64,000 nucleotides of DNA from Streptacidiphilus jiangxiensis (GTDB lineage: Bacteria; Actinomycetota; Actinomycetes; Streptomycetales; Streptomycetaceae), in NCBI RefSeq assembly GCF_900109465.1, contig NZ_FOAZ01000001.1, positions 509,926 through 573,925 of the forward strand, given 5' to 3'. Within the stretch, counting starts at the first letter, position 1, and each line of letters begins with the position of its first letter. Under the pieces are notes generated by a model. The model made no database searches. It was not told where the DNA came from and worked only from the letters and a program-made list of their open reading frames with translations. A program made the position numbers and the translations under genes. Shown piece by piece: positions 1 to 64,000 of this stretch.

Positions 1-417
1 GACCAGGAGTTGCTGCTGCTCGAATACGCGGCGCTGATGCACGACATCGGTCAGCTCTCGCTGGTGGACCCGATCCCCGGCGGTGCGACGGCGCTGCTGT
101 GCCCGGAGGAGCAGCGGCGGATCGGTCGGCTCGGCAGCGAGGTGATCCGCAGGACGGGCGTGCCGCCGGAGGTGGCCGAGATCGTGGCCCGCGCGGCGGA
201 GCCGTACCGGGGTGCGGACGGCGCGTCGGACGGGGGGCCGCCGCTGGCCGCGCGGATCGTCCGGGTGGCGAACGCCTATGACGACCTCGCCTGCGACGAC
301 CCGGGACCGGCCCGCCGCGAGGAGGTGTTGGCCCAGTTGCGGGCGGGGACGGAGCGCGAGTACGAGCCGCGAGTGGTGGAGGCCCTGGCTCGTGTCTGTC
401 CACGGATCTCCGGGTAG
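1..417 (+). CDS. HD-domain phosphohydrolase-like protein, C-terminal fragment
   Basis: The reading frame is open from the first base, so the true start lies outside the window and only about 138 C-terminal residues are present. The fragment carries HDIGQLS near its beginning, the metal-binding His-Asp pair of HD/HD-GYP phosphohydrolases. It continues with an Ala/Arg-rich helical segment (RIVRVANAYDDLA) like the end of an HD-GYP domain, where the residues shape the metal site. HD-GYP proteins hydrolyse cyclic di-GMP, but the GYP part cannot be recognised here, so a general HD phosphohydrolase is the safer call. It ends 166 bases before the TPR gene and is probably not cotranscribed with nrdAB. 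Confidence 0.65.
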   Translation, partial: DQELLLLEYAALMHDIGQLSLVDPIPGGATALLCPEEQRRIGRLGSEVIRRTGVPPEVAEIVARAAEPYRGADGASDGGPPLAARIVRVANAYDDLACDDPGPARREEVLAQLRAGTEREYEPRVVEALARVCPRISG

Positions 418-583
418 GCAGCGGGCGAGGGGGTGCACGTGGTTGGATGCAGAGGCAGGGCCTTGCGGGTCCATGTGTCGACCTGTGGATGTGGCAACGC
501 AACTGGATGTGGCAACGCGACGTGTGCACGCCCTCGGCGTAGCGGGTACGCCGGGTGCTGGGACCGACAAGCGGCAGGCTGAG

Positions 584-1546
584 GTGAAGATCTTCAATCG
601 AGCACGGCAGAGGCCGTCCGCCAGCTGGCGGCAGACCACCGACCGCGCCTTCACGCTCATCGGGGACGGTCGCCTCGACGACGCCGGCGCATTGCTGGTG
701 CGGGCGACGGACCTGGAGCCGTGGCTCTCGGACTCGTGGTTCAACCTGGCGTTGCTGCACAAGTTCCGCCGGGACTGGGACCAGGCGCGCGCGGCCGGGC
801 TGCGCGCGGTCGCGCTGCTGGACCGCGGGAGCGGTGCGGGCGCGCCCGACTGGTGGAACCTCGGGATCGCGGCGACGGCGCTGCAGGACTGGGCGCTGGC
901 CCGCCGCGCGTGGCAGGCCTACGGCCTGCGCGTTCCGGCCGGGGACGGCCCGGTGGCCCTGGACCTCGGCACCACGCCGGTCCGTCTCTCGCCGGAGGGC
1001 GAGTCCGAGGTGGTGTGGGGTCGAAGACTGGACCCGGCGAGAGTCGAGGTGCTGAGCATCCCGCTGCCGTCCTCCGGGCGGCGCTGGGGCGAGGTCGTGC
1101 TGCACGACGGTTCCGCGCACGGCGAGCGGGTCGCGGACGGGGTGCCGTATCCCGTCTTCGACGAGATCGAGCTGTGGGCGCCGTCACCCGTCCCGACGCA
1201 TGTCGTGCTGCTGCAGGCGGCGACGGAGGGTGACCGGGACGGGCTGGAGCGGCTGGTCTCCGAGGCCGGGTACGCGGCGGAGGACTGGACATCGTCGGTG
1301 CGGCTGCTGTGCCGGGCGTGCAGTGAGAGCCGCATGGCGGCGGACGACGGACACAGCGGGGCGCACGACCCGCACGACGACGGTCCGCTCGGCCATCTGA
1401 GCCACCACGCGCAGGGGGAACTGTGGGTTCCCGAACGCGAGTGCGGCCTGGCCGCACCGACCGGGCTGGTCGGGGAGCTGCTGGACCGGTGGGTGATGGC
1501 GGCGCCGGGGCGCCGGGCGTACCGGGATCTGGAGGAAGTCTGCTGA
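584..1546 (+). CDS. Tetratricopeptide-repeat protein with a Cys/His-rich C-terminal segment
   Basis: About 320 residues. I chose GTG 584 because it follows a GAGG-like stretch and the conserved-looking sequence begins there; the frame stays open further upstream. Residues about 15-125 form helical repeats of TPR type (DDAGALLVRATDLEPW, then DSWFNLALLHKF, then WWNLGIAATALQDW). The C-terminal third holds a cluster of Cys and His (CRACSES, then DGHSGAHDPHDD, then HLSHH) that could bind a metal. No enzymatic motif is visible. It ends 51 bases before the deformylase gene on the same strand, so the two may be coexpressed. A protein-protein interaction role is inferred from the TPRs only. Confidence 0.7.
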   Translation: MKIFNRARQRPSASWRQTTDRAFTLIGDGRLDDAGALLVRATDLEPWLSDSWFNLALLHKFRRDWDQARAAGLRAVALLDRGSGAGAPDWWNLGIAATALQDWALARRAWQAYGLRVPAGDGPVALDLGTTPVRLSPEGESEVVWGRRLDPARVEVLSIPLPSSGRRWGEVVLHDGSAHGERVADGVPYPVFDEIELWAPSPVPTHVVLLQAATEGDRDGLERLVSEAGYAAEDWTSSVRLLCRACSESRMAADDGHSGAHDPHDDGPLGHLSHHAQGELWVPERECGLAAPTGLVGELLDRWVMAAPGRRAYRDLEEVC

Positions 1547-1597
1547 CGTGCCACGTACCCTTTGACGGAAGAGCTGAGCATCGTTGAAGGCGAGAGC

Positions 1598-2197
1598 ATG
1601 TCGGAAGAGCAGTTGGAAGCGCCGCAGCAGGTGATCGGTGAGGAGCCGGACACCTCCCGTGGCACTGCGCGGCCCATCACCGTGGTCGGGAACCCGGTCC
1701 TGCACCACCCGTGCGCCACGGTGACCGAGTTCGGGCCGGAGCTGCACGCGCTGATCGACGACATGTTCGTCAGCATGTACGCCGCCGAGGGCGTGGGTCT
1801 GGCTGCGAACCAGATCGGCGTCGCGCAGCGGGTCTTCGTCTACGACTGCCCGGACGACGACAACGTGCGTCACATCGGCGTCGTGGTGAACCCGGTCCTG
1901 GACGACCTGGAGCCCTCGCAGCGGGTGCTGGACGACGGCAACGAGGGCTGCCTGTCCGTGCCGGGCGCGTACGCCGAGCTGGCCCGGCCGGACTTCGCGA
2001 TCGTGCGCGGTCAGGACAGGGACGGCAAGGACGTCGTCGTCGAGGGCACGGGCTTCTTCGCCCGCTGCCTGCAGCACGAGACGGACCACCTGAACGGCTA
2101 CCTCTACATCGACCGTCTCTCCAAGCGCGACCGCAAGGACGCGCTGCGGCAGATGGAGGAGAAGACGCCGCGGTACGAGGTCGTTCCGAACGAGTGA
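1598..2197 (+). CDS. def: Peptide deformylase
   Basis: Metallo-enzyme that removes the formyl group from the N-terminal methionine of nascent proteins. All three family motifs are present: [10 protein letters not shown] at about residues 65-74, EGCLS at 116-120 with the metal ligand Cys118, and HETDHLNG at 160-167 with His160 and His164 as ligands and Glu161 as catalytic base. Length is 199 residues from ATG 1598, chosen because GAAGG lies about 8 bases upstream; a TTG further upstream (1562) is less likely. The N-terminal extension of about 25 acidic residues before the core is typical of actinobacterial forms. It is convergent with nrdB, with a shared hairpin between them. Confidence 0.95.
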
Positions 2198-2214
2198 GTC
2201 CGCGTGAGTCGGCC

Positions 2215-2252
2215 AAGGGGCGCGTCCACCCGCACGGGTGAGCGCGCCCCTT
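2215..2252. terminator. Bidirectional terminator between def and nrdB
   Basis: A perfect 10-base inverted repeat (AAGGGGCGCG at 2215-2224 and its complement at 2243-2252) lies between the convergent stop codons of the deformylase gene and nrdB. The A/T ends of the stem give short T runs in both directions. Confidence 0.7.
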
Positions 2253-2279
2253 CGGCGTTCCCAGGAGTTCCTGGATGTC

Positions 2280-3308
2280 CTAGAAGTCGTCGTCGAAGGA
2301 GACGGATCCCTCGACGGCGATCTGGTACGCGGAGACCCGGCGCTCGAAGAAGTTGGTCAGCTCCTGCACGTTCTGGAGCTCCATGAACGCGAACGGGTTC
2401 TCCGATCCGTAGCGGATCGGCAGGCCCAGGCGCGCCAGGCGCTGGTCGGCGACGCACTCCAGGTACTGGCGCATGGACTCGGTGTTCATGCCGGGCAGGC
2501 CCTCGCCGCACAGGTCGCGGGCGAACTGCAGCTCGGCTTCGACGGCCTCCTCCAGCATGGCGGTCACCCGCTTGCCGAGCTCCTCGTCGAACAGGTCGGG
2601 CTCCTCGGCCCGGACGGTGTCGACGACGTTGAAGGCGAAGTCCATGTGCATGGACTCGTCGCGGAAGACCCAGTTGGTGCCGGTGGCCAGGCCGTGCAGC
2701 AGGCCGCGCGAGCGGAACCAGTACACGTAGGCGAAGGCGCCGTAGAAGAACAGGCCCTCGATGCACGCCGCGAAGCAGATCAGGTTGAGCAGGAAGCGCC
2801 GGCGGTCCTCCTTGGACTCCAGTGCGTCGATCTTCTCGACACTGTCCATCCAGCGGAAGCAGAACTGGGCCTTCTCGCGGATGGAGGGGATGCTCTCCAC
2901 CGCGTCGAACGCCGCCGCGCGGTCCTCCGGGTCGGGGAGGTAGGTGTCCAGCAGGGTCAGGTAGAACTGGACGTGCACGGCCTCCTCGAAGAGCTGGCGC
3001 GACAGGTACAGGCGCGCCTCCGGGGAGTTGATGTGCTTGTAGAGGGTCAGCACCAGGTTGTTGGAGACGATCGAGTCGCCGGTCGCGAAGAACGCGACCA
3101 GACGGCCGATCATGTGGCGCTCGCCCTCGCTGAGCTTGGCCAGGTCCGCGACGTCGGAGTGGAGGTCGACCTCCTCCACGGTCCAGGTGTTCTTGATGGC
3201 GTTGCGGTAGTGCTCGTAGAAGTCCGGGTACCGCATCGGACGGAGCGTCAGCTCGAAGCCCGGGTCCAGGATGTTCTTCTTGTTCTTGTTCTCGGCAGGG
3301 GTGCTCAT
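2280..3308 (-). CDS. nrdB: Class Ia ribonucleoside-diphosphate reductase, small (radical) subunit
   Basis: R2 subunit, 342 residues, which holds the di-iron centre and tyrosyl radical used by NrdA to reduce ribonucleotides to deoxyribonucleotides. The metal and radical region reads FEEAVHVQFY at about residues 107-116, so Tyr116 aligns with the E. coli radical tyrosine. The second metal helix is RDESMHMDFAFN. The C-terminal tail (SYDDDF-like: VSFDDDF) is the peptide by which R2 docks on R1. Its ATG overlaps the nrdA stop (TAATG), so the two are translationally coupled. The nrdS (AraC-type) gene that follows nrdAB in S. coelicolor is absent; def follows convergently. Confidence 0.95.
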   Translation of the reverse strand: MSTPAENKNKKNILDPGFELTLRPMRYPDFYEHYRNAIKNTWTVEEVDLHSDVADLAKLSEGERHMIGRLVAFFATGDSIVSNNLVLTLYKHINSPEARLYLSRQLFEEAVHVQFYLTLLDTYLPDPEDRAAAFDAVESIPSIREKAQFCFRWMDSVEKIDALESKEDRRRFLLNLICFAACIEGLFFYGAFAYVYWFRSRGLLHGLATGTNWVFRDESMHMDFAFNVVDTVRAEEPDLFDEELGKRVTAMLEEAVEAELQFARDLCGEGLPGMNTESMRQYLECVADQRLARLGLPIRYGSENPFAFMELQNVQELTNFFERRVSAYQIAVEGSVSFDDDF

Positions 3309-5686
3309 TACTGGCAGGCCTCGCAGGACTCGGGGTTCTCCAGGGAGCAGGCGACGGCGTCCGCCTCCGCCACGACCTGGGTGGTGGCGGTGGTGGCCGC
3401 GCGGGCGATCCGGGTCGCCGGGCGCGAGCGCAGGTAGTACGTGGTCTTCAGGCCGACCTTCCAGGCGTACGCGTACATCGAGCTGAGCTTGCCGATGGTG
3501 GGCGCGGCCATGAAGAGGTTCAGCGACTGGCTCTGGTCCAGGTACGGCATACGGGCCGCGGCCAGGTCGATCAGCGCGCGCTGAGGGAGCTCCCAGGCGG
3601 TGCGGTAGAGGCGCTTGTACTCCTCCGGCAGGTCGGTGATCTCCTGGGCGGAGCCGTTGCCCTCGCGCAGCTCCTCACGGGTGATCGCGTTCCACAGGCC
3701 GAGCTGCTTCAGGTCGGCCACCAGGTACGGGTTGACCTGGAGGAACTCACCCGACAGCGTCTCGCGCTTGAAGAGGTTGGAGACCTGCGGCTCGATGCAC
3801 TCGTAGACGCCGGCGATGGACGCGATGGTCGCGGTCGGGGCGACGGCGAGCAGCAGCGCGTTGCGCAGGCCGGTGGTGGCGATGCGAGCGCGCAGCGCGT
3901 CCCAGCGCTCCGGCCACTGCGTCGTCACCGAGAAGTGGTCGATGTGCAGCTGGCCGCGCGCGGCGCGGGTCTCCGCGTAGGCCTCGTGGCGGCCGAGCCG
4001 CTCGGCCAGGTCGCAGCTGGTCTCGTAGGCGGCCAGCATGATCCGCTCGGAGATCTTCGTCGAGAGCGCCTTGGCCTCGGCGGAGTCGAAGTCCAGGCGC
4101 AGCTTGAAGAAGACGTCCTGCAGGCCCATCATGCCCAGGCCCACCGGGCGCCAGCGGGAGTTGGACGTCCCGGCCTCGGGGGTCGGGTAGAAGTTGATGT
4201 CGATGACCCGGTCCAGGAAGGTCACCGCGGTGCGGACGGTCGCGTCCAGACGCTCCCAGTCGATCGAACCGTCCTCGCCCACGAACGCGCCGAGGTTGAC
4301 CGAGCCGAGGTTGCAGACGGCCGTCTCGGAGTCGTCGGTGACCTCGAGGATCTCGGTGCACAGGTTGGAGGAGTGGACCGTGCGGCCGGGCAGCGCGGTC
4401 TGGTTGGCGGCGCGGTTGGAGGCGTCCTTGAAGGTCATCCAGCCGTTGCCGGTCTGCGCGAGGGTGCGCATCATCCGGGCGTAGAGCGTGCGGGCCGGGA
4501 TGGTGCGGACGGCCTTGCCCGCCGCCTCCGCCTTCACGTAGGCGGCGTCGAACTCGGCGCCCCACAGGTCGACCAGCTCGGGCACGTCGCCGGGGGAGAA
4601 GAGCGACCACTCGGTGTCGGCGTCGACGCGACGCATGAACTCGTCCGGGATCCAGTGCGCCAGGTTTAGGTTGTGGGTGCGGCGCGCCTCCTCACCGGTG
4701 TTGTCGCGCAGCTCCAGGAACTCCTCGATGTCCCCGTGCCAGGTCTCCAGGTAGACGCAGGCCGCGCCCTTGCGGCGGCCGCCCTGGTTGACGGCGGCGA
4801 CGGAGGCGTCGAGGGTGCGCAGGAACGGGACGATGCCGTTGGACTGGCCGTTGGTGCCGCGGATCAGCGAGCCGCGGGAGCGGACCCGCGAGTAGGACAG
4901 GCCGATGCCGCCGGCGTGCTTGGACAGGCGGGCGATCTGCGCGTAGCGGTTGTAGATCGAGTCCAGCTCGTCGAGCGGCGAGTCCAGCAGGTAGCAGGAG
5001 GACATCTGCGGGTGCCGGGTGCCGGAGTTGAACAGCGTCGGGGAGCTGGGCAGGTAGTCCAGGCGGCTCATCAGCCGGTACAGCTCGGCGACCTCGGCCA
5101 CCGACGCGGCGTCGCCGCCGACCTCCAGGCCGCACGCCACGCGCAGCATGAACTGCTGCGGGGTCTCGATGACCTGACGGGTGATCGGGTGGCGCAGCAG
5201 GTAGCGGGAGTAGACGGTGCGCAGGCCGAAGTACTCGAAGCGGTCGTCGCCGTGCGGGTCGACGACGGCGTCGAGGGCGTCGGCGTGGGCGGCGACGAAG
5301 GCGGCGGTGGCGTCGCCGATCAGGCCCTCGCGGTGGCCGACGGCCACGGCGGCGGCGAAGCAGGTGGCGCCCTGGCCGGCGGCCTCCTCGCGGACCTCCT
5401 CGGCCAGCAGGCGCGCGGCGAGGCGCGAGTACTGCGGGTCCTCGGCGATGAGCGCGGCGGCGGCCTCCATGGCGAGGCCCCGCAGCTCGGCGTAGTCGGC
5501 CTTGGCGCTGCGGCCGCGCAGGGCGGCGGCGGCGACGCGGCCGGGGTCGACGGCGGGCAGGTCGACGGAGCGCTCGGTCAGCGTGACCAGCAGAGCGGTG
5601 CCGGGGGCGTCCCCTCCTCCCGCGTCGGATCCGTGGGCGGACTCCCGTGCGGGCTGGGGCAGGGTGGGGACGGCGGTGTCCGTCAT
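3308..5686 (-). CDS. nrdA: Class Ia ribonucleoside-diphosphate reductase, large (catalytic) subunit
   Basis: R1 subunit, 792 residues from ATG 5686 (MTDTAVPTLP). Catalytic features seen: NLCTEILEV, carrying the thiyl-radical cysteine; the adjacent tyrosines of the radical pathway in TTYYLRSRP; and the C-terminal redox pair in ESCEACQ that is re-reduced by thioredoxin or glutaredoxin. The N-terminal 100 residues are only weakly like an ATP-cone and lack a clear VxKRDG motif, so allosteric activity control may be altered. An upstream extension of the frame to 6004 crosses the riboswitch and is rejected as coding. First gene of the nrdAB operon, expected to be switched off by coenzyme B12 through the leader RNA. 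Confidence 0.95.
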   Translation of the reverse strand: MTDTAVPTLPQPARESAHGSDAGGGDAPGTALLVTLTERSVDLPAVDPGRVAAAALRGRSAKADYAELRGLAMEAAAALIAEDPQYSRLAARLLAEEVREEAAGQGATCFAAAVAVGHREGLIGDATAAFVAAHADALDAVVDPHGDDRFEYFGLRTVYSRYLLRHPITRQVIETPQQFMLRVACGLEVGGDAASVAEVAELYRLMSRLDYLPSSPTLFNSGTRHPQMSSCYLLDSPLDELDSIYNRYAQIARLSKHAGGIGLSYSRVRSRGSLIRGTNGQSNGIVPFLRTLDASVAAVNQGGRRKGAACVYLETWHGDIEEFLELRDNTGEEARRTHNLNLAHWIPDEFMRRVDADTEWSLFSPGDVPELVDLWGAEFDAAYVKAEAAGKAVRTIPARTLYARMMRTLAQTGNGWMTFKDASNRAANQTALPGRTVHSSNLCTEILEVTDDSETAVCNLGSVNLGAFVGEDGSIDWERLDATVRTAVTFLDRVIDINFYPTPEAGTSNSRWRPVGLGMMGLQDVFFKLRLDFDSAEAKALSTKISERIMLAAYETSCDLAERLGRHEAYAETRAARGQLHIDHFSVTTQWPERWDALRARIATTGLRNALLLAVAPTATIASIAGVYECIEPQVSNLFKRETLSGEFLQVNPYLVADLKQLGLWNAITREELREGNGSAQEITDLPEEYKRLYRTAWELPQRALIDLAAARMPYLDQSQSLNLFMAAPTIGKLSSMYAYAWKVGLKTTYYLRSRPATRIARAATTATTQVVAEADAVACSLENPESCEACQ

Positions 5687-5850
5687 GTACGCGCTCGCTC
5701 CTCGTTGGCGGCCGGTGGCTGAGGGTGGTGCTCGGGTGCTCAGTCGGACCGCGTGAGAAGGCAGGCGGAAGCAGGGCAGCGTGAAGCCAACCCGTCGGCC
5801 CACCCACGAGGCCCGGCGTTGCAGCGCCCGCGGCCGGGCAGGCCGGGGCG

Positions 5851-5963
5851 CGCTGTCGGCAGGTCCTCGGACTCGCGGCAGGCCGTCTGTTGCAGGCCGT
5901 GCCAGCCGCTCACCGTTGCGGGGCAGCCCCGGATTCGAACCGGGTTCCCCTGCGTCGACAGCG
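5851..5963 (-). ncRNA. Cobalamin (B12) riboswitch in the nrdAB leader
   Basis: On the minus strand the leader contains the B12 box GAGTCCGAGGACCTGCC (complement of 5858-5874). Upstream of it is the conserved aptamer core: GGGAACCCGGTTCGAATCCG, followed by GGGGCTGCCCCGCAACGG. A closing P1 stem pairs CGCTGTCG (complement of about 5956-5963) with CGACAGCG (complement of 5851-5858). About 165 bases separate the aptamer from the nrdA ATG, enough for an expression platform. B12 riboswitch control of the class Ia nrdABS operon is established in S. coelicolor: when B12 is available the B12-dependent class II enzyme suffices and nrdAB is turned down. Confidence 0.92.
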
Positions 5964-6070
5964 AGCATGAGCATACATCTAGGGGCGCGCGCGGCGTGCA
6001 GCACCAGATGTTGTGTCGTGGGTTACCTCGATCGAGTGGCCGTTCGACTACGCGGGTCCACCTGGGAGCC

Positions 6071-6586
6071 TCACGCAGGCGAGTCGTCCAGCTCCAGCGC
6101 GTAGGTGAAAAGGTCCACGCCGGGGATCGGGGACCAGTCGCGTTCGGGGGTGCGGACGAAGCCGAGGCGCTCGTAGATCCGGTGGGCGTAGGTCATCCGC
6201 TGCTGCGAGGACATGACGACGCGCGGCAGTTCCAGCTCCCGGGCGCGGGCGATGACGGCCCGCACCATCAGCTCGCCGACGCCGCGTCCGCGGGCCGCCG
6301 GATCCGGGGAGACGGCCAGCATCCGGAACTCGCCCTCGCGACCCTGGGCGAGGTCGGCGTAGGGCGAGCCGGGCGGCGCGAAGGTGACCGAGCCGAGCAC
6401 CAGCCCGTTCGTCTCGTCGACGGCCACGAGCAACTCCGCCTTCTCGGCCCGGTCCCGGGGGTCGCGCAGCAGCTTGGCGTAGTCGCCGTCGCGCTCGGTG
6501 TGGCCGTCGCTGATGAAGGCTTCGGCGACGAGGTGGCCTGCGGCGTCGAATTCGGTGGGCCGGGCAGTGCGGACGACGATGCTCAT
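6071..6586 (-). CDS. GNAT-family N-acetyltransferase
   Basis: 171 residues. The acetyl-CoA binding motif A is visible as RMLAVSPDPAARGRGVGELMVRA in pieces: the R/Q-x-x-G-x-G/A signature is ARGRGVG at about residue 100. Motif B is YAHRIYERLGFVRTPERD near the C-terminus, the typical GNAT ending. The N-terminal beta strand (SIVVRTARPTEFDAA) is also usual. Substrate cannot be told from sequence. It is transcribed toward the nrdA leader and is separated from it by the riboswitch region, with which it is codirectional. Confidence 0.85.
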   Translation of the reverse strand: MSIVVRTARPTEFDAAGHLVAEAFISDGHTERDGDYAKLLRDPRDRAEKAELLVAVDETNGLVLGSVTFAPPGSPYADLAQGREGEFRMLAVSPDPAARGRGVGELMVRAVIARARELELPRVVMSSQQRMTYAHRIYERLGFVRTPERDWSPIPGVDLFTYALELDDSPA

Positions 6587-6674
6587 ACCCGCAGTGTGCC
6601 TGACGCCTCAGAGAACCCCGACCGGGGGTCGCCGGAAGGCGCGACGGAGGGTGACGTGCCATGGTCGTTGAGTG

Positions 6675-7259
6675 ATGAACTTGCGACGCAACGGAGTCCT
6701 CCTCACGGTCGCCGCGATATGCGTGACCGGGACGATCGCCCTCCCCGCCGCGGCGGCGGCCTCCGGCCCGGTGCCCAGGCCCGCCTGCGCCGGAGCTTCC
6801 AGAACCAACCCGGTGGCGGTGACCCTGAGCGGCGTCCGCACGGCGTACAGGGCCGGAGGGTCGTGGTCGCAGCTGCGGATGACGCTGCACAACCGCACCC
6901 GCGCGGTCTGCGCGCAGCTCAGCCCGGTGCTCGTCTACGGTGCGCGCAACCGGACGCTCCGTGCCGGCGCGGTCGGGCTGGAGACGCGACTCGGCGGGCG
7001 TTGGCGGCCGGTGGCGCTGAATGCGGCGCTGGGCGAGCTGGCCGGTGCCGTCGGGCCAGCCGGCGGCCTGCGGCTGCAGCCGGGCGGGACGGTGACGCTC
7101 ACCGTCCGGATGCGGCTGGCCCGCAGCGCCCCACGGGGTGAATGGCTGTCGCTGGCGGTCGCCTACGCGCCGTTGCAGAGCAAGGGGACGACGGTGTCCT
7201 GGCCGGTCGGGGTCACCGACCCGGCCTACTTCCGCGTCGTCGCGCACCGGAGCACATAG
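6675..7259 (+). CDS. Secreted protein, DUF4232-like
   Basis: About 194 residues with a Sec signal peptide ([18 protein letters not shown], cleavage near the AAAAA run at about residue 30). The exported part has two cysteines (near residues 39 and 76) that could form a disulfide and reads as a beta-rich domain ([21 protein letters not shown], then [13 protein letters not shown]), reminiscent of DUF4232/Ig-like secreted proteins of Streptomyces. The start is GTG 6672 or ATG 6675; both give the same signal peptide. Function unknown. It precedes the phospholipase-type lipoprotein gene on the same strand by 62 bases. Confidence 0.7.
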
Positions 7260-7321
7260 ATTCCACAAAGCCGGCCCCTACCGTGCGGAGCGTCCCGACC
7301 GACCGGCACGGAGGGAATGCG

Positions 7322-8737
7322 ATGCGACGCATCGGCAAGTTCGGCGTGTTCACAGCGGCGGCGGCGCTCACCGCCGCATGCACAGGGGGATCGACCTCGA
7401 CCGCCTCCGGGGGTGCGGGCGGTGCGGGCGGCATCCACACGATCAAGCACGTCGTCGTGATCATGCAGGAGAACCGCTCCTTCGACTCCTACTTCGGCAC
7501 CTACCCCGGCGCGGACGGGATCCCGGCCGGGGTCTGTGTACCCGATCCGGCACACGGCGGCTGTGTGAAGCCGTTTCACGACACCAACGACCGGAACACC
7601 GGCGGTCCGCACGGCGCCGTGAACGCGACCGCCGATGTGAACAGCGGCGCCATGAACGGGTTCGTCGGCCAGGCCGAGGGCGCGAGGAAGGCGTGTACCG
7701 ACCCGAACAACCCGGCCTGCAGCACCGGCACGGCGACCAGCGACGTCATGGGGTACCACGACGGGTCCGACATCCCGAACTACTGGGCCTACGCCAAGAA
7801 CTACGTGCTGCAGGACCACATGTTCGAGCCGAACGCGTCCTGGTCGCTGCCCGCGCATCTGTTCATGGTCTCGGAGTGGTCGGCGTACTGCACGCAGCAC
7901 GACAACCCGTCCAGCTGCACCAACGCCCTGCAGAACCCCGGCCTGCCGCCGGACTTCAAGGCGGCGGGGCGCAGGAAGACCGCACAGCCGGCCGGGCCGC
8001 CGATCTACGCGTGGACCGACCTGACCTACCTCCTGCACAAGGACGCCGTCTCCTGGGGCTACTACGTGATGACCGGCTCCGAGCCGGACTGCGAGGACGC
8101 CACGGCGCTGACCTGCTCCCCGGTGAAGCAGAACGCGAAGACCCCCGGGATCTGGAATCCGCTGCCGTACTTCGACACCGTGAAGGCCGACCACCAGGAG
8201 GCGAACATCCAGTCCCTGGACGCCTTCACCAAGGCGGCGAAGGCGGGCACGCTCCCGGCGGTCTCGTGGATCTCCCCGGCCGGTCAGGTCAGCGAGCACC
8301 CGCCGGGCCTGGTCAGCGCGGGGGAGTCGTACACGACGAACCTGATCGACACGATCATGAAGGGCCCCGACTGGGACTCCACGGCGATCTTCCTCACCTG
8401 GGACGACTGGGGCGGGTTCTACGACCACGTGACCCCGCCGTCGGTGGACGCCAACGGCTACGGACTGCGGGTGCCGGGCCTGGTGATCAGCCCCTACGCG
8501 CGGCAGGGGTACGTCGACCACCAGACCCTCTCCTTCGACGCCTTCGACAAGTTCATCGAGGACGACTTCCTGCACGGCCAGCGCCTCGACCCGGCCACGG
8601 ACGGCCGCCCGGACCCGCGCCCGGACGTGCGTGAGAGCGCCTCGCAGCTCGGCGATCTGAGCTCGGACTTCGACTTCACGCAGAAGCCCAGGCCGCCGCT
8701 GATCCTGCCCGTGAACCCGCCCACCGACCTGCACTGA
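7322..8737 (+). CDS. Phosphoesterase-family lipoprotein (phospholipase C type)
   Basis: 471 residues from ATG 7322, preceded by GGAGGG at 6-7 bases. The N-terminus is a lipoprotein signal (AAALTAAC, Cys about residue 20), so the protein is probably anchored outside the membrane. It carries the hallmark of the bacterial phosphoesterase/non-haemolytic phospholipase C family: [20 protein letters not shown] at about residues 45-64, then [11 protein letters not shown], and [17 protein letters not shown] near residue 365, whose acidic and His residues bind the metal. Known relatives hydrolyse phospholipids or phosphomonoesters; the actual substrate here is not known. It is convergent with the histidine phosphatase gene, only 18 bases away. 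Confidence 0.85.
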
Positions 8738-8755
8738 CGCCGGCCCCGAGGCTCC

Positions 8756-9532
8756 TCAGGCCAGGTGCGGCCGGATGTTCCAGCAGTCCAGCGTCAGAGC
8801 GCCCTTCGCGTCGCGGACCCAGCGGGTCACCGAGGTGTTGGCGACCGCGCCGCCGCGGGCGAGGTCGGTGAGTTCACCCTCCTGGAGGTCGTCGATGACG
8901 TGTCGCAGCAGCATCACCACCGCGTCGTGGGCGACGACCAGGACCCGGCGGTCGGGCTCCGCCTCGTACAGGTCGCGCAGGGCGCTGCGCACGCGCAGGG
9001 CGACGTCGGAGTAGGACTCGCCGCCGGGGGGCCGCCAGCGCAGCTCGCCCAGCAGGCGGCGACGTGCGGCCTCCTCGGGGTGGCGCAGTTCGATCGCGGC
9101 GGAGGTGAGCATCTCCAGCAGGCCGAGCTCCCGGTCGCGCAGTCGCTCGTCGGTGCAGAGCTCGGGCAGGGGCAGGCCCGCCCGGTCGAGCTCCTCGACG
9201 ACGAGGGCGGCGGTCTCCTGGGTGCGCAGGTAGGGGGAGACCCAGAGGCTGTGCGGCAGGCCGTCGCCGCTGCGGGTGGCGAGCCAGCGGCCCAGCGCGC
9301 GGGCCTCCTCGCGGCCGAGCGAGGTCAGCGAGAGGTCGGCGTCGCGGCAGCTGATGCCCACGTCCAGGGCGCCCACGGCCTCGGCCTCGTGGAAGGCGGC
9401 GTTGGCCGTGCTCTGGCCGTGGCGGACGGCGGTCAGCGACAACGGGCCGGGCAGGGCGGGGAAGAGCCGCCGGGGCGCGGTGCGCAGGGCGCCCGCGTCG
9501 CGCTCGGTCGGTGCCTGGTCGGTCAGTGCCAC
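8756..9532 (-). CDS. Histidine phosphatase (phosphoglycerate-mutase-like) family protein
   Basis: 258 residues. The catalytic signature LTAVRHGQSTANAAF (RHG) lies at about residues 34-48, and the second phosphate-binding His sits in LVVAHDAVVMLLRH at about residue 200. Arg and Glu residues of the pocket are in SPYLRTQETA. Members range from phosphoglycerate mutases to broad phosphatases such as alpha-ribazole phosphatase, so no substrate is assigned. It is downstream of mctP on the same strand, but a strong hairpin at 9574-9616 separates the two. Confidence 0.85.
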   Translation of the reverse strand: MALTDQAPTERDAGALRTAPRRLFPALPGPLSLTAVRHGQSTANAAFHEAEAVGALDVGISCRDADLSLTSLGREEARALGRWLATRSGDGLPHSLWVSPYLRTQETAALVVEELDRAGLPLPELCTDERLRDRELGLLEMLTSAAIELRHPEEAARRRLLGELRWRPPGGESYSDVALRVRSALRDLYEAEPDRRVLVVAHDAVVMLLRHVIDDLQEGELTDLARGGAVANTSVTRWVRDAKGALTLDCWNIRPHLA

Positions 9533-9573
9533 GTCGCCCCCTGGGGAGATCGACTGACCCGCCGCGGAAGTGC

Positions 9574-9616
9574 GAACGGGCCGCCGTCCCAGTGTGCGGG
9601 AGCGGGCGGCCCGTTC
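9574..9616 (-). terminator. Terminator after the symporter gene
   Basis: Perfect 12-base stem (GAACGGGCCGCC at 9574-9585 with its complement at 9605-9616) placed just after the mctP stop and before the histidine phosphatase start, both on the minus strand. Confidence 0.7.
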
Positions 9617-9626
9617 TAAGGGCGCA

Positions 9627-11270
9627 TCAGGTGGTGACGGGGGCGATCACTTCCGGACCGTGCTCCGGGTCGCCGCTGATCGGTGTTTCGTCCTCGACGT
9701 CGGCCGTGTAGTCGGCCGTGACCGTCTCGTCGACGCCCTCGGGGGACTTCACGGCCTTCAGGACCAGCGTGAGCACGACCGCGACGGCCAGGTTGAGCGC
9801 CAGCGCGGTGACGCCGATGTAGCCGATCTGGCCGATCACCGGGATGTTGGCGGCGCTGCCGCCGAAGTGCGAGCCGGGCTTGCCGGCGGCGGCGACTCCG
9901 TAGGCCTTCCAGGTGCCGTAGCTCATGCCGGCCGCCCAGCCGGCGAGCAGCGCCCAGCGGTGGAACCACCGCGTGAACAGACCGCCGACGATCGCCGGGA
10001 AGGTCTGCAGGATCCAGATGCCGCCCAGCAGCTGGAGGTTGATCGAGAACTGCTTGTCGATGCCGAGCACGAAGCCCAGCGCGCCGAGCTTGACCACCAG
10101 GGAGACCAGCTTGGCCACCTTGGTCTCCTGCGCCGGAGTGGCGTCCGGCTTCAGCAGGTCCTTGTAGATGTTGCGGGTGAACAGGTTGGCTGCCGCGATC
10201 GACATGATCGCCGCGGGCACCAGGGCGCCGATGCCGATGGCGGCGAAGGCGACGCCCGCGAACCAGCTCGGGAACATCTGCTGGAAGAGCTGCGGGATGG
10301 CCAGCTGGGAGTTGTAGCCCTTGACGCCCTTGCCGACCCCGGCCGAGATCGCCATGAAACCCAGCAGGGAGAGCAGGCCCAGCATCAGCGAGTAGGCCGG
10401 CATGACCGCGAGGTTGCGCCGCACGGTGAGCCGGTTCTTGGCGGCCATCACGCCGGTGGCCGAGTGCGGGTACATGAAGAGCGCCATCGCCGAGCCGAGG
10501 GCGAGCGTGGCGTACGACCACTGGGCCTGCGGGCCCGGGATCATCGAGCCGCGCGGCTTGCCCGTGGCGGGGTTGGTCCTGGCCATGGCGGTGGCCGCGT
10601 CGTGGAAGATGTGGCCGTAGCCGCCCAGCCGGATCGGGATGTAGATGATCGCGACCAGGACGACGACGTAGACCAGGGTGTCCTTGACGAAGGCGATCAG
10701 GGCGGGGGCGCGCAGGCCGGAGCTGTAGGTGTAGGCCGCGAGCACCGCGAAGGCGATGAGCAGCGGCAGGTCCTTGCCGAAGCTGCTGCCGCCGCCGACG
10801 TGGAGGGTGTCCAGCACCGCCTGGATGCCCACGAGTTGCAGGGCGATGTAGGGCATGGTCGCGAGGATGCCGGTCAGCGCCACGGCCACCGCGACGCTCT
10901 TGCTGCCGTAGCGGCCGCGGGCGAAGTCGGCGAGGGTGACGTAGCCCTTGCTGCGGGCCACGGACCAGAGCCTGGGCAGGAAGAGGAAGACCAGCGGCCA
11001 GGCGATGATCGTGTAGGGCACGGCGTAGAAGCCCTGGGCGCCCACGCCGTAGATCAGCGCCGGGACGGCGATGAAGGTGTAGGCCGTGTAGAGGTCACCG
11101 CCGAGCAGGAACCAGCTGATCACGGTGCCGAAGGAGCGGCCGCCGAGGCCCCATTCGTCCAGGTGCTCGGCGTTGTCGGGCCTGCGCCACCGGGCGGCGA
11201 CGAAGCCGATCACGGTGACCAGGAGGAAGAAGAGGATGAAGACGGAGAGCGCCGTCCAGTCGGTCTTCAC
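9627..11270 (-). CDS. mctP: Sodium:solute symporter, MctP-like monocarboxylate permease
   Basis: 547 residues with about 13 hydrophobic segments and an N-terminus outside (DWTALSVFILFFLLVTVIGF). The family-typical first loop reads RRPDNAEHLDEWGLGGRSFG, followed by TWFLLGGDLYTAYTF-like sequence (SWFLLGGDLYTAYTF). This is the SSS family, and pairing with a small DUF3311 protein is characteristic of MctP-type transporters for lactate, pyruvate, acetate or alanine. The start overlaps the DUF3311 stop by 4 bases (ATGA), indicating translational coupling. The C-terminal 40 residues are acidic (ETPISGDPEHGPEV) and cytoplasmic. The solute is inferred from the family only. Confidence 0.85.
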   Translation of the reverse strand: MKTDWTALSVFILFFLLVTVIGFVAARWRRPDNAEHLDEWGLGGRSFGTVISWFLLGGDLYTAYTFIAVPALIYGVGAQGFYAVPYTIIAWPLVFLFLPRLWSVARSKGYVTLADFARGRYGSKSVAVAVALTGILATMPYIALQLVGIQAVLDTLHVGGGSSFGKDLPLLIAFAVLAAYTYSSGLRAPALIAFVKDTLVYVVVLVAIIYIPIRLGGYGHIFHDAATAMARTNPATGKPRGSMIPGPQAQWSYATLALGSAMALFMYPHSATGVMAAKNRLTVRRNLAVMPAYSLMLGLLSLLGFMAISAGVGKGVKGYNSQLAIPQLFQQMFPSWFAGVAFAAIGIGALVPAAIMSIAAANLFTRNIYKDLLKPDATPAQETKVAKLVSLVVKLGALGFVLGIDKQFSINLQLLGGIWILQTFPAIVGGLFTRWFHRWALLAGWAAGMSYGTWKAYGVAAAGKPGSHFGGSAANIPVIGQIGYIGVTALALNLAVAVVLTLVLKAVKSPEGVDETVTADYTADVEDETPISGDPEHGPEVIAPVTT

Positions 11271-11539
11271 GCCTGATCACCCCCACGGGCGACGCGCAGT
11301 GCCTTGCGCTGCTTCTCCTCGCGGGTGAACAGGACGTAGGCGCCGCCGGTCATCAGCGCCGACAGGACCACCCACAGGAGCTGGTACCAGTAGAAGAACG
11401 GGATCCCGACGAAGGCCGGGGTCGGCGTGGAATACGAGCCGACCCAGAGCAACGCGACGAAAGGTGCGGCCAGGAGCACCGCGCAGATCACGCGCACGGG
11501 CGTGACCAGCGGAAGCTTGGCCTCCGGAAGTTCGGACAT
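11267..11539 (-). CDS. DUF3311 small membrane protein, symporter partner
   Basis: 90 residues from ATG 11539 (MSELPEAKLP). This start has GGGGGAG 9 bases upstream; the further upstream ATG at 11557 would place that ribosome site inside the gene. There are two transmembrane helices (VICAVLLAAPFVALLWV and FFYWYQLLWVVLSALMTGG) and a basic C-terminal tail (TREEKQRKALRVARG). DUF3311 proteins are regularly encoded next to SSS permeases and are thought to be accessory subunits. It overlaps mctP by 4 bases. Confidence 0.85.
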   Translation of the reverse strand: MSELPEAKLPLVTPVRVICAVLLAAPFVALLWVGSYSTPTPAFVGIPFFYWYQLLWVVLSALMTGGAYVLFTREEKQRKALRVARGGDQA

Positions 11540-11572
11540 GAACGACGGCTCCCCCATGAGTCGTTGACGGTT

Positions 11573-11584
11573 TGTTGATCAACA
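11573..11584. promoter_or_regulatory. Perfect palindrome upstream of the DUF3311-mctP operon
   Basis: TGTTGATCAACA is a 12-base perfect palindrome 34 bases upstream of the DUF3311 start, in the only gap between this operon and the NRPS locus. Its position and symmetry suit a dimeric repressor (GntR-type sites often contain TTGT/ACAA halves), but no regulator gene adjoins it. Confidence 0.4.
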
Positions 11585-11615
11585 GATATCTGGGGAGGTT
11601 AGACCTTTGCCGCGC

Positions 11616-13025
11616 TCACGTCATCGTCTCGAACCGAACTTGTCGGGTCCCGGTCGCCTCCGTCACCAGTGACCGCTCCAGCTCGGTCAGTCCGCGCTCG
11701 ATGTCGGCCCGCGAGAAGAACCCGGTGTCGGCCGTCACCGAGAACTCCAGCGTGCCGGTGGTGGAGGTGCTCACGTGGACGCAGAACCGGCAGTTGAGCT
11801 TGGACTGGCGAAGCGGCCAGCTCAGCTCGGTCGCGGCCAGCGCCGCCTCGATCTCGGCCGGCGCGTACGAGGAGGGGCCGGGGTCCGCGAAGCGCATGTC
11901 GTTGAAGCAGGCGAGCGGTTGGACCCAGCTGCCCTCGGCGCGGTCGCGCGGGTCGTGGAAGGCGCTGCGGTAGGCCCGCATCGCTGCCGCGTCCGCGCCG
12001 CGCAGCAACTGCGGCAGGGGGCGGTCGACCCCGTCGAGCGAGAAGACACCTTCCTGGGAAAGGGTGCTGACGAGCCGGGAGACGTCGGGACGGAAGCGGT
12101 TGTTGACGATGGGCAGCACGGTGCAGCGGTCCTGGTCGGTGGCGCGCGCCACCAGCACCGCCGTCGCCGCCAGCAGCACCGTCGAGGTGGACGTCCGGTG
12201 CGCGGCGGCCAGGGCGCGGGAGGCGAGGTCCAGGGCCGGTGAGGCGAGTCGGGCGCGCCAGATCGGAGGGTCCTCCGCGGCGCCGACGGCCCGCTCGAAC
12301 ATCACGCCGTGGGGGACCGCCTCCCACAGCTCGGCGGCGCGGCGGGCGACCCGGCGGCCCTCGGCGGACTCCTGCCAGGCCGCCAGGTCCAGCGGGCGGG
12401 GAGGGGCCGGCCGGGCGAGCCGGCCTCCACGCAGCAGCAGCATGCGCAGGTCCCGCACGGCGATCTCGGAGCCGAGTCCGTCCGCCGCCAGGTGGCAGAA
12501 GCCCAGGACCACATGGGTGACCCGGTCGCCCGACCGCACCAGTGCCACCCGCACCGGCCACTGCGACTCGTAGTCGAAGCGTTCGGCGTTCAACCGCTCC
12601 AGCACCGACTCCGGGTTCTCCTCGGTGACCAGGACCGGCAGGGTGCCCGCGGCCTCAAGCCGTTGGCGCGGCTCCGGGCCCGACAGGTCGAGGCGGGTGC
12701 GCAGCGCGCCGTGCAGCGCGGTCAGGCCGGCGACGGCCTCCAGCACCTCGGCCACCGTGCGCCGGCCCGGCACCGGCAGGACGCGGCCGAAGTTGAAGTA
12801 GTGGTCGTCGGGCACCGTTTTGCGGACCGCGTCCCAGATGGCCCGCTGGCCCCAGGTCAGCCCACCGGTGCCGGAGTCGGCCGCGGCGAAGGCGACGGAC
12901 TCGACCACGCCGTCCGGCGCGGTGTGCGCGGCCTGCGTGACCGGGTTCCGGGCCGGGGCCGGCGCGGCGTGGGTGGCCGGGCTCCCGGCAGGGTCGGGCG
13001 CCGCGGCCTGCGCTGCCGTGCTCAT
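11616..13025 (-). CDS. Stand-alone condensation-domain protein
   Basis: 469 residues, one NRPS condensation domain preceded by about 50 Ala/Pro-rich residues. The active-site motif HHxxxDG appears as CHLAADGLG (about residues 176-184): the first His is Cys, while the second, catalytic His and the Asp-Gly are retained. It could therefore still catalyse condensation or acyl transfer. Later family landmarks such as TVLPIVNNRF and FVCFND-like ACFNDMRF are present. It is the last gene of the leftward operon; its start overlaps the carrier-protein stop (ATGA). A free condensation enzyme next to a free carrier protein suggests the two act together on a carrier-bound acyl group. Confidence 0.85.
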   Translation of the reverse strand: MSTAAQAAAPDPAGSPATHAAPAPARNPVTQAAHTAPDGVVESVAFAAADSGTGGLTWGQRAIWDAVRKTVPDDHYFNFGRVLPVPGRRTVAEVLEAVAGLTALHGALRTRLDLSGPEPRQRLEAAGTLPVLVTEENPESVLERLNAERFDYESQWPVRVALVRSGDRVTHVVLGFCHLAADGLGSEIAVRDLRMLLLRGGRLARPAPPRPLDLAAWQESAEGRRVARRAAELWEAVPHGVMFERAVGAAEDPPIWRARLASPALDLASRALAAAHRTSTSTVLLAATAVLVARATDQDRCTVLPIVNNRFRPDVSRLVSTLSQEGVFSLDGVDRPLPQLLRGADAAAMRAYRSAFHDPRDRAEGSWVQPLACFNDMRFADPGPSSYAPAEIEAALAATELSWPLRQSKLNCRFCVHVSTSTTGTLEFSVTADTGFFSRADIERGLTELERSLVTEATGTRQVRFETMT

Positions 13026-13279
13026 CGGGCCGTCAGGTGCGCGGCGAGCGCGTCGAGGTCGTCGGTGAGGGCCCAGCCCGACTCGTCGAGGGTGATCTCG
13101 ACGCCGAACTCGGCCTCGACGGCGTCGAGCAGGCGCATCCGCGCGAGCGAGGTGAGGCCCCGCTCGGACAGGGTGGCGTCGCCCTCCAGCAGGTCGCCGA
13201 CCGCGAGTGCGCCGTCCGAGCAGCCCTCGACCAGCTCGGCGATCCGCTGCTTCACCGCCTGTGTCGTGCTCCGGGTCAT
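13022..13279 (-). CDS. Discrete acyl/peptidyl carrier protein
   Basis: 85 residues, four-helix carrier protein. The phosphopantetheine attachment serine is in SERGLTSLARM at about residue 41; the GxTSL form is closer to ACPs and DltC-like carriers than to the GGHSL of NRPS PCPs. Its ATG overlaps the NRPS stop (ATGA) and its stop overlaps the condensation gene start, giving a tightly coupled three-gene operon. It needs a 4'-phosphopantetheinyl transferase from elsewhere. It could carry the acyl unit made by the E1/E2 enzymes of the opposite operon, which is an inference. Confidence 0.88.
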   Translation of the reverse strand: MTRSTTQAVKQRIAELVEGCSDGALAVGDLLEGDATLSERGLTSLARMRLLDAVEAEFGVEITLDESGWALTDDLDALAAHLTAR

Positions 13280-16200
13280 GACCCGTCCCCTTCCGTCCGT
13301 TCCGTCTCCTGGGCCAGCAGCTGCGCCGCCTCGGCCTCGGTGAGCCGGCCGATCTCGGCCAGCAGCAGGTCCTCCAGTGCGGCCGCGACGCCGGCCACCG
13401 TGGTCGCGTCGAAGAGCGCGCGCACCGGCAGTTCGATGTCGGTGGCCTCGCGCAGCCGGGCGATCACCTTGACGGCGAGCAGCGAGTGGCCGCCGAGGGC
13501 GAAGAAGTCGTCCGACGCGCCCACCTCGGCGAGGCCCAGCACCTCCGCGAAGACCTCCGCCACCAGTGCCTCGGCGTCGGTGCGCGGCGCCACCACCTCC
13601 CGGGCCAGGGAGGGTTCGGGCAGCGCGGCACGGTCCAGCTTGCCGTTGGGTGTGAGCGGCAGCGCGTCCAGCGGCACCCAGAGCGTGGGCACCAGGTGGG
13701 CGGGCAGCAGCGTCCGCAGCTCGGCGGCGACCGGTTCCGGGTCGCCGACGACGTAGCCGACGAGCGTGTCGCCGAGGACGGCGACGGCGCCGCGGCCGCC
13801 GAGGGCGGCCTCGATCTCGCCGAGCTCGATCCGGAAGCCGCGCAGCTTGACCTGGTCGTCGCGGCGTCCGAGGAACTCCAGCTGCCCGTCGGCCCGCAGC
13901 CGGGCCAGGTCGCCGCTGCGGTACCAGCGTTCGCCGGCCACGACCGGGAACCGTTCGGCGGTGGTCCCGGGGCGGTCGAGGTAGCCCTCGGCGAGTCCGG
14001 TCCCGCCGATCCACAGCTCGCCGGGCGAGCCCGGCGGCACGTCCTCGCCGTGGCGACCGCGCAGCGCGATCCGGGTGCCGGCGAGAGGGGTGCCGATCGG
14101 CGGCCGTGCGCCGTCGTCGGGCGCGGACGCGGGGCCGACGAGCTCGGCGGCGGTGGCGATGACGGTGGCCTCCGTCGGGCCGTAGGTGTTGACCACCCGG
14201 ACCCGCTCACCGAAGCGGGACCGCCAGCGGTCGACCGCGGCCCGGTGAACCTGCTCACCGCCCAGGATCACCAGTCGCAACGTGTCGGGCCAGACGACCC
14301 GGTCGATCTCGTCCACCAGGTGGTGCCAGTAGGCGGTGGGCAGGTCCAGGACGGTGACGCCGTCGAGGTGGTCGGTCAGGGTGACCGGCCCGTCCGGCAG
14401 CAGCTCCAGCCGGGCGCCGCTCGCCAGCGCCGGGAAGATCTCCTCGGCGTGGGTGTCGAAGCTCAGCGAGGCGAACTGCACCACCCGGTCCTGCGGGCCC
14501 AGTCCGTACGCCTCGCGCATCCAGGCCACCCGGGCGGCCAGGGCCTCCTGGCCGACCAGCACGCCCTTGGGCACGCCGGTGGATCCGGAGGTGTAGATGA
14601 CATAGGCGCCGCCGTCGTGACGGCGGGAGCCCTCGGCCGCGACGGGGCCCTGCGCGGTCAGCACCACACATGCGCCGCTGTCCTGCGTCATGAAGTCCAA
14701 CCGCTGCTCGGGGTAGGCCGGATCGAGCGGCAGGTAGGCGCTGCCGGCGCGCCAGCAGGCGAGCAGGGCGGCGATCGTCTCGCAGCTGCGGCCGAGCCGC
14801 ACCCCGACCACGCCGCCCGCCGGCAGCTCGGCGGCCAGCTCCTCGGCGCGGGCGTCGAGCCGGGCGTAGGTCCACCGTTCGTCCCCGCACGCCACGGCGA
14901 CGGCGTCGGGGCGCTCCCGCACCTGCGCCGCGAACAGGTCCAGCACGCGGGGCGCCGGGCCGGACGGCGGCCCGGACAGCACCGCGCTCTCGTCCGCGGC
15001 GAGCAGCGGCAGGGCCGACAGCGGACGCTCCACCTGTCCGGGCAGGGCGCGCAGCAGGCGGGCGAACCGGGCGGCCAGCCGCTCCATCGTCTCCCGCTCG
15101 AACAGCCCGGCGTCGTAGACGAGGGTGGGCAGCAGCTCCCGCTCGTCCTGCCAGACCTCCAGCATCAGTTCGAACTTGGCCTGCTGGAAGCCGTGTTCGA
15201 AGTCCTCGGCGGTCAGGCCGGCGAAGCCGTCCGTGGCGCGCGCGGAGCCCTGGTTGTGCAGGATGGCCATGGTCTGGAAGAGCGGCGTACGGGCCAGGTC
15301 CCGGCCGGTGCGCAGCTGGGCGACCAACTCCTCGAACGGGACGCCCTGGTGGGCGAAGGCGCCGAGTACGTCGGCGCGGGTGCGGTCCAGCAGTTCCGCC
15401 GCGGTCGGGTCGCCGGCCAGCTCCCCGCGCAGGACCAGGACGTCGGTGAGGTAGCCGATGACCGGCTCCAGCTCCAACCGGTCCCGGCCGGCGGTGGCCG
15501 TGCCGACCAGGATGTCCTCGGCCCCGGTGTGCCGGGCCAGCAGCACCTGGTAGGCGGCGAGCAGCACCATGAACACGGTGCAGCCGCGCTCCTGGCCGAG
15601 CCGGCGCAGCGCCTCGGCGTCGGCGCGGTCCAGCGGTACCTCGACGAGCGCGCCGCGTCGGCGCGGTACGGCGGCCCGCGGGTGGTCGACGGGCAGGTCC
15701 AGCTGGGTGGGCGCGGAGAGCCGGTCCTGCCAGTAGGCGAGGTCCGCGCTCTGGTCGCGCTCCCGCTGCCAGCGCGCGATGTCGCCGAACTGGAGCGGCA
15801 GGGAGGCGAGTTCCCGTCCGGAGTAGCGGGCGGCGAGCTCGTCGTGGAGCAGGTTCAACGACCAGCCGTCGCCGTTGATGTGGTGCAGGACCAGGCACAG
15901 CACGTGGTCCTGGTCGCCCAGGCGGATCAGGCTCGCTCGCAGGGGCGGAGCGGTGCCGAGGTCGAACGGCGCGTTGGTGCGGGCGGCGACCAGCAGCTCG
16001 GCCGCGGCCGTGTCGGCCGCGTCGAGACGTTCCAGCGGCACCGGCCGGGGCGGTTCGACGACGGCGACCGGGGCGCCGTCGCGCTCCGGGTAGCGGGTGC
16101 GCAGGGACTCGTGGCGGGCCGACACCTCGTCCAGCGCGGTCTGGAGCGCCTGTTCGTCGAGGGGGCCGCGCAGGCGGCGGACGAGCCACATGTTGTAGGC

Positions 16201-19200
16201 GGCGTCGTCCGGGTCCAGGCGGTGCAGGAACCAGAGCCGCTCCTGACTCGCGGAGAGCGGCGGTGCCGTTCCCTCCGGCCGCGGGCGCGGCTCGGTTCCA
16301 GGGTCGGCCCCGTTGCCGGCTCCGGTGGCGGAGCGGTCCAGCCGGGCGGCGAGCGCCGCGACGGTCGGGCTGCCGAAGAGCTCGCCGACGGGAACGGGCG
16401 CGCCGGTCAGCGCGGTCAGCCGGGCCGCGACCATGGCCGCGCGCAGCGAGTGGCCGCCGAGCGCGAAGAAGTCGTCGTCCGCCCGGACCTGGGCGGCCTG
16501 CTCGACGCTCAGTTCCAGCACCTCGGCGAAGACGTCGGCCACCAACCGCTCCCGCGCGCCGCGCGGGGTGCGCCCACCGGCCGGGCGCGGGGCGACGGCG
16601 TCGGGGTAGGGGAGGGCCTTGCGGTCGACCTTGCCGTTCGGCGTCAACGGCAGGGCGGGGAGCGCGACCCAGGCGGCGGGAACCAGGGCGGCGGGCAGCC
16701 GCGTGACGAGGTACGCGTGCAGCGCCTCGCCGTCCGGCGGGCCGACCGGGTCGGCCGACGGGTGGGAGTCGGCGGGCTGGTCGGACGCGGCGGGCTGGTC
16801 GGACCCGGCGGGTCGGCCGGATCCGGCGGACCCGCGGGACCCGGCGGGCTGGTCGGACTCGGTGGACAGGCAGGGCTCGGCGGGCACGTAGAAGGCGACC
16901 AGTCGCTCGTCCTTGACGCCCACCACGGCCTGGCGGACCGCGGGATGGGTCTCCAGCGCGGCGCCGATCTCGCCCAGTTCGATGCGGTGGCCGCGCAGCT
17001 TGACCTGGTTGTCGGTGCGGCCGAAGAACTCCAGCGTGCCGTCGCCGAGCCGGCGCACCACGTCGCCGGTGCGGTAGACGCGTTCGCCCGCGCGGTCGAC
17101 GAAGCGCTCGGCGGTGAGCTCGGGGCGGCCCAGGTAGCCGTCGGCGACGCCCGCGCCGCCGATCAGCAGCTCTCCGGGGACGCCGATCGGCACCTGCGCG
17201 CCGCGCTCGTCGACGACGTGGACGGTGGTGTTGGCGATCGGCCGCCCGATGGAGACGCGCTCCGGATCCTCGGGGATCTCCCACGCGGTGGACCAGATCG
17301 TGGTCTCCGTCGGCCCGTACACGTTGACCAGCCGGTCCACCCGGGCGCGCAGTTCGCGGGCCAGGCGCAGCGGCAGCGGCTCACCGCCGGTCAGCGCGGT
17401 CACCCGGGGCAGGTCCCCGGTGAGCGCCACCCGCCAGCCGGAGGGCGTGGCCTGGACGTGGGTGACCGCCTCGAACCGGACCAGCCGGGCCAGTTCGGCT
17501 CCGTCGAGGGCGGCCGGGCGTCCGGCGACGACGACGCGGCCGCCGGTGACCAGCGGCAGGTAGAGCTCCAGGGCGGAGATGTCGAACGAGAGCGAGGTGA
17601 GCGCGAGCCAGCGGTCCTCGGCCGTGGAGCCGACCAGCGCGCGCAGCGCCAGCAGGAAGTTGGTGAGTGCCCGGTGGCCGACGACCACGCCCTTGGGGTT
17701 GCCGGTGGAACCGGAGGTGTAGAGGACGTAGGCGGGCTGCTCGGGAGTGGGCCGGGGCAGCTCGGTGGCCGGCCGGCGGCGGCCGGGGGTGAGCACGTGG
17801 TCCAGGTCGGCGTCGTCCAGGGTGAGGGCGGCGCCGCTGTCGGCGATCACGTAGTCGACGCGGGCCTGCGGGTAGTCGGGGTCGACGGGCAGGTACGCGG
17901 CCCCGGTGCAGAGCGTGCCGAGCAGGGCGACCAGCATCTCCGCGCGGCGCGAGGAGCGTACCGCGACGACCGAGCCGGGGCCGATGCCGCGCGCCGCCAG
18001 TTCGGCGGCGAGACCGGCGGCGGCCTCGGTCAGCTCGCGGTAGCCGATCTCCCGTCGGCCGTGGCGCGGGTCGTTGGCGCAGACGACGGCCACGGCGTCG
18101 GGTGTCTCCCGGGCCTGGGCGAGCAACAGGTCGACCAGGGTCAGCGGGGGCAGTTCGGCGTCGGTCGCGTTCCAGGCGTCCAGCTGCGCCCGCTCCTCGT
18201 CGGGCAGCAGGGCGAGCCGGCTGACGGGCCGGGACGGGTCGGTCAGGAGGTCGGCGAGCAGGCACAGGAAGCGGTCGGCGAGCCGGCGCGCGGTGTCCTT
18301 GTCGAAGAGGTCGGTGCTGTGGAGGAGGACACCGAGCAGCCGGTCGGCGCCGTCGTCCGCGCCGGGCTCCTCGTAGAGGTCGAGGGACAGGTCGCAGCGG
18401 GCCGGGTGCCAGCCGAGCGGGAACGGCTCCGCGTCGAGACCGGGCACTGGCCGGTCCACGTCGCCGTGCGTGTGCAGGGCGAACATCGCCTGGTAGAGGG
18501 GGGTGCGGCTGAGGTCCCGGTCGATGCCGAGCCGGGAGACCAACTGCTCGAACGGTGCGTCGGGGTGGGTGAGCGCGGAGAGCACCTGGGTGCGGGTCGC
18601 CTTCAGCAGGTCGGTGAAGGCGGGGTCGGCGGTGAGGTCGCAGCGCAGCACCATCGTCGTCGACAGGAAGCCGACGACGCCCTCCAGTTCGGGGCGGTCC
18701 CGTCCGGCGGCGGGAGTGCCGACGCAGAAGTCCTGGCCGCCGCCGTGGCGGGAGAGCAGCACCTGGTAGGCGGCCAGCAGCACCATGTACGGGGTGGTGC
18801 GGGTGTTCCGGGCCAGCTCGCGCACGCCGGCGAGCAGCGGGGCGGGGATCGGGAAGCGCACCTCGTCGCCCGCGGAGGTGCGCCGGGCGGGGCGGGGGCG
18901 GTCGGTCGGCAGCTCGAGCGGTGGAGCGCCGGCCAGCCGCCCGACCCACCAGTCCAGGTCCGCACCGGTTCCCGTGGCGGCAGCGGCGGCGGCCGCCACC
19001 GCGGAGTACTGGAGCGGCGGCTCGCCCGGCTCGTCGCCCGCGTACGCGGCGGCAACCTCGGCGCGCAGCACGTTGAAGGACCACCCGTCGCCGTTGATGT
19101 GGTGCAGCACCACGCACAGCACGTGGTCGTCCTCGGCCAGCCGGACCACGGTGACCTGGAACGGGGCTGCCGCGGCCAGGTCGAACCGGGTGTTGGTGCG

Positions 19201-19494
19201 GGTCGCCACGAGCTGCTCGGCCTGCTGCGCCGACGCGGCCGTCAGCAGGTCCACCACGACGGGGGCGGGCTCGTCGACGACGGCGCGCGGTTCGCCCGAG
19301 GGGGTGGTCACGAAGCGGGTGCGCAGGGCGTCGTGACGGGCCGCCACCTGGGTGAAGGCCGCCGCGAGCCGCTCCAGGTCGAGGGGGCCGCGCAGTCGGT
19401 AGGCGTAGGCGGTGTTGTGGGACGGGTCGGTGGGGTCGAACTGGTGCAGGAACCACAGACGTTGTTGGCCGGGCGAAAGCGGACCGGTCTTCAC
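13276..19494 (-). CDS. Two-module nonribosomal peptide synthetase, C-A-PCP-C-A-PCP
   Basis: 2072 residues from GTG 19494, preceded by GGGGGA (spacing 3-4); a TTG at 19539 is possible. Order: C1 (HHINGDG near residue 132), A1 (YTSGSTGNPKG near 590), PCP1 (LGGHSLRA, Ser near 1013), C2 (HHINGDG near 1206), A2 (YTSGSTGVPKG near 1638), PCP2 (LGGHSLLA, Ser near 2002). No epimerase or thioesterase. It begins with a C domain, so it accepts an upstream acyl or aminoacyl unit. Pocket residues read by eye: A1 D-I-L-Q-L-G-V-I-W, one change from the published Gly code DILQLGLIW; A2 D-T-E-D-I-G-T-V-I, whose Glu/Asp pair suits a basic side chain such as Lys. A1 contains a repetitive insertion at residues 873-915. 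Confidence 0.95.
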   Translation of the reverse strand: MKTGPLSPGQQRLWFLHQFDPTDPSHNTAYAYRLRGPLDLERLAAAFTQVAARHDALRTRFVTTPSGEPRAVVDEPAPVVVDLLTAASAQQAEQLVATRTNTRFDLAAAAPFQVTVVRLAEDDHVLCVVLHHINGDGWSFNVLRAEVAAAYAGDEPGEPPLQYSAVAAAAAAATGTGADLDWWVGRLAGAPPLELPTDRPRPARRTSAGDEVRFPIPAPLLAGVRELARNTRTTPYMVLLAAYQVLLSRHGGGQDFCVGTPAAGRDRPELEGVVGFLSTTMVLRCDLTADPAFTDLLKATRTQVLSALTHPDAPFEQLVSRLGIDRDLSRTPLYQAMFALHTHGDVDRPVPGLDAEPFPLGWHPARCDLSLDLYEEPGADDGADRLLGVLLHSTDLFDKDTARRLADRFLCLLADLLTDPSRPVSRLALLPDEERAQLDAWNATDAELPPLTLVDLLLAQARETPDAVAVVCANDPRHGRREIGYRELTEAAAGLAAELAARGIGPGSVVAVRSSRRAEMLVALLGTLCTGAAYLPVDPDYPQARVDYVIADSGAALTLDDADLDHVLTPGRRRPATELPRPTPEQPAYVLYTSGSTGNPKGVVVGHRALTNFLLALRALVGSTAEDRWLALTSLSFDISALELYLPLVTGGRVVVAGRPAALDGAELARLVRFEAVTHVQATPSGWRVALTGDLPRVTALTGGEPLPLRLARELRARVDRLVNVYGPTETTIWSTAWEIPEDPERVSIGRPIANTTVHVVDERGAQVPIGVPGELLIGGAGVADGYLGRPELTAERFVDRAGERVYRTGDVVRRLGDGTLEFFGRTDNQVKLRGHRIELGEIGAALETHPAVRQAVVGVKDERLVAFYVPAEPCLSTESDQPAGSRGSAGSGRPAGSDQPAASDQPADSHPSADPVGPPDGEALHAYLVTRLPAALVPAAWVALPALPLTPNGKVDRKALPYPDAVAPRPAGGRTPRGARERLVADVFAEVLELSVEQAAQVRADDDFFALGGHSLRAAMVAARLTALTGAPVPVGELFGSPTVAALAARLDRSATGAGNGADPGTEPRPRPEGTAPPLSASQERLWFLHRLDPDDAAYNMWLVRRLRGPLDEQALQTALDEVSARHESLRTRYPERDGAPVAVVEPPRPVPLERLDAADTAAAELLVAARTNAPFDLGTAPPLRASLIRLGDQDHVLCLVLHHINGDGWSLNLLHDELAARYSGRELASLPLQFGDIARWQRERDQSADLAYWQDRLSAPTQLDLPVDHPRAAVPRRRGALVEVPLDRADAEALRRLGQERGCTVFMVLLAAYQVLLARHTGAEDILVGTATAGRDRLELEPVIGYLTDVLVLRGELAGDPTAAELLDRTRADVLGAFAHQGVPFEELVAQLRTGRDLARTPLFQTMAILHNQGSARATDGFAGLTAEDFEHGFQQAKFELMLEVWQDERELLPTLVYDAGLFERETMERLAARFARLLRALPGQVERPLSALPLLAADESAVLSGPPSGPAPRVLDLFAAQVRERPDAVAVACGDERWTYARLDARAEELAAELPAGGVVGVRLGRSCETIAALLACWRAGSAYLPLDPAYPEQRLDFMTQDSGACVVLTAQGPVAAEGSRRHDGGAYVIYTSGSTGVPKGVLVGQEALAARVAWMREAYGLGPQDRVVQFASLSFDTHAEEIFPALASGARLELLPDGPVTLTDHLDGVTVLDLPTAYWHHLVDEIDRVVWPDTLRLVILGGEQVHRAAVDRWRSRFGERVRVVNTYGPTEATVIATAAELVGPASAPDDGARPPIGTPLAGTRIALRGRHGEDVPPGSPGELWIGGTGLAEGYLDRPGTTAERFPVVAGERWYRSGDLARLRADGQLEFLGRRDDQVKLRGFRIELGEIEAALGGRGAVAVLGDTLVGYVVGDPEPVAAELRTLLPAHLVPTLWVPLDALPLTPNGKLDRAALPEPSLAREVVAPRTDAEALVAEVFAEVLGLAEVGASDDFFALGGHSLLAVKVIARLREATDIELPVRALFDATTVAGVAAALEDLLLAEIGRLTEAEAAQLLAQETERTEGDGS
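16750..16872 (-). repeat. Low-complexity tandem repeats inside the first adenylation domain
   Basis: This in-frame stretch encodes variants of a five-residue unit (SDQPA, GSDQPA, SDQPAD, plus SGRPAGS), rich in Ser, Asp, Gln, Pro, Ala and Gly. The DNA shows matching short repeats (cggcgggctggtcgga). It sits in the small C-terminal subdomain of A1, after LVAFYVPAEPCL and before the stretch leading to NGKVDRKAL, probably as an exposed loop. Confidence 0.75.
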
Positions 19495-19529
19495 GAATCC
19501 CCCGTGATCGGCGAGCGCAGACGTGCAAT

Positions 19530-19558
19530 TGACGAGCAAATGACGAGCATTGACGAGC
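19530..19558. repeat. Three direct repeats upstream of the two-module NRPS gene
   Basis: TGACGAGC occurs at 19530-19537, 19541-19548 and 19551-19558, spaced 11 and 10 bases, so all three lie on about the same face of the helix. They are 36-64 bases upstream of the GTG of the NRPS gene. Activators of the SARP type bind direct repeats with such spacing, but no SARP gene is in the window. Confidence 0.55.
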
Positions 19559-19593
19559 CCTGGGGAGGATGGCAGACTGACGCGCGCCCAGTC

Positions 19594-19609
19594 AATGGTC
19601 TATACCAAG
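19594..19609. promoter_or_regulatory. DasR-type operator (dre) in the divergent NRPS promoter
   Basis: AATGGTCTATACCAAG matches the published DasR consensus ACTGGTCTAGACCACT at 12 of 16 positions, including both TGGTC and ACCA cores. It lies 99 bases upstream of the leftward NRPS start and 87 bases upstream of the rightward ligase start, so one bound DasR dimer could affect both operons. The dasR gene is 14 kb to the right. Confidence 0.7.
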
Positions 19610-19696
19610 TCGCCGAGAGCCCAGCGTCGGGCTTTGCGTGCCTTCGTCAATTCCGTTTATTTACAGTGCAATTGGCGTTTCATCGGGGGATCCTTC

Positions 19697-21109
19697 ATGA
19701 GTCCTACCCTGTGCGAACTTCTGCGCGTCCGCGCCCGCGAGGAGCCCGAAAGACAGGCGCTCGTCGTCGCCGGAGTGGGGGCGCTCGACTTCGGCGAGTG
19801 GGTCCGCAGGGCGGACGCCGTCGCCGCAGGACTGCTGCGCCAGGGCGTCGCCCCGGGTGACCGGGTGGCCCTCGTCTTCGGCAACGGCGAGTGGCTGGAC
19901 TACGCCGTCGCCTTCCTCGGCGTGCTGACCGCCGGAGCGGTCGCCGTGCCGCTCTTCGACCAGCTCGCCGCCGCCGACCTCGACGTCCGGATCCGTGACA
20001 GCGGTGCGAGCGTGGTGCTGCGCGCGGGCACGCTGCCCGCAGCCGAGCCGGACAACGCCACCGACGCGGCCCGACCGACGCCCGCCGCAGGCGACCTCGC
20101 CCAGATCCTCTACACCTCCGGAACCACCGGACGTCCCAAGGGTGTCGGCGCCACGCACGCGAACCTGGCCTACGGCTGGGGCGGGCGCCGTCGTCCCTTC
20201 GCCCACTCGCGGCACCTGGCGCACGGCTTCCCGATCGGCACCAACGCGGGCCAGTGGATGCTGGCCAACGCCATCGGCGCGCACCCCACCGTGGTCACCC
20301 TGCCCCGGTTCACCCCCGGCCGCTTCGCCCGGCTGATCGAGGAGCACCGGGCCGGGACGGTCTTCCTGGTGCCCACCATGGCCATCGAGATGCTGACGGC
20401 CGGGGTGCACACCCGTGCCGACCTCTCCAGCGTGCTGCTGCTCGGCTCCGCCGCCGCGCCGCTGCCGGGCCGGGTCGCGGGAGAGCTGGCCGCCGCGTTC
20501 CCCCGGGCGACCATCGCCAACTACTACACCTCCACCGAGGCCGCGCCCGCGCAGACGGTCATGCTCTTCGACCCGGAGCGCCCCGCCAGCCTCGGCCGCC
20601 CGACCTCCGGCGGAGCGGTCCGGATCGCCACCGCGGACGGCGAGCCGGCGCCCGCCGGAACGGTGGGCGAGGTCTGGATGCGCTCGCCCGTCGCCGGTCG
20701 GAGCTACTACGGCGACGCCACCGCCACCGGGGAGGTGTTCCGCGGCGGCTGGGTCCGCATGGGCGACCTCGGCTACCTGGACGACGACGGCTACCTCTTC
20801 CTGGTCGACCGGGAGAGCGACGTCGTCAAGTCCGGTGCCCACAAGGTCTCCACGCTCCACGTCGAGGAGGTCGTCCACCAGCACCCGCAGGTGGTCGAGG
20901 CCGCCGCCTTCGGGGTGGCGCACGAGTCCCTCGGCAAGGCCGTGGCCGTGGCCGTCGTCGGCGCGGTGGACCACGCGGACCTGCGCGGCTTCCTCAAGGA
21001 CCGGCTGGCCCCCCACGAGATGCCGCACCGGCTCGTCACGCTCGACGCCCTGCCCCGCAACCACGGCGGCAAGGTGGACAAACGCGCACTTCGAGAGGTA
21101 GTTCAGTGA
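19697..21109 (+). CDS. Adenylate-forming ligase (acyl-CoA synthetase/A-domain type)
   Basis: 470 residues from ATG 19697, with GGGGGA 6 bases upstream. Motifs of the ANL superfamily: ILYTSGTTGRPKG near residue 137, the YYTSTEA A5-like site near 275, the GDLGYLDDDGYLFLVDRESD hinge (in two parts around residue 360), and the catalytic Lys region HGGKVDKRAL at the C-terminus. It resembles fatty-acid/aryl CoA ligases more than NRPS A domains, and no carrier domain is fused. Its stop overlaps the start of the C-PCP gene, so it probably activates a carboxylic acid and loads it on that PCP. First gene of the five-gene rightward operon. Confidence 0.88.
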   Translation: MSPTLCELLRVRAREEPERQALVVAGVGALDFGEWVRRADAVAAGLLRQGVAPGDRVALVFGNGEWLDYAVAFLGVLTAGAVAVPLFDQLAAADLDVRIRDSGASVVLRAGTLPAAEPDNATDAARPTPAAGDLAQILYTSGTTGRPKGVGATHANLAYGWGGRRRPFAHSRHLAHGFPIGTNAGQWMLANAIGAHPTVVTLPRFTPGRFARLIEEHRAGTVFLVPTMAIEMLTAGVHTRADLSSVLLLGSAAAPLPGRVAGELAAAFPRATIANYYTSTEAAPAQTVMLFDPERPASLGRPTSGGAVRIATADGEPAPAGTVGEVWMRSPVAGRSYYGDATATGEVFRGGWVRMGDLGYLDDDGYLFLVDRESDVVKSGAHKVSTLHVEEVVHQHPQVVEAAAFGVAHESLGKAVAVAVVGAVDHADLRGFLKDRLAPHEMPHRLVTLDALPRNHGGKVDKRALREVVQ

Positions 21110-22635
21110 GCCCACTCGCCATCGCCCAGCACGGGATGTGGATCTCCGCCCGGACCGGTGCGGGGACCGCCTACCACATGCCCGTCGTGATCACCCTGGA
21201 CCACGACCCCGACCTCGCCGCCCTGACCGAGGCCTGCCGCCTGGTGGTCGAGCGGCACCCGCTGCTCGGCAGCGCGGTCGCCGAGCGGGACGGCGTGCCG
21301 GTCTTCGTCCCGGCTGCGGAGCAGGCGCCGCTGACCAAGGCCGAGGGCCTGGCCGAGGTCGTGGCCGAGCCCTTCGACCTGGAGCGCGGCCCCCTCGTGC
21401 GCTTCGCGCTGGTCGGTGGCCGGACCCTGGTCGTGGTCGCCCACCACCTCGTTTTCGACGGCCTCTCCAAGGACCTGCTGGTCGCCGAACTCGCCGCGGC
21501 CTACCGCGCCGTTGGCGCGCCCGGCCGTGCCGCGGGCGACGTTGGCGCGGCCGATGGGGCCCCGGCCGTTGCCGGCGCGCCTGACGCCGCCACAACCGAC
21601 GCGGACGCCGCCGGTGTGGCGCGGGACGCCGCAGCCGTCCTGGCGGAGGCGGGCGTGTTCTGGGGCGGGCGCTGGCGTGAGCCCGCGGCGCTCGCCGTGC
21701 CCGGTGGGACGCTGCGGTCGCGGGCCGCGAGCCCCGGCGAGGCGTCGGAGTTCCGGTTGGACCTTCCCGAGCTGCCCGGACTGACCCGCTTCGAGGTCCT
21801 CACCGCCGCCCTGCACGCGCTGCTCGGTTCGTACGGCAACGCCGAGGTGGCCACCGCGATCGACCTCTCCACCCGGACCCCGGCCGAGGCCGACCTGATC
21901 GGCTGCTACGTCAACGAGCTGCCGCTCTTCTCCCGTCCGGCGCCGGAGACCAGCTTCGCGGCGTTCGCGGCCGGGCTGCGCGAGGAGCTGCGCGCGAGCT
22001 ACGCGTTCCGCGCGGTGCCGCTCTCGCGCGCGGTGCCGGGCCTGCGTCCGCACGCCGCGCTGGCGCCGGTCTCGCTCAGCTACCGGCGCCGCGCGTCGCA
22101 GGACGTCGCCGCCGGGCTGGGTGAGGTCGAGTGGCTCGCCTTCAACGGCACCGTGCGCGGCGCGCTCCAACTGCAGTTCGCCGTGGCCGGGGAGTCGGGA
22201 GAGGCACTGGTCAGCCTGCGGCACGACCCGCGCGAGCTGGTGGACGCGGCCGGCTTCGCCGCCGACCTCTCCGCACTGCTCGCCGCGGTCGCCGCGGACC
22301 CGGCGCGGCCGCTCGGGGAGCTGCTCACCTTCACCGCGCCCACGGTCGGTGCGACGGTCGGGACTTCGGACGTGCAGAAGCACTCCGACGCGGCCCCCAG
22401 GGCGTCGGTCGACGCGGACGACCCGATGGTCGCCAGGATCCTGGCGATCTGGGAGCAGGTGCTCGACCTGTCCCCGATCGAGCCCGACGACGACCTGTTC
22501 GACCTGGGCGGGCACTCGCTGACCATCACCCAGATCATCGCGCGCATGCAGCAGCAGCTCGGCGTGGAGATCTCCCTGGACGACTTCTTCGACAACCCGA
22601 CCGTCGCCGGTGTCGTCGCGGTGATCCGCTCATGA
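21106..22635 (+). CDS. Condensation-PCP didomain protein
   Basis: 509 residues from GTG 21106, overlapping the ligase stop by 4 bases. Condensation domain first: active site AHHLVFDGLS (HHxxxDG intact, near residue 110), preceded by AIAQHGMWISARTG, the C1-like start. An Ala/Gly/Asp-rich insert at about residues 130-185 interrupts the domain after the active site. A PCP follows at about 440-509, with DDLFDLGGHSLTITQ carrying the phosphopantetheine serine. No adenylation domain, so its PCP must be charged in trans, most simply by the preceding ligase. Confidence 0.88.
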   Translation: MSPLAIAQHGMWISARTGAGTAYHMPVVITLDHDPDLAALTEACRLVVERHPLLGSAVAERDGVPVFVPAAEQAPLTKAEGLAEVVAEPFDLERGPLVRFALVGGRTLVVVAHHLVFDGLSKDLLVAELAAAYRAVGAPGRAAGDVGAADGAPAVAGAPDAATTDADAAGVARDAAAVLAEAGVFWGGRWREPAALAVPGGTLRSRAASPGEASEFRLDLPELPGLTRFEVLTAALHALLGSYGNAEVATAIDLSTRTPAEADLIGCYVNELPLFSRPAPETSFAAFAAGLREELRASYAFRAVPLSRAVPGLRPHAALAPVSLSYRRRASQDVAAGLGEVEWLAFNGTVRGALQLQFAVAGESGEALVSLRHDPRELVDAAGFAADLSALLAAVAADPARPLGELLTFTAPTVGATVGTSDVQKHSDAAPRASVDADDPMVARILAIWEQVLDLSPIEPDDDLFDLGGHSLTITQIIARMQQQLGVEISLDDFFDNPTVAGVVAVIRS

Positions 22636-23540
22636 CGGCCACCGTCACCGAGGCGGCCGTCGCGGAGGGGGCGCCCTCGGACGAGGACCTGTCACTGCTG
22701 CTCACCATCCGGGCCTTCGAGGAGAGGCTGCTCGACCTCTTCGGGCAGGGCATGCTCAACGGGACCACCCACACCTGCCTCGGGCAGGAGTACGTGCCCG
22801 TCGCGCTCGAGGCGCTCCTGCGTCCCGAGGACCACGTCTTCAGCAACCACCGCGGCCACGGGCACTACCTGGCCCGGCACCGCGACCCGGAGGGCCTGCT
22901 CGCGGAGATCATGGGCCGCCGCGGGGCGGTCTGCGGCGGGGTCGGCGGCAGCCAGCACATCCGCACCGAGCGCTACCTGTCGACCGGGGTCCAGGGCGAG
23001 AGCCTGCCCGTCGCCTGCGGCGTCGCGCTACGTCTGCGGCGGGTCAGCCCCGGCGCGCTGGCCTGTGTCTACGTCGGTGACGGCACCTGGGGCGAGGGCG
23101 GGGTCTACGAGGCGCTGAACCTGGCGGCCCTGTGGCGGTTGCCGCTGCTGGTGGTGGTGGAGAACAACGGCATCGCCCAGTCCACGCCGACGCAACGGGC
23201 CATGGCCGGGACGATCGCCGGTCGGGCCGCCGCCTTCGGCATCGCCCACGAACGTGTCGTTGGCAGTGACCTGGCCGCGATCCGGCGGCAGTTGGCGCCG
23301 GGTGTCGAGGCCGTGCGCGGTGGCGCGCCGCTGGTGGTCGAGTTCGTGACCCACCGGCTCGGCCCGCACAGCAAGGGGGACGACACGCGTCCGGCGGGCG
23401 AGCTCGCCCGGGTGCGCGCCGCCGACTGGCGGGCCCCCTACGCCGCGGCCGAACCGGAGCGCGTCGCACGCCTGGAGGCTGCCGCGCGGGCCCGGATCGA
23501 GGCCGTCGTCGCCGATGTCGTCGCACGGGAGCCGTCATGA
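22632..23540 (+). CDS. Thiamine-dependent E1 component, alpha subunit (2-oxoacid dehydrogenase-like)
   Basis: 302 residues, ATG overlapping the previous stop. The thiamine diphosphate and Mg binding motif GDGTWGEGGVYEALNLAALW...VENN (GDG...NN, about residues 147-180) is complete. HRGHGHYLARHRDP near residue 75 is the phosphate-binding His segment of the PDH/acetoin dehydrogenase E1alpha family. QSTPTQRAM corresponds to the phosphorylation-loop region. Slightly short for E1alpha (usually 320-370). With the next gene it would form an alpha2beta2 E1 that decarboxylates a 2-oxoacid, or takes C2 units from ketoses, and acylates lipoyl groups of the E2. Confidence 0.9.
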   Translation: MTATVTEAAVAEGAPSDEDLSLLLTIRAFEERLLDLFGQGMLNGTTHTCLGQEYVPVALEALLRPEDHVFSNHRGHGHYLARHRDPEGLLAEIMGRRGAVCGGVGGSQHIRTERYLSTGVQGESLPVACGVALRLRRVSPGALACVYVGDGTWGEGGVYEALNLAALWRLPLLVVVENNGIAQSTPTQRAMAGTIAGRAAAFGIAHERVVGSDLAAIRRQLAPGVEAVRGGAPLVVEFVTHRLGPHSKGDDTRPAGELARVRAADWRAPYAAAEPERVARLEAAARARIEAVVADVVAREPS

Positions 23541-24508
23541 GAGTCGCCGAGAACCTGAACGCGGCCCTGCACCGGGCGCTGGCCGAGGACCCGGACCTGC
23601 ACCTGCTCGGCGAGGACGTGCTCGACCCCTACGGCGGGGCGTTCAAGATCACGCGGGGTCTCTCCGACCGCTTCCCGGAGCGGGTGCTCTCCACGCCGAT
23701 CAGCGAGAACGCGATCACCGGGGTGGCCGCCGGGCTGGCCCTGGCGGGCGACAGCGCCATCGTGGAGATCATGTTCGGCGACTTCGCCGCCCTGGCCTTC
23801 GACCAGCTGGTCAATTTCGCGGCCAAGTCCGTGTCGATGTACGGGAGCCGGGTGCCGATGCGGCTGGTCGTCCGCTGCCCGGTCGGCGGCGGCCGCGGTT
23901 ACGGTCCGACCCACAGCCAGAGCCTGCAGAAGCACTTCGTCGGCGTGCCCGGACTGGCGCTCTACGAGGTCTCGCCGTTCCACGACAACGCCGACGTGCT
24001 CGCGGAGATGTTCGCGCGCGAGGAGCCGTGCGTGCTCTTCGAGGACAAGGTCCTGTACACCCGCCCGATGTACGAGGTGGCCGAGCCGTTCCGGCTCGAC
24101 GTCCACACGCCCGGCGTGGCCAGGGTGTTCCTGGACGAGCGACCGGACTGCGTGGTCGTCGCGGGCGGCGGGGTCAGCCACCGGGTGATGGCCGCGATGC
24201 GGTCGCTGCTGCTGGAGGAGGAGATCGTCTGCACGCTGCTGGTCCCCTCCCGGCTCTACCCGGTGGGGATCGAGCTGCCGCCCGGTACCAGGCGCGTCTT
24301 CGTGGTCGAGGAGGGCACGGCCGGTGGCACCTGGGGAGCCGAGGTCGCGCACGAGATCCACCGGCGTCACTTCGCGGACCTCGACGGCCCGGTGACGCTG
24401 ATCCACTCCGCGGACTCGGTGATCCCCACCGCGCCGCACCTCGAGGCGGCGGTCCTGGTCGGCGCCGACGACGTCCACCGCGTGATCCGGGAGACCCTCC
24501 GTGGCTGA
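23537..24508 (+). CDS. Thiamine-dependent E1 component, beta subunit
   Basis: 323 residues, overlapping E1alpha by 4 bases. Transketolase pyrimidine domain first: NAALHRALAEDPDLHLLGED with the Glu that activates the thiamine ring, then STPISENAITGVAAGLALAG (E of ISE is the usual cofactor-activating residue). RCPVGGGRGYGPTHSQS near residue 115 is the E1beta loop at the active site. A C-terminal transketolase domain follows (VVAGGGVSHRVMAAM, then VVEEGTAGGTWGAEV). Standard length. It must pair with the adjacent alpha subunit. Confidence 0.9.
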   Translation: MRVAENLNAALHRALAEDPDLHLLGEDVLDPYGGAFKITRGLSDRFPERVLSTPISENAITGVAAGLALAGDSAIVEIMFGDFAALAFDQLVNFAAKSVSMYGSRVPMRLVVRCPVGGGRGYGPTHSQSLQKHFVGVPGLALYEVSPFHDNADVLAEMFAREEPCVLFEDKVLYTRPMYEVAEPFRLDVHTPGVARVFLDERPDCVVVAGGGVSHRVMAAMRSLLLEEEIVCTLLVPSRLYPVGIELPPGTRRVFVVEEGTAGGTWGAEVAHEIHRRHFADLDGPVTLIHSADSVIPTAPHLEAAVLVGADDVHRVIRETLRG

Positions 24509-25667
24509 GTTGCAGGTTCCCAAGCTCAACAACCAGGACGAGGAGTACCAGCTGACGCAGTGGCTGGTCGCGGACGGGGAGCCGGTCGCGGCCGGGGACG
24601 CGGTCGTGGTGGTGGAGACCTCCAAGGCGGCGGAGGAGCTGGAGGCGACGGCCTCCGGCACGCTGCGCCACGGCGCCAAGGAGGGCGACTGGTGCCGTCC
24701 CGGCCAGGCCGTCGCCGAGATCACGGACGGGACGGCCGCGCCGGTGCCACCGCCCACCGCACCCGCACCCGCACCCGCCACCGCACCCGCCGACGGACCC
24801 GCCGACGCGGCCTCGGACGCTCCGCTGGTGACGCGCGCGGCGCAGCAACGGGCGGACGAACTGGGGGTCACCCCGGCCGAGATCGCCGCGCTCGGGCTGG
24901 CGGTGGTCCGGACGGCGGACGTCGAACGCCTCCGCGCAGCCGACCAGGCCGACCGGGCCGACCGGGCCGAGCAGGACGGCCAGGACTGCCAGGACGGCCG
25001 GGACGTCGATACCGGCCAGGAGGTCCGGGCAGCGACACCGGGCGTGCCGCTCGGCCGGGTGCAGCGCGGGGTCGCCCGTGCGGTGGAGCTGTCGCACCGG
25101 ACCATCCCGGCCGCGTACACGGTGGTCCGGATGGACCTCGGCCCCGCCCTCGGGTACGCCCGCGCCGCCACCCGCGAGGTGCGCCGACCGGTCGGCCTGG
25201 CGGAGCTCTTCGTCCAGCAGGTCGCCGCGCTGCACGGGGAGTTCCCGCGCTGCTTCGCCGCCATCGAGGGCAGCACCGCGTTGCTCGCGGACGCCCCGCA
25301 CATCGGCGTCACGGTGGATCTGGGCGAGGGCCTGTACGTCCCGTGCGTCCACGACGCGGCGCGGCGCAGCCTGCGGGAGATCGCGACGAGCCTGACGGCC
25401 TACCGTCTGGCGGCCACGACGGGCGGCTTCAAGGAGAGCGAGCTCACCGGCGCGAACTTCGTCGTCACCCTGCACACCGACGCGGACATCGTGCTGGCCG
25501 TCCCGTTCGTCTTCCCCGGTACGGTCTGCGCCCTGGCGGTGACGGCCCCGGCCGGGGACGGGTCGTTCGCCAACATCGGCCTGGCGTACGACCACCGGTT
25601 GATCAACGGCAGGGACGCCGTGCTGTTCCTGCAGGCGCTGAAGCGGCGCATGGAGGCGCTGGGGTAG
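24501..25667 (+). CDS. Lipoyl-bearing E2 acyltransferase of the 2-oxoacid dehydrogenase type
   Basis: 388 residues from GTG 24501, overlapping E1beta by 8 bases. Lipoyl domain at 1-75 with the lipoylated Lys in VVETSKAAEELEA; an Ala/Pro linker; a degenerate subunit-binding domain (RAAQQRADELGVTPAEIAA); an Asp/Gln-rich linker; then the catalytic core from about residue 180, ending in LAYDHRLINGRDA, where the DHRxxxG active-site motif is intact. It would transfer acyl groups from lipoamide to CoA or, in this setting, to a carrier protein. No E3 (dihydrolipoamide dehydrogenase) gene is nearby; reoxidation would need the housekeeping E3. Last gene of the rightward operon. Confidence 0.9.
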   Translation: MAELQVPKLNNQDEEYQLTQWLVADGEPVAAGDAVVVVETSKAAEELEATASGTLRHGAKEGDWCRPGQAVAEITDGTAAPVPPPTAPAPAPATAPADGPADAASDAPLVTRAAQQRADELGVTPAEIAALGLAVVRTADVERLRAADQADRADRAEQDGQDCQDGRDVDTGQEVRAATPGVPLGRVQRGVARAVELSHRTIPAAYTVVRMDLGPALGYARAATREVRRPVGLAELFVQQVAALHGEFPRCFAAIEGSTALLADAPHIGVTVDLGEGLYVPCVHDAARRSLREIATSLTAYRLAATTGGFKESELTGANFVVTLHTDADIVLAVPFVFPGTVCALAVTAPAGDGSFANIGLAYDHRLINGRDAVLFLQALKRRMEALG

Positions 25668-25699
25668 CCGCACCACCGGCCGGACCACCGGCCGGACCA

Positions 25700-25749
25700 C
25701 CGAAGGGGCGCGGGCCCTGCGTGCAAGCGCAGGGACCGCGCCCCTTCGG
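25700..25749. terminator. Bidirectional terminator between the two NRPS operons
   Basis: A 14-base perfect outer stem (CCGAAGGGGCGCGG at 25700-25713 with 25736-25749) encloses an inner stem (CCCTGCG with CGCAGGG). It lies between the convergent stops of the E2 gene and the NRPS-MFS gene. Confidence 0.8.
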
Positions 25750-25751
25750 GC

Positions 25752-31250
<5,499 letters not shown>

Positions 31251-31445
31251 TGACGTCCTCCGGATTGGGGCGGGTCAAGGGACGAGGGCGGGGAGACACC
31301 CCGTGCGGCGCTGCGCGGGATGGGGAAGGGCTGGTCCGCGGGCCGCCGTTCGGTACGGCGGTGGCTGCCCGCCGGGGGCGTCGCCGAGCCCGGCCCGTGT
31401 TCGGCCGGTGTCCGGCCTGCGGTGGGGCGTCGGTGCGGCCCGCGG

Positions 31446-33455
31446 TTACCGACGAGCGTCGGCGACGGAGCCGACGGTGCCGACGGAGCCGGCGGAGCCG
31501 ACGGTGCCGGTGGCGCGGACGCGCGGGGCGTCGAGCGGCTGGTCGGCGGGGGAGCGGTGGTGGGCGTCGCCGCGGGTGCGGGTCGGCGCGGGGGAGGGGA
31601 CGACGGACCGGGAGCACAGCACGCCGTCGGCGGTGAGCGAGACGAGACGGCCGGCTTGTCCGGCCAGCAGGGTGGCGCCGGCCGCGGGGGCGAGGACCTG
31701 CCAGGGCTGTTCCGTGGCGGGCGGCCGGTGCAGGACGCGGTCCTGGTCGTCGAGTGCGTACAGCCGCCCGTTGACCGCCGTCACGGTCCGCAGCCTGGTC
31801 CCGGCCGGTGGCGGGGCGAGGACCCGCCAGCGGCGCGGCGCGCTCTGCGGCGCGGTCCACAGCGTGCCGCGCCGGTCCAGGGCGAAGAAGCGGGCGTCGC
31901 AGACCGCGAGGCCGACGGTCCCCTCCGGGCAGCGGCCGGCCGTGCGCCAGCCACGGGCCTCGGGGTAGGCCGACCGCGCCAGCAGGCGGCCGGCGCCGTC
32001 CACCCCGTAGAGCGCCAGCGGTCCGTCGACGGTGGCCTCGCGCGGGGCGGCGAGCGCGAGCAGGTCGGGTGCGGGGCCGGCCGGTCGCAGCCGGCGGTTG
32101 TGCTGGTCCGCGGGACGCACCCCGAGGGTGCCGTCCGCCATCGCCGCGAAGAGCCAGGGCCCCGCGCCGGCCAGGGCGCGGGCGCCGCGCGCCGAACCGA
32201 AGGCCGTCCAGCCGCCCGCGTGGGCGGGCGCGGAGAGGCGTTCCAGCACGTTGCGGGTGATCCGGTCGACCACCGGATCGTGGAGCGCCGCTCCCCAGTT
32301 GACCGTCCCGGCGTTGAAGACGGTGCCGGCCCCGGACCGGAAGACGCCCAGCACCGCCCAGCCGCCCTGGCCGTAGGCCTCCCAGTGGCGCAGGTCGGCC
32401 GTGGCGAGCACGGCGAACGAGGCGGGTGTGCCGTCGCGCCCGGTGGCGGTGGGGACTCCGTCCGCGAACTCCAGGTCGGCCGCGTCGGTCTCGTAGCCGA
32501 GGGCGCCGCGGGCGAAGCTGTCGCCGTCCCGCAGACCGGTTCCCTCGAAGACCCAGTGGTCGGCGAAGGCGACGGTGTAGGACTCGCGGCGCATCAGCGG
32601 CATCGAGGGGCCCCAGCAGCCCGCGCCGCTGCGGAAGCTCAGGCCGGTCAGGGAGTTCTCGGGGCGGTGGACCGGGTCGGACGACCACTCCACGGTGGTG
32701 CGTTCGGGCCGGGTCGAGGCCAGCGGGTCGGTGGCGGCGTCGCGGTGGCAGACCATGGTGCGGCCGCCGTCCTCCAGACGCATCTGCCACCAGGCGGTGT
32801 TGGCGCCGAACACGGCGAGGTTGCCGCCGGCGCGGACGAACCCCTCGACCTGGTCGCGCATCTCCCAGGTCCAGTACTCGTCGTGGCCGTTCACGACCAG
32901 CAGCCGGTAGCCGACCAGGGCCTGCGGATCGAGGTGGAGGTCGAGGTTGGAGCAGTAGTCGGCGTCGCCGTGGTCCGCGGCCGGGCCGTGGCGGCGCAAC
33001 CAGCGCATCAGCCCCTCCTCCCAGCGCTCGGGGGGAGGCCCGCCGCCGGGGCGGTCGAAGCTGACGCGTGCCGCGCGGTCGGGGTCCTCGGTCCAGTAGA
33101 GGCCCTCACCCGGGACGCCGCTGCGGTTGTAGGCCTGCCAGGTGGCGAACGGGACGGAGAGCAGCAGCCGGCGTCGCGGTGCGCCCGCGGCCGGGCGGAC
33201 CACGAACCAGACCTCGCCGTCCTCACCCCGGCCCGGCTCGAAGACGGCGCGGTACAGCGAGCTGCGCCAGTCGCGCGGGACGGTCAGCCGCCAGTGCGCG
33301 CCGGTCACGGAGGCACTGAGCACCGTCCGGCCGTCGACGGCGTCCTCGACCGTCACCCGGCCGCGGACCGGGCCGGGCCGGGTGGAGCTCACGACGAAGT
33401 CCAGCTGCTCCCCGGCCCGACACGAGGTCGCCGCCGCGTATGCCACCAAGGTCAC
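31446..33455 (-). CDS. N,N-dimethylformamidase beta-subunit-like protein with beta-propeller-like C-terminus
   Basis: 669 residues from GTG 33455, which has GGGGGAGG 9 bases upstream; a TTG at 33527 would lie inside the operator and is rejected. Residues about 1-440 resemble the large subunit of N,N-dimethylformamidase and related amidohydrolases: PFATWQAYNRSGVPGEGLYW, YCSNLDLHLDP, LVVNGHDEYWTWEMRD and a glutamine-amidotransferase-like fold. Residues about 450-630 form repeated blades (PWLFAAMADGTLGVRP, ALYGVDGAGRLLARS, RFFALDRRGTLWTAP, RLYALDDQDRVLHRP). The C-terminus is a Gly/Ser/Val repeat (TGTVGSAGSVGTVGSV). No signal peptide. It is 195 bases upstream of the NRPS-MFS gene on the same strand and could share its transcript. 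Substrate unknown. Confidence 0.75.
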   Translation of the reverse strand: MTLVAYAAATSCRAGEQLDFVVSSTRPGPVRGRVTVEDAVDGRTVLSASVTGAHWRLTVPRDWRSSLYRAVFEPGRGEDGEVWFVVRPAAGAPRRRLLLSVPFATWQAYNRSGVPGEGLYWTEDPDRAARVSFDRPGGGPPPERWEEGLMRWLRRHGPAADHGDADYCSNLDLHLDPQALVGYRLLVVNGHDEYWTWEMRDQVEGFVRAGGNLAVFGANTAWWQMRLEDGGRTMVCHRDAATDPLASTRPERTTVEWSSDPVHRPENSLTGLSFRSGAGCWGPSMPLMRRESYTVAFADHWVFEGTGLRDGDSFARGALGYETDAADLEFADGVPTATGRDGTPASFAVLATADLRHWEAYGQGGWAVLGVFRSGAGTVFNAGTVNWGAALHDPVVDRITRNVLERLSAPAHAGGWTAFGSARGARALAGAGPWLFAAMADGTLGVRPADQHNRRLRPAGPAPDLLALAAPREATVDGPLALYGVDGAGRLLARSAYPEARGWRTAGRCPEGTVGLAVCDARFFALDRRGTLWTAPQSAPRRWRVLAPPPAGTRLRTVTAVNGRLYALDDQDRVLHRPPATEQPWQVLAPAAGATLLAGQAGRLVSLTADGVLCSRSVVPSPAPTRTRGDAHHRSPADQPLDAPRVRATGTVGSAGSVGTVGSVADARR

Positions 33456-33490
33456 CTCGTGCCGCCTCCCCCGGGCAGACCACTGGACCC

Positions 33491-33528
33491 ATTGGTCCAG
33501 ACCTAGGTGGAGATTGGCATAGACCAAT
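33491..33528. promoter_or_regulatory. Tandem DasR-type operators before the formamidase-like gene
   Basis: Two 16-base sites, ATTGGTCCAGACCTAG (33491-33506) and ATTGGCATAGACCAAT (33513-33528), are 22 bases apart, two helical turns. They lie 36-73 bases upstream of the GTG of the leftward formamidase-like gene and just after the dasR stop. They can only serve a leftward promoter, so they probably control that gene and possibly the NRPS-MFS gene behind it. Confidence 0.75.
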
Positions 33529-33590
33529 GGGGGGTGGCAACACCCTTGGGGGCCCGGCCGACCGGCGCGGGGCGGGGCCCCGGACGGCTC

Positions 33591-34364
33591 CTACGCCTCC
33601 GGCCTGCGCAGTCGGGCCGTGAACTTGTAGCGGTCGCCGCGGTAGACCGAGCGCACCCACTCGACCGGCTCGCCGCCGGCGTCGAAGGAGTGGCGCGAGA
33701 GCAGCAGCATCGGCAGGCCGACGTCGGTGCCGAGCACGCCCGCCTCACGCGGGGTGGCCAGGGAGGTCTCGATGGTCTCCTCGGCCTCGGCGACGCTGAC
33801 GCTGTAGACCTCGCTGAGCGCGGTGTACAGCGAGTTGTACTTGGCCAGGTTCCGGCGCAGCGCGGGGAAGCGCTTGGCGCTCAGGTGCGCGGTCTCGATG
33901 GCCATCGGGTCGCCGTTGGCCAGGCGCAGGCGCTCGACGCGCAGCACGCGACCGCCGGGACGGATGTCCAGCAACTCGGCGAGCCGGTCGTCGGCCGTGA
34001 TGTAGCCGACCTCCAGCAGTCGGGAGGTGGGCTCCAGGCCCTGGGCGCGCATGTCCTCCGTGTAGGAGGTGAGCTGCAGCGCCTGGGAGACCTTGGGCTT
34101 GGCGACGAAGGTGCCCTTGCCCTGGATCCGCTCCAGCCGTCCCTCGACCACCAGCTCCTGCAGCGCCTGGCGCACCGTGGTGCGGGAGGTCTCGAACTCC
34201 AGCGCCAGGGTCCGCTCCGGCGGCACGGGTGTGCCGGGGGCCTGGGTCTGGGTGATCTGCAGCAGGTGGCGCTTGAGCCGGTAGTACTTCGGGACGCGCG
34301 CGGTGGACGCCCCCGTCTGAGCCTCCTCGGCCAGGGCCGGCCCGGGGCCCCCTTCGGTCGTCAT
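33591..34364 (-). CDS. dasR: DasR, GntR/HutC-family global regulator of GlcNAc and chitin metabolism
   Basis: 257 residues from ATG 34364 (AGGAG 5 bases upstream). Winged helix at about 25-95 ([40 protein letters not shown]) and a UTRA effector domain at about 110-245 ([40 protein letters not shown]). The sequence agrees almost residue for residue with S. coelicolor DasR as I remember it. DasR binds dre sites, is released by GlcN-6-P/GlcNAc-6-P, and governs pts, nag, chitinase and several antibiotic clusters. Its gene is divergent from dasA, with dre sites in the gap, as in other streptomycetes. Here its downstream neighbour is the formamidase-like gene bordering the NRPS locus. Confidence 0.95.
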
Positions 34365-34507
34365 CACCGCTCCTGGTTCCTCGTCCCCTGTCCTCGCCGC
34401 CGGCACGCTGCCGCTCGGCCTTATGGTGGCACGTCCGCCTGCGCGAAAGCATGCTGAGCGCGAAGCCGGGAGCCGTTCGGCCGTCCCGCGACGGGCGCGT
34501 GACGGCG

Positions 34508-34547
34508 ATTGGTCCAGGCCAAGCGCTTCTGCATGGTCTAGACCTTG
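34508..34547. promoter_or_regulatory. Two DasR operators on the dasR side of the dasR-dasA gap
   Basis: ATTGGTCCAGGCCAAG (34508-34523) and CATGGTCTAGACCTTG (34532-34547) contain the TGGTC-N2-G-ACC core and are 24 bases apart. They are 144-183 bases upstream of dasR and may provide autoregulation. A third, weaker candidate (ACCGGTCCAGGTCAAA) lies at 34588-34603. Confidence 0.75.
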
Positions 34548-34694
34548 GACCCGATGCTTGGCAAGACCCCAGTTCCGGACGAGTGCGACCGGTCCAGGTC
34601 AAACGGTGTACCAATCGGTCACGCTGGGGAGCACCTCGGATGTCGGCTTGATAACGGCTCCGGTTCTTCTGTTCGCAACCCGTTGACACTCGTA

Positions 34695-34734
34695 TTTGGT
34701 CTAGGCCAAGCTCCAGGCACTGGTCTAAACCACC
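34695..34734. promoter_or_regulatory. Two DasR operators in the dasA promoter
   Basis: TTTGGTCTAGGCCAAG (34695-34710) and ACTGGTCTAAACCACC (34719-34734) are 24 bases apart; the second is the best match to the consensus in the window (14 of 16). A TTGACA hexamer at 34683-34688 just upstream could be the dasA -35 box. The dasA start codon is 118-157 bases downstream. Confidence 0.85.
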
Positions 34735-34851
34735 GCGACCAAAAAACAATCCCCGACCCATCGCTGGGAATGCGGCACCCTCGACCCCGTGTCGGGCAGG
34801 GCGCCGTACCGGAACGGATGGGGGGAAATCCGGGCATCCCAGGAGGATGGC

Positions 34852-36126
34852 GTGAACCGTCGACTTATCGCCGCTGTCGGCACCGCGGCCGTGCTGGTCA
34901 GCGTTGCCGCATGCAGCTCCAGCTCCACGAGCAGCACTGGTTCCAGCTCGCCGAGCAGCTACGCCGGCAAGACCCTCACCGTCTGGTTCATGAGCGGCTC
35001 GAACACGCCGAAGTGGACCGCCCAGGTCCAGGCCGACTTCGAGAAGGCCTACCCGGGCGCCAAGCTGAACATCCAGGTCCAGCAGTGGAACGGTATCGGC
35101 CAGAAGGTCACCACCGCCCTGTCGGAGAACACCCCGCCGGACGTCCTGGAGATGGGCAACACCCAGACCGCGGGCTACGCGGCCACCGGTGGCCTGATGG
35201 ACCTGACCTCGGTCAAGTCCGAGCTCGGCGGCGACAAGTGGGCGCCCAACCTGAACAACTCCGCCGTCTTCAACGGCAAGCAGTACGCCGCCCCGTGGTA
35301 CTTCACCAACCGCGTCGTGATCTACAACAAGAAGCTGTGGACCGCGGCCGGTCTGACCAGCGCCCCGCAGACGCTGACGGACTTCTACGCCGACCTCACC
35401 AAGCTGAACGCCACCAAGGGCGTCTCCCAGGCGCTCTACATGCCGGGTGAGGAGTGGTACACCTACTTCGGCATGCTGCTCGGCCAGGGCGGCAAGATCG
35501 CCGTCCAGCAGAACGGCAAGTGGGTCGGCAACCTGGAGTCCCCCGAGGCCAAGGCGGCCATGGCGGTCTACGCGAAGCTGCAGGGCTTCTCCAAGGCCCC
35601 CAAGGACAAGGACGAGGCGACCCCGCAGCAGTCCACCGTCTTCTCCAAGGGCGACGTGGGCGCCGAGATCGGCCTGAGCTGGGAGGCCCCGGCCCCGACC
35701 GCGATCCCGGCCGACCAGATCGGTTACTTCCCGCTCCCCAGCGACACCGCGGGCAAGCCGATGCCGGTCTTCCTCGGTGGCTCGAACCTGGCGATCGCCC
35801 AGAACAGCCAGAACAAGGACCTCGCGGTCGGCTTCCTGAAGATCGCGCTGGACGACAAGAACGAGGGCGAGTTCGCCTCCGAGGCGGGCATCGTCCCGAA
35901 CAACCCGGCGCTGAACTCCCTGGCGAACACCCCGTTCGCCCAGGCCGCCCTCCCGGCCGCCGGCCAGGGTGACACCACCCCGAACCTGCCGCAGTGGGCC
36001 GCGGTCGAGAACACCCCGAACCCGATCAAGCAGTTCATGACGGACGTGCTCGAGGGCAAGGACTACGCGACCGCCGCGAAGACCGCGGACGACGAGATCA
36101 CCAAGCGTCTCAACGCTCAGCAGTAA
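34852..36126 (+). CDS. dasA: DasA, N,N'-diacetylchitobiose-binding lipoprotein of an ABC importer
   Basis: 424 residues from GTG 34852, with AGGAGG 5 bases upstream. Lipoprotein signal ending in SVAAC (Cys about residue 20), then a Ser/Thr linker. The mature part is a family 1 solute-binding protein (KTLTVWFMSGSNTPKW, NTPPDVLEMGNTQTAGYAAT, AAPWYFTNRVVIYNKKLW, FLGGSNLAIAQNSQNKDLAV). It delivers chitobiose to the DasB/DasC permease; the ATPase is the shared MsiK encoded elsewhere. It is first in dasA-dasB-dasC-nagZ, separated from dasB by a strong hairpin that may keep binding-protein mRNA in excess. Confidence 0.95.
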   Translation: MNRRLIAAVGTAAVLVSVAACSSSSTSSTGSSSPSSYAGKTLTVWFMSGSNTPKWTAQVQADFEKAYPGAKLNIQVQQWNGIGQKVTTALSENTPPDVLEMGNTQTAGYAATGGLMDLTSVKSELGGDKWAPNLNNSAVFNGKQYAAPWYFTNRVVIYNKKLWTAAGLTSAPQTLTDFYADLTKLNATKGVSQALYMPGEEWYTYFGMLLGQGGKIAVQQNGKWVGNLESPEAKAAMAVYAKLQGFSKAPKDKDEATPQQSTVFSKGDVGAEIGLSWEAPAPTAIPADQIGYFPLPSDTAGKPMPVFLGGSNLAIAQNSQNKDLAVGFLKIALDDKNEGEFASEAGIVPNNPALNSLANTPFAQAALPAAGQGDTTPNLPQWAAVENTPNPIKQFMTDVLEGKDYATAAKTADDEITKRLNAQQ

Positions 36127-36134
36127 TCCCCGAC

Positions 36135-36174
36135 GGTGCCGCCGGCCGTCCGCACCAGGGCGGCCGGCGGCACC
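36135..36174 (+). terminator. Intra-operon hairpin between dasA and dasB
   Basis: Perfect 14-base stem (GGTGCCGCCGGCCG at 36135-36148 with 36161-36174), no T run. Such hairpins after a binding-protein gene often cause partial termination or protect the upstream mRNA, giving more binding protein than permease. Confidence 0.65.
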
Positions 36175-36213
36175 GCTCGGCGCGTTCCCGGCCGGTTCGA
36201 GGAAGTGGTAGTC

Positions 36214-37209
36214 ATGACAGTGCAGTCCGAGGGAGTGCAGACTCACTCGCCCAGCAGCGGATCCGCCGGCGGGCCCAAGGCCCCGGTGCTCAAGCGACAG
36301 AGATCCGGCAGCGGCGCCGGCCGGCTGTCCAAAGCGACCCCGTACCTGCTGCTGCTGCCGGCGACGCTGGCGACGCTGGTGCTGCTGGGGTACCCGGCCG
36401 TCAAGATCGTGCTGATCTCGTTCCAGAAGCTCAACATGTTCGAGCTGATCCAGCACACGACGGTCTGGAACGGCTTCCAGAACTACACCGACCAGCTGAC
36501 CAGCGGCGAGTTCTGGCACACCGCCGAGCGGTCGGTCTTCTTCACCCTGGCCAACGTCGTGCTGATCATGGTGGTCGGTTCGCTGGTCGGCCTGCTGCTC
36601 AACCGGCTCGGCAAGCGCATGCGGCTCTTCCTCTCGGTGGCGCTGATCCTCGCCTGGGCGATGCCGGTGGTCGCCGCGACCACCGTCTACCAGTGGCTGT
36701 TCGACTCGCAGTTCGGCGTCGCCGACTGGTTCCTCAGCGCCTTCGGCTGGCACTCGATGGCGCACTACAACTGGTTCAGCACCCAGCTGTCGACCTTCGC
36801 GGTGATCACTCTGCTGATCGTCTGGATGTCGATCCCGTTCGTGGCGCTCACCATGTACGCCGCCCTGACCACCATCCCGGGCGAGCTCTACGAGGCGGCC
36901 CGGATGGACGGGGCCGGCATGTGGAAGTCCTTCCGCTTCGTGACCTTCCCCGCGCTCAAGCCGTTCTTCCTCGGCACGACCTTCCTCGAGGTCATCTGGA
37001 TCTTCAAGGCGTTCACCCAGGTCCTGGCCGTCAACCAGGGCGGGCCGGACCGCCTGACCGAGACCCTGCCGGTGTACTCATTCGTCGAGGGTGTGGGCAA
37101 CCAGCACTACGGGGTGGGTGCCGCGATCGCGGTGCTGACCATCCTGATCCTGCTGGCGCTGACGGCCTACTACCTCCGCATCATCCTGAAGCAGGAGGAC
37201 GAGCTGTGA
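36214..37209 (+). CDS. dasB: DasB, chitobiose ABC transporter permease
   Basis: 331 residues from ATG 36214; AGGAAG lies about 9 bases upstream and the N-terminal 35 residues are hydrophilic. Six transmembrane helices follow (PYLLLLPATLATLVLLGYPA, VVLIMVVGSLVGLLL and others). The cytoplasmic EAA loop that meets the ATPase reads YEAARMDGAGMWKSF near residue 230. MalF/sugar permease family. It overlaps dasC by 4 bases (GTGA). Confidence 0.93.
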   Translation: MTVQSEGVQTHSPSSGSAGGPKAPVLKRQRSGSGAGRLSKATPYLLLLPATLATLVLLGYPAVKIVLISFQKLNMFELIQHTTVWNGFQNYTDQLTSGEFWHTAERSVFFTLANVVLIMVVGSLVGLLLNRLGKRMRLFLSVALILAWAMPVVAATTVYQWLFDSQFGVADWFLSAFGWHSMAHYNWFSTQLSTFAVITLLIVWMSIPFVALTMYAALTTIPGELYEAARMDGAGMWKSFRFVTFPALKPFFLGTTFLEVIWIFKAFTQVLAVNQGGPDRLTETLPVYSFVEGVGNQHYGVGAAIAVLTILILLALTAYYLRIILKQEDEL

Positions 37210-38033
37210 GGCGCTCCCTGTTCGGACGGACCTGGCCCAACGCCGTCGCGGTCGTTCTGTTCGTGTTCTTCGTGTTCCCCGTCTACTGGATGGTGGCGAC
37301 GTCCTTCAAGAAGGACACCGACATCATCAGCACCACCCCGGTGTTCCTGCCGCTGAACGGCACACTCCAGCACTTCACCCGGGCGTTCCACTCGCAGGGG
37401 TTCTGGACGCTGGTGCTCGACAGCATCACCGTCACCTCGTGCTCCGTGGTCTTCTCGCTGATCATCGCCCTGCTGGCGGCCTTCGCGGTGACCCGGATGC
37501 GGTTCAAGGGCCGCAAGGCCTTCCTGCTGGTCATCATGATCGCGCAGATGGCCCCGTGGGAGGTCATGGTCATCGCGGTCTACATGATCGTGCGTGACAG
37601 CAACATGCTGAACAGCCTGGTCCCGCTGACCGCGTTCTACATGATGATGGTCCTTCCGTTCACCATCCTCACGCTGCGCGGCTTCATCGCGGCGGTGCCC
37701 AAGGAGCTCGAGGAGTCGGCCATGGTCGACGGCTGCTCCCGGCGCCAGGCCTTCGTCAAGGTCGTGCTGCCGCTGCTGGCGCCCGGCCTGATGGCCACCT
37801 CGCTCTTCGGCTTCATCACCGCGTGGAACGAGTACCCGCTGGTCCTGGTGCTGAACAAGGAGAGCGCGCAGACCCTGCCGCTCTGGCTGACCCAGTTCCA
37901 GACCAACTTCGGCGACGACTGGGGCGCCACCATGGCCGCCTCCACGGTCTTCGCCCTCCCGATCCTCGTGGTCTTCTTCATCCTGCAGCGCAAGGCCGTC
38001 GGCGGCCTCACGGCCGGCGCGGTGAAGGGCTGA
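37206..38033 (+). CDS. dasC: DasC, chitobiose ABC transporter permease
   Basis: 275 residues, GTG 37206 overlapping the dasB stop. MalG-type permease with six helices (NAVAVVLFVFFVFPVYWMV first) and the EAA loop as LEESAMVDGCSRRQAFVKVV near residue 165. The long periplasmic segment after helix 1 (TSFKKDTDIISTTPVFLP) is typical of MalG homologues. It works with DasB as the membrane pair for DasA. The next gene begins 2 bases after its stop. Confidence 0.93.
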   Translation: MRRSLFGRTWPNAVAVVLFVFFVFPVYWMVATSFKKDTDIISTTPVFLPLNGTLQHFTRAFHSQGFWTLVLDSITVTSCSVVFSLIIALLAAFAVTRMRFKGRKAFLLVIMIAQMAPWEVMVIAVYMIVRDSNMLNSLVPLTAFYMMMVLPFTILTLRGFIAAVPKELEESAMVDGCSRRQAFVKVVLPLLAPGLMATSLFGFITAWNEYPLVLVLNKESAQTLPLWLTQFQTNFGDDWGATMAASTVFALPILVVFFILQRKAVGGLTAGAVKG

Positions 38034-38034
38034 C

Positions 38035-39597
38035 GTGCACGTGGCTCTCATCGGACCGTCCTCGTCCCGGACGAAGGACCGGCTGCACCGTGACGCCCTC
38101 ACCGTGCTCCAGCCGGGCTTCGTGGGCACCGAGCCGCCGGACTGGCTGCGTCGCCACCTCGCCGACGGCCTCGGCTCGGTGGCGCTGTTCGCCCGCAACG
38201 TGACCGACCCCGCGCAGCTCGCCCTGCTCACCGCCGAGCTGCGCCGGGAGAATCCGCACGTCCTGGTCGCCATCGACGAGGAGGGCGGCGACGTCACCCG
38301 CCTGGAGGCGGGCAGCGGTTCCTCCTGGCCCGGCAACCTCGCGCTCGGCGCGGTCGACGACCCGGGCCTGACCCGGGACGTGGCACGGGAGCTGGGCCGG
38401 GCACTGGCCGAGTGCGGCGTCAACTACAACTGGGCACCCTCGGCCGACGTCAACTCCAACCCGGACAACCCGGTGATCGGCGTGCGCTCCTTCGGCGCCG
38501 ACCCGGAGGGCTGTGCGCGGCACACCGCCGCCTGGGTGGAGGGCCTGCAGTCGGCCGGCGTGGCCGCCTGCGCCAAGCACTTCCCCGGCCACGGCGACAC
38601 CGCGGTCGACTCGCACCTCGGCCTGCCCGTGGTCGACATCGACGTGGACCTGCTGCGCTCGCGCGACCTGGTCCCGTTCAAGGCGGCGATCGCCGCCGGC
38701 GCCAAGGCCGTGATGACCGCTCACATCATGGTCCCGGCGCTGGACGGCGATCGTCCCGCGACGCTCAGCCGGGCCGTGCTGGACCTGCTGCGGTCGGCCC
38801 CGGCCGACGGCGGGCTCGGCTACGACGGGCTGATCGTCACCGACGGCATCGAGATGGGCGCCATCGCGGACACCTACGGGGTGGCCCGCGGCAGCGTGCT
38901 GGCCGTCGCGGCCGGCGTCGACGCGATCTGCGTCGGCGGTGGCCTGGCCGACGAGGAGACCGTGCTCGGCCTGCGCGACGCGCTCGTGCAGGCGGTCCGC
39001 GCCGGTGAGCTGGACGAGGAACGGCTGGCGCAGGCCGCCGACCGGGTCCGCGCGCTGGGCTCGTGGGCCGCGGAGCAGGTGGAGGCCGGCGGTCGGCTCG
39101 CGCCGGACCTGGCCATCGGGCTGCGCGCCGCACGGCGCGCGCTGCGGGTGACCCGTGCCCCCGGGATCGGCTTCGCGCCGGTCACCGAGCGGCCGTACGT
39201 CCTCTCCTTCAGCCCTGTCCCCAACATCGCGGTCGGCGACGACACCCCGTGGGGGGTGGCCGGCATGCTCGGCGCCCGCTTCCCCGGCACGCGCGCCGAG
39301 AGCGTCGGCCCGGACGACGTGACGCCGGAGCTGCTGCCGGCCTTCGTCGAGCGGGTGCGCCGTGAGTCCGCCGGACGGCGCGTGGTGCTGGTCGTGCGCG
39401 ACCTGCACCGGCACGCCTGGATGGCGGCGGCCGTGGACGGCCTGCTGGCGGGTCGTCCGGACGCCGCCGTGGTCGAGATGGGCGTCCCCCAGGCGCCGCC
39501 CCGCGGCGCCCTGCACGTCGCCACGCACGGCGCCGCCCGGGTCTGCGGCCTGGCCGCGGTCGAGGTGCTGACCGGGCAGCCGGGCGTCCAACTCTGA
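38035..39597 (+). CDS. dasD: Glycoside hydrolase family 3 beta-N-acetylglucosaminidase (DasD-like)
   Basis: 520 residues from GTG 38035, directly after dasC. It lacks a signal peptide, so it acts in the cytoplasm. The NagZ-type signature KHFPGHGDTAVDSH lies near residue 180 and holds the His/Asp acid-base dyad. The nucleophile region is IVTDGIEMGAIAD near residue 270. A C-terminal domain of about 180 residues follows the catalytic barrel. It would split imported chitobiose to GlcNAc, which yields the effectors that release DasR, so it completes a feed-forward loop. Assigned to dasD from position and family. Confidence 0.9.
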   Translation: MHVALIGPSSSRTKDRLHRDALTVLQPGFVGTEPPDWLRRHLADGLGSVALFARNVTDPAQLALLTAELRRENPHVLVAIDEEGGDVTRLEAGSGSSWPGNLALGAVDDPGLTRDVARELGRALAECGVNYNWAPSADVNSNPDNPVIGVRSFGADPEGCARHTAAWVEGLQSAGVAACAKHFPGHGDTAVDSHLGLPVVDIDVDLLRSRDLVPFKAAIAAGAKAVMTAHIMVPALDGDRPATLSRAVLDLLRSAPADGGLGYDGLIVTDGIEMGAIADTYGVARGSVLAVAAGVDAICVGGGLADEETVLGLRDALVQAVRAGELDEERLAQAADRVRALGSWAAEQVEAGGRLAPDLAIGLRAARRALRVTRAPGIGFAPVTERPYVLSFSPVPNIAVGDDTPWGVAGMLGARFPGTRAESVGPDDVTPELLPAFVERVRRESAGRRVVLVVRDLHRHAWMAAAVDGLLAGRPDAAVVEMGVPQAPPRGALHVATHGAARVCGLAAVEVLTGQPGVQL

Positions 39598-39700
39598 GCA
39601 CGCGGTGCGGACATGAACATTCCTGTTCATGTCGCGTACAGGTCGAGGTCCCGGTCGGGTAACGGTCGCCACTCCTGCCACTCAACGCATTGACGGCCCC

Positions 39701-39742
39701 AATGGTCTAGTCCAAGCTTCCCTGCAATTGGTCGAGACCATT
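39701..39742. promoter_or_regulatory. Two DasR operators before the second dasA-like gene
   Basis: AATGGTCTAGTCCAAG (39701-39716) and ATTGGTCGAGACCATT (39727-39742) are 26 bases apart and end 18 bases before the ATG at 39761. A TTGACG hexamer at 39690 could be a -35 box. The gene is thus probably transcribed separately from dasABCD but under the same control. Confidence 0.8.
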
Positions 39743-39760
39743 GGGGAGAGTGGTGCGGAC

Positions 39761-41056
39761 ATGAGACACCGTGATGTTGCTCTGGGGATCTGTTCGACCG
39801 TCGCCGTGCTCGGATTGAGCGCCTGCGGCCTGGTGGGATCGGGCAGCGGGAGCGCCGGCAGCCCCTCGCCGACGAGTTGGGACGGCAAGTCCCTGGTCGT
39901 CTGGCTGATGAAGGGTGACGACCAGTCGGCCTGGATGAGCGCGGTCAAGGCCGAGTTCCAGCGCACCTACCCCGGGGCGAAGATCGACTTCGAGGTCCAG
40001 GACTGGACCGGCATCCAGGAGAAGGTCACCGACGCGCTCGCCTCGACCAGCCCGCCCGACATCATCGACATCGGCAACACCCAGACCCCGTACTACGCCT
40101 CCGAGGGCGGCCTGCTCGACCTCACGCCCTACCTGGCCGAGCTCGGCGCCCGTGGCTGGACCAGGTCGATGAACGCCTCCACGCTCTACCAGGGCAAGCA
40201 GTTCGCGGCACCCTGGTACGCGGGCAACCGCGTGGTGATGTACAACAAGCTGCTCTGGAAGAAGGCGGGCCTCGGCGCGACGACCCCGCAGACCATCCAG
40301 GACTGGGAGGCCGACCTGACCAAGCTGCAGAACACCAGCGGCGTCTCGTCCGCGCTGTGGCTGCCGGGCCAGAACTGGTACGCCTTCGACGGCTTCCTCC
40401 AGGACGCGGGCGCGCAGATCGTCCGGCACAGTGCCGCCGGCGTCTGGAGCGGCGACCTCGACAGTCCGGCGGCGCTGCGGGCCGCGGCGCTGTTCAAGAA
40501 GCTGCAGGCCTTCGGGCGCGCGCCGACGGACGGCAACGAGGAGAACCAGGCCGCGGACTTCGCCAAGGGCAACGTCGGCTGCATGATCGCCATGGGTTAC
40601 GAGGGCCAGGCGGTCACCCAGTCCAACTCCGCGCTGAACGGCCAGATCGGCTGGTTCCCGATCCCCGGCGCGAAGGCCGGCGTGCCGGCCAAGACCTTCC
40701 TCGGCGGCTCGGACCTGACCATCTCGCAGAACACCGCGAACAAGGATCTGGCGATCGGCTTCCTGAAGATCGCGATGAACGACGCGAACGAGTCGCTGAT
40801 GGCCAAGTCCTCCGGCTTCCTGCCGAACCGGCAGAGCCTGTACGGCGCGCTGGACGGCAACGCCTACGGGGAGGCAGCGGCCAAGTCCGTCCCCTTCGCC
40901 GGCTACACCCCGCTGCTGCCCACCTGGGGCAACGTCGAGACCACCCCGAATCCCGTGATCACGCTCTTCCTCACCCCCTACCTCCAGGGCAAGGACCCCG
41001 CGGCAGCGGCGGACGCGGCGGACGCGGAGCTGACCCGCAGGTTGGGCTGGAACTGA
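39761..41056 (+). CDS. Second DasA-like solute-binding lipoprotein
   Basis: 431 residues from ATG 39761 (GGGGAG upstream, about 12 bases). Lipobox LSAC at about residue 20. The mature sequence parallels DasA along its length: SLVVWLMKGDDQSAW, PPDIIDIGNTQTPYYAS, AAPWYAGNRVVMYNKLLW, FLGGSDLTISQNTANKDLAI, ending NPVITLFLTPYLQGKDPAAA. It is a paralogue with no permease of its own, so it probably feeds DasBC with the same or a related sugar such as GlcNAc, chitotriose or cellobiose. A hairpin (41234-41287) follows. Confidence 0.88.
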   Translation: MRHRDVALGICSTVAVLGLSACGLVGSGSGSAGSPSPTSWDGKSLVVWLMKGDDQSAWMSAVKAEFQRTYPGAKIDFEVQDWTGIQEKVTDALASTSPPDIIDIGNTQTPYYASEGGLLDLTPYLAELGARGWTRSMNASTLYQGKQFAAPWYAGNRVVMYNKLLWKKAGLGATTPQTIQDWEADLTKLQNTSGVSSALWLPGQNWYAFDGFLQDAGAQIVRHSAAGVWSGDLDSPAALRAAALFKKLQAFGRAPTDGNEENQAADFAKGNVGCMIAMGYEGQAVTQSNSALNGQIGWFPIPGAKAGVPAKTFLGGSDLTISQNTANKDLAIGFLKIAMNDANESLMAKSSGFLPNRQSLYGALDGNAYGEAAAKSVPFAGYTPLLPTWGNVETTPNPVITLFLTPYLQGKDPAAAADAADAELTRRLGWN

Positions 41057-41081
41057 CATCCCAGGGTCAGGTGCACCTGCC

Positions 41082-41212
41082 AGGGGCGCGGGGCTCTGAC
41101 ATATGCGGCTCCGCCGCGTGGGCGCGACAAGCCACTGAACGCGGATGGTCCCTGTGAGCAGGGCCATCCGCCTCGGGCGGGTTTCTCGCGCAGTTCCCCG
41201 CGCCGCGCCCCT
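41082..41212. repeat. Copy A of a dispersed inverted-repeat element
   Basis: Begins AGGGGCGCGGGGCT and ends with TTCTCGCGCAGTTCCCCGCG followed by CCGCGCCCC. The right arm is shared with two other intergenic copies at 49143-49244 and 59390-59493. The left arm is partly degraded, and an inner stem (GCGGATGGTCCCTG with CAGGGCCATCCGC) is kept. Confidence 0.7.
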
Positions 41213-41233
41213 GTTGTGCAACCGCAACGGCGA

Positions 41234-41287
41234 AAGGCCGCGAGTGCCGGGAGCGGGACCCTCAACCCGCGCCGGCACCGCGGCCTT
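41234..41287 (+). terminator. Hairpin after the second dasA
   Basis: The arm at 41234-41250 (AAGGCCGCG then GTGCCGG) pairs with 41272-41287 (CCGGCAC then CGCGGCCTT) with one unpaired base. Likely terminator of the das region transcripts. Confidence 0.6.
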
Positions 41288-41432
41288 CGGCCTCGTCGGA
41301 GGAGGACTCCACTCGCGGCGTGGCGGGTGTGCGGGCCCGGGACGCGGCGGCGGATCGACCGACGGTGGTGGAGCGTCGGCCGCGCGGTCAGGGCAGATGC
41401 GCGGGGTGGTCGCTCCTTGGTGCTGCTTCGAT

Positions 41433-41467
41433 TGTGGACTAGACCATTCGAGGTTGTCCAGACCAAT
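41433..41467. promoter_or_regulatory. Two DasR-type sites upstream of the sensor kinase gene
   Basis: TGTGGACTAGACCATT (41433-41448) and GGTTGTCCAGACCAAT (41452-41467) carry the AGACCA half-site exactly and diverge slightly in the other half. They lie 73-107 bases before the kinase ATG and 377 bases after the second dasA stop, so the kinase promoter is the likely target. Confidence 0.6.
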
Positions 41468-41539
41468 GGACGAGGTATTCGGGCGGGGCCCGGAGCCACG
41501 GGAACAGTCCCCTCGCCCACGGGCGACTACGCTCGGGCC

Positions 41540-43000
41540 ATGCCTTCCCTGAACGAGCTGGTGCGCCACCACACCTCGCTGGAACCCGCCGACGTGGAGT
41601 GGATCCACCTGCTGGTCTCCGAATGGCAGCTGCTCTCGGACCTGTCCTTCGCCGACCTCGTGCTCTGGGTTCCGACCCGGGACGGCACCCGCTACGTCTC
41701 GCTGGCGCAGATGCGGCCCAACACCGGACCCACCTCCTACCAGGACGACATGGTCGGACACCTGGTGCCGCGCGGCCGCAGGCCCTTGCTCGACATGGCG
41801 CTCGACGAGGGGAGGATCGTCCGGGAGGGTGACCCGGAGTGGCGCGAGGACGTACCCGTTCGGGTGGAGTCGATCCCGGTGCGCCGCGAGGGGCGCATCC
41901 TCGGGGTGATCGCTCGCAACACCAACCTGCTCACGGTCCGCACGCCCAGCCGGCTGGAGCTCACCTATCTGCAGAGCGCCTCCGACCTGGCCCAGATGAT
42001 CGCCAACGGCACCTTCCCCTTCCCCGGGGAGCAGGTCGACATGGACGCCTCGCCGCGTGCCGGCGACGGGCTGATCCGGCTCGACGGCGACGGCGTGGTC
42101 ACCTACGCCAGCCCCAACGCGCTCTCCGCCTACCACCGGCTCGGCCTCTCCTCAGACCTGGTGGGCCTGAACCTCGGCAAGACCACCGCCGACCTGATCC
42201 CGCCGACGCGCGGCGCGGTCGACGAGGCACTGGTCAAGATGGCCAGCGGTTGGGCGCCGCGGCAGACCGAGATCGAGCACCCGGACGCCGTGGTCCAGCT
42301 GCGTACCATCCCGCTCAAGCCCAAGGGCGAGATCATCGGCTCGCTGGTGCTGCTGCGCGACGTCACCGAGCTGCGCCGGCGCGAGCGCGAGCTGATGACC
42401 AAGGACGCGACCATCCGCGAGATCCACCACCGGGTGAAGAACAACCTGCAGACCGTGGCCGCGCTGCTGAGGCTGCAGTCGCGCCGGATGGACTCCGCTC
42501 CGGCGCGGGCGGCGCTCGACGAGGCGGTGCGGCGGGTGGGGTCGATCGCGATCGTGCACGAGACGCTGTCGATGGCACTGGACGAGCGGGTCGCCTTCGA
42601 CGAGATCGCCGACCGGGTGCTGGGCATGGTGATGGAGCTCTCACCGGACGGACGCGTGACGGCCCGTCGCAAGGGCAGTTTCGGCATCCTCTCGGCCGAG
42701 GTCGCCACCCCGTTGTCCATGATCCTGACCGAGATCCTGCAGAATGCCCTGGAGCACGCCTACGGTCCCAAGTCCGGTGGTGTGGTGGAGGTGGCCGCCC
42801 GTCGCGAGGAGGGTGTGCTGCACATCACGGTCACCGACGACGGGTCGGGCCTGCCCGAGGGCTTCGACCCGCAGACCGCCGGCAATCTCGGCCTGCAGAT
42901 CGTCCGGACCCTGGCCGCAGGGGAGTTGGGCGGAGAATTCGACATGCGCCCTGCGCCCGAGGGCGGGACGACTGTGATTCTGGCCATTCCGTTCGACTGA
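41540..43000 (+). CDS. PdtaS-like sensor histidine kinase (GAF-PAS-HisKA_2)
   Basis: 486 residues from ATG 41540, soluble (no transmembrane segment). An N-terminal GAF-like domain at about 1-150 (SEWQLLSDLSFADLVLWV, AQMRPNTGPTSYQDD) is very like the start of Mycobacterium tuberculosis PdtaS. A PAS domain follows at about 170-280. The HisKA_2 phosphoacceptor HHRVKNNLQT (His near 296) precedes a catalytic ATPase domain with N box EILQNALEHAY and G box DDGSGLPEGF. PdtaS phosphorylates the antiterminator-type regulator PdtaR, encoded elsewhere. Proximity to a whiB1/wblE gene and sigH is shared with mycobacteria. DasR sites upstream hint at nutrient control. Confidence 0.9.
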   Translation: MPSLNELVRHHTSLEPADVEWIHLLVSEWQLLSDLSFADLVLWVPTRDGTRYVSLAQMRPNTGPTSYQDDMVGHLVPRGRRPLLDMALDEGRIVREGDPEWREDVPVRVESIPVRREGRILGVIARNTNLLTVRTPSRLELTYLQSASDLAQMIANGTFPFPGEQVDMDASPRAGDGLIRLDGDGVVTYASPNALSAYHRLGLSSDLVGLNLGKTTADLIPPTRGAVDEALVKMASGWAPRQTEIEHPDAVVQLRTIPLKPKGEIIGSLVLLRDVTELRRRERELMTKDATIREIHHRVKNNLQTVAALLRLQSRRMDSAPARAALDEAVRRVGSIAIVHETLSMALDERVAFDEIADRVLGMVMELSPDGRVTARRKGSFGILSAEVATPLSMILTEILQNALEHAYGPKSGGVVEVAARREEGVLHITVTDDGSGLPEGFDPQTAGNLGLQIVRTLAAGELGGEFDMRPAPEGGTTVILAIPFD

Positions 43001-43163
43001 ACCGGCAACCCGTTTGACTGACTGTTGGCCGGTTTTTACCAGTTCCTCACCAAGACGACGCCAACCTCAGGAGATGCTGGTTCGTCTACTGTCGCAGGTG
43101 CCACAGAACTCGCTGTGAGGCGCCGCACAGGACCACTCCATCCGACGCTCGGCGAGAATCTAC

Positions 43164-46100
43164 GTGGATCAACAGAACTTCATCGCGCCCGCCCGACCCA
43201 CCGCCTCCGGCGTGGGCACCGTCGCCGCACCTGCCTGGCAGACGGGCGCGGTCTGGCCGACGGCCGACCCGGCCCCGGCGCGGACGCTGCTGGACATCCT
43301 CGACGAGACCGCCTGGCGTCACCCCGACGCCCCGGCTCTCGACACCGGCAGCGCCGTCCTCACCTACCGACAACTGCTGCACGCCGTCGGCGAGCTCGCA
43401 GCCGAGCTGGCCGGCTACGGCGTCGGCCCCGGCGACCGCGTCGGCGTCCGCGTGCCCAGCGGCACCGCGGAGCTGTATCTGGCCATCCTCGGCACGCTCC
43501 GTGCCGGCGCCGCCTACGTCCCCGTCGACGTGGACGACCCGGACGAGCGCGCCGAGATGATCTGGACCGACGCCGGGGTCTGCGCGATCATCGGCGCCGG
43601 CCTCGCGGTCATGGCCGGCCCCAGCCCGACCGGCGGGGAACCCGGCACCGCCCGGATCGGCGACGACGCCTGGATCATCTTCACCTCCGGCACCACCGGC
43701 CGCCCCAAGGGCGTCGCGGTCACCCACCGCAGCGCCGCCGCCTTCGTCGACGCCGAGGCCCGGCTGTTCCTGCGGCAGGCGCCCATGGGCCCCGGCGACC
43801 GGGTGCTGGCCGGCCTCTCCGTCGCCTTCGACGCCTCCTGCGAGGAGATGTGGCTGGCCTGGCGCCACGGCGCCTGCCTGGTGCCCGCCCCGCGCTCGTT
43901 GGTCAAGGCCGGCACCGACCTGGGCCCCTGGCTGGTCGAGCGCGGCATCACCGTCGTCTCCACCGTGCCGACGCTGGTCGCGCTCTGGCCCGAGCAGGCG
44001 CTCGACCGGGTCCGGCTGCTCATCGTCGGTGGCGAGGCCTGCCCGCCCGAGCTGGTCGAGCGGCTGGCCGTGCCGGGACGTGAGTTCTGGAACACCTACG
44101 GCCCCACCGAGGCCACCGTGGTCGCCTGCGCCTCGCTGATGCGCGCGGGCGAACCGGTGCGCATCGGCGCGCCGCTGGACGGCTGGGAGCTGGCCGTCGT
44201 CGGCCCCGACAACCGGCCCGTCGCCTGGGGCGAGGTCGGCGAGCTGGTCATCGGCGGCGTCGGCACCGCCCGCTACCTGGACCCGGCCAAGGACGCCGAG
44301 AAGTTCGGGGCCCAGCCGTGGCACGGCCGCCCCGAGCGCGTCTACCGCAGCGGCGACCTGGTCCGCGCCGACCCGCAGGGCCTGGTCTTCATGGGCCGCG
44401 CGGACGAGCAGGTCAAGCTCGGCGGCCGCCGCATCGAGCTCGGCGAGGTCGACTCGGCCCTGCAGGCCCTCCCGGGTGTCCGCGCCGCCGCAGCCGCGGT
44501 CAAGGAGACCCCGGCCGGGGGCCAGGTCCTGGTCGGCTACCTGGTGGTCGAGGGCCGGGCCGCAGGCGGCTCCGCCGTGCCGGGGCAGGCCTCGGCGCCC
44601 GGAACCGCCGGGGCGGCCGGCCGCACGCTGGAGTTGCGCGCCCAGCGCGGCACGCCCGGCGCGGCCCCCGTGCCCGACCTCGCCGCCCTGCGCACCCTCC
44701 TGCTGGACAAGCTGCCGCAGGCGCTCGTCCCGGTCCTCGCCGTCGTGCCCGAGCTGCCGACGCGCACCTCCGGCAAGGTCGACCGCAAGGCGTTGCCCTG
44801 GCCGCTGCCCGGCGTCGGCACCGACGCCGGGGCGGAGGCGGGCGGGCCGCTGCACGGGACCGCCGCGTGGCTCGGTGAGCAGTGGCAGGCCGTGCTGGGC
44901 GTGCCGGTCGGGCCGGAGAGCGACTTCTTCGCGCTCGGCGGCACCAGCCTGGCCGCCGCCAAGCTCGTCTCGCTACTGCGGCAGCGCTTCCCCGGTGCAT
45001 CCGTCGCCGACCTCTACCAGCAGCCCCGGCTGCAGTCGCTGGCCGACCACCTCGACGGCGGTGCCGACGAAGCCGTGGAGGTCCGCGAGGTGCGGCCGGT
45101 GCCGCGCCTTGTCGGCGTCTACCAGGCCCTCGTGCTCGCGGTCCTCTACACCGTCACCGGACTGCGCTGGGTGCTGGCGCTCGCCGCGGTCGACAACTTC
45201 ATAGGGCCGCTGCCCTGGGCCCCGCACACCTCCTGGGTGCTGGTCGTCGGCGGCTGGGTGCTGCTCTCCAGCGCCTTCGGCCGCTCCCTGATCGGCGCGC
45301 TCGGCGCCCGCCTGCTGACGGCGGGTCTGAAGCCGGGCAGCTACCCGCGCGGCGGCGCGGCCCATCTGCGGCTGTGGACGGCGGAGCGCCTGGTCGCCAT
45401 GTTCAACGTGGCCGCCGTCATCGGCACCCCGCTGGCCCGGCGCTACGCGCGGATGCTCGGCTGCCAGGTCGGCCGCGACGTCGAGCTGCACAGCATGCCG
45501 CCGGTCACCGGCATGGCCGTCTACGGCGACGGCTGCGCGGTGGAGACCGAGGTGGACGCCGCCGGCTGGTGGCTCGACGGCGACGTGCTGCACCTGGGCA
45601 CGGTCCGGATCGGCAACGGCGCCCGCGTCGGCACCCGCACCATGCTGATGCCCGGCGCGGAGATCGGCTACGACGCCGAGGTGCTGCCCGGCAGCTGTGT
45701 CATCGGGCGTGTCCCGGCGCGCGCCCGGGTCCACGGCAGCCCGGCGGTCGCGGACGAGAACCCGGTGCCGCCGACCGAGCTGTGGCCCGCGCCCGCCCAC
45801 CGGCGCTCCCGCGCCTGGGACCTCGCCTTCGCCCTGGCGCTGCCCGGCTTCCAGTTGCTGCCGCTGCTCTCGGCGCTGCCGGCCGTCGCGGTCGTCTGGA
45901 CGCTGATAGGGACCGACCCCTCCTACGAGGGTGTCTTCGACCGGATCCTCGTCGCCTCCGTTCCGCTCGCGCTCCTCACCATGGCCCTGTACGCGCTGGC
46001 CGTGGTCGTGACGGTCCGGCTGCTGTCCCTCCCGATCAAGCCGGGGCTGCACCCGGCCCACGGCAAGGTCGGCTTCTGCGTCTGGGCCGTGCACAACCTG

Positions 46101-47195
46101 ATGGCATCCTCGCGGGTCACCCTGTTCCCCTTCTATGCGAGCCTGATGACTCCGCTGTGGCTCCGGGCGCTGGGCGCGCAGGTCGGCCGGCGCGTCGAGG
46201 CCTCCACCGCGATCGGCCTGCCCGGCCTGATGCGGGTGGGCGACCACGCGTTCCTCGCCGACGACACGATGGTGGGCTCCTTCGCCGTCCGCGGCGGCTG
46301 GTTGCGGCTGGGCGTCTCCTCGGTCGGCAAGCGGTCGTTCGTCGGCAACTCCGGCATCGTCGCCCCGGGGCGGACGCTGCCGGACGACTCGCTCGTCGGG
46401 GTCCTGTCGGACGCGCCGCCGGTCGCCGAGCCGGGCAGCTCGTGGCTGGGCCGTCCGGGGATGCGGGTGCAGCGCGTCGCCGAGGGCGGGGAGGACACCG
46501 CCCGCACGTACGACCCGCCGCGCAGGCTGGTCTGGGCCCGCGCCGCGGTGGAGCTGTGCCGGATCGTCCCGGTGCTGATCGCGGTGCTGCTCGGCGACCT
46601 GGCCGCGACGGGCCTGCAGGCCCTGTTCGACTGGGACGGGCTGACGGCGACGGCGGTCCTGGCCGGCGTGCTGCTGCTGGCGCTGGGTGTGATGGCGTGT
46701 CTGATCACCACGGCCGCGAAGTGGTTGCTGATCGGTCGCTTCCGTGAGGGCCAGCAGCCGCTGTGGAGTTCCTTCGTGTGGCGCAACGAGCTCTTCGACA
46801 CCTTTGTCGAGGAGCTGGCCATGCCGTGGCTGGGCGGGACACTGGTCGGCACGCCGTTCTTCACCGCGTGGCTGCGCAGCCTCGGTACCCGGATCGGCCG
46901 TGGCGTGTGGTGCGAGTCGCACTGGTTCCCGGAGACGGACCTCATCAGCCTCGGCGACGGAGCCACCGTCAACCGCGGCGTGGTGGTGCAGACGCACCTC
47001 TTCCACGACCGGCTGATGCGGATGGACACGATCGAGGTGGAGGCCGGCGCGACGATCGGCCCGCACTCCATCGTGCTGCTCGGCTCGACGCTGGGGGAGG
47101 GCTCCGTGGTGGGTCCCTCCTCGCTGGTGATGCGCGGCGAGTCGGTGCCGGCGGGCAGCCGCTGGCTGGGCAACCCGGTGCGCCGCTGGGCGTGA
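43164..47195 (+). CDS. Pls/PosA-type NRPS-like synthetase with membrane tandem acyltransferase domains
   Basis: 1343 residues from GTG 43164; no good ribosome site is seen, so the start is uncertain. A domain at about 30-540 (FTSGTTGRPKG near 172, YGPTEATVV, YRSGDLVR, SGKVDRKAL), PCP with FFALGGTSLAAAK (Ser near 594), then three left-handed beta-helix acetyltransferase-like domains (about 775-870, 1005-1095, 1240-1343) separated by hydrophobic helices. This is the layout of epsilon-poly-L-lysine synthetase (about 1319 residues in S. albulus), which joins one amino acid iteratively without a classical C or TE domain. Pocket by eye D-A-E-T-I-G-T-V-V suits Lys or another diamino acid. Product unproven. 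It stands between the kinase and wblE. Confidence 0.88.
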   Translation: MDQQNFIAPARPTASGVGTVAAPAWQTGAVWPTADPAPARTLLDILDETAWRHPDAPALDTGSAVLTYRQLLHAVGELAAELAGYGVGPGDRVGVRVPSGTAELYLAILGTLRAGAAYVPVDVDDPDERAEMIWTDAGVCAIIGAGLAVMAGPSPTGGEPGTARIGDDAWIIFTSGTTGRPKGVAVTHRSAAAFVDAEARLFLRQAPMGPGDRVLAGLSVAFDASCEEMWLAWRHGACLVPAPRSLVKAGTDLGPWLVERGITVVSTVPTLVALWPEQALDRVRLLIVGGEACPPELVERLAVPGREFWNTYGPTEATVVACASLMRAGEPVRIGAPLDGWELAVVGPDNRPVAWGEVGELVIGGVGTARYLDPAKDAEKFGAQPWHGRPERVYRSGDLVRADPQGLVFMGRADEQVKLGGRRIELGEVDSALQALPGVRAAAAAVKETPAGGQVLVGYLVVEGRAAGGSAVPGQASAPGTAGAAGRTLELRAQRGTPGAAPVPDLAALRTLLLDKLPQALVPVLAVVPELPTRTSGKVDRKALPWPLPGVGTDAGAEAGGPLHGTAAWLGEQWQAVLGVPVGPESDFFALGGTSLAAAKLVSLLRQRFPGASVADLYQQPRLQSLADHLDGGADEAVEVREVRPVPRLVGVYQALVLAVLYTVTGLRWVLALAAVDNFIGPLPWAPHTSWVLVVGGWVLLSSAFGRSLIGALGARLLTAGLKPGSYPRGGAAHLRLWTAERLVAMFNVAAVIGTPLARRYARMLGCQVGRDVELHSMPPVTGMAVYGDGCAVETEVDAAGWWLDGDVLHLGTVRIGNGARVGTRTMLMPGAEIGYDAEVLPGSCVIGRVPARARVHGSPAVADENPVPPTELWPAPAHRRSRAWDLAFALALPGFQLLPLLSALPAVAVVWTLIGTDPSYEGVFDRILVASVPLALLTMALYALAVVVTVRLLSLPIKPGLHPAHGKVGFCVWAVHNLMASSRVTLFPFYASLMTPLWLRALGAQVGRRVEASTAIGLPGLMRVGDHAFLADDTMVGSFAVRGGWLRLGVSSVGKRSFVGNSGIVAPGRTLPDDSLVGVLSDAPPVAEPGSSWLGRPGMRVQRVAEGGEDTARTYDPPRRLVWARAAVELCRIVPVLIAVLLGDLAATGLQALFDWDGLTATAVLAGVLLLALGVMACLITTAAKWLLIGRFREGQQPLWSSFVWRNELFDTFVEELAMPWLGGTLVGTPFFTAWLRSLGTRIGRGVWCESHWFPETDLISLGDGATVNRGVVVQTHLFHDRLMRMDTIEVEAGATIGPHSIVLLGSTLGEGSVVGPSSLVMRGESVPAGSRWLGNPVRRWA

Positions 47196-47210
47196 CACCG
47201 CCGTACGCGA

Positions 47211-47242
47211 AAGGGCCCGTCCGCTGCTGCGGACGGGCCCTT
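47211..47242 (+). terminator. Terminator after the Pls-type gene
   Basis: Perfect 14-base stem (AAGGGCCCGTCCGC at 47211-47224 with 47229-47242), loop TGCT, followed by TTCT-type ending, 15 bases after the stop codon. Confidence 0.85.
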
Positions 47243-47277
47243 CTCACGTGTGCCCCCGGCTGTTCTGGAGACGAAGC

Positions 47278-47316
47278 GAGGCCCTGCCGAACGGGGGGGA
47301 GGTTCGGCAGGGCCTC
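47278..47316. terminator. First of two tandem hairpins downstream of wblE
   Basis: Perfect 15-base stem (GAGGCCCTGCCGAAC at 47278-47292 with 47302-47316) closing a loop of G residues and GA. It lies in the 364-base gap between the convergent Pls-type gene and wblE. Confidence 0.65.
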
Positions 47317-47321
47317 TGGAC

Positions 47322-47356
47322 CTGCTCCGGCCGTCGGGGGGAGTCGGCCGGAGCAG
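47322..47356. terminator. Second of two tandem hairpins downstream of wblE
   Basis: Perfect 12-base stem (CTGCTCCGGCCG at 47322-47333 with 47345-47356) around a similar G-rich loop (TCGGGGGGAGT). The remainder of the gap to 47559 shows nothing else recognisable. Confidence 0.6.
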
Positions 47357-47559
47357 GGGCTCTGTGATGACAGTAGCGCTCCGTGCACGGCACGGGCGAC
47401 TGCCCTCGGCTCCGACGGTATCAAATCCTCGGGGCCGTTGAGCAATGCACAGGTGTGCATTGCTCCGGAAAATGCTCACCCTCCGTTGAGGATGTGCACT
47501 TGATCAAGGGCTGATCGAAAGGAAAGGGTGGAACGGTTACTCTGCGTGTCAGGCGAGTG

Positions 47560-47811
47560 TCAGGCGGTGCGGGCACGGTTGCGGGCGGCGCGGCGCTTCA
47601 TCGCACGACGCTCGTCCTCGCTCATGCCACCCCAGACACCGGCGTCCTGACCGGTCTCCAGTGCCCACTGAAGGCAGCTCTCCATGACCGGGCAGCGACG
47701 GCACACGGCCTTCGCCTCCTCGATCTGGAGCAGCGCGGGGCCGGTGTTGCCGATCGGGAAGAACAGCTCGGGGTCCTCTTCCCGGCAGACAGCGCGGTGG
47801 CGCCAGTCCAT
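47560..47811 (-). CDS. wblE: WhiB-family iron-sulfur regulator (WblE/WhiB1 type)
   Basis: 83 residues from ATG 47811, chosen because GAGGAG lies 9 bases upstream and known homologues begin MDWRH; a TTG three codons earlier also exists. Four cysteines bind a 4Fe-4S cluster: one in AVCREEDPELFF, then AVCRRCPVMESC (C-x2-C-x5-C). The turn GVWGGMSEDERR and the basic tail KRRAARNRARTA are the DNA-contact features. WblE/WhiB1 is a nitric-oxide-sensitive regulator that also binds the primary sigma factor region 4. A CRP-like site lies upstream. Confidence 0.95.
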   Translation of the reverse strand: MDWRHRAVCREEDPELFFPIGNTGPALLQIEEAKAVCRRCPVMESCLQWALETGQDAGVWGGMSEDERRAMKRRAARNRARTA

Positions 47812-48145
47812 CTTGTCCAACTCCTCTAAAGGCGGGGATGTCCCACCAGCATCAATGGCAGCTTGTGAATGTGAACGCTTTCACGAACCCGATGGCAGGC
47901 ACTGGGCCGACAGGTGGGTCGGCGCACGGATGCTCGCGGCGTTGCGGGGTGGATTCGGGCGACTCAGGCGGTCTCCGTTACGGACCGTCCCGATCGCCAT
48001 GTAAAGGTTCGCAAACCTCGACCTCGGATACAACCCCCTTCGGGTAGGAAATTTTGAATCGTCGGTGTCGCTTGGGTCACACCCTGTACTTCGATGGAGT
48101 GAAGCGGTGCGTGCGTTCGAGACCAAGGCCAAACGGCCTTAGCGT
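47812..48145. other. wblE upstream region
   Basis: 334 bases without a gene. Apart from the CRP-like site near 47870 I see only AT-richer sequence (AAATTTTGAATCG near 48050) that probably includes wblE promoters. The lipid-kinase gene ends at its right border. Confidence 0.6.
47870..47885. promoter_or_regulatory. CRP-like operator upstream of wblE
   Basis: TGTGAACGCTTTCACG matches the CRP/Fnr-family pattern TGTGA-N6-TCACA at 9 of 10 fixed positions. It is 59-74 bases upstream of the wblE start. In M. tuberculosis the orthologous whiB1 promoter is controlled by the cAMP receptor protein, which makes the site plausible here. Confidence 0.6.
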
Positions 48146-49102
48146 TCACACAATCACACGCAGTGCCCGAGATACGCCTGTGAAGCTGATGGTGTTCCGC
48201 TCTCCAAGGTGGTCCCCATCGACCTGGAACGGCAGCGGTTCCTGCGAATGCAAGGTGAATTCGGCGAGATCGTGGTAAGCGACCACGTGTTTGCCATGCG
48301 GTCCGGCACCCGTGGAATCCAGCAGTTGCGGGATCGTGCGCAGGGTCTGAACGAGTGACATCCGGGTCATGCCGAAGAGGTCGAGGCTCGTGTCGAAACC
48401 CGCGTCCGGCGAGGCGTAGACCGGCCGGTTGCCCAGATAGGTCCACGGCGAGGTGTTGGAGACTATCGACACCGCGAGACCCGGGATCGGTTCCGCCCCG
48501 TCGCAACTGAACGTGATCGGCCCGTTCCGGCGGTGCCGGCCCTCGTCGAAGAACTGCCGCCACGCCTGCCCCACGTAGAGCGCGTGCGTCGACCGCCGGC
48601 CGCTGCGCCGCGCCTGCTCCACCCGTCCCACGACGCCGGCGTCGAAGCCGAAGCCCGCGGTGAAGGTGAACCAGCGGTCCGGCAGGCCCTCGCCTCCCGA
48701 GCGCCCCAGGCTGATGAACCGTCGGCGCGGCGCTCCCGGTGTGCTGAGCGCGTCGAGCAGGACGCCGGTCGCCTCGACGGGATCGTTCGGCAGGCCGAGC
48801 GCGCGGGCGAAGACGTTCGTGCTGCCGCCCGGGACCACCGCGAGGGCGGGCAGGTGTTCGCCGGGTCCGTCGTGGAGCAGGCCGTTGACGACCTCGTTCA
48901 CGGTCCCGTCGCCGCCCAGTGCGACCACCAGGTCGTGCGAGCCCTCGCGGGCGGCCTCCCGCGCGAGGTCGCGGGCGTGGCCCCGGTAACCGGTGGCGAC
49001 GACGTCCAGCTTCAGGTCGTTGGCGAGGGCGTGCGCGAGGACATCTCTGGTTCGTCCACTGGTGGTGGTCGCTTTGGGATTGACGACCAGGAGCGCACGC
49101 AT
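48146..49102 (-). CDS. Diacylglycerol/sphingosine kinase-family lipid kinase
   Basis: 318 residues. N-terminal strand MRALLVVNPKATTTSGRTRD and the nucleotide-binding signature LVVALGGDGTVNEVVNGLLH near residue 65 (GGDGT) define the DAGK catalytic domain. VVPGGSTNVFARALGLP follows, as in YegS/DgkB and BmrU relatives. The C-terminal beta-sandwich (FDTSLDLFGMTRMSLVQTL, PFQVDGDHLGERNTISF) is also typical. It phosphorylates a membrane lipid, probably diacylglycerol. Upstream of it lies a perfect hairpin repeat (49143-49244). Confidence 0.88.
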   Translation of the reverse strand: MRALLVVNPKATTTSGRTRDVLAHALANDLKLDVVATGYRGHARDLAREAAREGSHDLVVALGGDGTVNEVVNGLLHDGPGEHLPALAVVPGGSTNVFARALGLPNDPVEATGVLLDALSTPGAPRRRFISLGRSGGEGLPDRWFTFTAGFGFDAGVVGRVEQARRSGRRSTHALYVGQAWRQFFDEGRHRRNGPITFSCDGAEPIPGLAVSIVSNTSPWTYLGNRPVYASPDAGFDTSLDLFGMTRMSLVQTLRTIPQLLDSTGAGPHGKHVVAYHDLAEFTLHSQEPLPFQVDGDHLGERNTISFTGVSRALRVIV

Positions 49103-49142
49103 GCCGACAGACTACCTAGCGCGTTCAGCTGCAACCCCTCAA

Positions 49143-49244
49143 GGGGCGCGAGGAACTGCGCGAGAAACCACCGGCGTGCGGCCGGCCCTGCGCGTTGAGG
49201 ACCGTCTGCTCATCAGTGGTTTCTCGCGCAGTTCCTCGCGCCCC
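49143..49244. repeat. Copy B of the dispersed inverted-repeat element
   Basis: The arms at 49143-49171 and 49216-49244 are perfect complements over 29 bases (left arm begins GGGGCGCGAGGAACTGCGCG). The 44-base middle contains CCGGCGTGCGGCCGGCCCTG. It lies between two divergent genes, so it is not a simple terminator. Confidence 0.85.
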
Positions 49245-49287
49245 AGGTGGTGCTAGTGATCCACAGTGCACGGGCTAGCCTGGAGCG

Positions 49288-49707
49288 GTGACTGTCGATG
49301 CCGCTCTGCCTGCTGCCCCCGCGCGTCCCCGGACGCTGACTGCCGGGGCGTGGTTCTCCGTCGCCCAGGGCGTCGTGATCGCCGCCTACGGCGTCTACGT
49401 GATGGTGGCCCCGCTCACCTCCAGCACCAGGACCGGCGTCGGGATGGCCGAGTTCGCCGGTGTGATCCTGCTGCTCATGGGTCTGCTGCCACTCGCCGCG
49501 GGGCGTGCGCTGCTGCAGGTGAAGAAGTGGGGACGCAGCCCGGCCGTGATGGTCGACACGCTGTGCCTCGCGGTCGCCTACTTCGCCTTCCAGAACGGCG
49601 GAGCCTTCATCGCGCTGGGCGTGGCGGTGGGCCTCGCCGGCATCGCCGGCGTCGTGCTGCTGCTGCACCCGAGGACCACCGCCGCGCTGTGGCCCTCGGG
49701 GCAGTAG
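49288..49707 (+). CDS. Small integral membrane protein
   Basis: 139 residues from GTG 49288, four predicted helices: GAWFSVAQGVVIAAYGVYVM, AGVILLLMGLLPLAAGRALL, VMVDTLCLAVAYFAF and IALGVAVGLAGIAGVVLLL. No catalytic motif. Homologues with this layout sit beside sigH in streptomycetes. It is convergent with the sigma factor gene, 6 bases away, with no terminator between. Confidence 0.75.
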   Translation: MTVDAALPAAPARPRTLTAGAWFSVAQGVVIAAYGVYVMVAPLTSSTRTGVGMAEFAGVILLLMGLLPLAAGRALLQVKKWGRSPAVMVDTLCLAVAYFAFQNGGAFIALGVAVGLAGIAGVVLLLHPRTTAALWPSGQ

Positions 49708-49713
49708 GACTGC

Positions 49714-50847
49714 CTACTCCTCGATGAGGAGCTTCTCCCGCAGCTGGGCCAGGGTTCGGGCCAGCAGGCGGGAGACGTGCATCTGCGAGATGCCGACCTC
49801 CGCCGCGATCTGCGACTGCGTCATGTTCCGGAAGAACCGCAGCACCAGGATCCGCTGCTCGCGCTGCGGCAGCTGGGCCAGCAGCGGCTTGAGGGACTCG
49901 CGGTACTCGACCCCCTCCAGCGCGTCGTCCTCCGCGCCGAGCGTGTCCGCGACCGCGGGGGACTCGTCGTCGGTGTCCGGCACGTCCAGCGAGAGCGTGC
50001 TGTAGGCGTTCGCGGACTCCAGGCCCTCCAGCACCTCCTCCTCGGAGATGCCCAGGTGCTCCGCCAGCTCGTGCACCGTGGGGGAGCGGCCGTGCCGCTG
50101 CGACAGCTCGCTCGTCGCCGTGGTCAGCGACAGCCGCAGCTCCTGCAGGCGGCGCGGGACGCGGACCGCCCAGCCCTTGTCGCGGAAGTGGCGCTTGATC
50201 TCGCCGACGATGGTCGGGGTCGCGTAGGTGGAGAACTCCACGCCGCGCTCCGGGTCGAACCGGTCCACCGACTTGATCAGCCCGATGGTGGCGACCTGGG
50301 TCAGGTCGTCCAGCGGCTCGCCGCGGTTGCGGAAGCGGCGGGCGAGGTGCTCGACCAGCGGGATGTGCATGCGCACCAGCTGGTTCCGCAGTTCCACCCG
50401 CTCCGGGGACCCCTCGGGCAGCTGTGCGAGACGCACGAAGAGCGCGCGGGCGGCCTCACGGTCGGGCGCGCTGTGGCGCTGCGGCGCGGCCGTGCGCGCA
50501 CTGCCCGGACCCCACGGCTCGGCCGGCTTGCGCGGCTCTCCGTCGGTGTCGTCCGCGTCCGCGTCTCCGGCCTCGGCGTCGACGACCTCGATGCCGTCCA
50601 CCTCCTCGTCCGCGCCGACCTCGGTGTCGGTGCCGTCCGCGTCGTGGATCTCGTCGGTGTCGAGCCCGAAGTCGGCCGGCCCGTCGTCGGCGGGCCCCGC
50701 CGACGCGGCCTCGGGGGCCGTGCGGGCGTCGGCGCGCTCGGGGTCGTCCGCGAACACCCTTGCCTCCGTCTGCTTCTGGTCGCTCGCGTCCGCCTGGGCG
50801 GGCACGTGGGCCCGGTCCGTTCCGGGCCGGTGGTTGAGGTCTCTCAC
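49714..50847 (-). CDS. sigH: Stress-response RNA polymerase sigma factor, SigB/SigF family (SigH-like)
   Basis: 377 residues from GTG 50847 (GGGGGA 5-6 bases upstream). The first 130 residues are acidic and disordered (EIHDADGTDTEVGADEEVDG), as in S. coelicolor SigH, which is made in several N-terminal forms. Region 2: LVEHLARRFRNRGEPLDDLT with FSTYATPTIVGEIKRHFRDK; region 3 with PRRLQELRLSL; region 4 helix-turn-helix: MTQSQIAAEVGISQMHVSRL. It directs stress and morphological genes and is held by the anti-sigma factor encoded just upstream. Confidence 0.92.
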   Translation of the reverse strand: MRDLNHRPGTDRAHVPAQADASDQKQTEARVFADDPERADARTAPEAASAGPADDGPADFGLDTDEIHDADGTDTEVGADEEVDGIEVVDAEAGDADADDTDGEPRKPAEPWGPGSARTAAPQRHSAPDREAARALFVRLAQLPEGSPERVELRNQLVRMHIPLVEHLARRFRNRGEPLDDLTQVATIGLIKSVDRFDPERGVEFSTYATPTIVGEIKRHFRDKGWAVRVPRRLQELRLSLTTATSELSQRHGRSPTVHELAEHLGISEEEVLEGLESANAYSTLSLDVPDTDDESPAVADTLGAEDDALEGVEYRESLKPLLAQLPQREQRILVLRFFRNMTQSQIAAEVGISQMHVSRLLARTLAQLREKLLIEE

Positions 50848-50875
50848 GGCGATCCCCCGCTCCCGTCTCCTCGCG

Positions 50876-51289
50876 TCACGGCTGGCCGGGGCCGGCCCCG
50901 CGCTTCTTGTGCAGGCTGATGGTCACCGTGTTGTCCGGCTCCACGGTCGACTCGACCTCGCCGGCCAGTGCGGAGAGCACCGTCCAGGCAAAGGTGTCGC
51001 GCTCGGGGGCGCGGCCGTCCGTGGTCGGGGCGGAGACGGTCACCTTGAGCGAGTCGCCGACCAGTTTGAACAGGCAGCTGAGGACGGAGCCGGGCACGGC
51101 CTGCTGGAGCAGGATCGCGCAGGCCTCGTCGACCGCGATGCGCAGGTCCTCGATCTCGTCGAGCGTGAAGTCGAGTCGCGCCGCGAGACCGGCTGTCGCG
51201 GTTCGCAGAACCGAGAGGTAGGCGCCCGCCGCGGGAAGTCGGACCTCGACGAAGTCCTGCGCGTCGGGCTCGCCGTCGATCTGGGACAC
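50876..51289 (-). CDS. Anti-sigma factor, RsbW/SpoIIAB-type ATP-binding protein (PrsH-like)
   Basis: 137 residues from GTG 51289 (VSQIDGEPDAQDFVEVRL), preceded by GGAGG at 5 bases; the frame extends to 51448 but that part reads as non-conserved. GHKL-type ATPase core: LDEIEDLRIAVDEACAILLQ is the N box, and the sheet FVEVRLPAAGAYLSVLRTAT and KVTVSAPTTDG follow. The GTP/ATP lid is short. It would bind and inhibit the sigma factor encoded 28 bases downstream, in the same operon. Confidence 0.88.
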   Translation of the reverse strand: MSQIDGEPDAQDFVEVRLPAAGAYLSVLRTATAGLAARLDFTLDEIEDLRIAVDEACAILLQQAVPGSVLSCLFKLVGDSLKVTVSAPTTDGRAPERDTFAWTVLSALAGEVESTVEPDNTVTISLHKKRGAGPGQP

Positions 51290-51488
51290 CCTCACCTCCG
51301 AGCTGTTCCGTGCCGTGCTTGGCAGCGGCTGCGCCGCTGCGTGCTGTGGCTGTTTGGTGCCGTGACCGGTGACGCTACCGCGATCGCGAGCGCCGTGTCG
51401 CCCATCTGGCCACCCCGGGCCTTCCGGTGACTCATAGTAGGTCCCCATATACGGACCGTGGCAATGGTGGTGGCGAAATCAGGAGAAA

Positions 51489-51959
51489 TCAGCTGCCGAG
51501 CGCAGCCAAGGCGTCCCCGCTGAGCCGGTAGACCGTCCACTCGTCCATGGGCGCCGCGCCGAGCGCGCGGTAGAACGCGATGGAGGGCTCGTTCCAGTCC
51601 AGCACCGACCACTCCAGGCGGCCGTAGCCGCGCTCCACGCAGATCCGCGCCAGCTGTGTCAGCAGCGCCTTGCCGTGTCCGCCGCCGCGGGCCTCCGGGC
51701 GGACGTAGAGGTCCTCCAGGTAGACGCCGTGCGTCCCGGTCCAGGTGGAGAAGTTGCGGAACCAGAGCGCGAAGCCGACGGTCCGGCCGGCCTCGTCCTC
51801 GGCGATGTGCGCGAAGGCGGCGGGGTGCTCGCCGAACAGCGCGTCGTGCAGCTGCTGCTCGGTGGCCTTCGCGTCGGCGAGCGACTTCTCGTAGTCGGCG
51901 AGCTCGCGCACCATCGCGTGGATCTCGGGAACGTCGGCGGGGACGGCGGGTCGGATCAT
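51489..51959 (-). CDS. GNAT-family N-acetyltransferase (diamine acetyltransferase-like)
   Basis: 156 residues. LYVRPEARGGGHGKALLTQL near residue 90 is the acetyl-CoA motif (R-x-x-G-x-G/A), and WSVLDWNEPSIAFYRALGA near 130 is the second conserved block. The spacing and the words FSTWTGTHGVYLEDLYV resemble spermidine/spermine and thialysine acetyltransferases. Substrate unproven. Confidence 0.88.
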   Translation of the reverse strand: MIRPAVPADVPEIHAMVRELADYEKSLADAKATEQQLHDALFGEHPAAFAHIAEDEAGRTVGFALWFRNFSTWTGTHGVYLEDLYVRPEARGGGHGKALLTQLARICVERGYGRLEWSVLDWNEPSIAFYRALGAAPMDEWTVYRLSGDALAALGS

Positions 51960-52018
51960 GTTCGAAGCCTAAGCGAGCAGGGCGCGGCAGCGCGGCGGTC
52001 GGGATGGTCGGGCGGTGG

Positions 52019-52288
52019 TCAGACCAGCCGCTGGTCCTCGTAGCACCAGCGCCAGCTCTCGCCCGGCTCGTAGCTGCGCATCACCGCGTGGCCCGTCTGC
52101 CGGTGGTGCTCGGTGGCCCAGCGGCCGGGTGTCGAGTCGCAGCAGCCGACGTGCCCGCAGTGCAGGCACAGGCGTAGCGCGACGGACCGTTGGCCGAGCC
52201 GCTCGCAGTGGGGGCAGCGGGCCGTGGCCGCACCGGGCTCGGGCTCGGGCAGCTCCGCGAGGTGCGGGCAGGGACGGGAGGGGGACAT
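52019..52288 (-). CDS. UBP-type zinc-finger protein
   Basis: 89 residues from ATG 52288 (GGGGGAG-like stretch upstream). Zinc ligands: CPHL, CPHCERLG, LCLHCGHVGCCDSTPGRWAT and EHHRQTGHAVMRSYEPGESW. This is the zf-UBP domain that in eukaryotes binds the ubiquitin C-terminus; bacterial single-domain versions have no known ligand. It is divergent from the antiporter gene, 49 bases apart. Confidence 0.85.
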   Translation of the reverse strand: MSPSRPCPHLAELPEPEPGAATARCPHCERLGQRSVALRLCLHCGHVGCCDSTPGRWATEHHRQTGHAVMRSYEPGESWRWCYEDQRLV

Positions 52289-52337
52289 GGCCCCCAGGGT
52301 ACGGGTCACCGCTCGATGTCTGTGGTTCTGTGTGGCT

Positions 52338-53945
52338 ATGGCGATGAGCAGTCCCAGTGCCCTGTTCGTCCTGGTCGCGGGGAGCACCGCGGTCGCGGGC
52401 GTGGCCCGCCGCTACCGGCTCTCGGCGCCGCTGCTGCTGGTGGTGGCCGGCCTGCTGGCCTCGGAGCTGCCGGGCGTGCCGGACTACTCGCTCGATCCGG
52501 AGATCGTGCTGCCGTTGGTGCTGCCCCCGCTGCTCTACACCTCGGCCCAGGACGCCTCCTACACCGGCATCCGGGCCAATCTGCGGCCGGTGGCCCTGCT
52601 CTCGGTGGGCTACGTGCTGTTCTGCACGGTGTCGATGGGCCTGGTCGCCCACGCGCTGATCCCGTCGATGCCGCTGGCCGTGGCCTTCGTCCTCGGTGCC
52701 GTGATCGCCCCGCCGGACGCGGTGGCGGCCACGGCGATCGCGCGCAGCGTCGGTCTGCCCTCCCAGCTGGTCTCGATCCTTCAGGGCGAGAGCCTGGTCA
52801 ACGACGCCACGGCGATCACCGCCTACCGCGTCGCGGTCGCCGCGGCGGTGGGGGAGGGCTTCTCCTTCGGCAGCGCGGTCGGCGAGTTCCTGTTGGCCGC
52901 GCTCGGTGGGACCGCCGTGGGGCTGGTGCTGATGTGGCCGCTGCAGTGGCTGCGGGTGCGGCTGGGCGACCCGCTGCTCAGCAACAGCTTCTCGCTGCTC
53001 GTCCCGTTCGCCGCGTACGCCGCGGCGGAGGCGTTCCATGCCTCGGGCGTGATCGCGGTCGTGGTCGTCGGGCTCTATCTCGGCCACTACGCCAACTGCG
53101 TCGACTTCGCGCTGCGGCTGCAGGAGGAGGCGGTCTGGCGGATGGTCTCGTTCCTGCTGGAGTCAGCCGTCTTCGCCCTGATCGGGCTCCAGCTGCCGGT
53201 GGTCGTACGCGAGTTGAAGGGCTACTCGGTGGGCGAGCTGACGCTGTGGACGGTGGTGCTGCTGGTGGCGCTGATCGGGCTGCGCTTCGTCTGGTCCTGG
53301 CCGGCGACGTACCTTCCCGGCCTGTTGAGCCGTCGCGTCCGCGAGCGGGAGGGCCGTCCGGCGTGGACGCGCCCGTTCGTGGTCTCCTGGGCCGGCATGC
53401 GCGGCGTCGTCTCGCTGGCGGTGGCCTTCTCCATCCCGGAGACCACGCAGGACGGGTCGCCCTTTCCCGAACGGGACCTGGTGCTGTTCCTGGTCTTCGC
53501 CCTGGTGATCGGCACGTTGCTGGTGCAGGGCCTGACGCTGCCTGCGCTGGTCCGCCGGCTGCCGTTCCCGGCCCCCGACCCGGCGGCGGAGACGCTGCGT
53601 GAGGCCCAGGCGCAGTACGAGGCGTCGACGGCGGCGGAGGCCCGCCTGGACGAGCTGTTGCTGGACCCGCGCAACCGCGTCCCCGAGGTCCTGGAGGCCC
53701 GCCTGCGCAAGCTGCTGGACCGGCGCCGGAACGCCGTGTGGGAACGCATGGGCGCGCCGGTCCACGAGGACACCGGCGAGTCCGTCGACACCGCGTACCG
53801 CAGGCTCGCCCGCGAGACCCTCGACACGGAGCGACGGGCGCTGGTCGCCCAGCGGAGCGCGGGGCGCGTGGACGACGAGCTGCTGCGCAGGCTGGTCCGA
53901 CGGCTGGACTTCGAGGAGGCGCTGATGGAGCACACCGAGGAGTAG
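52338..53945 (+). CDS. Na+/H+ antiporter, CPA1 family
   Basis: 535 residues from ATG 52338; ATG 52344 is an alternative. About 12 helices, with the ion-binding features GAVIAPPDAVAATAIARSVG and QGESLVNDATAITAYRVAVA (conserved Asp residues). SWAGMRGVVSLAVAFSIPE is the C-terminal CPA1 signature. A cytoplasmic tail of about 125 charged residues (TLREAQAQYEASTAAEARLDE) probably regulates pH response. Exchanges cytoplasmic Na+ for protons. Confidence 0.9.
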   Translation: MAMSSPSALFVLVAGSTAVAGVARRYRLSAPLLLVVAGLLASELPGVPDYSLDPEIVLPLVLPPLLYTSAQDASYTGIRANLRPVALLSVGYVLFCTVSMGLVAHALIPSMPLAVAFVLGAVIAPPDAVAATAIARSVGLPSQLVSILQGESLVNDATAITAYRVAVAAAVGEGFSFGSAVGEFLLAALGGTAVGLVLMWPLQWLRVRLGDPLLSNSFSLLVPFAAYAAAEAFHASGVIAVVVVGLYLGHYANCVDFALRLQEEAVWRMVSFLLESAVFALIGLQLPVVVRELKGYSVGELTLWTVVLLVALIGLRFVWSWPATYLPGLLSRRVREREGRPAWTRPFVVSWAGMRGVVSLAVAFSIPETTQDGSPFPERDLVLFLVFALVIGTLLVQGLTLPALVRRLPFPAPDPAAETLREAQAQYEASTAAEARLDELLLDPRNRVPEVLEARLRKLLDRRRNAVWERMGAPVHEDTGESVDTAYRRLARETLDTERRALVAQRSAGRVDDELLRRLVRRLDFEEALMEHTEE

Positions 53946-54072
53946 GTGCACCTCCTCGCCCCCGGGTAGTGCAGCGGTGCGTGCGCGGTCAGCGGGCGGT
54001 CAGCGGGGCGGGCGAATCTCGTACTCGTGAGCGCGCCGCAGACCGCGGGGCCGGGGAAACGAGGAGCCTGCC

Positions 54073-55311
54073 ATGAACCGCACCGACCGGACGCCGACCA
54101 AGAAGATCCTGATCTCCGGTGCCTCCATCGCCGGCCCCGCGCTCGCGCTGTGGCTGGGGCGGTGCGGGCACGAGGTCACCGTCGTCGAGCGGGCGACGAG
54201 CTTCCGGGAGGGGGGCGGCGCGGTCGACTACCGGGGGAGCGTGCACCGCGAGGTGCTGGAGCGGATGGGCGTCCTGGAGACGCTGCGCGGCCTGGACACG
54301 GGGATGGGCGAGCAGGCCGTGCTGGACGAGAGCGGCCGCGAACTCCTGCGGCTGCCCGCCTCGTTCATGAGCGGCGAGCTCGAGGTCACCCGTGGCGACC
54401 TGGCCCGGACGCTGTACGAGGCGAGCCTGCCGTTCGCCGACTACGTCTTCGGTGACTCCGTGCGCAGCCTGACCGAGCACGCCACCGGCGTCACCGTGGA
54501 GTTCGAGCACGGGGAGACGCGGGAGTTCGACCTCGTGGTCGGCGCGGACGGGATCCACTCGACCACGCGGCGGCTGGCCTTCGGGCCGGAGGAGCAGTTC
54601 CGGCGGGATTCGGGGTGGTTCTTCGCGACCTTCTCCACCGAGGCGCCCAAGGCACTCGGCCTGCGGGACAGCGGGGTGCTGTGGAACGACCCGGGCCGGA
54701 TGGTCGGGATCGGCAACACCCTCGGCGAGGACGGCGCGATGCTGGTCTTCCACGCGCCGGAGCTGACCTACGACCACCGGAACGTGGCCGCGCAGAAGGA
54801 ACTGGTGCTGCGGCACTTCGCCGATGCCGGCTGGGAGGTGCCCGCGGTGCTGCGCTCGGTGCCGGACGCGTCGGACTTCTACTTCGACTCGCTGAGCCAG
54901 ATCGTGATGGACCGCTGGTCGCACGGGCGGATCGTGCTGCTCGGCGACGCGGCGTGGGCACCGGCGCCGGGTGGGATGGGCAACGGGCTGGCGGTCGTCG
55001 GAGCCTACGTGCTCGCGGGCGAGCTGGCGACGGCGCCGGACCACCGGACGGCGTTCGCCCGGTACGAGGAGCGAATGCGCCCATATGTGGCGAAGTGCCA
55101 GAAGCAGGGCGCGGGTGCGGGACGGTTCCTGGCGCCGGTCACCGGCAAGCAGTTGAAGCAGCGGAATCGGGCCTACCGCATGCTCTGCCGCCGAACGATG
55201 CGTGGGTTCTTTGAGTGGTTGACCACGCGAACGGCCGAGGCGATCGATCTGCCCGCATACGGACTGCCGACCGTGGACCGGCCGATCCGACCGGTGATCT
55301 CACAGTCGTGA
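54073..55311 (+). CDS. FAD-dependent aromatic hydroxylase-type monooxygenase
   Basis: 412 residues. Dinucleotide-binding start KKILISGASIAGPALALWLG (GxSxxGxxxA, a GxGxxG variant common in TetX/PHBH-like enzymes), the DG motif VVGADGIHSTTRRLAF near residue 155, and the second FAD motif LLGDAAWAPAPGGMGNGLAV near 300. These define the class A flavoprotein monooxygenases, which hydroxylate phenolic or other small substrates with NAD(P)H. The ATG follows AGGAG about 5-6 bases upstream. No biosynthetic neighbour indicates a substrate. Confidence 0.88.
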   Translation: MNRTDRTPTKKILISGASIAGPALALWLGRCGHEVTVVERATSFREGGGAVDYRGSVHREVLERMGVLETLRGLDTGMGEQAVLDESGRELLRLPASFMSGELEVTRGDLARTLYEASLPFADYVFGDSVRSLTEHATGVTVEFEHGETREFDLVVGADGIHSTTRRLAFGPEEQFRRDSGWFFATFSTEAPKALGLRDSGVLWNDPGRMVGIGNTLGEDGAMLVFHAPELTYDHRNVAAQKELVLRHFADAGWEVPAVLRSVPDASDFYFDSLSQIVMDRWSHGRIVLLGDAAWAPAPGGMGNGLAVVGAYVLAGELATAPDHRTAFARYEERMRPYVAKCQKQGAGAGRFLAPVTGKQLKQRNRAYRMLCRRTMRGFFEWLTTRTAEAIDLPAYGLPTVDRPIRPVISQS

Positions 55312-55641
55312 ACGAACCCTCAATCCCCCACCCTGGGGAAGCAGAAACCACCAGACGGCGGGCTACGCGCGTTGCGACGCGCTGAGCTCGCCGTTCGTTC
55401 ATCTGGCCGCCTTGTCAAGGTCGGGTTCCTGTGAATTGCCTATTGACCCAGATTCGTCAACCCTGGTTTGCTTTCGCCCCAGGTTGATCAGCACCACCAC
55501 AAGTGGTGACACCGTGCCAATTCGCTTGTGTGCGCTTTGAGTTGGTTGCGGCCGCTGATCCTACCTGCGAGTACTCCCAGGGCAAGCGGACACGTCCCCC
55601 CGATTCGTCGGAGTCCGCGACGAGAGAGGAACACTCCCCAC
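55312..55641. other. Region upstream of the secreted protein gene
   Basis: 330 bases, no gene. A 9-base inverted repeat (TGAACGAAC near 55308 with GTTCGTTCA near 55394) brackets the end of the monooxygenase gene and may terminate it. A possible promoter has TTGACC at 55443-55448 and TTTGCT 18 bases later. Confidence 0.5.
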
Positions 55642-57561
55642 ATGCGCATCTCCCGCACCAGAGGTGCGGCGCTGGCAGGCGTCGCGTCTCTGTCCCTCGC
55701 CGCGGCGGGCCTCGCCCTCGTGGCTCCCGCGGCTCAGGCCTCCACCGGCGCCCACCGCCACGTCTCCGGCATGGCGCACCACCAGGCGGCCGCGGTTGCC
55801 GGCACGGCGGTCAACAACGAGTTCAACCCCTACGCCTCGTCGATCAACGCCAGCAAGATCCCCGGCGTCAAGCAGTGGGAGGCCAAGCAGCGCCAGCTGC
55901 GCGCCACCCGCGCGACCGCTGCGGCCACCGGCCAGGAGACCCTGTCCTACGGCGGCGGCGTCGACGGCATCGGTGTCCAGAGCGGCCACTCCAAGGTCTA
56001 CCTGGTCTTCTACGGCACCCAGTGGGGTACCCAGACCACCGACGCCAACGGCAACCTGAAGTTCTCCGGCGACTCCGCCGGTGCGGCCGGTGCCGCCCAG
56101 CAGATGTTCAAGGGCATCGGCACCAACGGCGAGACCTGGTCCGCCGACCTGACCCAGTGGTGTGACGGCCCGAACGTCGCCTCCGGCGCGGTCAGCTGCC
56201 CGAGCAACGCCAACTTCATTCCGTACCAGAGCGGCGGCGTCCTCTCCGGCGTCTGGTACGACAACGCCGGCGCCTCTCCCGCCGGTGCGACCGGCAACCA
56301 GCTGGCGCAGGAGGCCATCAGCGCGGCCGGCCACTTCGGCAACACCACCTCCGCGGCCAACCGTGACGCGTACTACGTCATCCTGTCGCCCCACGGCACG
56401 GACCCGGACAACTACGAGGACCCGAACACGGGTTACTGCGCCTGGCACGACTGGAACGGCGACACCACCCTCACCGGCGGTGCGGCGAGCTCGCCCTACG
56501 GCGACATCGCCTTCTCGAACCAGCCGTACAACATCGACCAGGGCGCCAACTGCGGCGTCGGCTTCGTGAACTCGCCCGGCACCACGGACGGCTTCACGAT
56601 GACCCTCGGCCACGAGTGGCACGAGATGATGTCGGACCAGAACCCGGCGGGCGGCTGGACCAACCACGTCTCCGGTTCGTCCTACAACGGCCAGGAGAAC
56701 TCCGACGAGTGCGCGTGGCTGAAGCCCGGCACCGCCGGTGGCGCCGCCAACATCTCCTTCGGCTCCTTCGGCTCCTACGCCGAGCAGGCCAGCTGGTCGA
56801 ACGACACCAACGCCTGTGCGATCTCGCACACCATCCTGACCCACGGCAACACGGTCACGGTCACCAACCCGGGCAACCAGTCCGGCACCGTCGGCACCGC
56901 CGCCTCGCTGCAGGTCAGTGGCTCCGACTCGGCCTCGGGCCAGACCCTGACCTACTCGGCCACCGGTCTCCCGGCCGGCCTGTCGATCTCCTCGACCGGC
57001 CTGATCTCCGGCACCCCGTCCGCCGCCGGCACCTCCTCGGTGACCGTCACGGCCAAGGACACCACCGGTGCCACCGGCTCCACCTCCTTCACCTGGACCG
57101 AGGCCACCTCGGGCGGTGGCGGCGGTAGCTCCGTCACCAACGGCGGCTTCGAGGCCGGTTCCTTCTCCGGCTGGACCACCACCGGCAACGCCACGGTCAT
57201 CGCGGGTGCGGCCCACTCGGGCAGCTACGGCGCGATGCTCGGTTCCACCAACCCGAGCACGACCTCCACGGCGGCGCAGACCTTCACCGCCGCGAGCGGC
57301 ACCAGCCACCTGTCCTTCTACTACAGCAACACCTGCCCGGACACGGTCACCTACGACTGGGCCACGGCGACGCTGAAGGACAACACCACCGGCACCACCA
57401 CCACGATCCTCGCCAAGACCTGCGCCAGCAGCTCGGCCTGGACCCCGGTCACCGCGAACGTCACGGCCGGTCACAGCTACACGCTGACGCTGACCAACGT
57501 GGACGACAACTACCCGGGTGACCCGACCTACACCTACTACGACGACGTGACCGTCTCCTGA
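55642..57561 (+). CDS. Secreted protein with HExxE motif, Ig-like and carbohydrate-binding-like domains
   Basis: 639 residues from ATG 55642 (AGAGGA 11 bases upstream). Sec signal (ASLSLAAAGLALVAPAAQA, cleaved near residue 33). The main domain (about 80-400) contains TLGHEWHEMMSDQNPAGGW, an H-E-x-x-E-x-x-S-D arrangement seen in some secreted putative metalloproteases, and two Cys pairs. Residues about 405-490 form a He_PIG-type Ig domain (GTVGTAASLQVSGSDSASGQ, GLPAGLSISSTGLISGTP). Residues 500-639 resemble a carbohydrate-binding beta-sandwich (GGFEAGSFSGWTTTGNATVI). Substrate and activity are not established; it could be a protease or an adhesin. A terminator follows. Confidence 0.8.
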   Translation: MRISRTRGAALAGVASLSLAAAGLALVAPAAQASTGAHRHVSGMAHHQAAAVAGTAVNNEFNPYASSINASKIPGVKQWEAKQRQLRATRATAAATGQETLSYGGGVDGIGVQSGHSKVYLVFYGTQWGTQTTDANGNLKFSGDSAGAAGAAQQMFKGIGTNGETWSADLTQWCDGPNVASGAVSCPSNANFIPYQSGGVLSGVWYDNAGASPAGATGNQLAQEAISAAGHFGNTTSAANRDAYYVILSPHGTDPDNYEDPNTGYCAWHDWNGDTTLTGGAASSPYGDIAFSNQPYNIDQGANCGVGFVNSPGTTDGFTMTLGHEWHEMMSDQNPAGGWTNHVSGSSYNGQENSDECAWLKPGTAGGAANISFGSFGSYAEQASWSNDTNACAISHTILTHGNTVTVTNPGNQSGTVGTAASLQVSGSDSASGQTLTYSATGLPAGLSISSTGLISGTPSAAGTSSVTVTAKDTTGATGSTSFTWTEATSGGGGGSSVTNGGFEAGSFSGWTTTGNATVIAGAAHSGSYGAMLGSTNPSTTSTAAQTFTAASGTSHLSFYYSNTCPDTVTYDWATATLKDNTTGTTTTILAKTCASSSAWTPVTANVTAGHSYTLTLTNVDDNYPGDPTYTYYDDVTVS

Positions 57562-57604
57562 TCACCCTGACCTGATCCGGAGCGACGACAAGTCGCCGAA
57601 GCGC

Positions 57605-57640
57605 GCGAGCGGAGACCGCCTGGGGGCGGCCTCCGCTCGC
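57605..57640 (+). terminator. Terminator after the secreted protein gene
   Basis: A 16-base stem with one mismatch (GCGAGCGGAGACCGCC at 57605-57620 with 57625-57640), loop TGGG, 44 bases after the stop. It also serves the convergent gene that ends at 57678. Confidence 0.75.
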
Positions 57641-57677
57641 TGCGTTCTCCGGGTTGTGCCGGGTGTGCCGGTACGTC

Positions 57678-58232
57678 TCAGACGCGGACCAGCACACCGC
57701 GGACGGCGGTGCCGTCCGGGAGGGTCCAGCCGCCCGTGACGGTGCCGAGGGCGTCCGCGGGCACCTCCCCGGGCGTGGGAACGCGCACCACGGCGAGGGT
57801 CAGCTCCGCCGGGGCCTCCTCGGCCAGGGCGCTCGCCACGGTCGGGTCCACGGTGTCGCTCTCGCTCTGCGCCTGCGGCACCGCGCCGCCGCGCAGCAGG
57901 GCGGTCAACTGCGCCTGCAGCACCGGGTCGTGGATGCCGTCGTAGATCCAGCGGGTGCCGAGCACGCCATGCTCGGTCGTGCCGATCAGGGCGTGCTCCG
58001 CGCCCTCCAGCGGCGCACCCCGGTAGGTCATCGGCACGTGGTACGCCACCGGCCCGTCGGTGACCACCATGAACTCGATGCCGACCTCGCCCTCCGGGTC
58101 GTCCAGCCGGAACCCGCCGGCCTTCTGCGGGTCGGCCGCCGCCCCACCCAGGTACCAGGGCTGCCGGGGGAGCCAGGCGGCGAGCAGTTCCAGCTTGGTC
58201 GGCGTCAGTGTCGTGTGGTGGACCACGGCCAT
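57678..58232 (-). CDS. Maltokinase N-terminal cap-like (CG0192-related) protein
   Basis: 184 residues. The sequence TLTPTKLELLAAWLPRQPWY, then GGFRLDDPEGEVGIEFMVV, VAYHVPMTYRGAPLEGAEHA and LIGTTEHGVLGTRWIYDGIH is that of the cap domain found at the N-terminus of actinobacterial maltokinases and in free-standing CG0192-type proteins. No kinase domain is attached. Role unknown; free-standing forms may sense or bind a sugar or metabolite. It lies downstream of sodN on the same strand, separated by a strong terminator. Confidence 0.75.
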   Translation of the reverse strand: MAVVHHTTLTPTKLELLAAWLPRQPWYLGGAAADPQKAGGFRLDDPEGEVGIEFMVVTDGPVAYHVPMTYRGAPLEGAEHALIGTTEHGVLGTRWIYDGIHDPVLQAQLTALLRGGAVPQAQSESDTVDPTVASALAEEAPAELTLAVVRVPTPGEVPADALGTVTGGWTLPDGTAVRGVLVRV

Positions 58233-58265
58233 GGGTGCTCCTCGGGGTAGATGCGCGAGAGGGAA

Positions 58266-58297
58266 AAGGGCCCGGCCGTCTGGACGGCCGGGCCCTT
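58266..58297 (-). terminator. Intrinsic terminator of sodN
   Basis: Perfect 15-base stem (58266-58280 with 58283-58297; AAGGGCCCGGCCGTC and complement). In the sodN direction it is followed by CTTTTCCC, a T run. One of the clearest terminators in the window. Confidence 0.88.
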
Positions 58298-58323
58298 CAC
58301 TGTGCGTGTGACGCGACGGCCGG

Positions 58324-58719
58324 TCAGGCCTTCTTCGTCTCCCAGAAGATCTTGTCGATCTCGGCGATCAGGTCGAGCGCCTTCTGGCCGGTCGCCGGGT
58401 CCGTGGAGGCCTTGGCGGCGGACAGCGCCTTCAGGGTGTCGTTCACGAGCTGGTGCAGCTGCGGGTACTTCTCGAAGTGGGGCGCCTTGAAGTAGTCGCT
58501 CCACAGAACGGAGACGTGGTGCTTCGCCATCTCCGCGCGCTCTTCCTTGATGACGGTCGCGCGGGCGCGGAAGTGCGCGTCCTCGTTGGCCTGGTACTTC
58601 TCCTGGACGGCCTTGACGGACTCGGCCTCGATACGGGCCTGGGCCGGGTCGTAGACGCCGCAGGGGAGGTCGCAGTGAGCGTGGACGGTGACCCGCGGAG
58701 CAAAGAACCGAGAGAACAT
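58324..58719 (-). CDS. sodN: Nickel superoxide dismutase
   Basis: 131 residues from ATG 58719 (GGAAGGA upstream). A 14-residue propeptide (MFSRFFAPRVTVHA) precedes the mature start HCDLPCGVYDP. His15, Cys16 and Cys20 of the precursor form the nickel hook, and the N-terminal amine freed by cleavage is itself a ligand. The rest is a four-helix bundle of normal length. It dismutates superoxide in the cytoplasm. In S. coelicolor sodN is repressed when nickel is short through Nur; I could not confirm a Nur box in the 184-base gap to sodX. Confidence 0.97.
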   Translation of the reverse strand: MFSRFFAPRVTVHAHCDLPCGVYDPAQARIEAESVKAVQEKYQANEDAHFRARATVIKEERAEMAKHHVSVLWSDYFKAPHFEKYPQLHQLVNDTLKALSAAKASTDPATGQKALDLIAEIDKIFWETKKA

Positions 58720-58903
58720 GGGAGTCCTTCCTGGTGATCGTCTTCCCAGGGAGGAGATTACCGCCGAAAGCCCGGCGGTTCGCGTCCACCCCGGAGGCTT
58801 AGGACAAAGGTCGTAGCAGTACACGCATCGGTGGTGGACTTGCCCACGGTGCTTGCGAAGATGGAACGGGACGGAGCCGCGAGCAGGGGCGAGGTTGAAC
58901 GGG

Positions 58904-59359
58904 ATGGCCGAGCGGATGGGTGACCGCGACGCGCAGGCGCAGTTGCAGGAACCCCCGGAAGGGGGACCGGTGACCGGAAAGTTCGGGGTGCTGTTGGTCG
59001 ACGGACCGTCGATGGCCCCCACCCTGGCGCACGGGGACCGGCTGCTGTGCCACTACGGCGCGCGGGTGCGCGCGGGCTCGGTCGTGGTGGCCCAGCACCC
59101 GCTTCGGCAGGATCTGCTCGTGGTCAAACGCGCGGTGGAACGCCGCGAGGCCGGCTGGTGGCTCCTCTCCGACAACAGTGCGGTCGAGAGCGACAGCCGC
59201 GACTACGGCCCGGTCCCGGACGACCTGATCCTCGGCCGGGTCCTCCTCCGCTATACCCCGAAACCCGCCTGGCTCGCCCCACCCGCCTGGTGCCGCGGCG
59301 CGCTGCGGGTCATGCCGTACGGCGTGGCGCGCCGGTTCGGGGATTTCCGCAGGGCTTGA
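58904..59359 (+). CDS. sodX: Nickel-SOD maturation protease (SodX), S26 signal-peptidase-like
   Basis: 151 residues from ATG 58904 (ATG 58916 possible). The catalytic Ser is in VDGPSMAPTLAHGDRLLCHY near residue 38, and the Lys general base in LVVKRAVERREAGW near residue 75. It lacks a clear membrane anchor, unlike ordinary signal peptidase I. It is divergent from sodN, the usual pairing, and removes the SodN propeptide so that nickel can bind. Confidence 0.93.
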   Translation: MAERMGDRDAQAQLQEPPEGGPVTGKFGVLLVDGPSMAPTLAHGDRLLCHYGARVRAGSVVVAQHPLRQDLLVVKRAVERREAGWWLLSDNSAVESDSRDYGPVPDDLILGRVLLRYTPKPAWLAPPAWCRGALRVMPYGVARRFGDFRRA

Positions 59360-59389
59360 GTCTGGCCAAAAGGCTCCGTTGCACCACCC

Positions 59390-59493
59390 GGGGGTGCGAG
59401 GAACTGCGCGACCAGCCGTCGGCATGCGGATGGTCCTCAACGCGCAGGGCCATCTGCTCGTCGGTGGTTCCTCGCGCAGTTCCCCGGGCCCCT
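59390..59493. repeat. Copy C of the dispersed inverted-repeat element
   Basis: The left arm (GGGGGTGCGAGGAACTGCGC at 59390) and right arm (GGTTCCTCGCGCAGTTCCCC ending near 59493) are imperfect complements sharing the GGAACTGCGCGA core with copies at 41 and 49 kb. The inside keeps GCGGATGGTCC and CAGGGCCATCTGC, also found in copy A. It lies between the convergent sodX and CGNR genes. Confidence 0.75.
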
Positions 59494-59507
59494 GTCGGCC
59501 ACGCCGA

Positions 59508-60077
59508 CTACGCGCTCGCGGCCTCGCGCTTGCGGGCGCGGTAGGCGGCGACGTTGGCGCGGGTGGCGCAGCGGTCGCTGCAGTAGCGGCGGCTGCGGTT
59601 GGTGGAGGTGTCCAGGTAGGCGTTCCGGCACGGAGCCGCCTGGCAGATGCCGAGGCGGTCGACCCCGTGCGCGGTGAGGTGCATCGCGAGACCCATGCCG
59701 GCCAGCGCAGCGTAGAGCGCGGTGGCCGTGGGCGCGTTCTCCGCGAGGTGCATGTGCCACAGCGGCTGGCCGGTCTCGTCCAGGTGCTCGTGGCCGGAGA
59801 TGATCGGGCTGACCGGGAACTCGATCAGCAGCCCGTTGAGCAGGTCGACGGCCCGCGACTGGTCGCCCTCCGCCGCGGACTCGAACACGGCCCGCAGTCG
59901 GGCCCGTACCGCGCGGAGCCGGGCGACGTCCGCCTCCTCGGCCAGCTTCACGCCGCGGCCGCCGGGGCTGAACAGCCGCCGGACCTCCTCGACGCTGGTC
60001 AGGGCGTCCTTGCCACGCTCCGGCTCCTCGGTGTTGACCAGCCGGACGGCGAAGTCCGCGTAGGTGGTGAGTTCCAT
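59508..60077 (-). CDS. CGNR zinc-finger (ABATE-domain) putative regulator
   Basis: 189 residues; ATG 60077 is preferred over 60086 because AAGGA precedes it at 6-7 bases. Residues 1-130 are a helical ABATE/stress-sensor-like domain (YADFAVRLVNTEEPERGKDA). The C-terminal zinc finger has GICQAAPCRNAYLDTS, then RRYCSDRCATRANVAAYRAR, with four Cys ligands and a basic helix. Family members are presumed DNA-binding regulators; targets unknown. Confidence 0.85.
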   Translation of the reverse strand: MELTTYADFAVRLVNTEEPERGKDALTSVEEVRRLFSPGGRGVKLAEEADVARLRAVRARLRAVFESAAEGDQSRAVDLLNGLLIEFPVSPIISGHEHLDETGQPLWHMHLAENAPTATALYAALAGMGLAMHLTAHGVDRLGICQAAPCRNAYLDTSTNRSRRYCSDRCATRANVAAYRARKREAASA

Positions 60078-60584
60078 GGTCGTCATCCTTGGGCCAGGGA
60101 GCTGGGTGGTGGAGCGGGATGGTGGAGCCGGGTAATGAGTCCTGCTTGTACCAGGGTATTACGGTTTCGCGGCCCGTGTGATGCACCAGACCTAGTGCTG
60201 TGACCGGCCCGGCTGCCCAGCACACCCCGAGCTGTGTCAAAATCGGCACACGGGTGACCCCCGTCAGTCGAGCAGGCCCACCGGATCGGGACCGATCCGA
60301 TGGTGCGCCGGACCGGAAGCCAGGACAGCGCTCCGGATCCATGCGCACCGTTCGCACTCCGGCCGCGCTCCGTTCGGCTTCGCATGCTCTTCTGCACCAT
60401 GTGTGCCGTCGTGACCCCGTCTGTGCGGGCGGATCTCACGACACAACGGAGGAGAAAGCCCCTTCCACCGGGACAAAAAGACGAAGCAACGGCGGCTTTG
60501 CCCCGACTAGTGTCGAGACCGGCACAGAACCGGACGCAGATCCGCTCACCCCTACCCTCACAGAACGACGACGAAGAGGTCCTC
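60078..60584. other. Gap upstream of malic enzyme
   Basis: 507 bases. Several frames stay open here, including the malic-enzyme frame back to 60300, but they lack ribosome sites and conserved sequence. I see no clear operator, hairpin or RNA. It presumably contains the promoters of both divergent genes. Confidence 0.5.
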
Positions 60585-61778
60585 GTGGCAGCCGAGATCA
60601 TCAGCCCCCGCTCCATCGACCAGGAGCCGCTCGACCCCGCCTTCGCCCTGCACCGCGGGGGCAAGATGGAGATTCGGGCGACGGTCCCGGTCCGCGACGC
60701 GGACGACCTTTCGCTCGCTTACACCCCCGGTGTCGCCCGGGTCTGCACCGCCATCGCCGAGCAGCCGGAGCTGGTCAACGACTACACCTGGAAGTCCAAG
60801 GTCGTGGCCGTCGTGACCGACGGCACCGCCGTGCTCGGCCTCGGGGACATCGGTCCCGAGGCGTCCCTGCCCGTCATGGAGGGCAAGGCGATCCTGTTCA
60901 AGCAGTTCGGCGGCGTCGACGCGGTGCCGATCGCGCTGGCGACCAAGGACACCGACGAGATCATCGAGACCGTGATCCGTCTCGCGCCGTCCTTCGGCGG
61001 CGTGAACCTGGAGGACATCTCCGCCCCGCGCTGCTTCGAGATCGAGCGCCGCCTGCAGGAGGCGCTGGACATCCCGATCTTCCACGACGACCAGCACGGC
61101 ACCGCCGTGGTCACCCTGGCCGCGCTCCGCAACGCCGCCAAGCTGACCGGTCGCACCCTGGCCGACCTGCGCGCCGTCATCTCCGGCGCGGGCGCGGCCG
61201 GCATCGCGATCGCCAAGATCCTGGTCGGCGCCGGCATCGGCGACGTCTCGCTCTGCGACCGCAAGGGCGTGGTCCACGTCGGCCGCACCGACCTGACCGA
61301 CGTCAAGCGCGAGATCGCGGAGCTCACCAACCGTGGTGGCCTGACCGGCTCGCTCACCGACGTGCTCGAGGGCGCGGACGTGTTCATCGGCGTCTCCGGC
61401 GGCACCGTGCCGGAGGAGGCCGTCGCGAAGATGGCGAAGGACTGCTTCGTCTTCGCCATGGCCAACCCGAACCCGGAGGTTCACCCGGACGTGGCGCACA
61501 AGTACGCCGCGGTCGTCGCCACCGGTCGCTCGGACTACCCGAACCAGATCAACAACGTGCTGGCCTTCCCGGGCATCTTCGCCGGTGCGCTCCAGGTGCG
61601 GGCCTCCCGCATCACCGAGGGCATGAAGATCGCCGCGGCCGACGCGCTGGCCCAGCTGGTCGGAGACGAGCTCTCCGCCGCCAAGGTCATCCCGAGCCCC
61701 TTCGACGAGCGCGTCGCCCCGGCCGTCACCAAGGCCGTTGCCGAGGCCGCCCGCGCCGAGGGCGTCGCCCGGATCTGA
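60585..61778 (+). CDS. NAD(P)-dependent malic enzyme
   Basis: 397 residues from GTG 60585, with GAAGAGG 5 bases upstream. Malic N-domain: [20 protein letters not shown] and [20 protein letters not shown] with the catalytic Tyr/Lys set; metal site in [14 protein letters not shown] ([12 protein letters not shown]). NAD-binding domain: [20 protein letters not shown] (GxGxxG-type). Decarboxylates malate to pyruvate and makes NAD(P)H. The short form lacks the phosphotransacetylase tail of MaeB. Corresponds by position to the S. coelicolor malate oxidoreductase gene. Confidence 0.93.
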
Positions 61779-61823
61779 CGCCCGGTCGCACAGCGCCTGA
61801 GCACTCGCCCGTCGCGGAGCCCC

Positions 61824-61985
61824 AGGCCCCGCCGACCATTCCAGCCGGGCGCGCGACGCCTGGCACGCCCGCTCGCTGCGTTGCCGAAACGCCCAAGTAG
61901 CTCCGCTACGAGGGCGCTCCGGCGCCTTGCGATCGCGCGCGCCAGCCGCCGCGCGCTGATCCGGCTGGAATGGTCGGCGGGGCCT
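61824..61985. repeat. Long inverted-repeat element after malic enzyme
   Basis: The ends at 61824-61848 and 61961-61985 are perfect complements over 25 bases (left end begins AGGCCCCGCCGACCATTCCA). Further pairing continues inward imperfectly (GCGCGCGACGCCTGGC with GCCAGCCGCCGCGCGC). The centre has CGCCCAAGTAGCTCCGCTAC. The whole 162-base unit could fold as one hairpin, like a non-coding miniature element, and has no flanking coding region of a transposase. Confidence 0.75.
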
Positions 61986-62040
61986 AGATCACACTGTGGC
62001 GCGGTTCCGTGGCGGGCGAGCGCGGTTCTAGGGTCGATGC

Positions 62041-63003
62041 ATGTTCGCCGCCTATGCCGCACGTATCGCACCGGACGACCCGCTCAGTGGCCTGGAGCTC
62101 GGGGAGCGCCCCGAGCCCGAGGCCCGGCCCGGGTGGAGTGTCGTCACCGTCAAGGCCGCCTCGCTCAACCACCACGATCTGTGGTCCCTGCGAGGTGTGG
62201 GCCTGCCCGCCGAGAAGCTGCCGATGATCCTCGGGTGCGACGCTGCCGGTGTCGACGAGGACGGCAACGAGGTCGTCCTGCACTCGGTCATCGGCCAGAG
62301 CGGCCACGGAGTGGGGCCCAAGGAGCCGCGGTCGATCCTGACCGAGCACTACCAGGGCAGCTTCGCCCAGAAGGTCGCCGTGCCGACCTGGAACCTGCTG
62401 CCGAAGCCCGCCGAGCTCTCCTTCGAGGAGGCGGCGTGCCTGCCGACGGCGTGGCTGACGGCGTACCGGATGCTGTTCACCAACGCGGGGGTGAAGCCCG
62501 GCGACACGGTGCTCGTGCAGGGCGCGGGCGGCGGCGTCGCGACGGCCCTGATCGTCCTGGGCAAGGCGGCCGGCCTGCGGGTCTGGACGACCAGCCGCGA
62601 CGAGGCCAAGGGCGCGCGAGCCGTCGAACTGGGCGCGGACGCCTGGTTCCCGAGCGGCGCGCGGCTGCCGGAGCGGGTCGACGCCGTCATGGAGACGGTC
62701 GGCGCGGCCACCTGGTCCCACTCCATCAAGTCGCTGCGCCCGGGCGGGACTCTGGTCATCTCCGGCGCGACGAGCGGCCCGAACCCGCCGGCCGCGGAGC
62801 TGACCCGGATCTTCTTCCTGGAGCTGAAGGTGGTCGGCTCGACCATGGGCACGAAGGAGGAGCTGGGGCAGCTCCTGTCCTTCTGCCGGACCACGGGCGT
62901 GCGGCCGGTCATCGACTCCGTCCTGCCGCTGTCCGAGGCGCGCGAGGGCTTCGCCCGCGTCGAGAAGGGCGACGTCTTCGGCAAGATCGTGCTGAAGCCG
63001 TAG
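62041..63003 (+). CDS. Zinc-type alcohol dehydrogenase/quinone oxidoreductase family protein
   Basis: 320 residues. GroES-like N-domain (VTVKAASLNHHDLWSLRGVG, ILGCDAAGVDEDGNEV) and Rossmann domain with VLVQGAGGGVATALIVLGKA (GxGxxx, NADPH type) near residue 160. The zinc ligands of classical alcohol dehydrogenases are not evident, which favours a quinone oxidoreductase or enoyl reductase. Substrate unknown. Convergent with the PadR gene across a hairpin terminator. Confidence 0.88.
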   Translation: MFAAYAARIAPDDPLSGLELGERPEPEARPGWSVVTVKAASLNHHDLWSLRGVGLPAEKLPMILGCDAAGVDEDGNEVVLHSVIGQSGHGVGPKEPRSILTEHYQGSFAQKVAVPTWNLLPKPAELSFEEAACLPTAWLTAYRMLFTNAGVKPGDTVLVQGAGGGVATALIVLGKAAGLRVWTTSRDEAKGARAVELGADAWFPSGARLPERVDAVMETVGAATWSHSIKSLRPGGTLVISGATSGPNPPAAELTRIFFLELKVVGSTMGTKEELGQLLSFCRTTGVRPVIDSVLPLSEAREGFARVEKGDVFGKIVLKP

Positions 63004-63010
63004 CCGTGTG

Positions 63011-63039
63011 AGGGGCGCGGGGCTGAGCCCCGCGCCCCT
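63011..63039. terminator. Bidirectional terminator between the dehydrogenase and PadR genes
   Basis: A 13-base stem (AGGGGCGCGGGGC at 63011-63023 with GCCCCGCGCCCCT ending at 63039) and a loop of about 3 bases, between the convergent stops at 63003 and 63050. Confidence 0.8.
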
Positions 63040-63049
63040 GCGGATGCGC

Positions 63050-64000
63050 CTACTGCCTGCGCAGGCGGCGGGCGGCGTCCGCCAGGACCGAGCGGGCGTG
63101 CTCGAGGGAGTCCGGCGTGACACCCGCGTCCCGGGCTCCGTCGCGGACCTCGTCGCGGAAACGGTCGAGGAGGCCGGTCAGCTCGCGCAGCGGCTCGCCG
63201 GACGGGTCGACGCGGGTCCACGGCGGGAGATCCTGCGGGGTGGCCGCCGGGGCGTCCGTGGGGGCGTCAGTCGGGGCATCCGTCGAGGCGTCCGTCGGTC
63301 CGTGGGACGCGGTGGACCAACGTGAGGAGTCGGCCAGGCCGCTGAGGGTCCTGGTGAGCTCCGAGAGACCCTCGGACAGGCCGGAGGGCCAGTCGCCGTT
63401 GCGGACGTGGGTCTTGATCTGCTCACCGATCCGCTGGGCCTCGCGGCGGGCCTGCTCGCGCACCGCGTGGGCCTGCTCCTTGGCCGCGCGGGCCTCCTCC
63501 TTCGCGGAGCGGGCCTGCTCCTTGGCCTCGCGGGTCTGCTCGCGGGCCTGCTCCTTGGCCTCGCGCCACTCCTCCTTGGCCTGCTGCCAGGCCTCGCGGT
63601 CGGTGCGCCAGGTGTCGTCGCCGAAGCGGACCTGGCGGCGCGACTCCTTGGCCGCGCGGCGCATCTCCTCGCGCAGGTCCTGCGCGGAGTCTCGGACGTC
63701 CTCGCGGATCTGGTCGGCGAGCTGGGAGACGGAGTCGTGGATCTCGGCCTCCAGCTCGGCGAGCTCCGCCGCGCGGGCCTCCAGCTCGGCGTGGCCGGCG
63801 GGAGTGATCCGGTAGACCTTCCGGCCGCCCTCCATCGTGTGCTCGACGAGGCCCTCCTGCTCCAACTTGGCCAGGCGGGGGTAGACGGTGCCGGCGGAGG
63901 GGGCGTAGAGCCCGTGGAAGCGCTCCTCCAGCAGGCGTATCACCTCGTAGCCGTGGCGCGGTGCCTCGTCCAGGAGCTTGAGCAGGTACAGGCGCAGGCG
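63050..64000 (-). CDS. PadR-family regulator with long coiled coil, 5' end outside the window
   Basis: At least 316 residues; the frame is open to base 64000 (RLRLYLLKLLDEAPRHGYEV), so the start is missing. The winged-helix domain (LLKLLDEAPRHGYE, APSAGTVYPRLAKLEQEGLV, GRKVYRITPAGHAELEARA) is PadR type. After it comes an unusually long charged helix of about 120 residues with repeats of EAKEQAR, SAKEEAR and AAKEQA, probably a coiled coil, then a Thr/Asp/Ala/Pro linker (repeated DAPT) and a C-terminal helix pair. PadR proteins usually have only a short dimerisation helix, so the extension is notable. Regulon unknown. Confidence 0.88.
   Translation of the reverse strand, partial: RLRLYLLKLLDEAPRHGYEVIRLLEERFHGLYAPSAGTVYPRLAKLEQEGLVEHTMEGGRKVYRITPAGHAELEARAAELAELEAEIHDSVSQLADQIREDVRDSAQDLREEMRRAAKESRRQVRFGDDTWRTDREAWQQAKEEWREAKEQAREQTREAKEQARSAKEEARAAKEQAHAVREQARREAQRIGEQIKTHVRNGDWPSGLSEGLSELTRTLSGLADSSRWSTASHGPTDASTDAPTDAPTDAPAATPQDLPPWTRVDPSGEPLRELTGLLDRFRDEVRDGARDAGVTPDSLEHARSVLADAARRLRRQ

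Follow-up and report, generated by a model that had tools for sequence, protein, structure and literature searches.

Gene content of the cluster

The window, i.e. the whole stretch of 64,000 nucleotides of Streptacidiphilus jiangxiensis DNA that was analysed, contains an NRPS cluster of nine genes located between dasR and DUF3311-mctP. These genes and their neighbours on either side, with coordinates and strand, are the following:

9627-11270, mctP, following the DUF3311 gene at the other end of the apparently inserted cluster
11267..11557 (-), DUF3311 gene
11616..13025 (-), C469, standalone condensation-domain protein (Pfam PF00668, E 4.4e-15)
13276..19494 (-), NRPS1, two modules, C-A-T-C-A-T by Pfam domains (probable GTG start at 19494, ORF listed to 19539)
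19697..21109 (+), ACL, acyl-CoA/AMP ligase (Pfam AMP-binding, E 1e-57; inferred ATG at 19697, ORF listed from 19550)
21106..22635 (+), CT, condensation-like and carrier protein (start inferred from the translation)
22632..23540 (+), E1-alpha of a 2-oxoacid dehydrogenase (Pfam E1_dh, E 3.5e-43; start inferred, ORF listed from 22131)
23537..24508 (+), E1-beta of a 2-oxoacid dehydrogenase (Pfam Transket_pyr)
24501..25667 (+), E2 acyltransferase of a 2-oxoacid dehydrogenase (Pfam 2-oxoacid_dh and Biotin_lipoyl)
25752..31250 (-), NRPS-MFS, C-A-T-TE fused to an MFS transporter (Pfam domains)
31446..33455 (-), DMFA, N,N-dimethylformamidase beta-like protein (DMFA2_C, Pfam PF20254, E 3.5e-73; inferred GTG at 33455), first gene of its own unit
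33591..34406 (-), dasR, ortholog of S. coelicolor DasR (E 9.5e-133 to 4zs8)

Condensation, adenylation, carrier and thioesterase domains are all present, as expected of an NRPS biosynthetic cluster. By gene direction, the genes form three transcription units: NRPS1 with C469 (-), ACL-CT-E1a-E1b-E2 (+) and DMFA with NRPS-MFS (-). The preliminary description had counted two NRPS operons sharing a divergent promoter; a divergent promoter with the 19594 site does lie inside the cluster, but the units are three. Its statement that the locus has no regulator of its own was borne out: a search of these nine genes, eight with Pfam and CT with NCBIfam, detected no regulator domain. The dasR gene is present in a single copy in the genome at E <= 1e-80.

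The adenylation domain codes, read off the motifs and repeated by a script that gave no code for several domains of the relatives, were DILQLGVIW and DTEDIGTVI for NRPS1 and DFTKVGHVG for NRPS-MFS. We tentatively take the first to be Gly-like, the second basic-residue-like and the third Asp-like; on such provisional assignments, no product is named for the cluster. The DMFA protein gave no match to solved structures at E <= 1, and a literature search pairing dimethylformamidase with an NRPS gene cluster returned no paper.

DasR-type sites in the promoter regions

The predicted promoters and the DasR-type sites (dre) of the locus are:

19550..19578 (+), predicted ACL promoter, TTGACG-17-CAGACT, read from the sequence and identical in the relative G009
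19566..19595 (-), predicted NRPS1 promoter, TTGACT (19595-19590), 18 bp, CATCCT (19571-19566), read from the sequence
19594..19609 (+), dre 1, AATGGTCTATACCAAG, one mismatch in the 12-bp core, in the divergent NRPS1/ACL promoter
33491..33506 (+), dre 3, ATTGGTCCAGACCTAG, core TGGTCCAGACCT, two mismatches, downstream half of the DMFA tandem module
33513..33528 (+), dre 2, ATTGGCATAGACCAAT (minus strand ATTGGTCTATGCCAAT), two mismatches, between the -35 and -10 boxes of the DMFA promoter
34508..34734, four dre-like sites (34508, 34532, 34695, 34719) in the native dasR-dasA intergenic region

The DasR-consensus sites announced earlier at 19594-19609 and 33491-33528 were thus all recovered, with 1, 2 and 2 core mismatches. 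The dre 1 site abuts and overlaps the -35 box of NRPS1 and lies just downstream of the expected ACL transcription start. Before DMFA, the two sites form the tandem module TGGTCTATGCCA-N10-AGGTCTGGACCA, in which the -10 box is closely followed by the second site.

Matches to the DasR core with at most two mismatches numbered 11 in the window, whereas 100 dinucleotide-shuffled versions averaged 0.96 and never exceeded 4. Four of them are in the dasR-dasA gap, four at the starts of two ORFs past the das genes and three in the two promoter regions of the NRPS locus. When each promoter was shuffled separately (5000 times each), the pair before DMFA was never equalled and the site at 19594 gave P = 0.0032. 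Over the whole genome, the same threshold gave 334 matches versus 410 in the reversed control, i.e. no enrichment. A lone two-mismatch site is consequently unremarkable, and it is pairing and conservation that bear the weight. According to a rough GC3-based coding test, 14 of the 29 other zero- or one-mismatch sites of the genome are overlapped by no candidate ORF, and the remainder mostly fall close to the 5' end of an ORF or in a frame of weak local GC3, with four sites that look clearly intragenic (L082, L086, L213, L215) and two doubtful (L095, L220). An iron box, considered as another operator and searched with a 19-bp palindrome, had no match in the window at three mismatches or fewer.

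Conservation of the sites and of two operator-promoter modules

Sites with at most two mismatches were found in the cluster promoter regions of 13 of the 13 DasR-encoding genomes first examined, with A. durhamensis set aside and P. griseoplana represented by a DMFA fragment and its promoter only. The chance of one site was 0.0012-0.0112 (14 site-bearing promoters shuffled, from 10 of the 13 genomes). Upstream of the first NRPS gene, none of six Catellatospora and Dactylosporangium clusters had a site; five of the corresponding genomes are without DasR at E <= 1e-60 and one has a 48% homolog only. Both counts were made without L015 and L017, short contigs that do not include the promoters, and without A. 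durhamensis (L016/G047), which has a DasR homolog and showed no sites by two more distant DMFA loci devoid of ACL and NRPS-MFS homologs. Site conservation spans Kitasatospora-type, Embleya, Streptomyces and order-level relatives, with a constant placement on promoter elements and varying flanks. A chance origin of the sites is ruled out by the shuffles together with this conservation.

The dre 1 site, conserved in L156:7222, is joined to the -35 box of NRPS1 as TGGTNNAGACCATTGAC, and this junction is kept in 10 of 10 aligned NRPS promoters with variable flanks, in an alignment made without K. indigofera, whose NRPS operon has the tandem module, and G045, which has a different pair. The TGGTNNAGACCATTGAC module occurs in 144 of 394 family genomes, the reversed control being 0 in all rows listed. 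As in chitinase-type DasR promoters, where the dre core abuts a TTGAC -35 box, TGGTATAGACCATTGAC is found at NRPS1, its only copy in the genome. Twenty ORFs behind the module were scanned, ten from 30 loci that all belong to genus g6 (picked for differing N-termini) and ten from 12 places in genera g14, g4 and g15, where L302 missed the site and L297 had no ORF. They comprised 10 GH18 proteins (one below the Pfam cut-off), 5 LPMO and 1 NRPS of the same family; of the other four, one was a melibiase, one matched S9 peptidases weakly and two matched nothing in Pfam.

The first half of the tandem module, TGGTCTATGCCANTCT, was found at 22 places in 13 of the 394 genomes. All but one of these places precede homologs of DMFA, ACL or the first NRPS gene (21/22; the exception, L261, is unclassified), and a chitin-related gene was recognised behind none of the 22. 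Nine of the genomes (G092, G166, G188, G192, G200, G212, G230, G244, G248) were found via the module itself and are not independent evidence. The pathway is split in G130, G212 and G230, all from the genus of Kitasatospora indigofera: each has one NRPS-MFS and one DMFA (E <= 1e-60), on different contigs or ~7 Mb apart, with the tandem module at both loci. The sites accompany the genes when these are rearranged, whatever their chromosomal position.

The pathway specificity of the tandem module, together with a first site (TGGTCTATGCCA) that deviates from the DasR palindrome identically throughout, could indicate that the tandem module is read by another GntR/HutC-type regulator or by an unlinked dedicated one, DasR acting only at the NRPS1 site. 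We consider this unlikely, given that in 17 of 21 places the second half comes close to a canonical dre (it is degraded before DMFA in the other four, L269, L272, L273 and L275) and that site presence tracks DasR presence. Moreover, the window and G009 both combine a tandem module at the DMFA unit with the chitinase-type DasR module at the NRPS1/ACL promoter of the same pathway, and no regulator domain was found in the nine cluster genes.

That the sites are weakly bound or inert, with other global signals driving the cluster, is very unlikely in our view. The lincomycin cluster provides a precedent, its predicted dre sites being described as not bound by DasR in the excerpted text of PMC11180011, and the missing genome-wide enrichment of the two-mismatch motif points in the same direction; against this stands the conservation across these relatives, with the sites placed at promoter elements between variable flanks.

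Adjacency to dasR, presented in the preliminary description as part of the arrangement, did not hold up. In the window, dasR and DMFA are co-directional with a gap of ~135 bp, which would suit control by dasR read-through or by local DasR concentration. We regard such control by proximity as very unlikely, since in the other 12 DasR-encoding genomes first examined the cluster lies away from dasR in the contigs examined (which for P. griseoplana are short and cover a distance of ~10 kb) and has dre sites in its promoters nonetheless. The adjacency appears incidental because the cluster splits dasR from DUF3311-mctP, the usual downstream neighbours of dasR, which directly adjoin it in 11 of 16 relatives; the cluster's place beside dasR looks like a lineage-specific insertion, unnecessary for control.

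Predicted place of the cluster in the chitin regulon

The genome encodes a DasR ortholog, a dre-like 16-bp palindrome is present above chance in the promoter and the site is kept before orthologous genes, as in class I (dre-bearing) members of the DasR regulon. On these sequence grounds, the cluster, which belongs to a conserved NRPS family and has no regulator found inside, is likely a member of the DasR (chitin/GlcNAc) regulon. The direct control proposed earlier is thereby retained as a prediction well supported by operator position and cross-genus conservation, separately from the adjacency. Since the cluster promoters carry DasR sites, which relatives keep irrespective of gene position, chitin probably triggers production of the peptide.

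We infer DasR binding at the cluster promoters, as well as its sign and inducer. Without a chitin-derived signal, DasR would occupy the operators and block all three transcription units: at NRPS1 it would cover the -35 box, at DMFA it would sit in the -35/-10 spacer and on the second site right after the -10 box, and at ACL it would act as a roadblock just past the transcription start. GlcNAc-derived phosphosugars would then free DasR, and the peptide genes would be switched on alongside those for chitinases and chitin-type LPMOs.

A wider proposal, for which we see the balance as even, is that the whole NRPS family without own regulator is a unit of the chitin regulon. Its stereotyped operator-promoter modules would travel with the genes and hold the Kitasatospora pathways split by ~7 Mb under one switch, and the peptide would be a dedicated metabolite of chitin feeding, directed for example against fungi or competitors. 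If DasR control holds, the peptide family should be predictably inducible by chitin, GlcNAc or removal of dasR, and would allow one to test cleanly if certain secondary metabolites form part of the chitin-feeding programme itself or of general starvation. A point against chitin control is that, in the excerpt of PMC12370203, chloramphenicol and other clusters of S. venezuelae showed no activation during the first 24 h on chitin. The tandem operator module may also serve as a searchable tag by which to find the parts of a pathway dispersed over a genome.

Operators of DasR in structural-gene promoters next to dasR had been put forward as a different arrangement; such operators are preceded by the dptE promoter of the daptomycin cluster of S. 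roseosporus. According to the excerpted text of PMC9404778, DasR binds this structural-operon promoter and directly represses the NRPS structural genes, the cluster itself being described as devoid of a cluster-situated regulator. The present cluster resembles it in both respects, as no regulator domain was found in its nine genes and direct action of DasR on structural operons is predicted. It differs in the extent of the sites: DasR bound one dpt promoter probe, with a 16-nt site at +72 to +87 (same excerpt), whereas here the predicted sites lie on core promoter elements of all three units and form a stereotyped cross-genus module. Direct control of NRPS structural genes by DasR has already been published; the novelty lies in a conserved NRPS family that is predicted to belong to the chitin regulon, no regulator having been found in the cluster.

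The antibiotic clusters of S. coelicolor share the regulator and the operator consensus; in the part of PMC4398421 available, DasR is placed at promoters of pathway-specific regulator genes, of which none was found in the present cluster. In promoter structure, NRPS1 resembles the DasR-regulated chitinase promoters of Streptomyces (dre/direct-repeat; excerpt of PMC6097792), in which the dre is likewise fused to a TTGAC -35 box, except that the gene behind the module is here an NRPS and not a secreted chitin-degrading enzyme.

The gene cluster and its predicted DasR operators

The cluster occupies about 22 kb of the window, bounded by dasR and by a DUF3311-mctP gene pair, and comprises nine genes.

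Genes of the cluster and of its borders
33591-34406, minus strand: dasR, cluster border
11557-9627, minus strand: DUF3311-mctP pair, other border
minus strand: C469, standalone condensation domain
minus strand: NRPS1, C-A-T-C-A-T
plus strand: ACL, AMP ligase
plus strand: CT, condensation-like plus carrier
plus strand: E1-alpha, E1-beta and E2, 2-oxoacid dehydrogenase parts
minus strand: DMFA, dimethylformamidase-like
minus strand: NRPS-MFS, C-A-T-TE fused to an MFS transporter, behind DMFA

Scans of the nine genes, with Pfam for eight and NCBIfam for CT, returned no regulatory domain. The neighbouring regulator is DasR; it matches S. coelicolor DasR (4zs8) with an E-value of 9.5e-133 and is single-copy in this genome at E <= 1e-80. 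The preliminary description, according to which the locus has no regulator of its own and ends beside dasR, agrees with these results on both points. Searching for the 12-bp core TGGTCTAGACCA of the DasR operator (dre) with at most two mismatches gave 11 matches in the window, versus a shuffle mean of 0.96 and a maximum of 4.

Matches to the dre core
19594: NRPS1/ACL divergent promoter
33491, 33513: DMFA promoter
34508, 34532, 34695, 34719: dasR-dasA gap
39701, 39727: 5' end of the second sugar-binding protein ORF
41433, 41452: 5' end of the PdtaS-like histidine kinase ORF

The two sites of the DMFA promoter were equalled in 0 of 5000 promoter shuffles and the single site of the divergent promoter had P = 0.0032, so that the consensus sites earlier proposed for both promoters exceed shuffle expectation. 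In the whole genome (9.54 Mb), places with at most two mismatches number 334 versus 410 for the reversed control and are therefore not globally enriched. Perfect and one-mismatch places number 36 (counted from the match list), and 7 of them lie inside the 64-kb window. Among the remaining 29, 14 overlap no candidate ORF and most others lie close to the 5' end of an ORF or in a frame whose local GC3 is weak; by this rough GC3 test, four appear clearly intragenic.

Predicted operators in related clusters

A genome scan with DMFA returned close homologs in Kitasatospora indigofera, Peterkaempfera, Embleya, Streptomyces, Catellatospora, Dactylosporangium and Actinospica, and the relatives' gene order and content were mapped by tblastn. 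Cluster promoter regions contained sites with at most two mismatches in 13/13 DasR-encoding genomes first examined (the window's, G009, K. indigofera, P. griseoplana with a DMFA fragment only, the order-level relative G045, three of Embleya type, L002, L160 and L163, and five Streptomyces, L199-L203); in the five Streptomyces, the NRPS promoter held the sole match of each 19.9-kb upstream stretch. This count excludes A. durhamensis (G047), which has a DasR homolog, yet its more distant DMFA loci carry no sites. Upstream of the first NRPS gene, no site was found in six of six clusters from Catellatospora (four) and Dactylosporangium (two), one stretch having a stray match 3.6 kb off (L207:11402); DasR gave no match at E <= 1e-60 in five of these genomes, and the only homolog in the sixth is 48% identical.

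In all four Catellatospora clusters (L204-L207), the gene immediately preceding the first NRPS gene is a homolog of the das-locus hexosaminidase (54-56%; family assignment checked in L205 only), which is another tie to GlcNAc metabolism, here in genomes lacking a DasR ortholog. In both Dactylosporangium species (L208, L209) the first NRPS gene has a different shared upstream sequence, GTAAGG..TGTTGACAGTTG, perhaps the site of another regulator.

DUF3311-mctP directly follows dasR in 11 of 16 relatives, lies 4.6 kb from it in one and was not within the stretch examined in four; the window's cluster stands exactly between the two. Since operators also occur in clusters away from dasR, adjacency is not their origin, and it drops out of the arrangement first proposed.

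Two predicted operator modules

The sequence TGGTCTATGCCANTCT, with which the tandem module before DMFA begins, was found at 22 places in 13 of 394 family genomes, including the window's, G009, K. indigofera (G130) and P. griseoplana (G082), with one reversed-control match in total. Directly behind 21 of these places are genes of this NRPS cluster family: DMFA (7), ACL (8) and a gene matched as CT (6), which was the first NRPS gene where a longer stretch was examined. A TTGAC box is present in 20 of the 21, the window having TTGCCA instead, and a second site, [A/T]GGTCTGGACCA, in 17, being degraded in four DMFA promoters (L269, L272, L273, L275). The lone exception, L261, has neither box nor second site.

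The genus of K. indigofera includes three genomes (G130, G212, G230) in which DMFA-C469-ACL is separated from the NRPS genes and NRPS-MFS, on different contigs in G130 and by about 7 Mb in the others. At E <= 1e-60, a single NRPS-MFS end and a single DMFA were matched in each, with the tandem module at the DMFA, ACL and NRPS units alike, so at both loci. Because the gene sets are complementary, we infer that both loci contribute to a single product. A DMFA match at E <= 1e-60 was absent from 5 of 9 genomes searched, and DMFA is therefore not always part of the pathway. G166 has a contiguous cluster copy plus a second NRPS copy; its two NRPS-MFS copies (L284, L285) lie near 7.31 and 7.88 Mb at loci that both have the tandem module, and DMFA is at only one of these loci.

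At NRPS1, TGGTNNAGACCATTGAC is conserved with varying flanks in 10/10 aligned promoters (window, G009, three Embleya-type, five Streptomyces); K. indigofera and G045, whose dre arrangements differ, were left out. The pattern occurs in 144 of 394 family genomes (reversed control 0 in each row listed), and its sole copy in the window's genome is the NRPS1 promoter. The downstream ORF was scanned with Pfam at 20 places. Ten, all of one genus and drawn from 30 loci given, yielded eight GH18 chitinases (one under Pfam's cut-off), one melibiase and one weak S9 peptidase; ten from three other genera, where two more places were unusable (site missed, or no ORF), yielded five LPMO_10, two GH18, one condensation domain and two without Pfam match. 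The condensation-domain gene (L295, genome G222) shares 67% identity across 425 residues with the first NRPS of the Streptomyces cluster L199 and was therefore taken as the same family. As the module is common to GH18/LPMO genes and NRPS1, the NRPS1 promoter is predicted to be a chitinase-type DasR promoter.

Predicted mode of control

Promoter elements, predicted by reading the sequence
NRPS1: TTGACT-18-CATCCT, -35 overlapped by dre
ACL: TTGACG-17-CAGACT, NRPS1's dre shortly past the expected start
DMFA: first dre within the -35/-10 spacer; second 21-23 bp beyond it, downstream of the -10
DMFA -35: TTGCCA in the window, TTGACC or TTGACG in aligned relatives
DMFA -10: CAATCT; CAGTCT in G009

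At all three promoters, these placements would be repressor positions, and the best explanation, a likely one, is that DasR represses each of the three units directly. Such control would differ from that in S. coelicolor, where DasR binds and acts at promoters of pathway regulators (PMC4398421, in the text available), and would resemble daptomycin, an NRPS cluster without a cluster-situated regulator, whose structural dptE operon is bound directly by DasR according to the accessible part of PMC9404778. Operators in structural-gene promoters, at first put forward as a different arrangement, had thus already been published; the predicted control is new in being conserved, multi-promoter and location-independent, and its kind is known. 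Excerpts of a review describe direct repeats in chitinase promoters, several of which are bound by DasR (PMC6097792). Two sources, as far as their available sections go, call for caution: DasR failed to bind predicted sites of the lincomycin cluster (PMC11180011), and in S. venezuelae the chloramphenicol and other clusters were silent on chitin during the first 24 h (PMC12370203). Among the papers listed by searches of the open literature, a scope outside which most subscription journals fall, no title or abstract opening described the cluster family or tandem module.

Behind the das genes, two dre-like sites (39701-39742) lie at the 5' end of the second sugar-binding protein ORF (39629-41056). 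The ORF of the PdtaS-like histidine kinase (41216-43000) has two others (41433-41467) at its 5' end, ahead of the GAF domain; DasR may control this kinase, whose start may lie later than the listed one. Within a few kilobases of the das genes, 43164-47195 (plus strand) encodes a Pls/PosA-family NRPS (TIGR02353, 667.7 bits versus a cut-off of 423.1), a type of NRPS that produces poly-lysine-like polymers.
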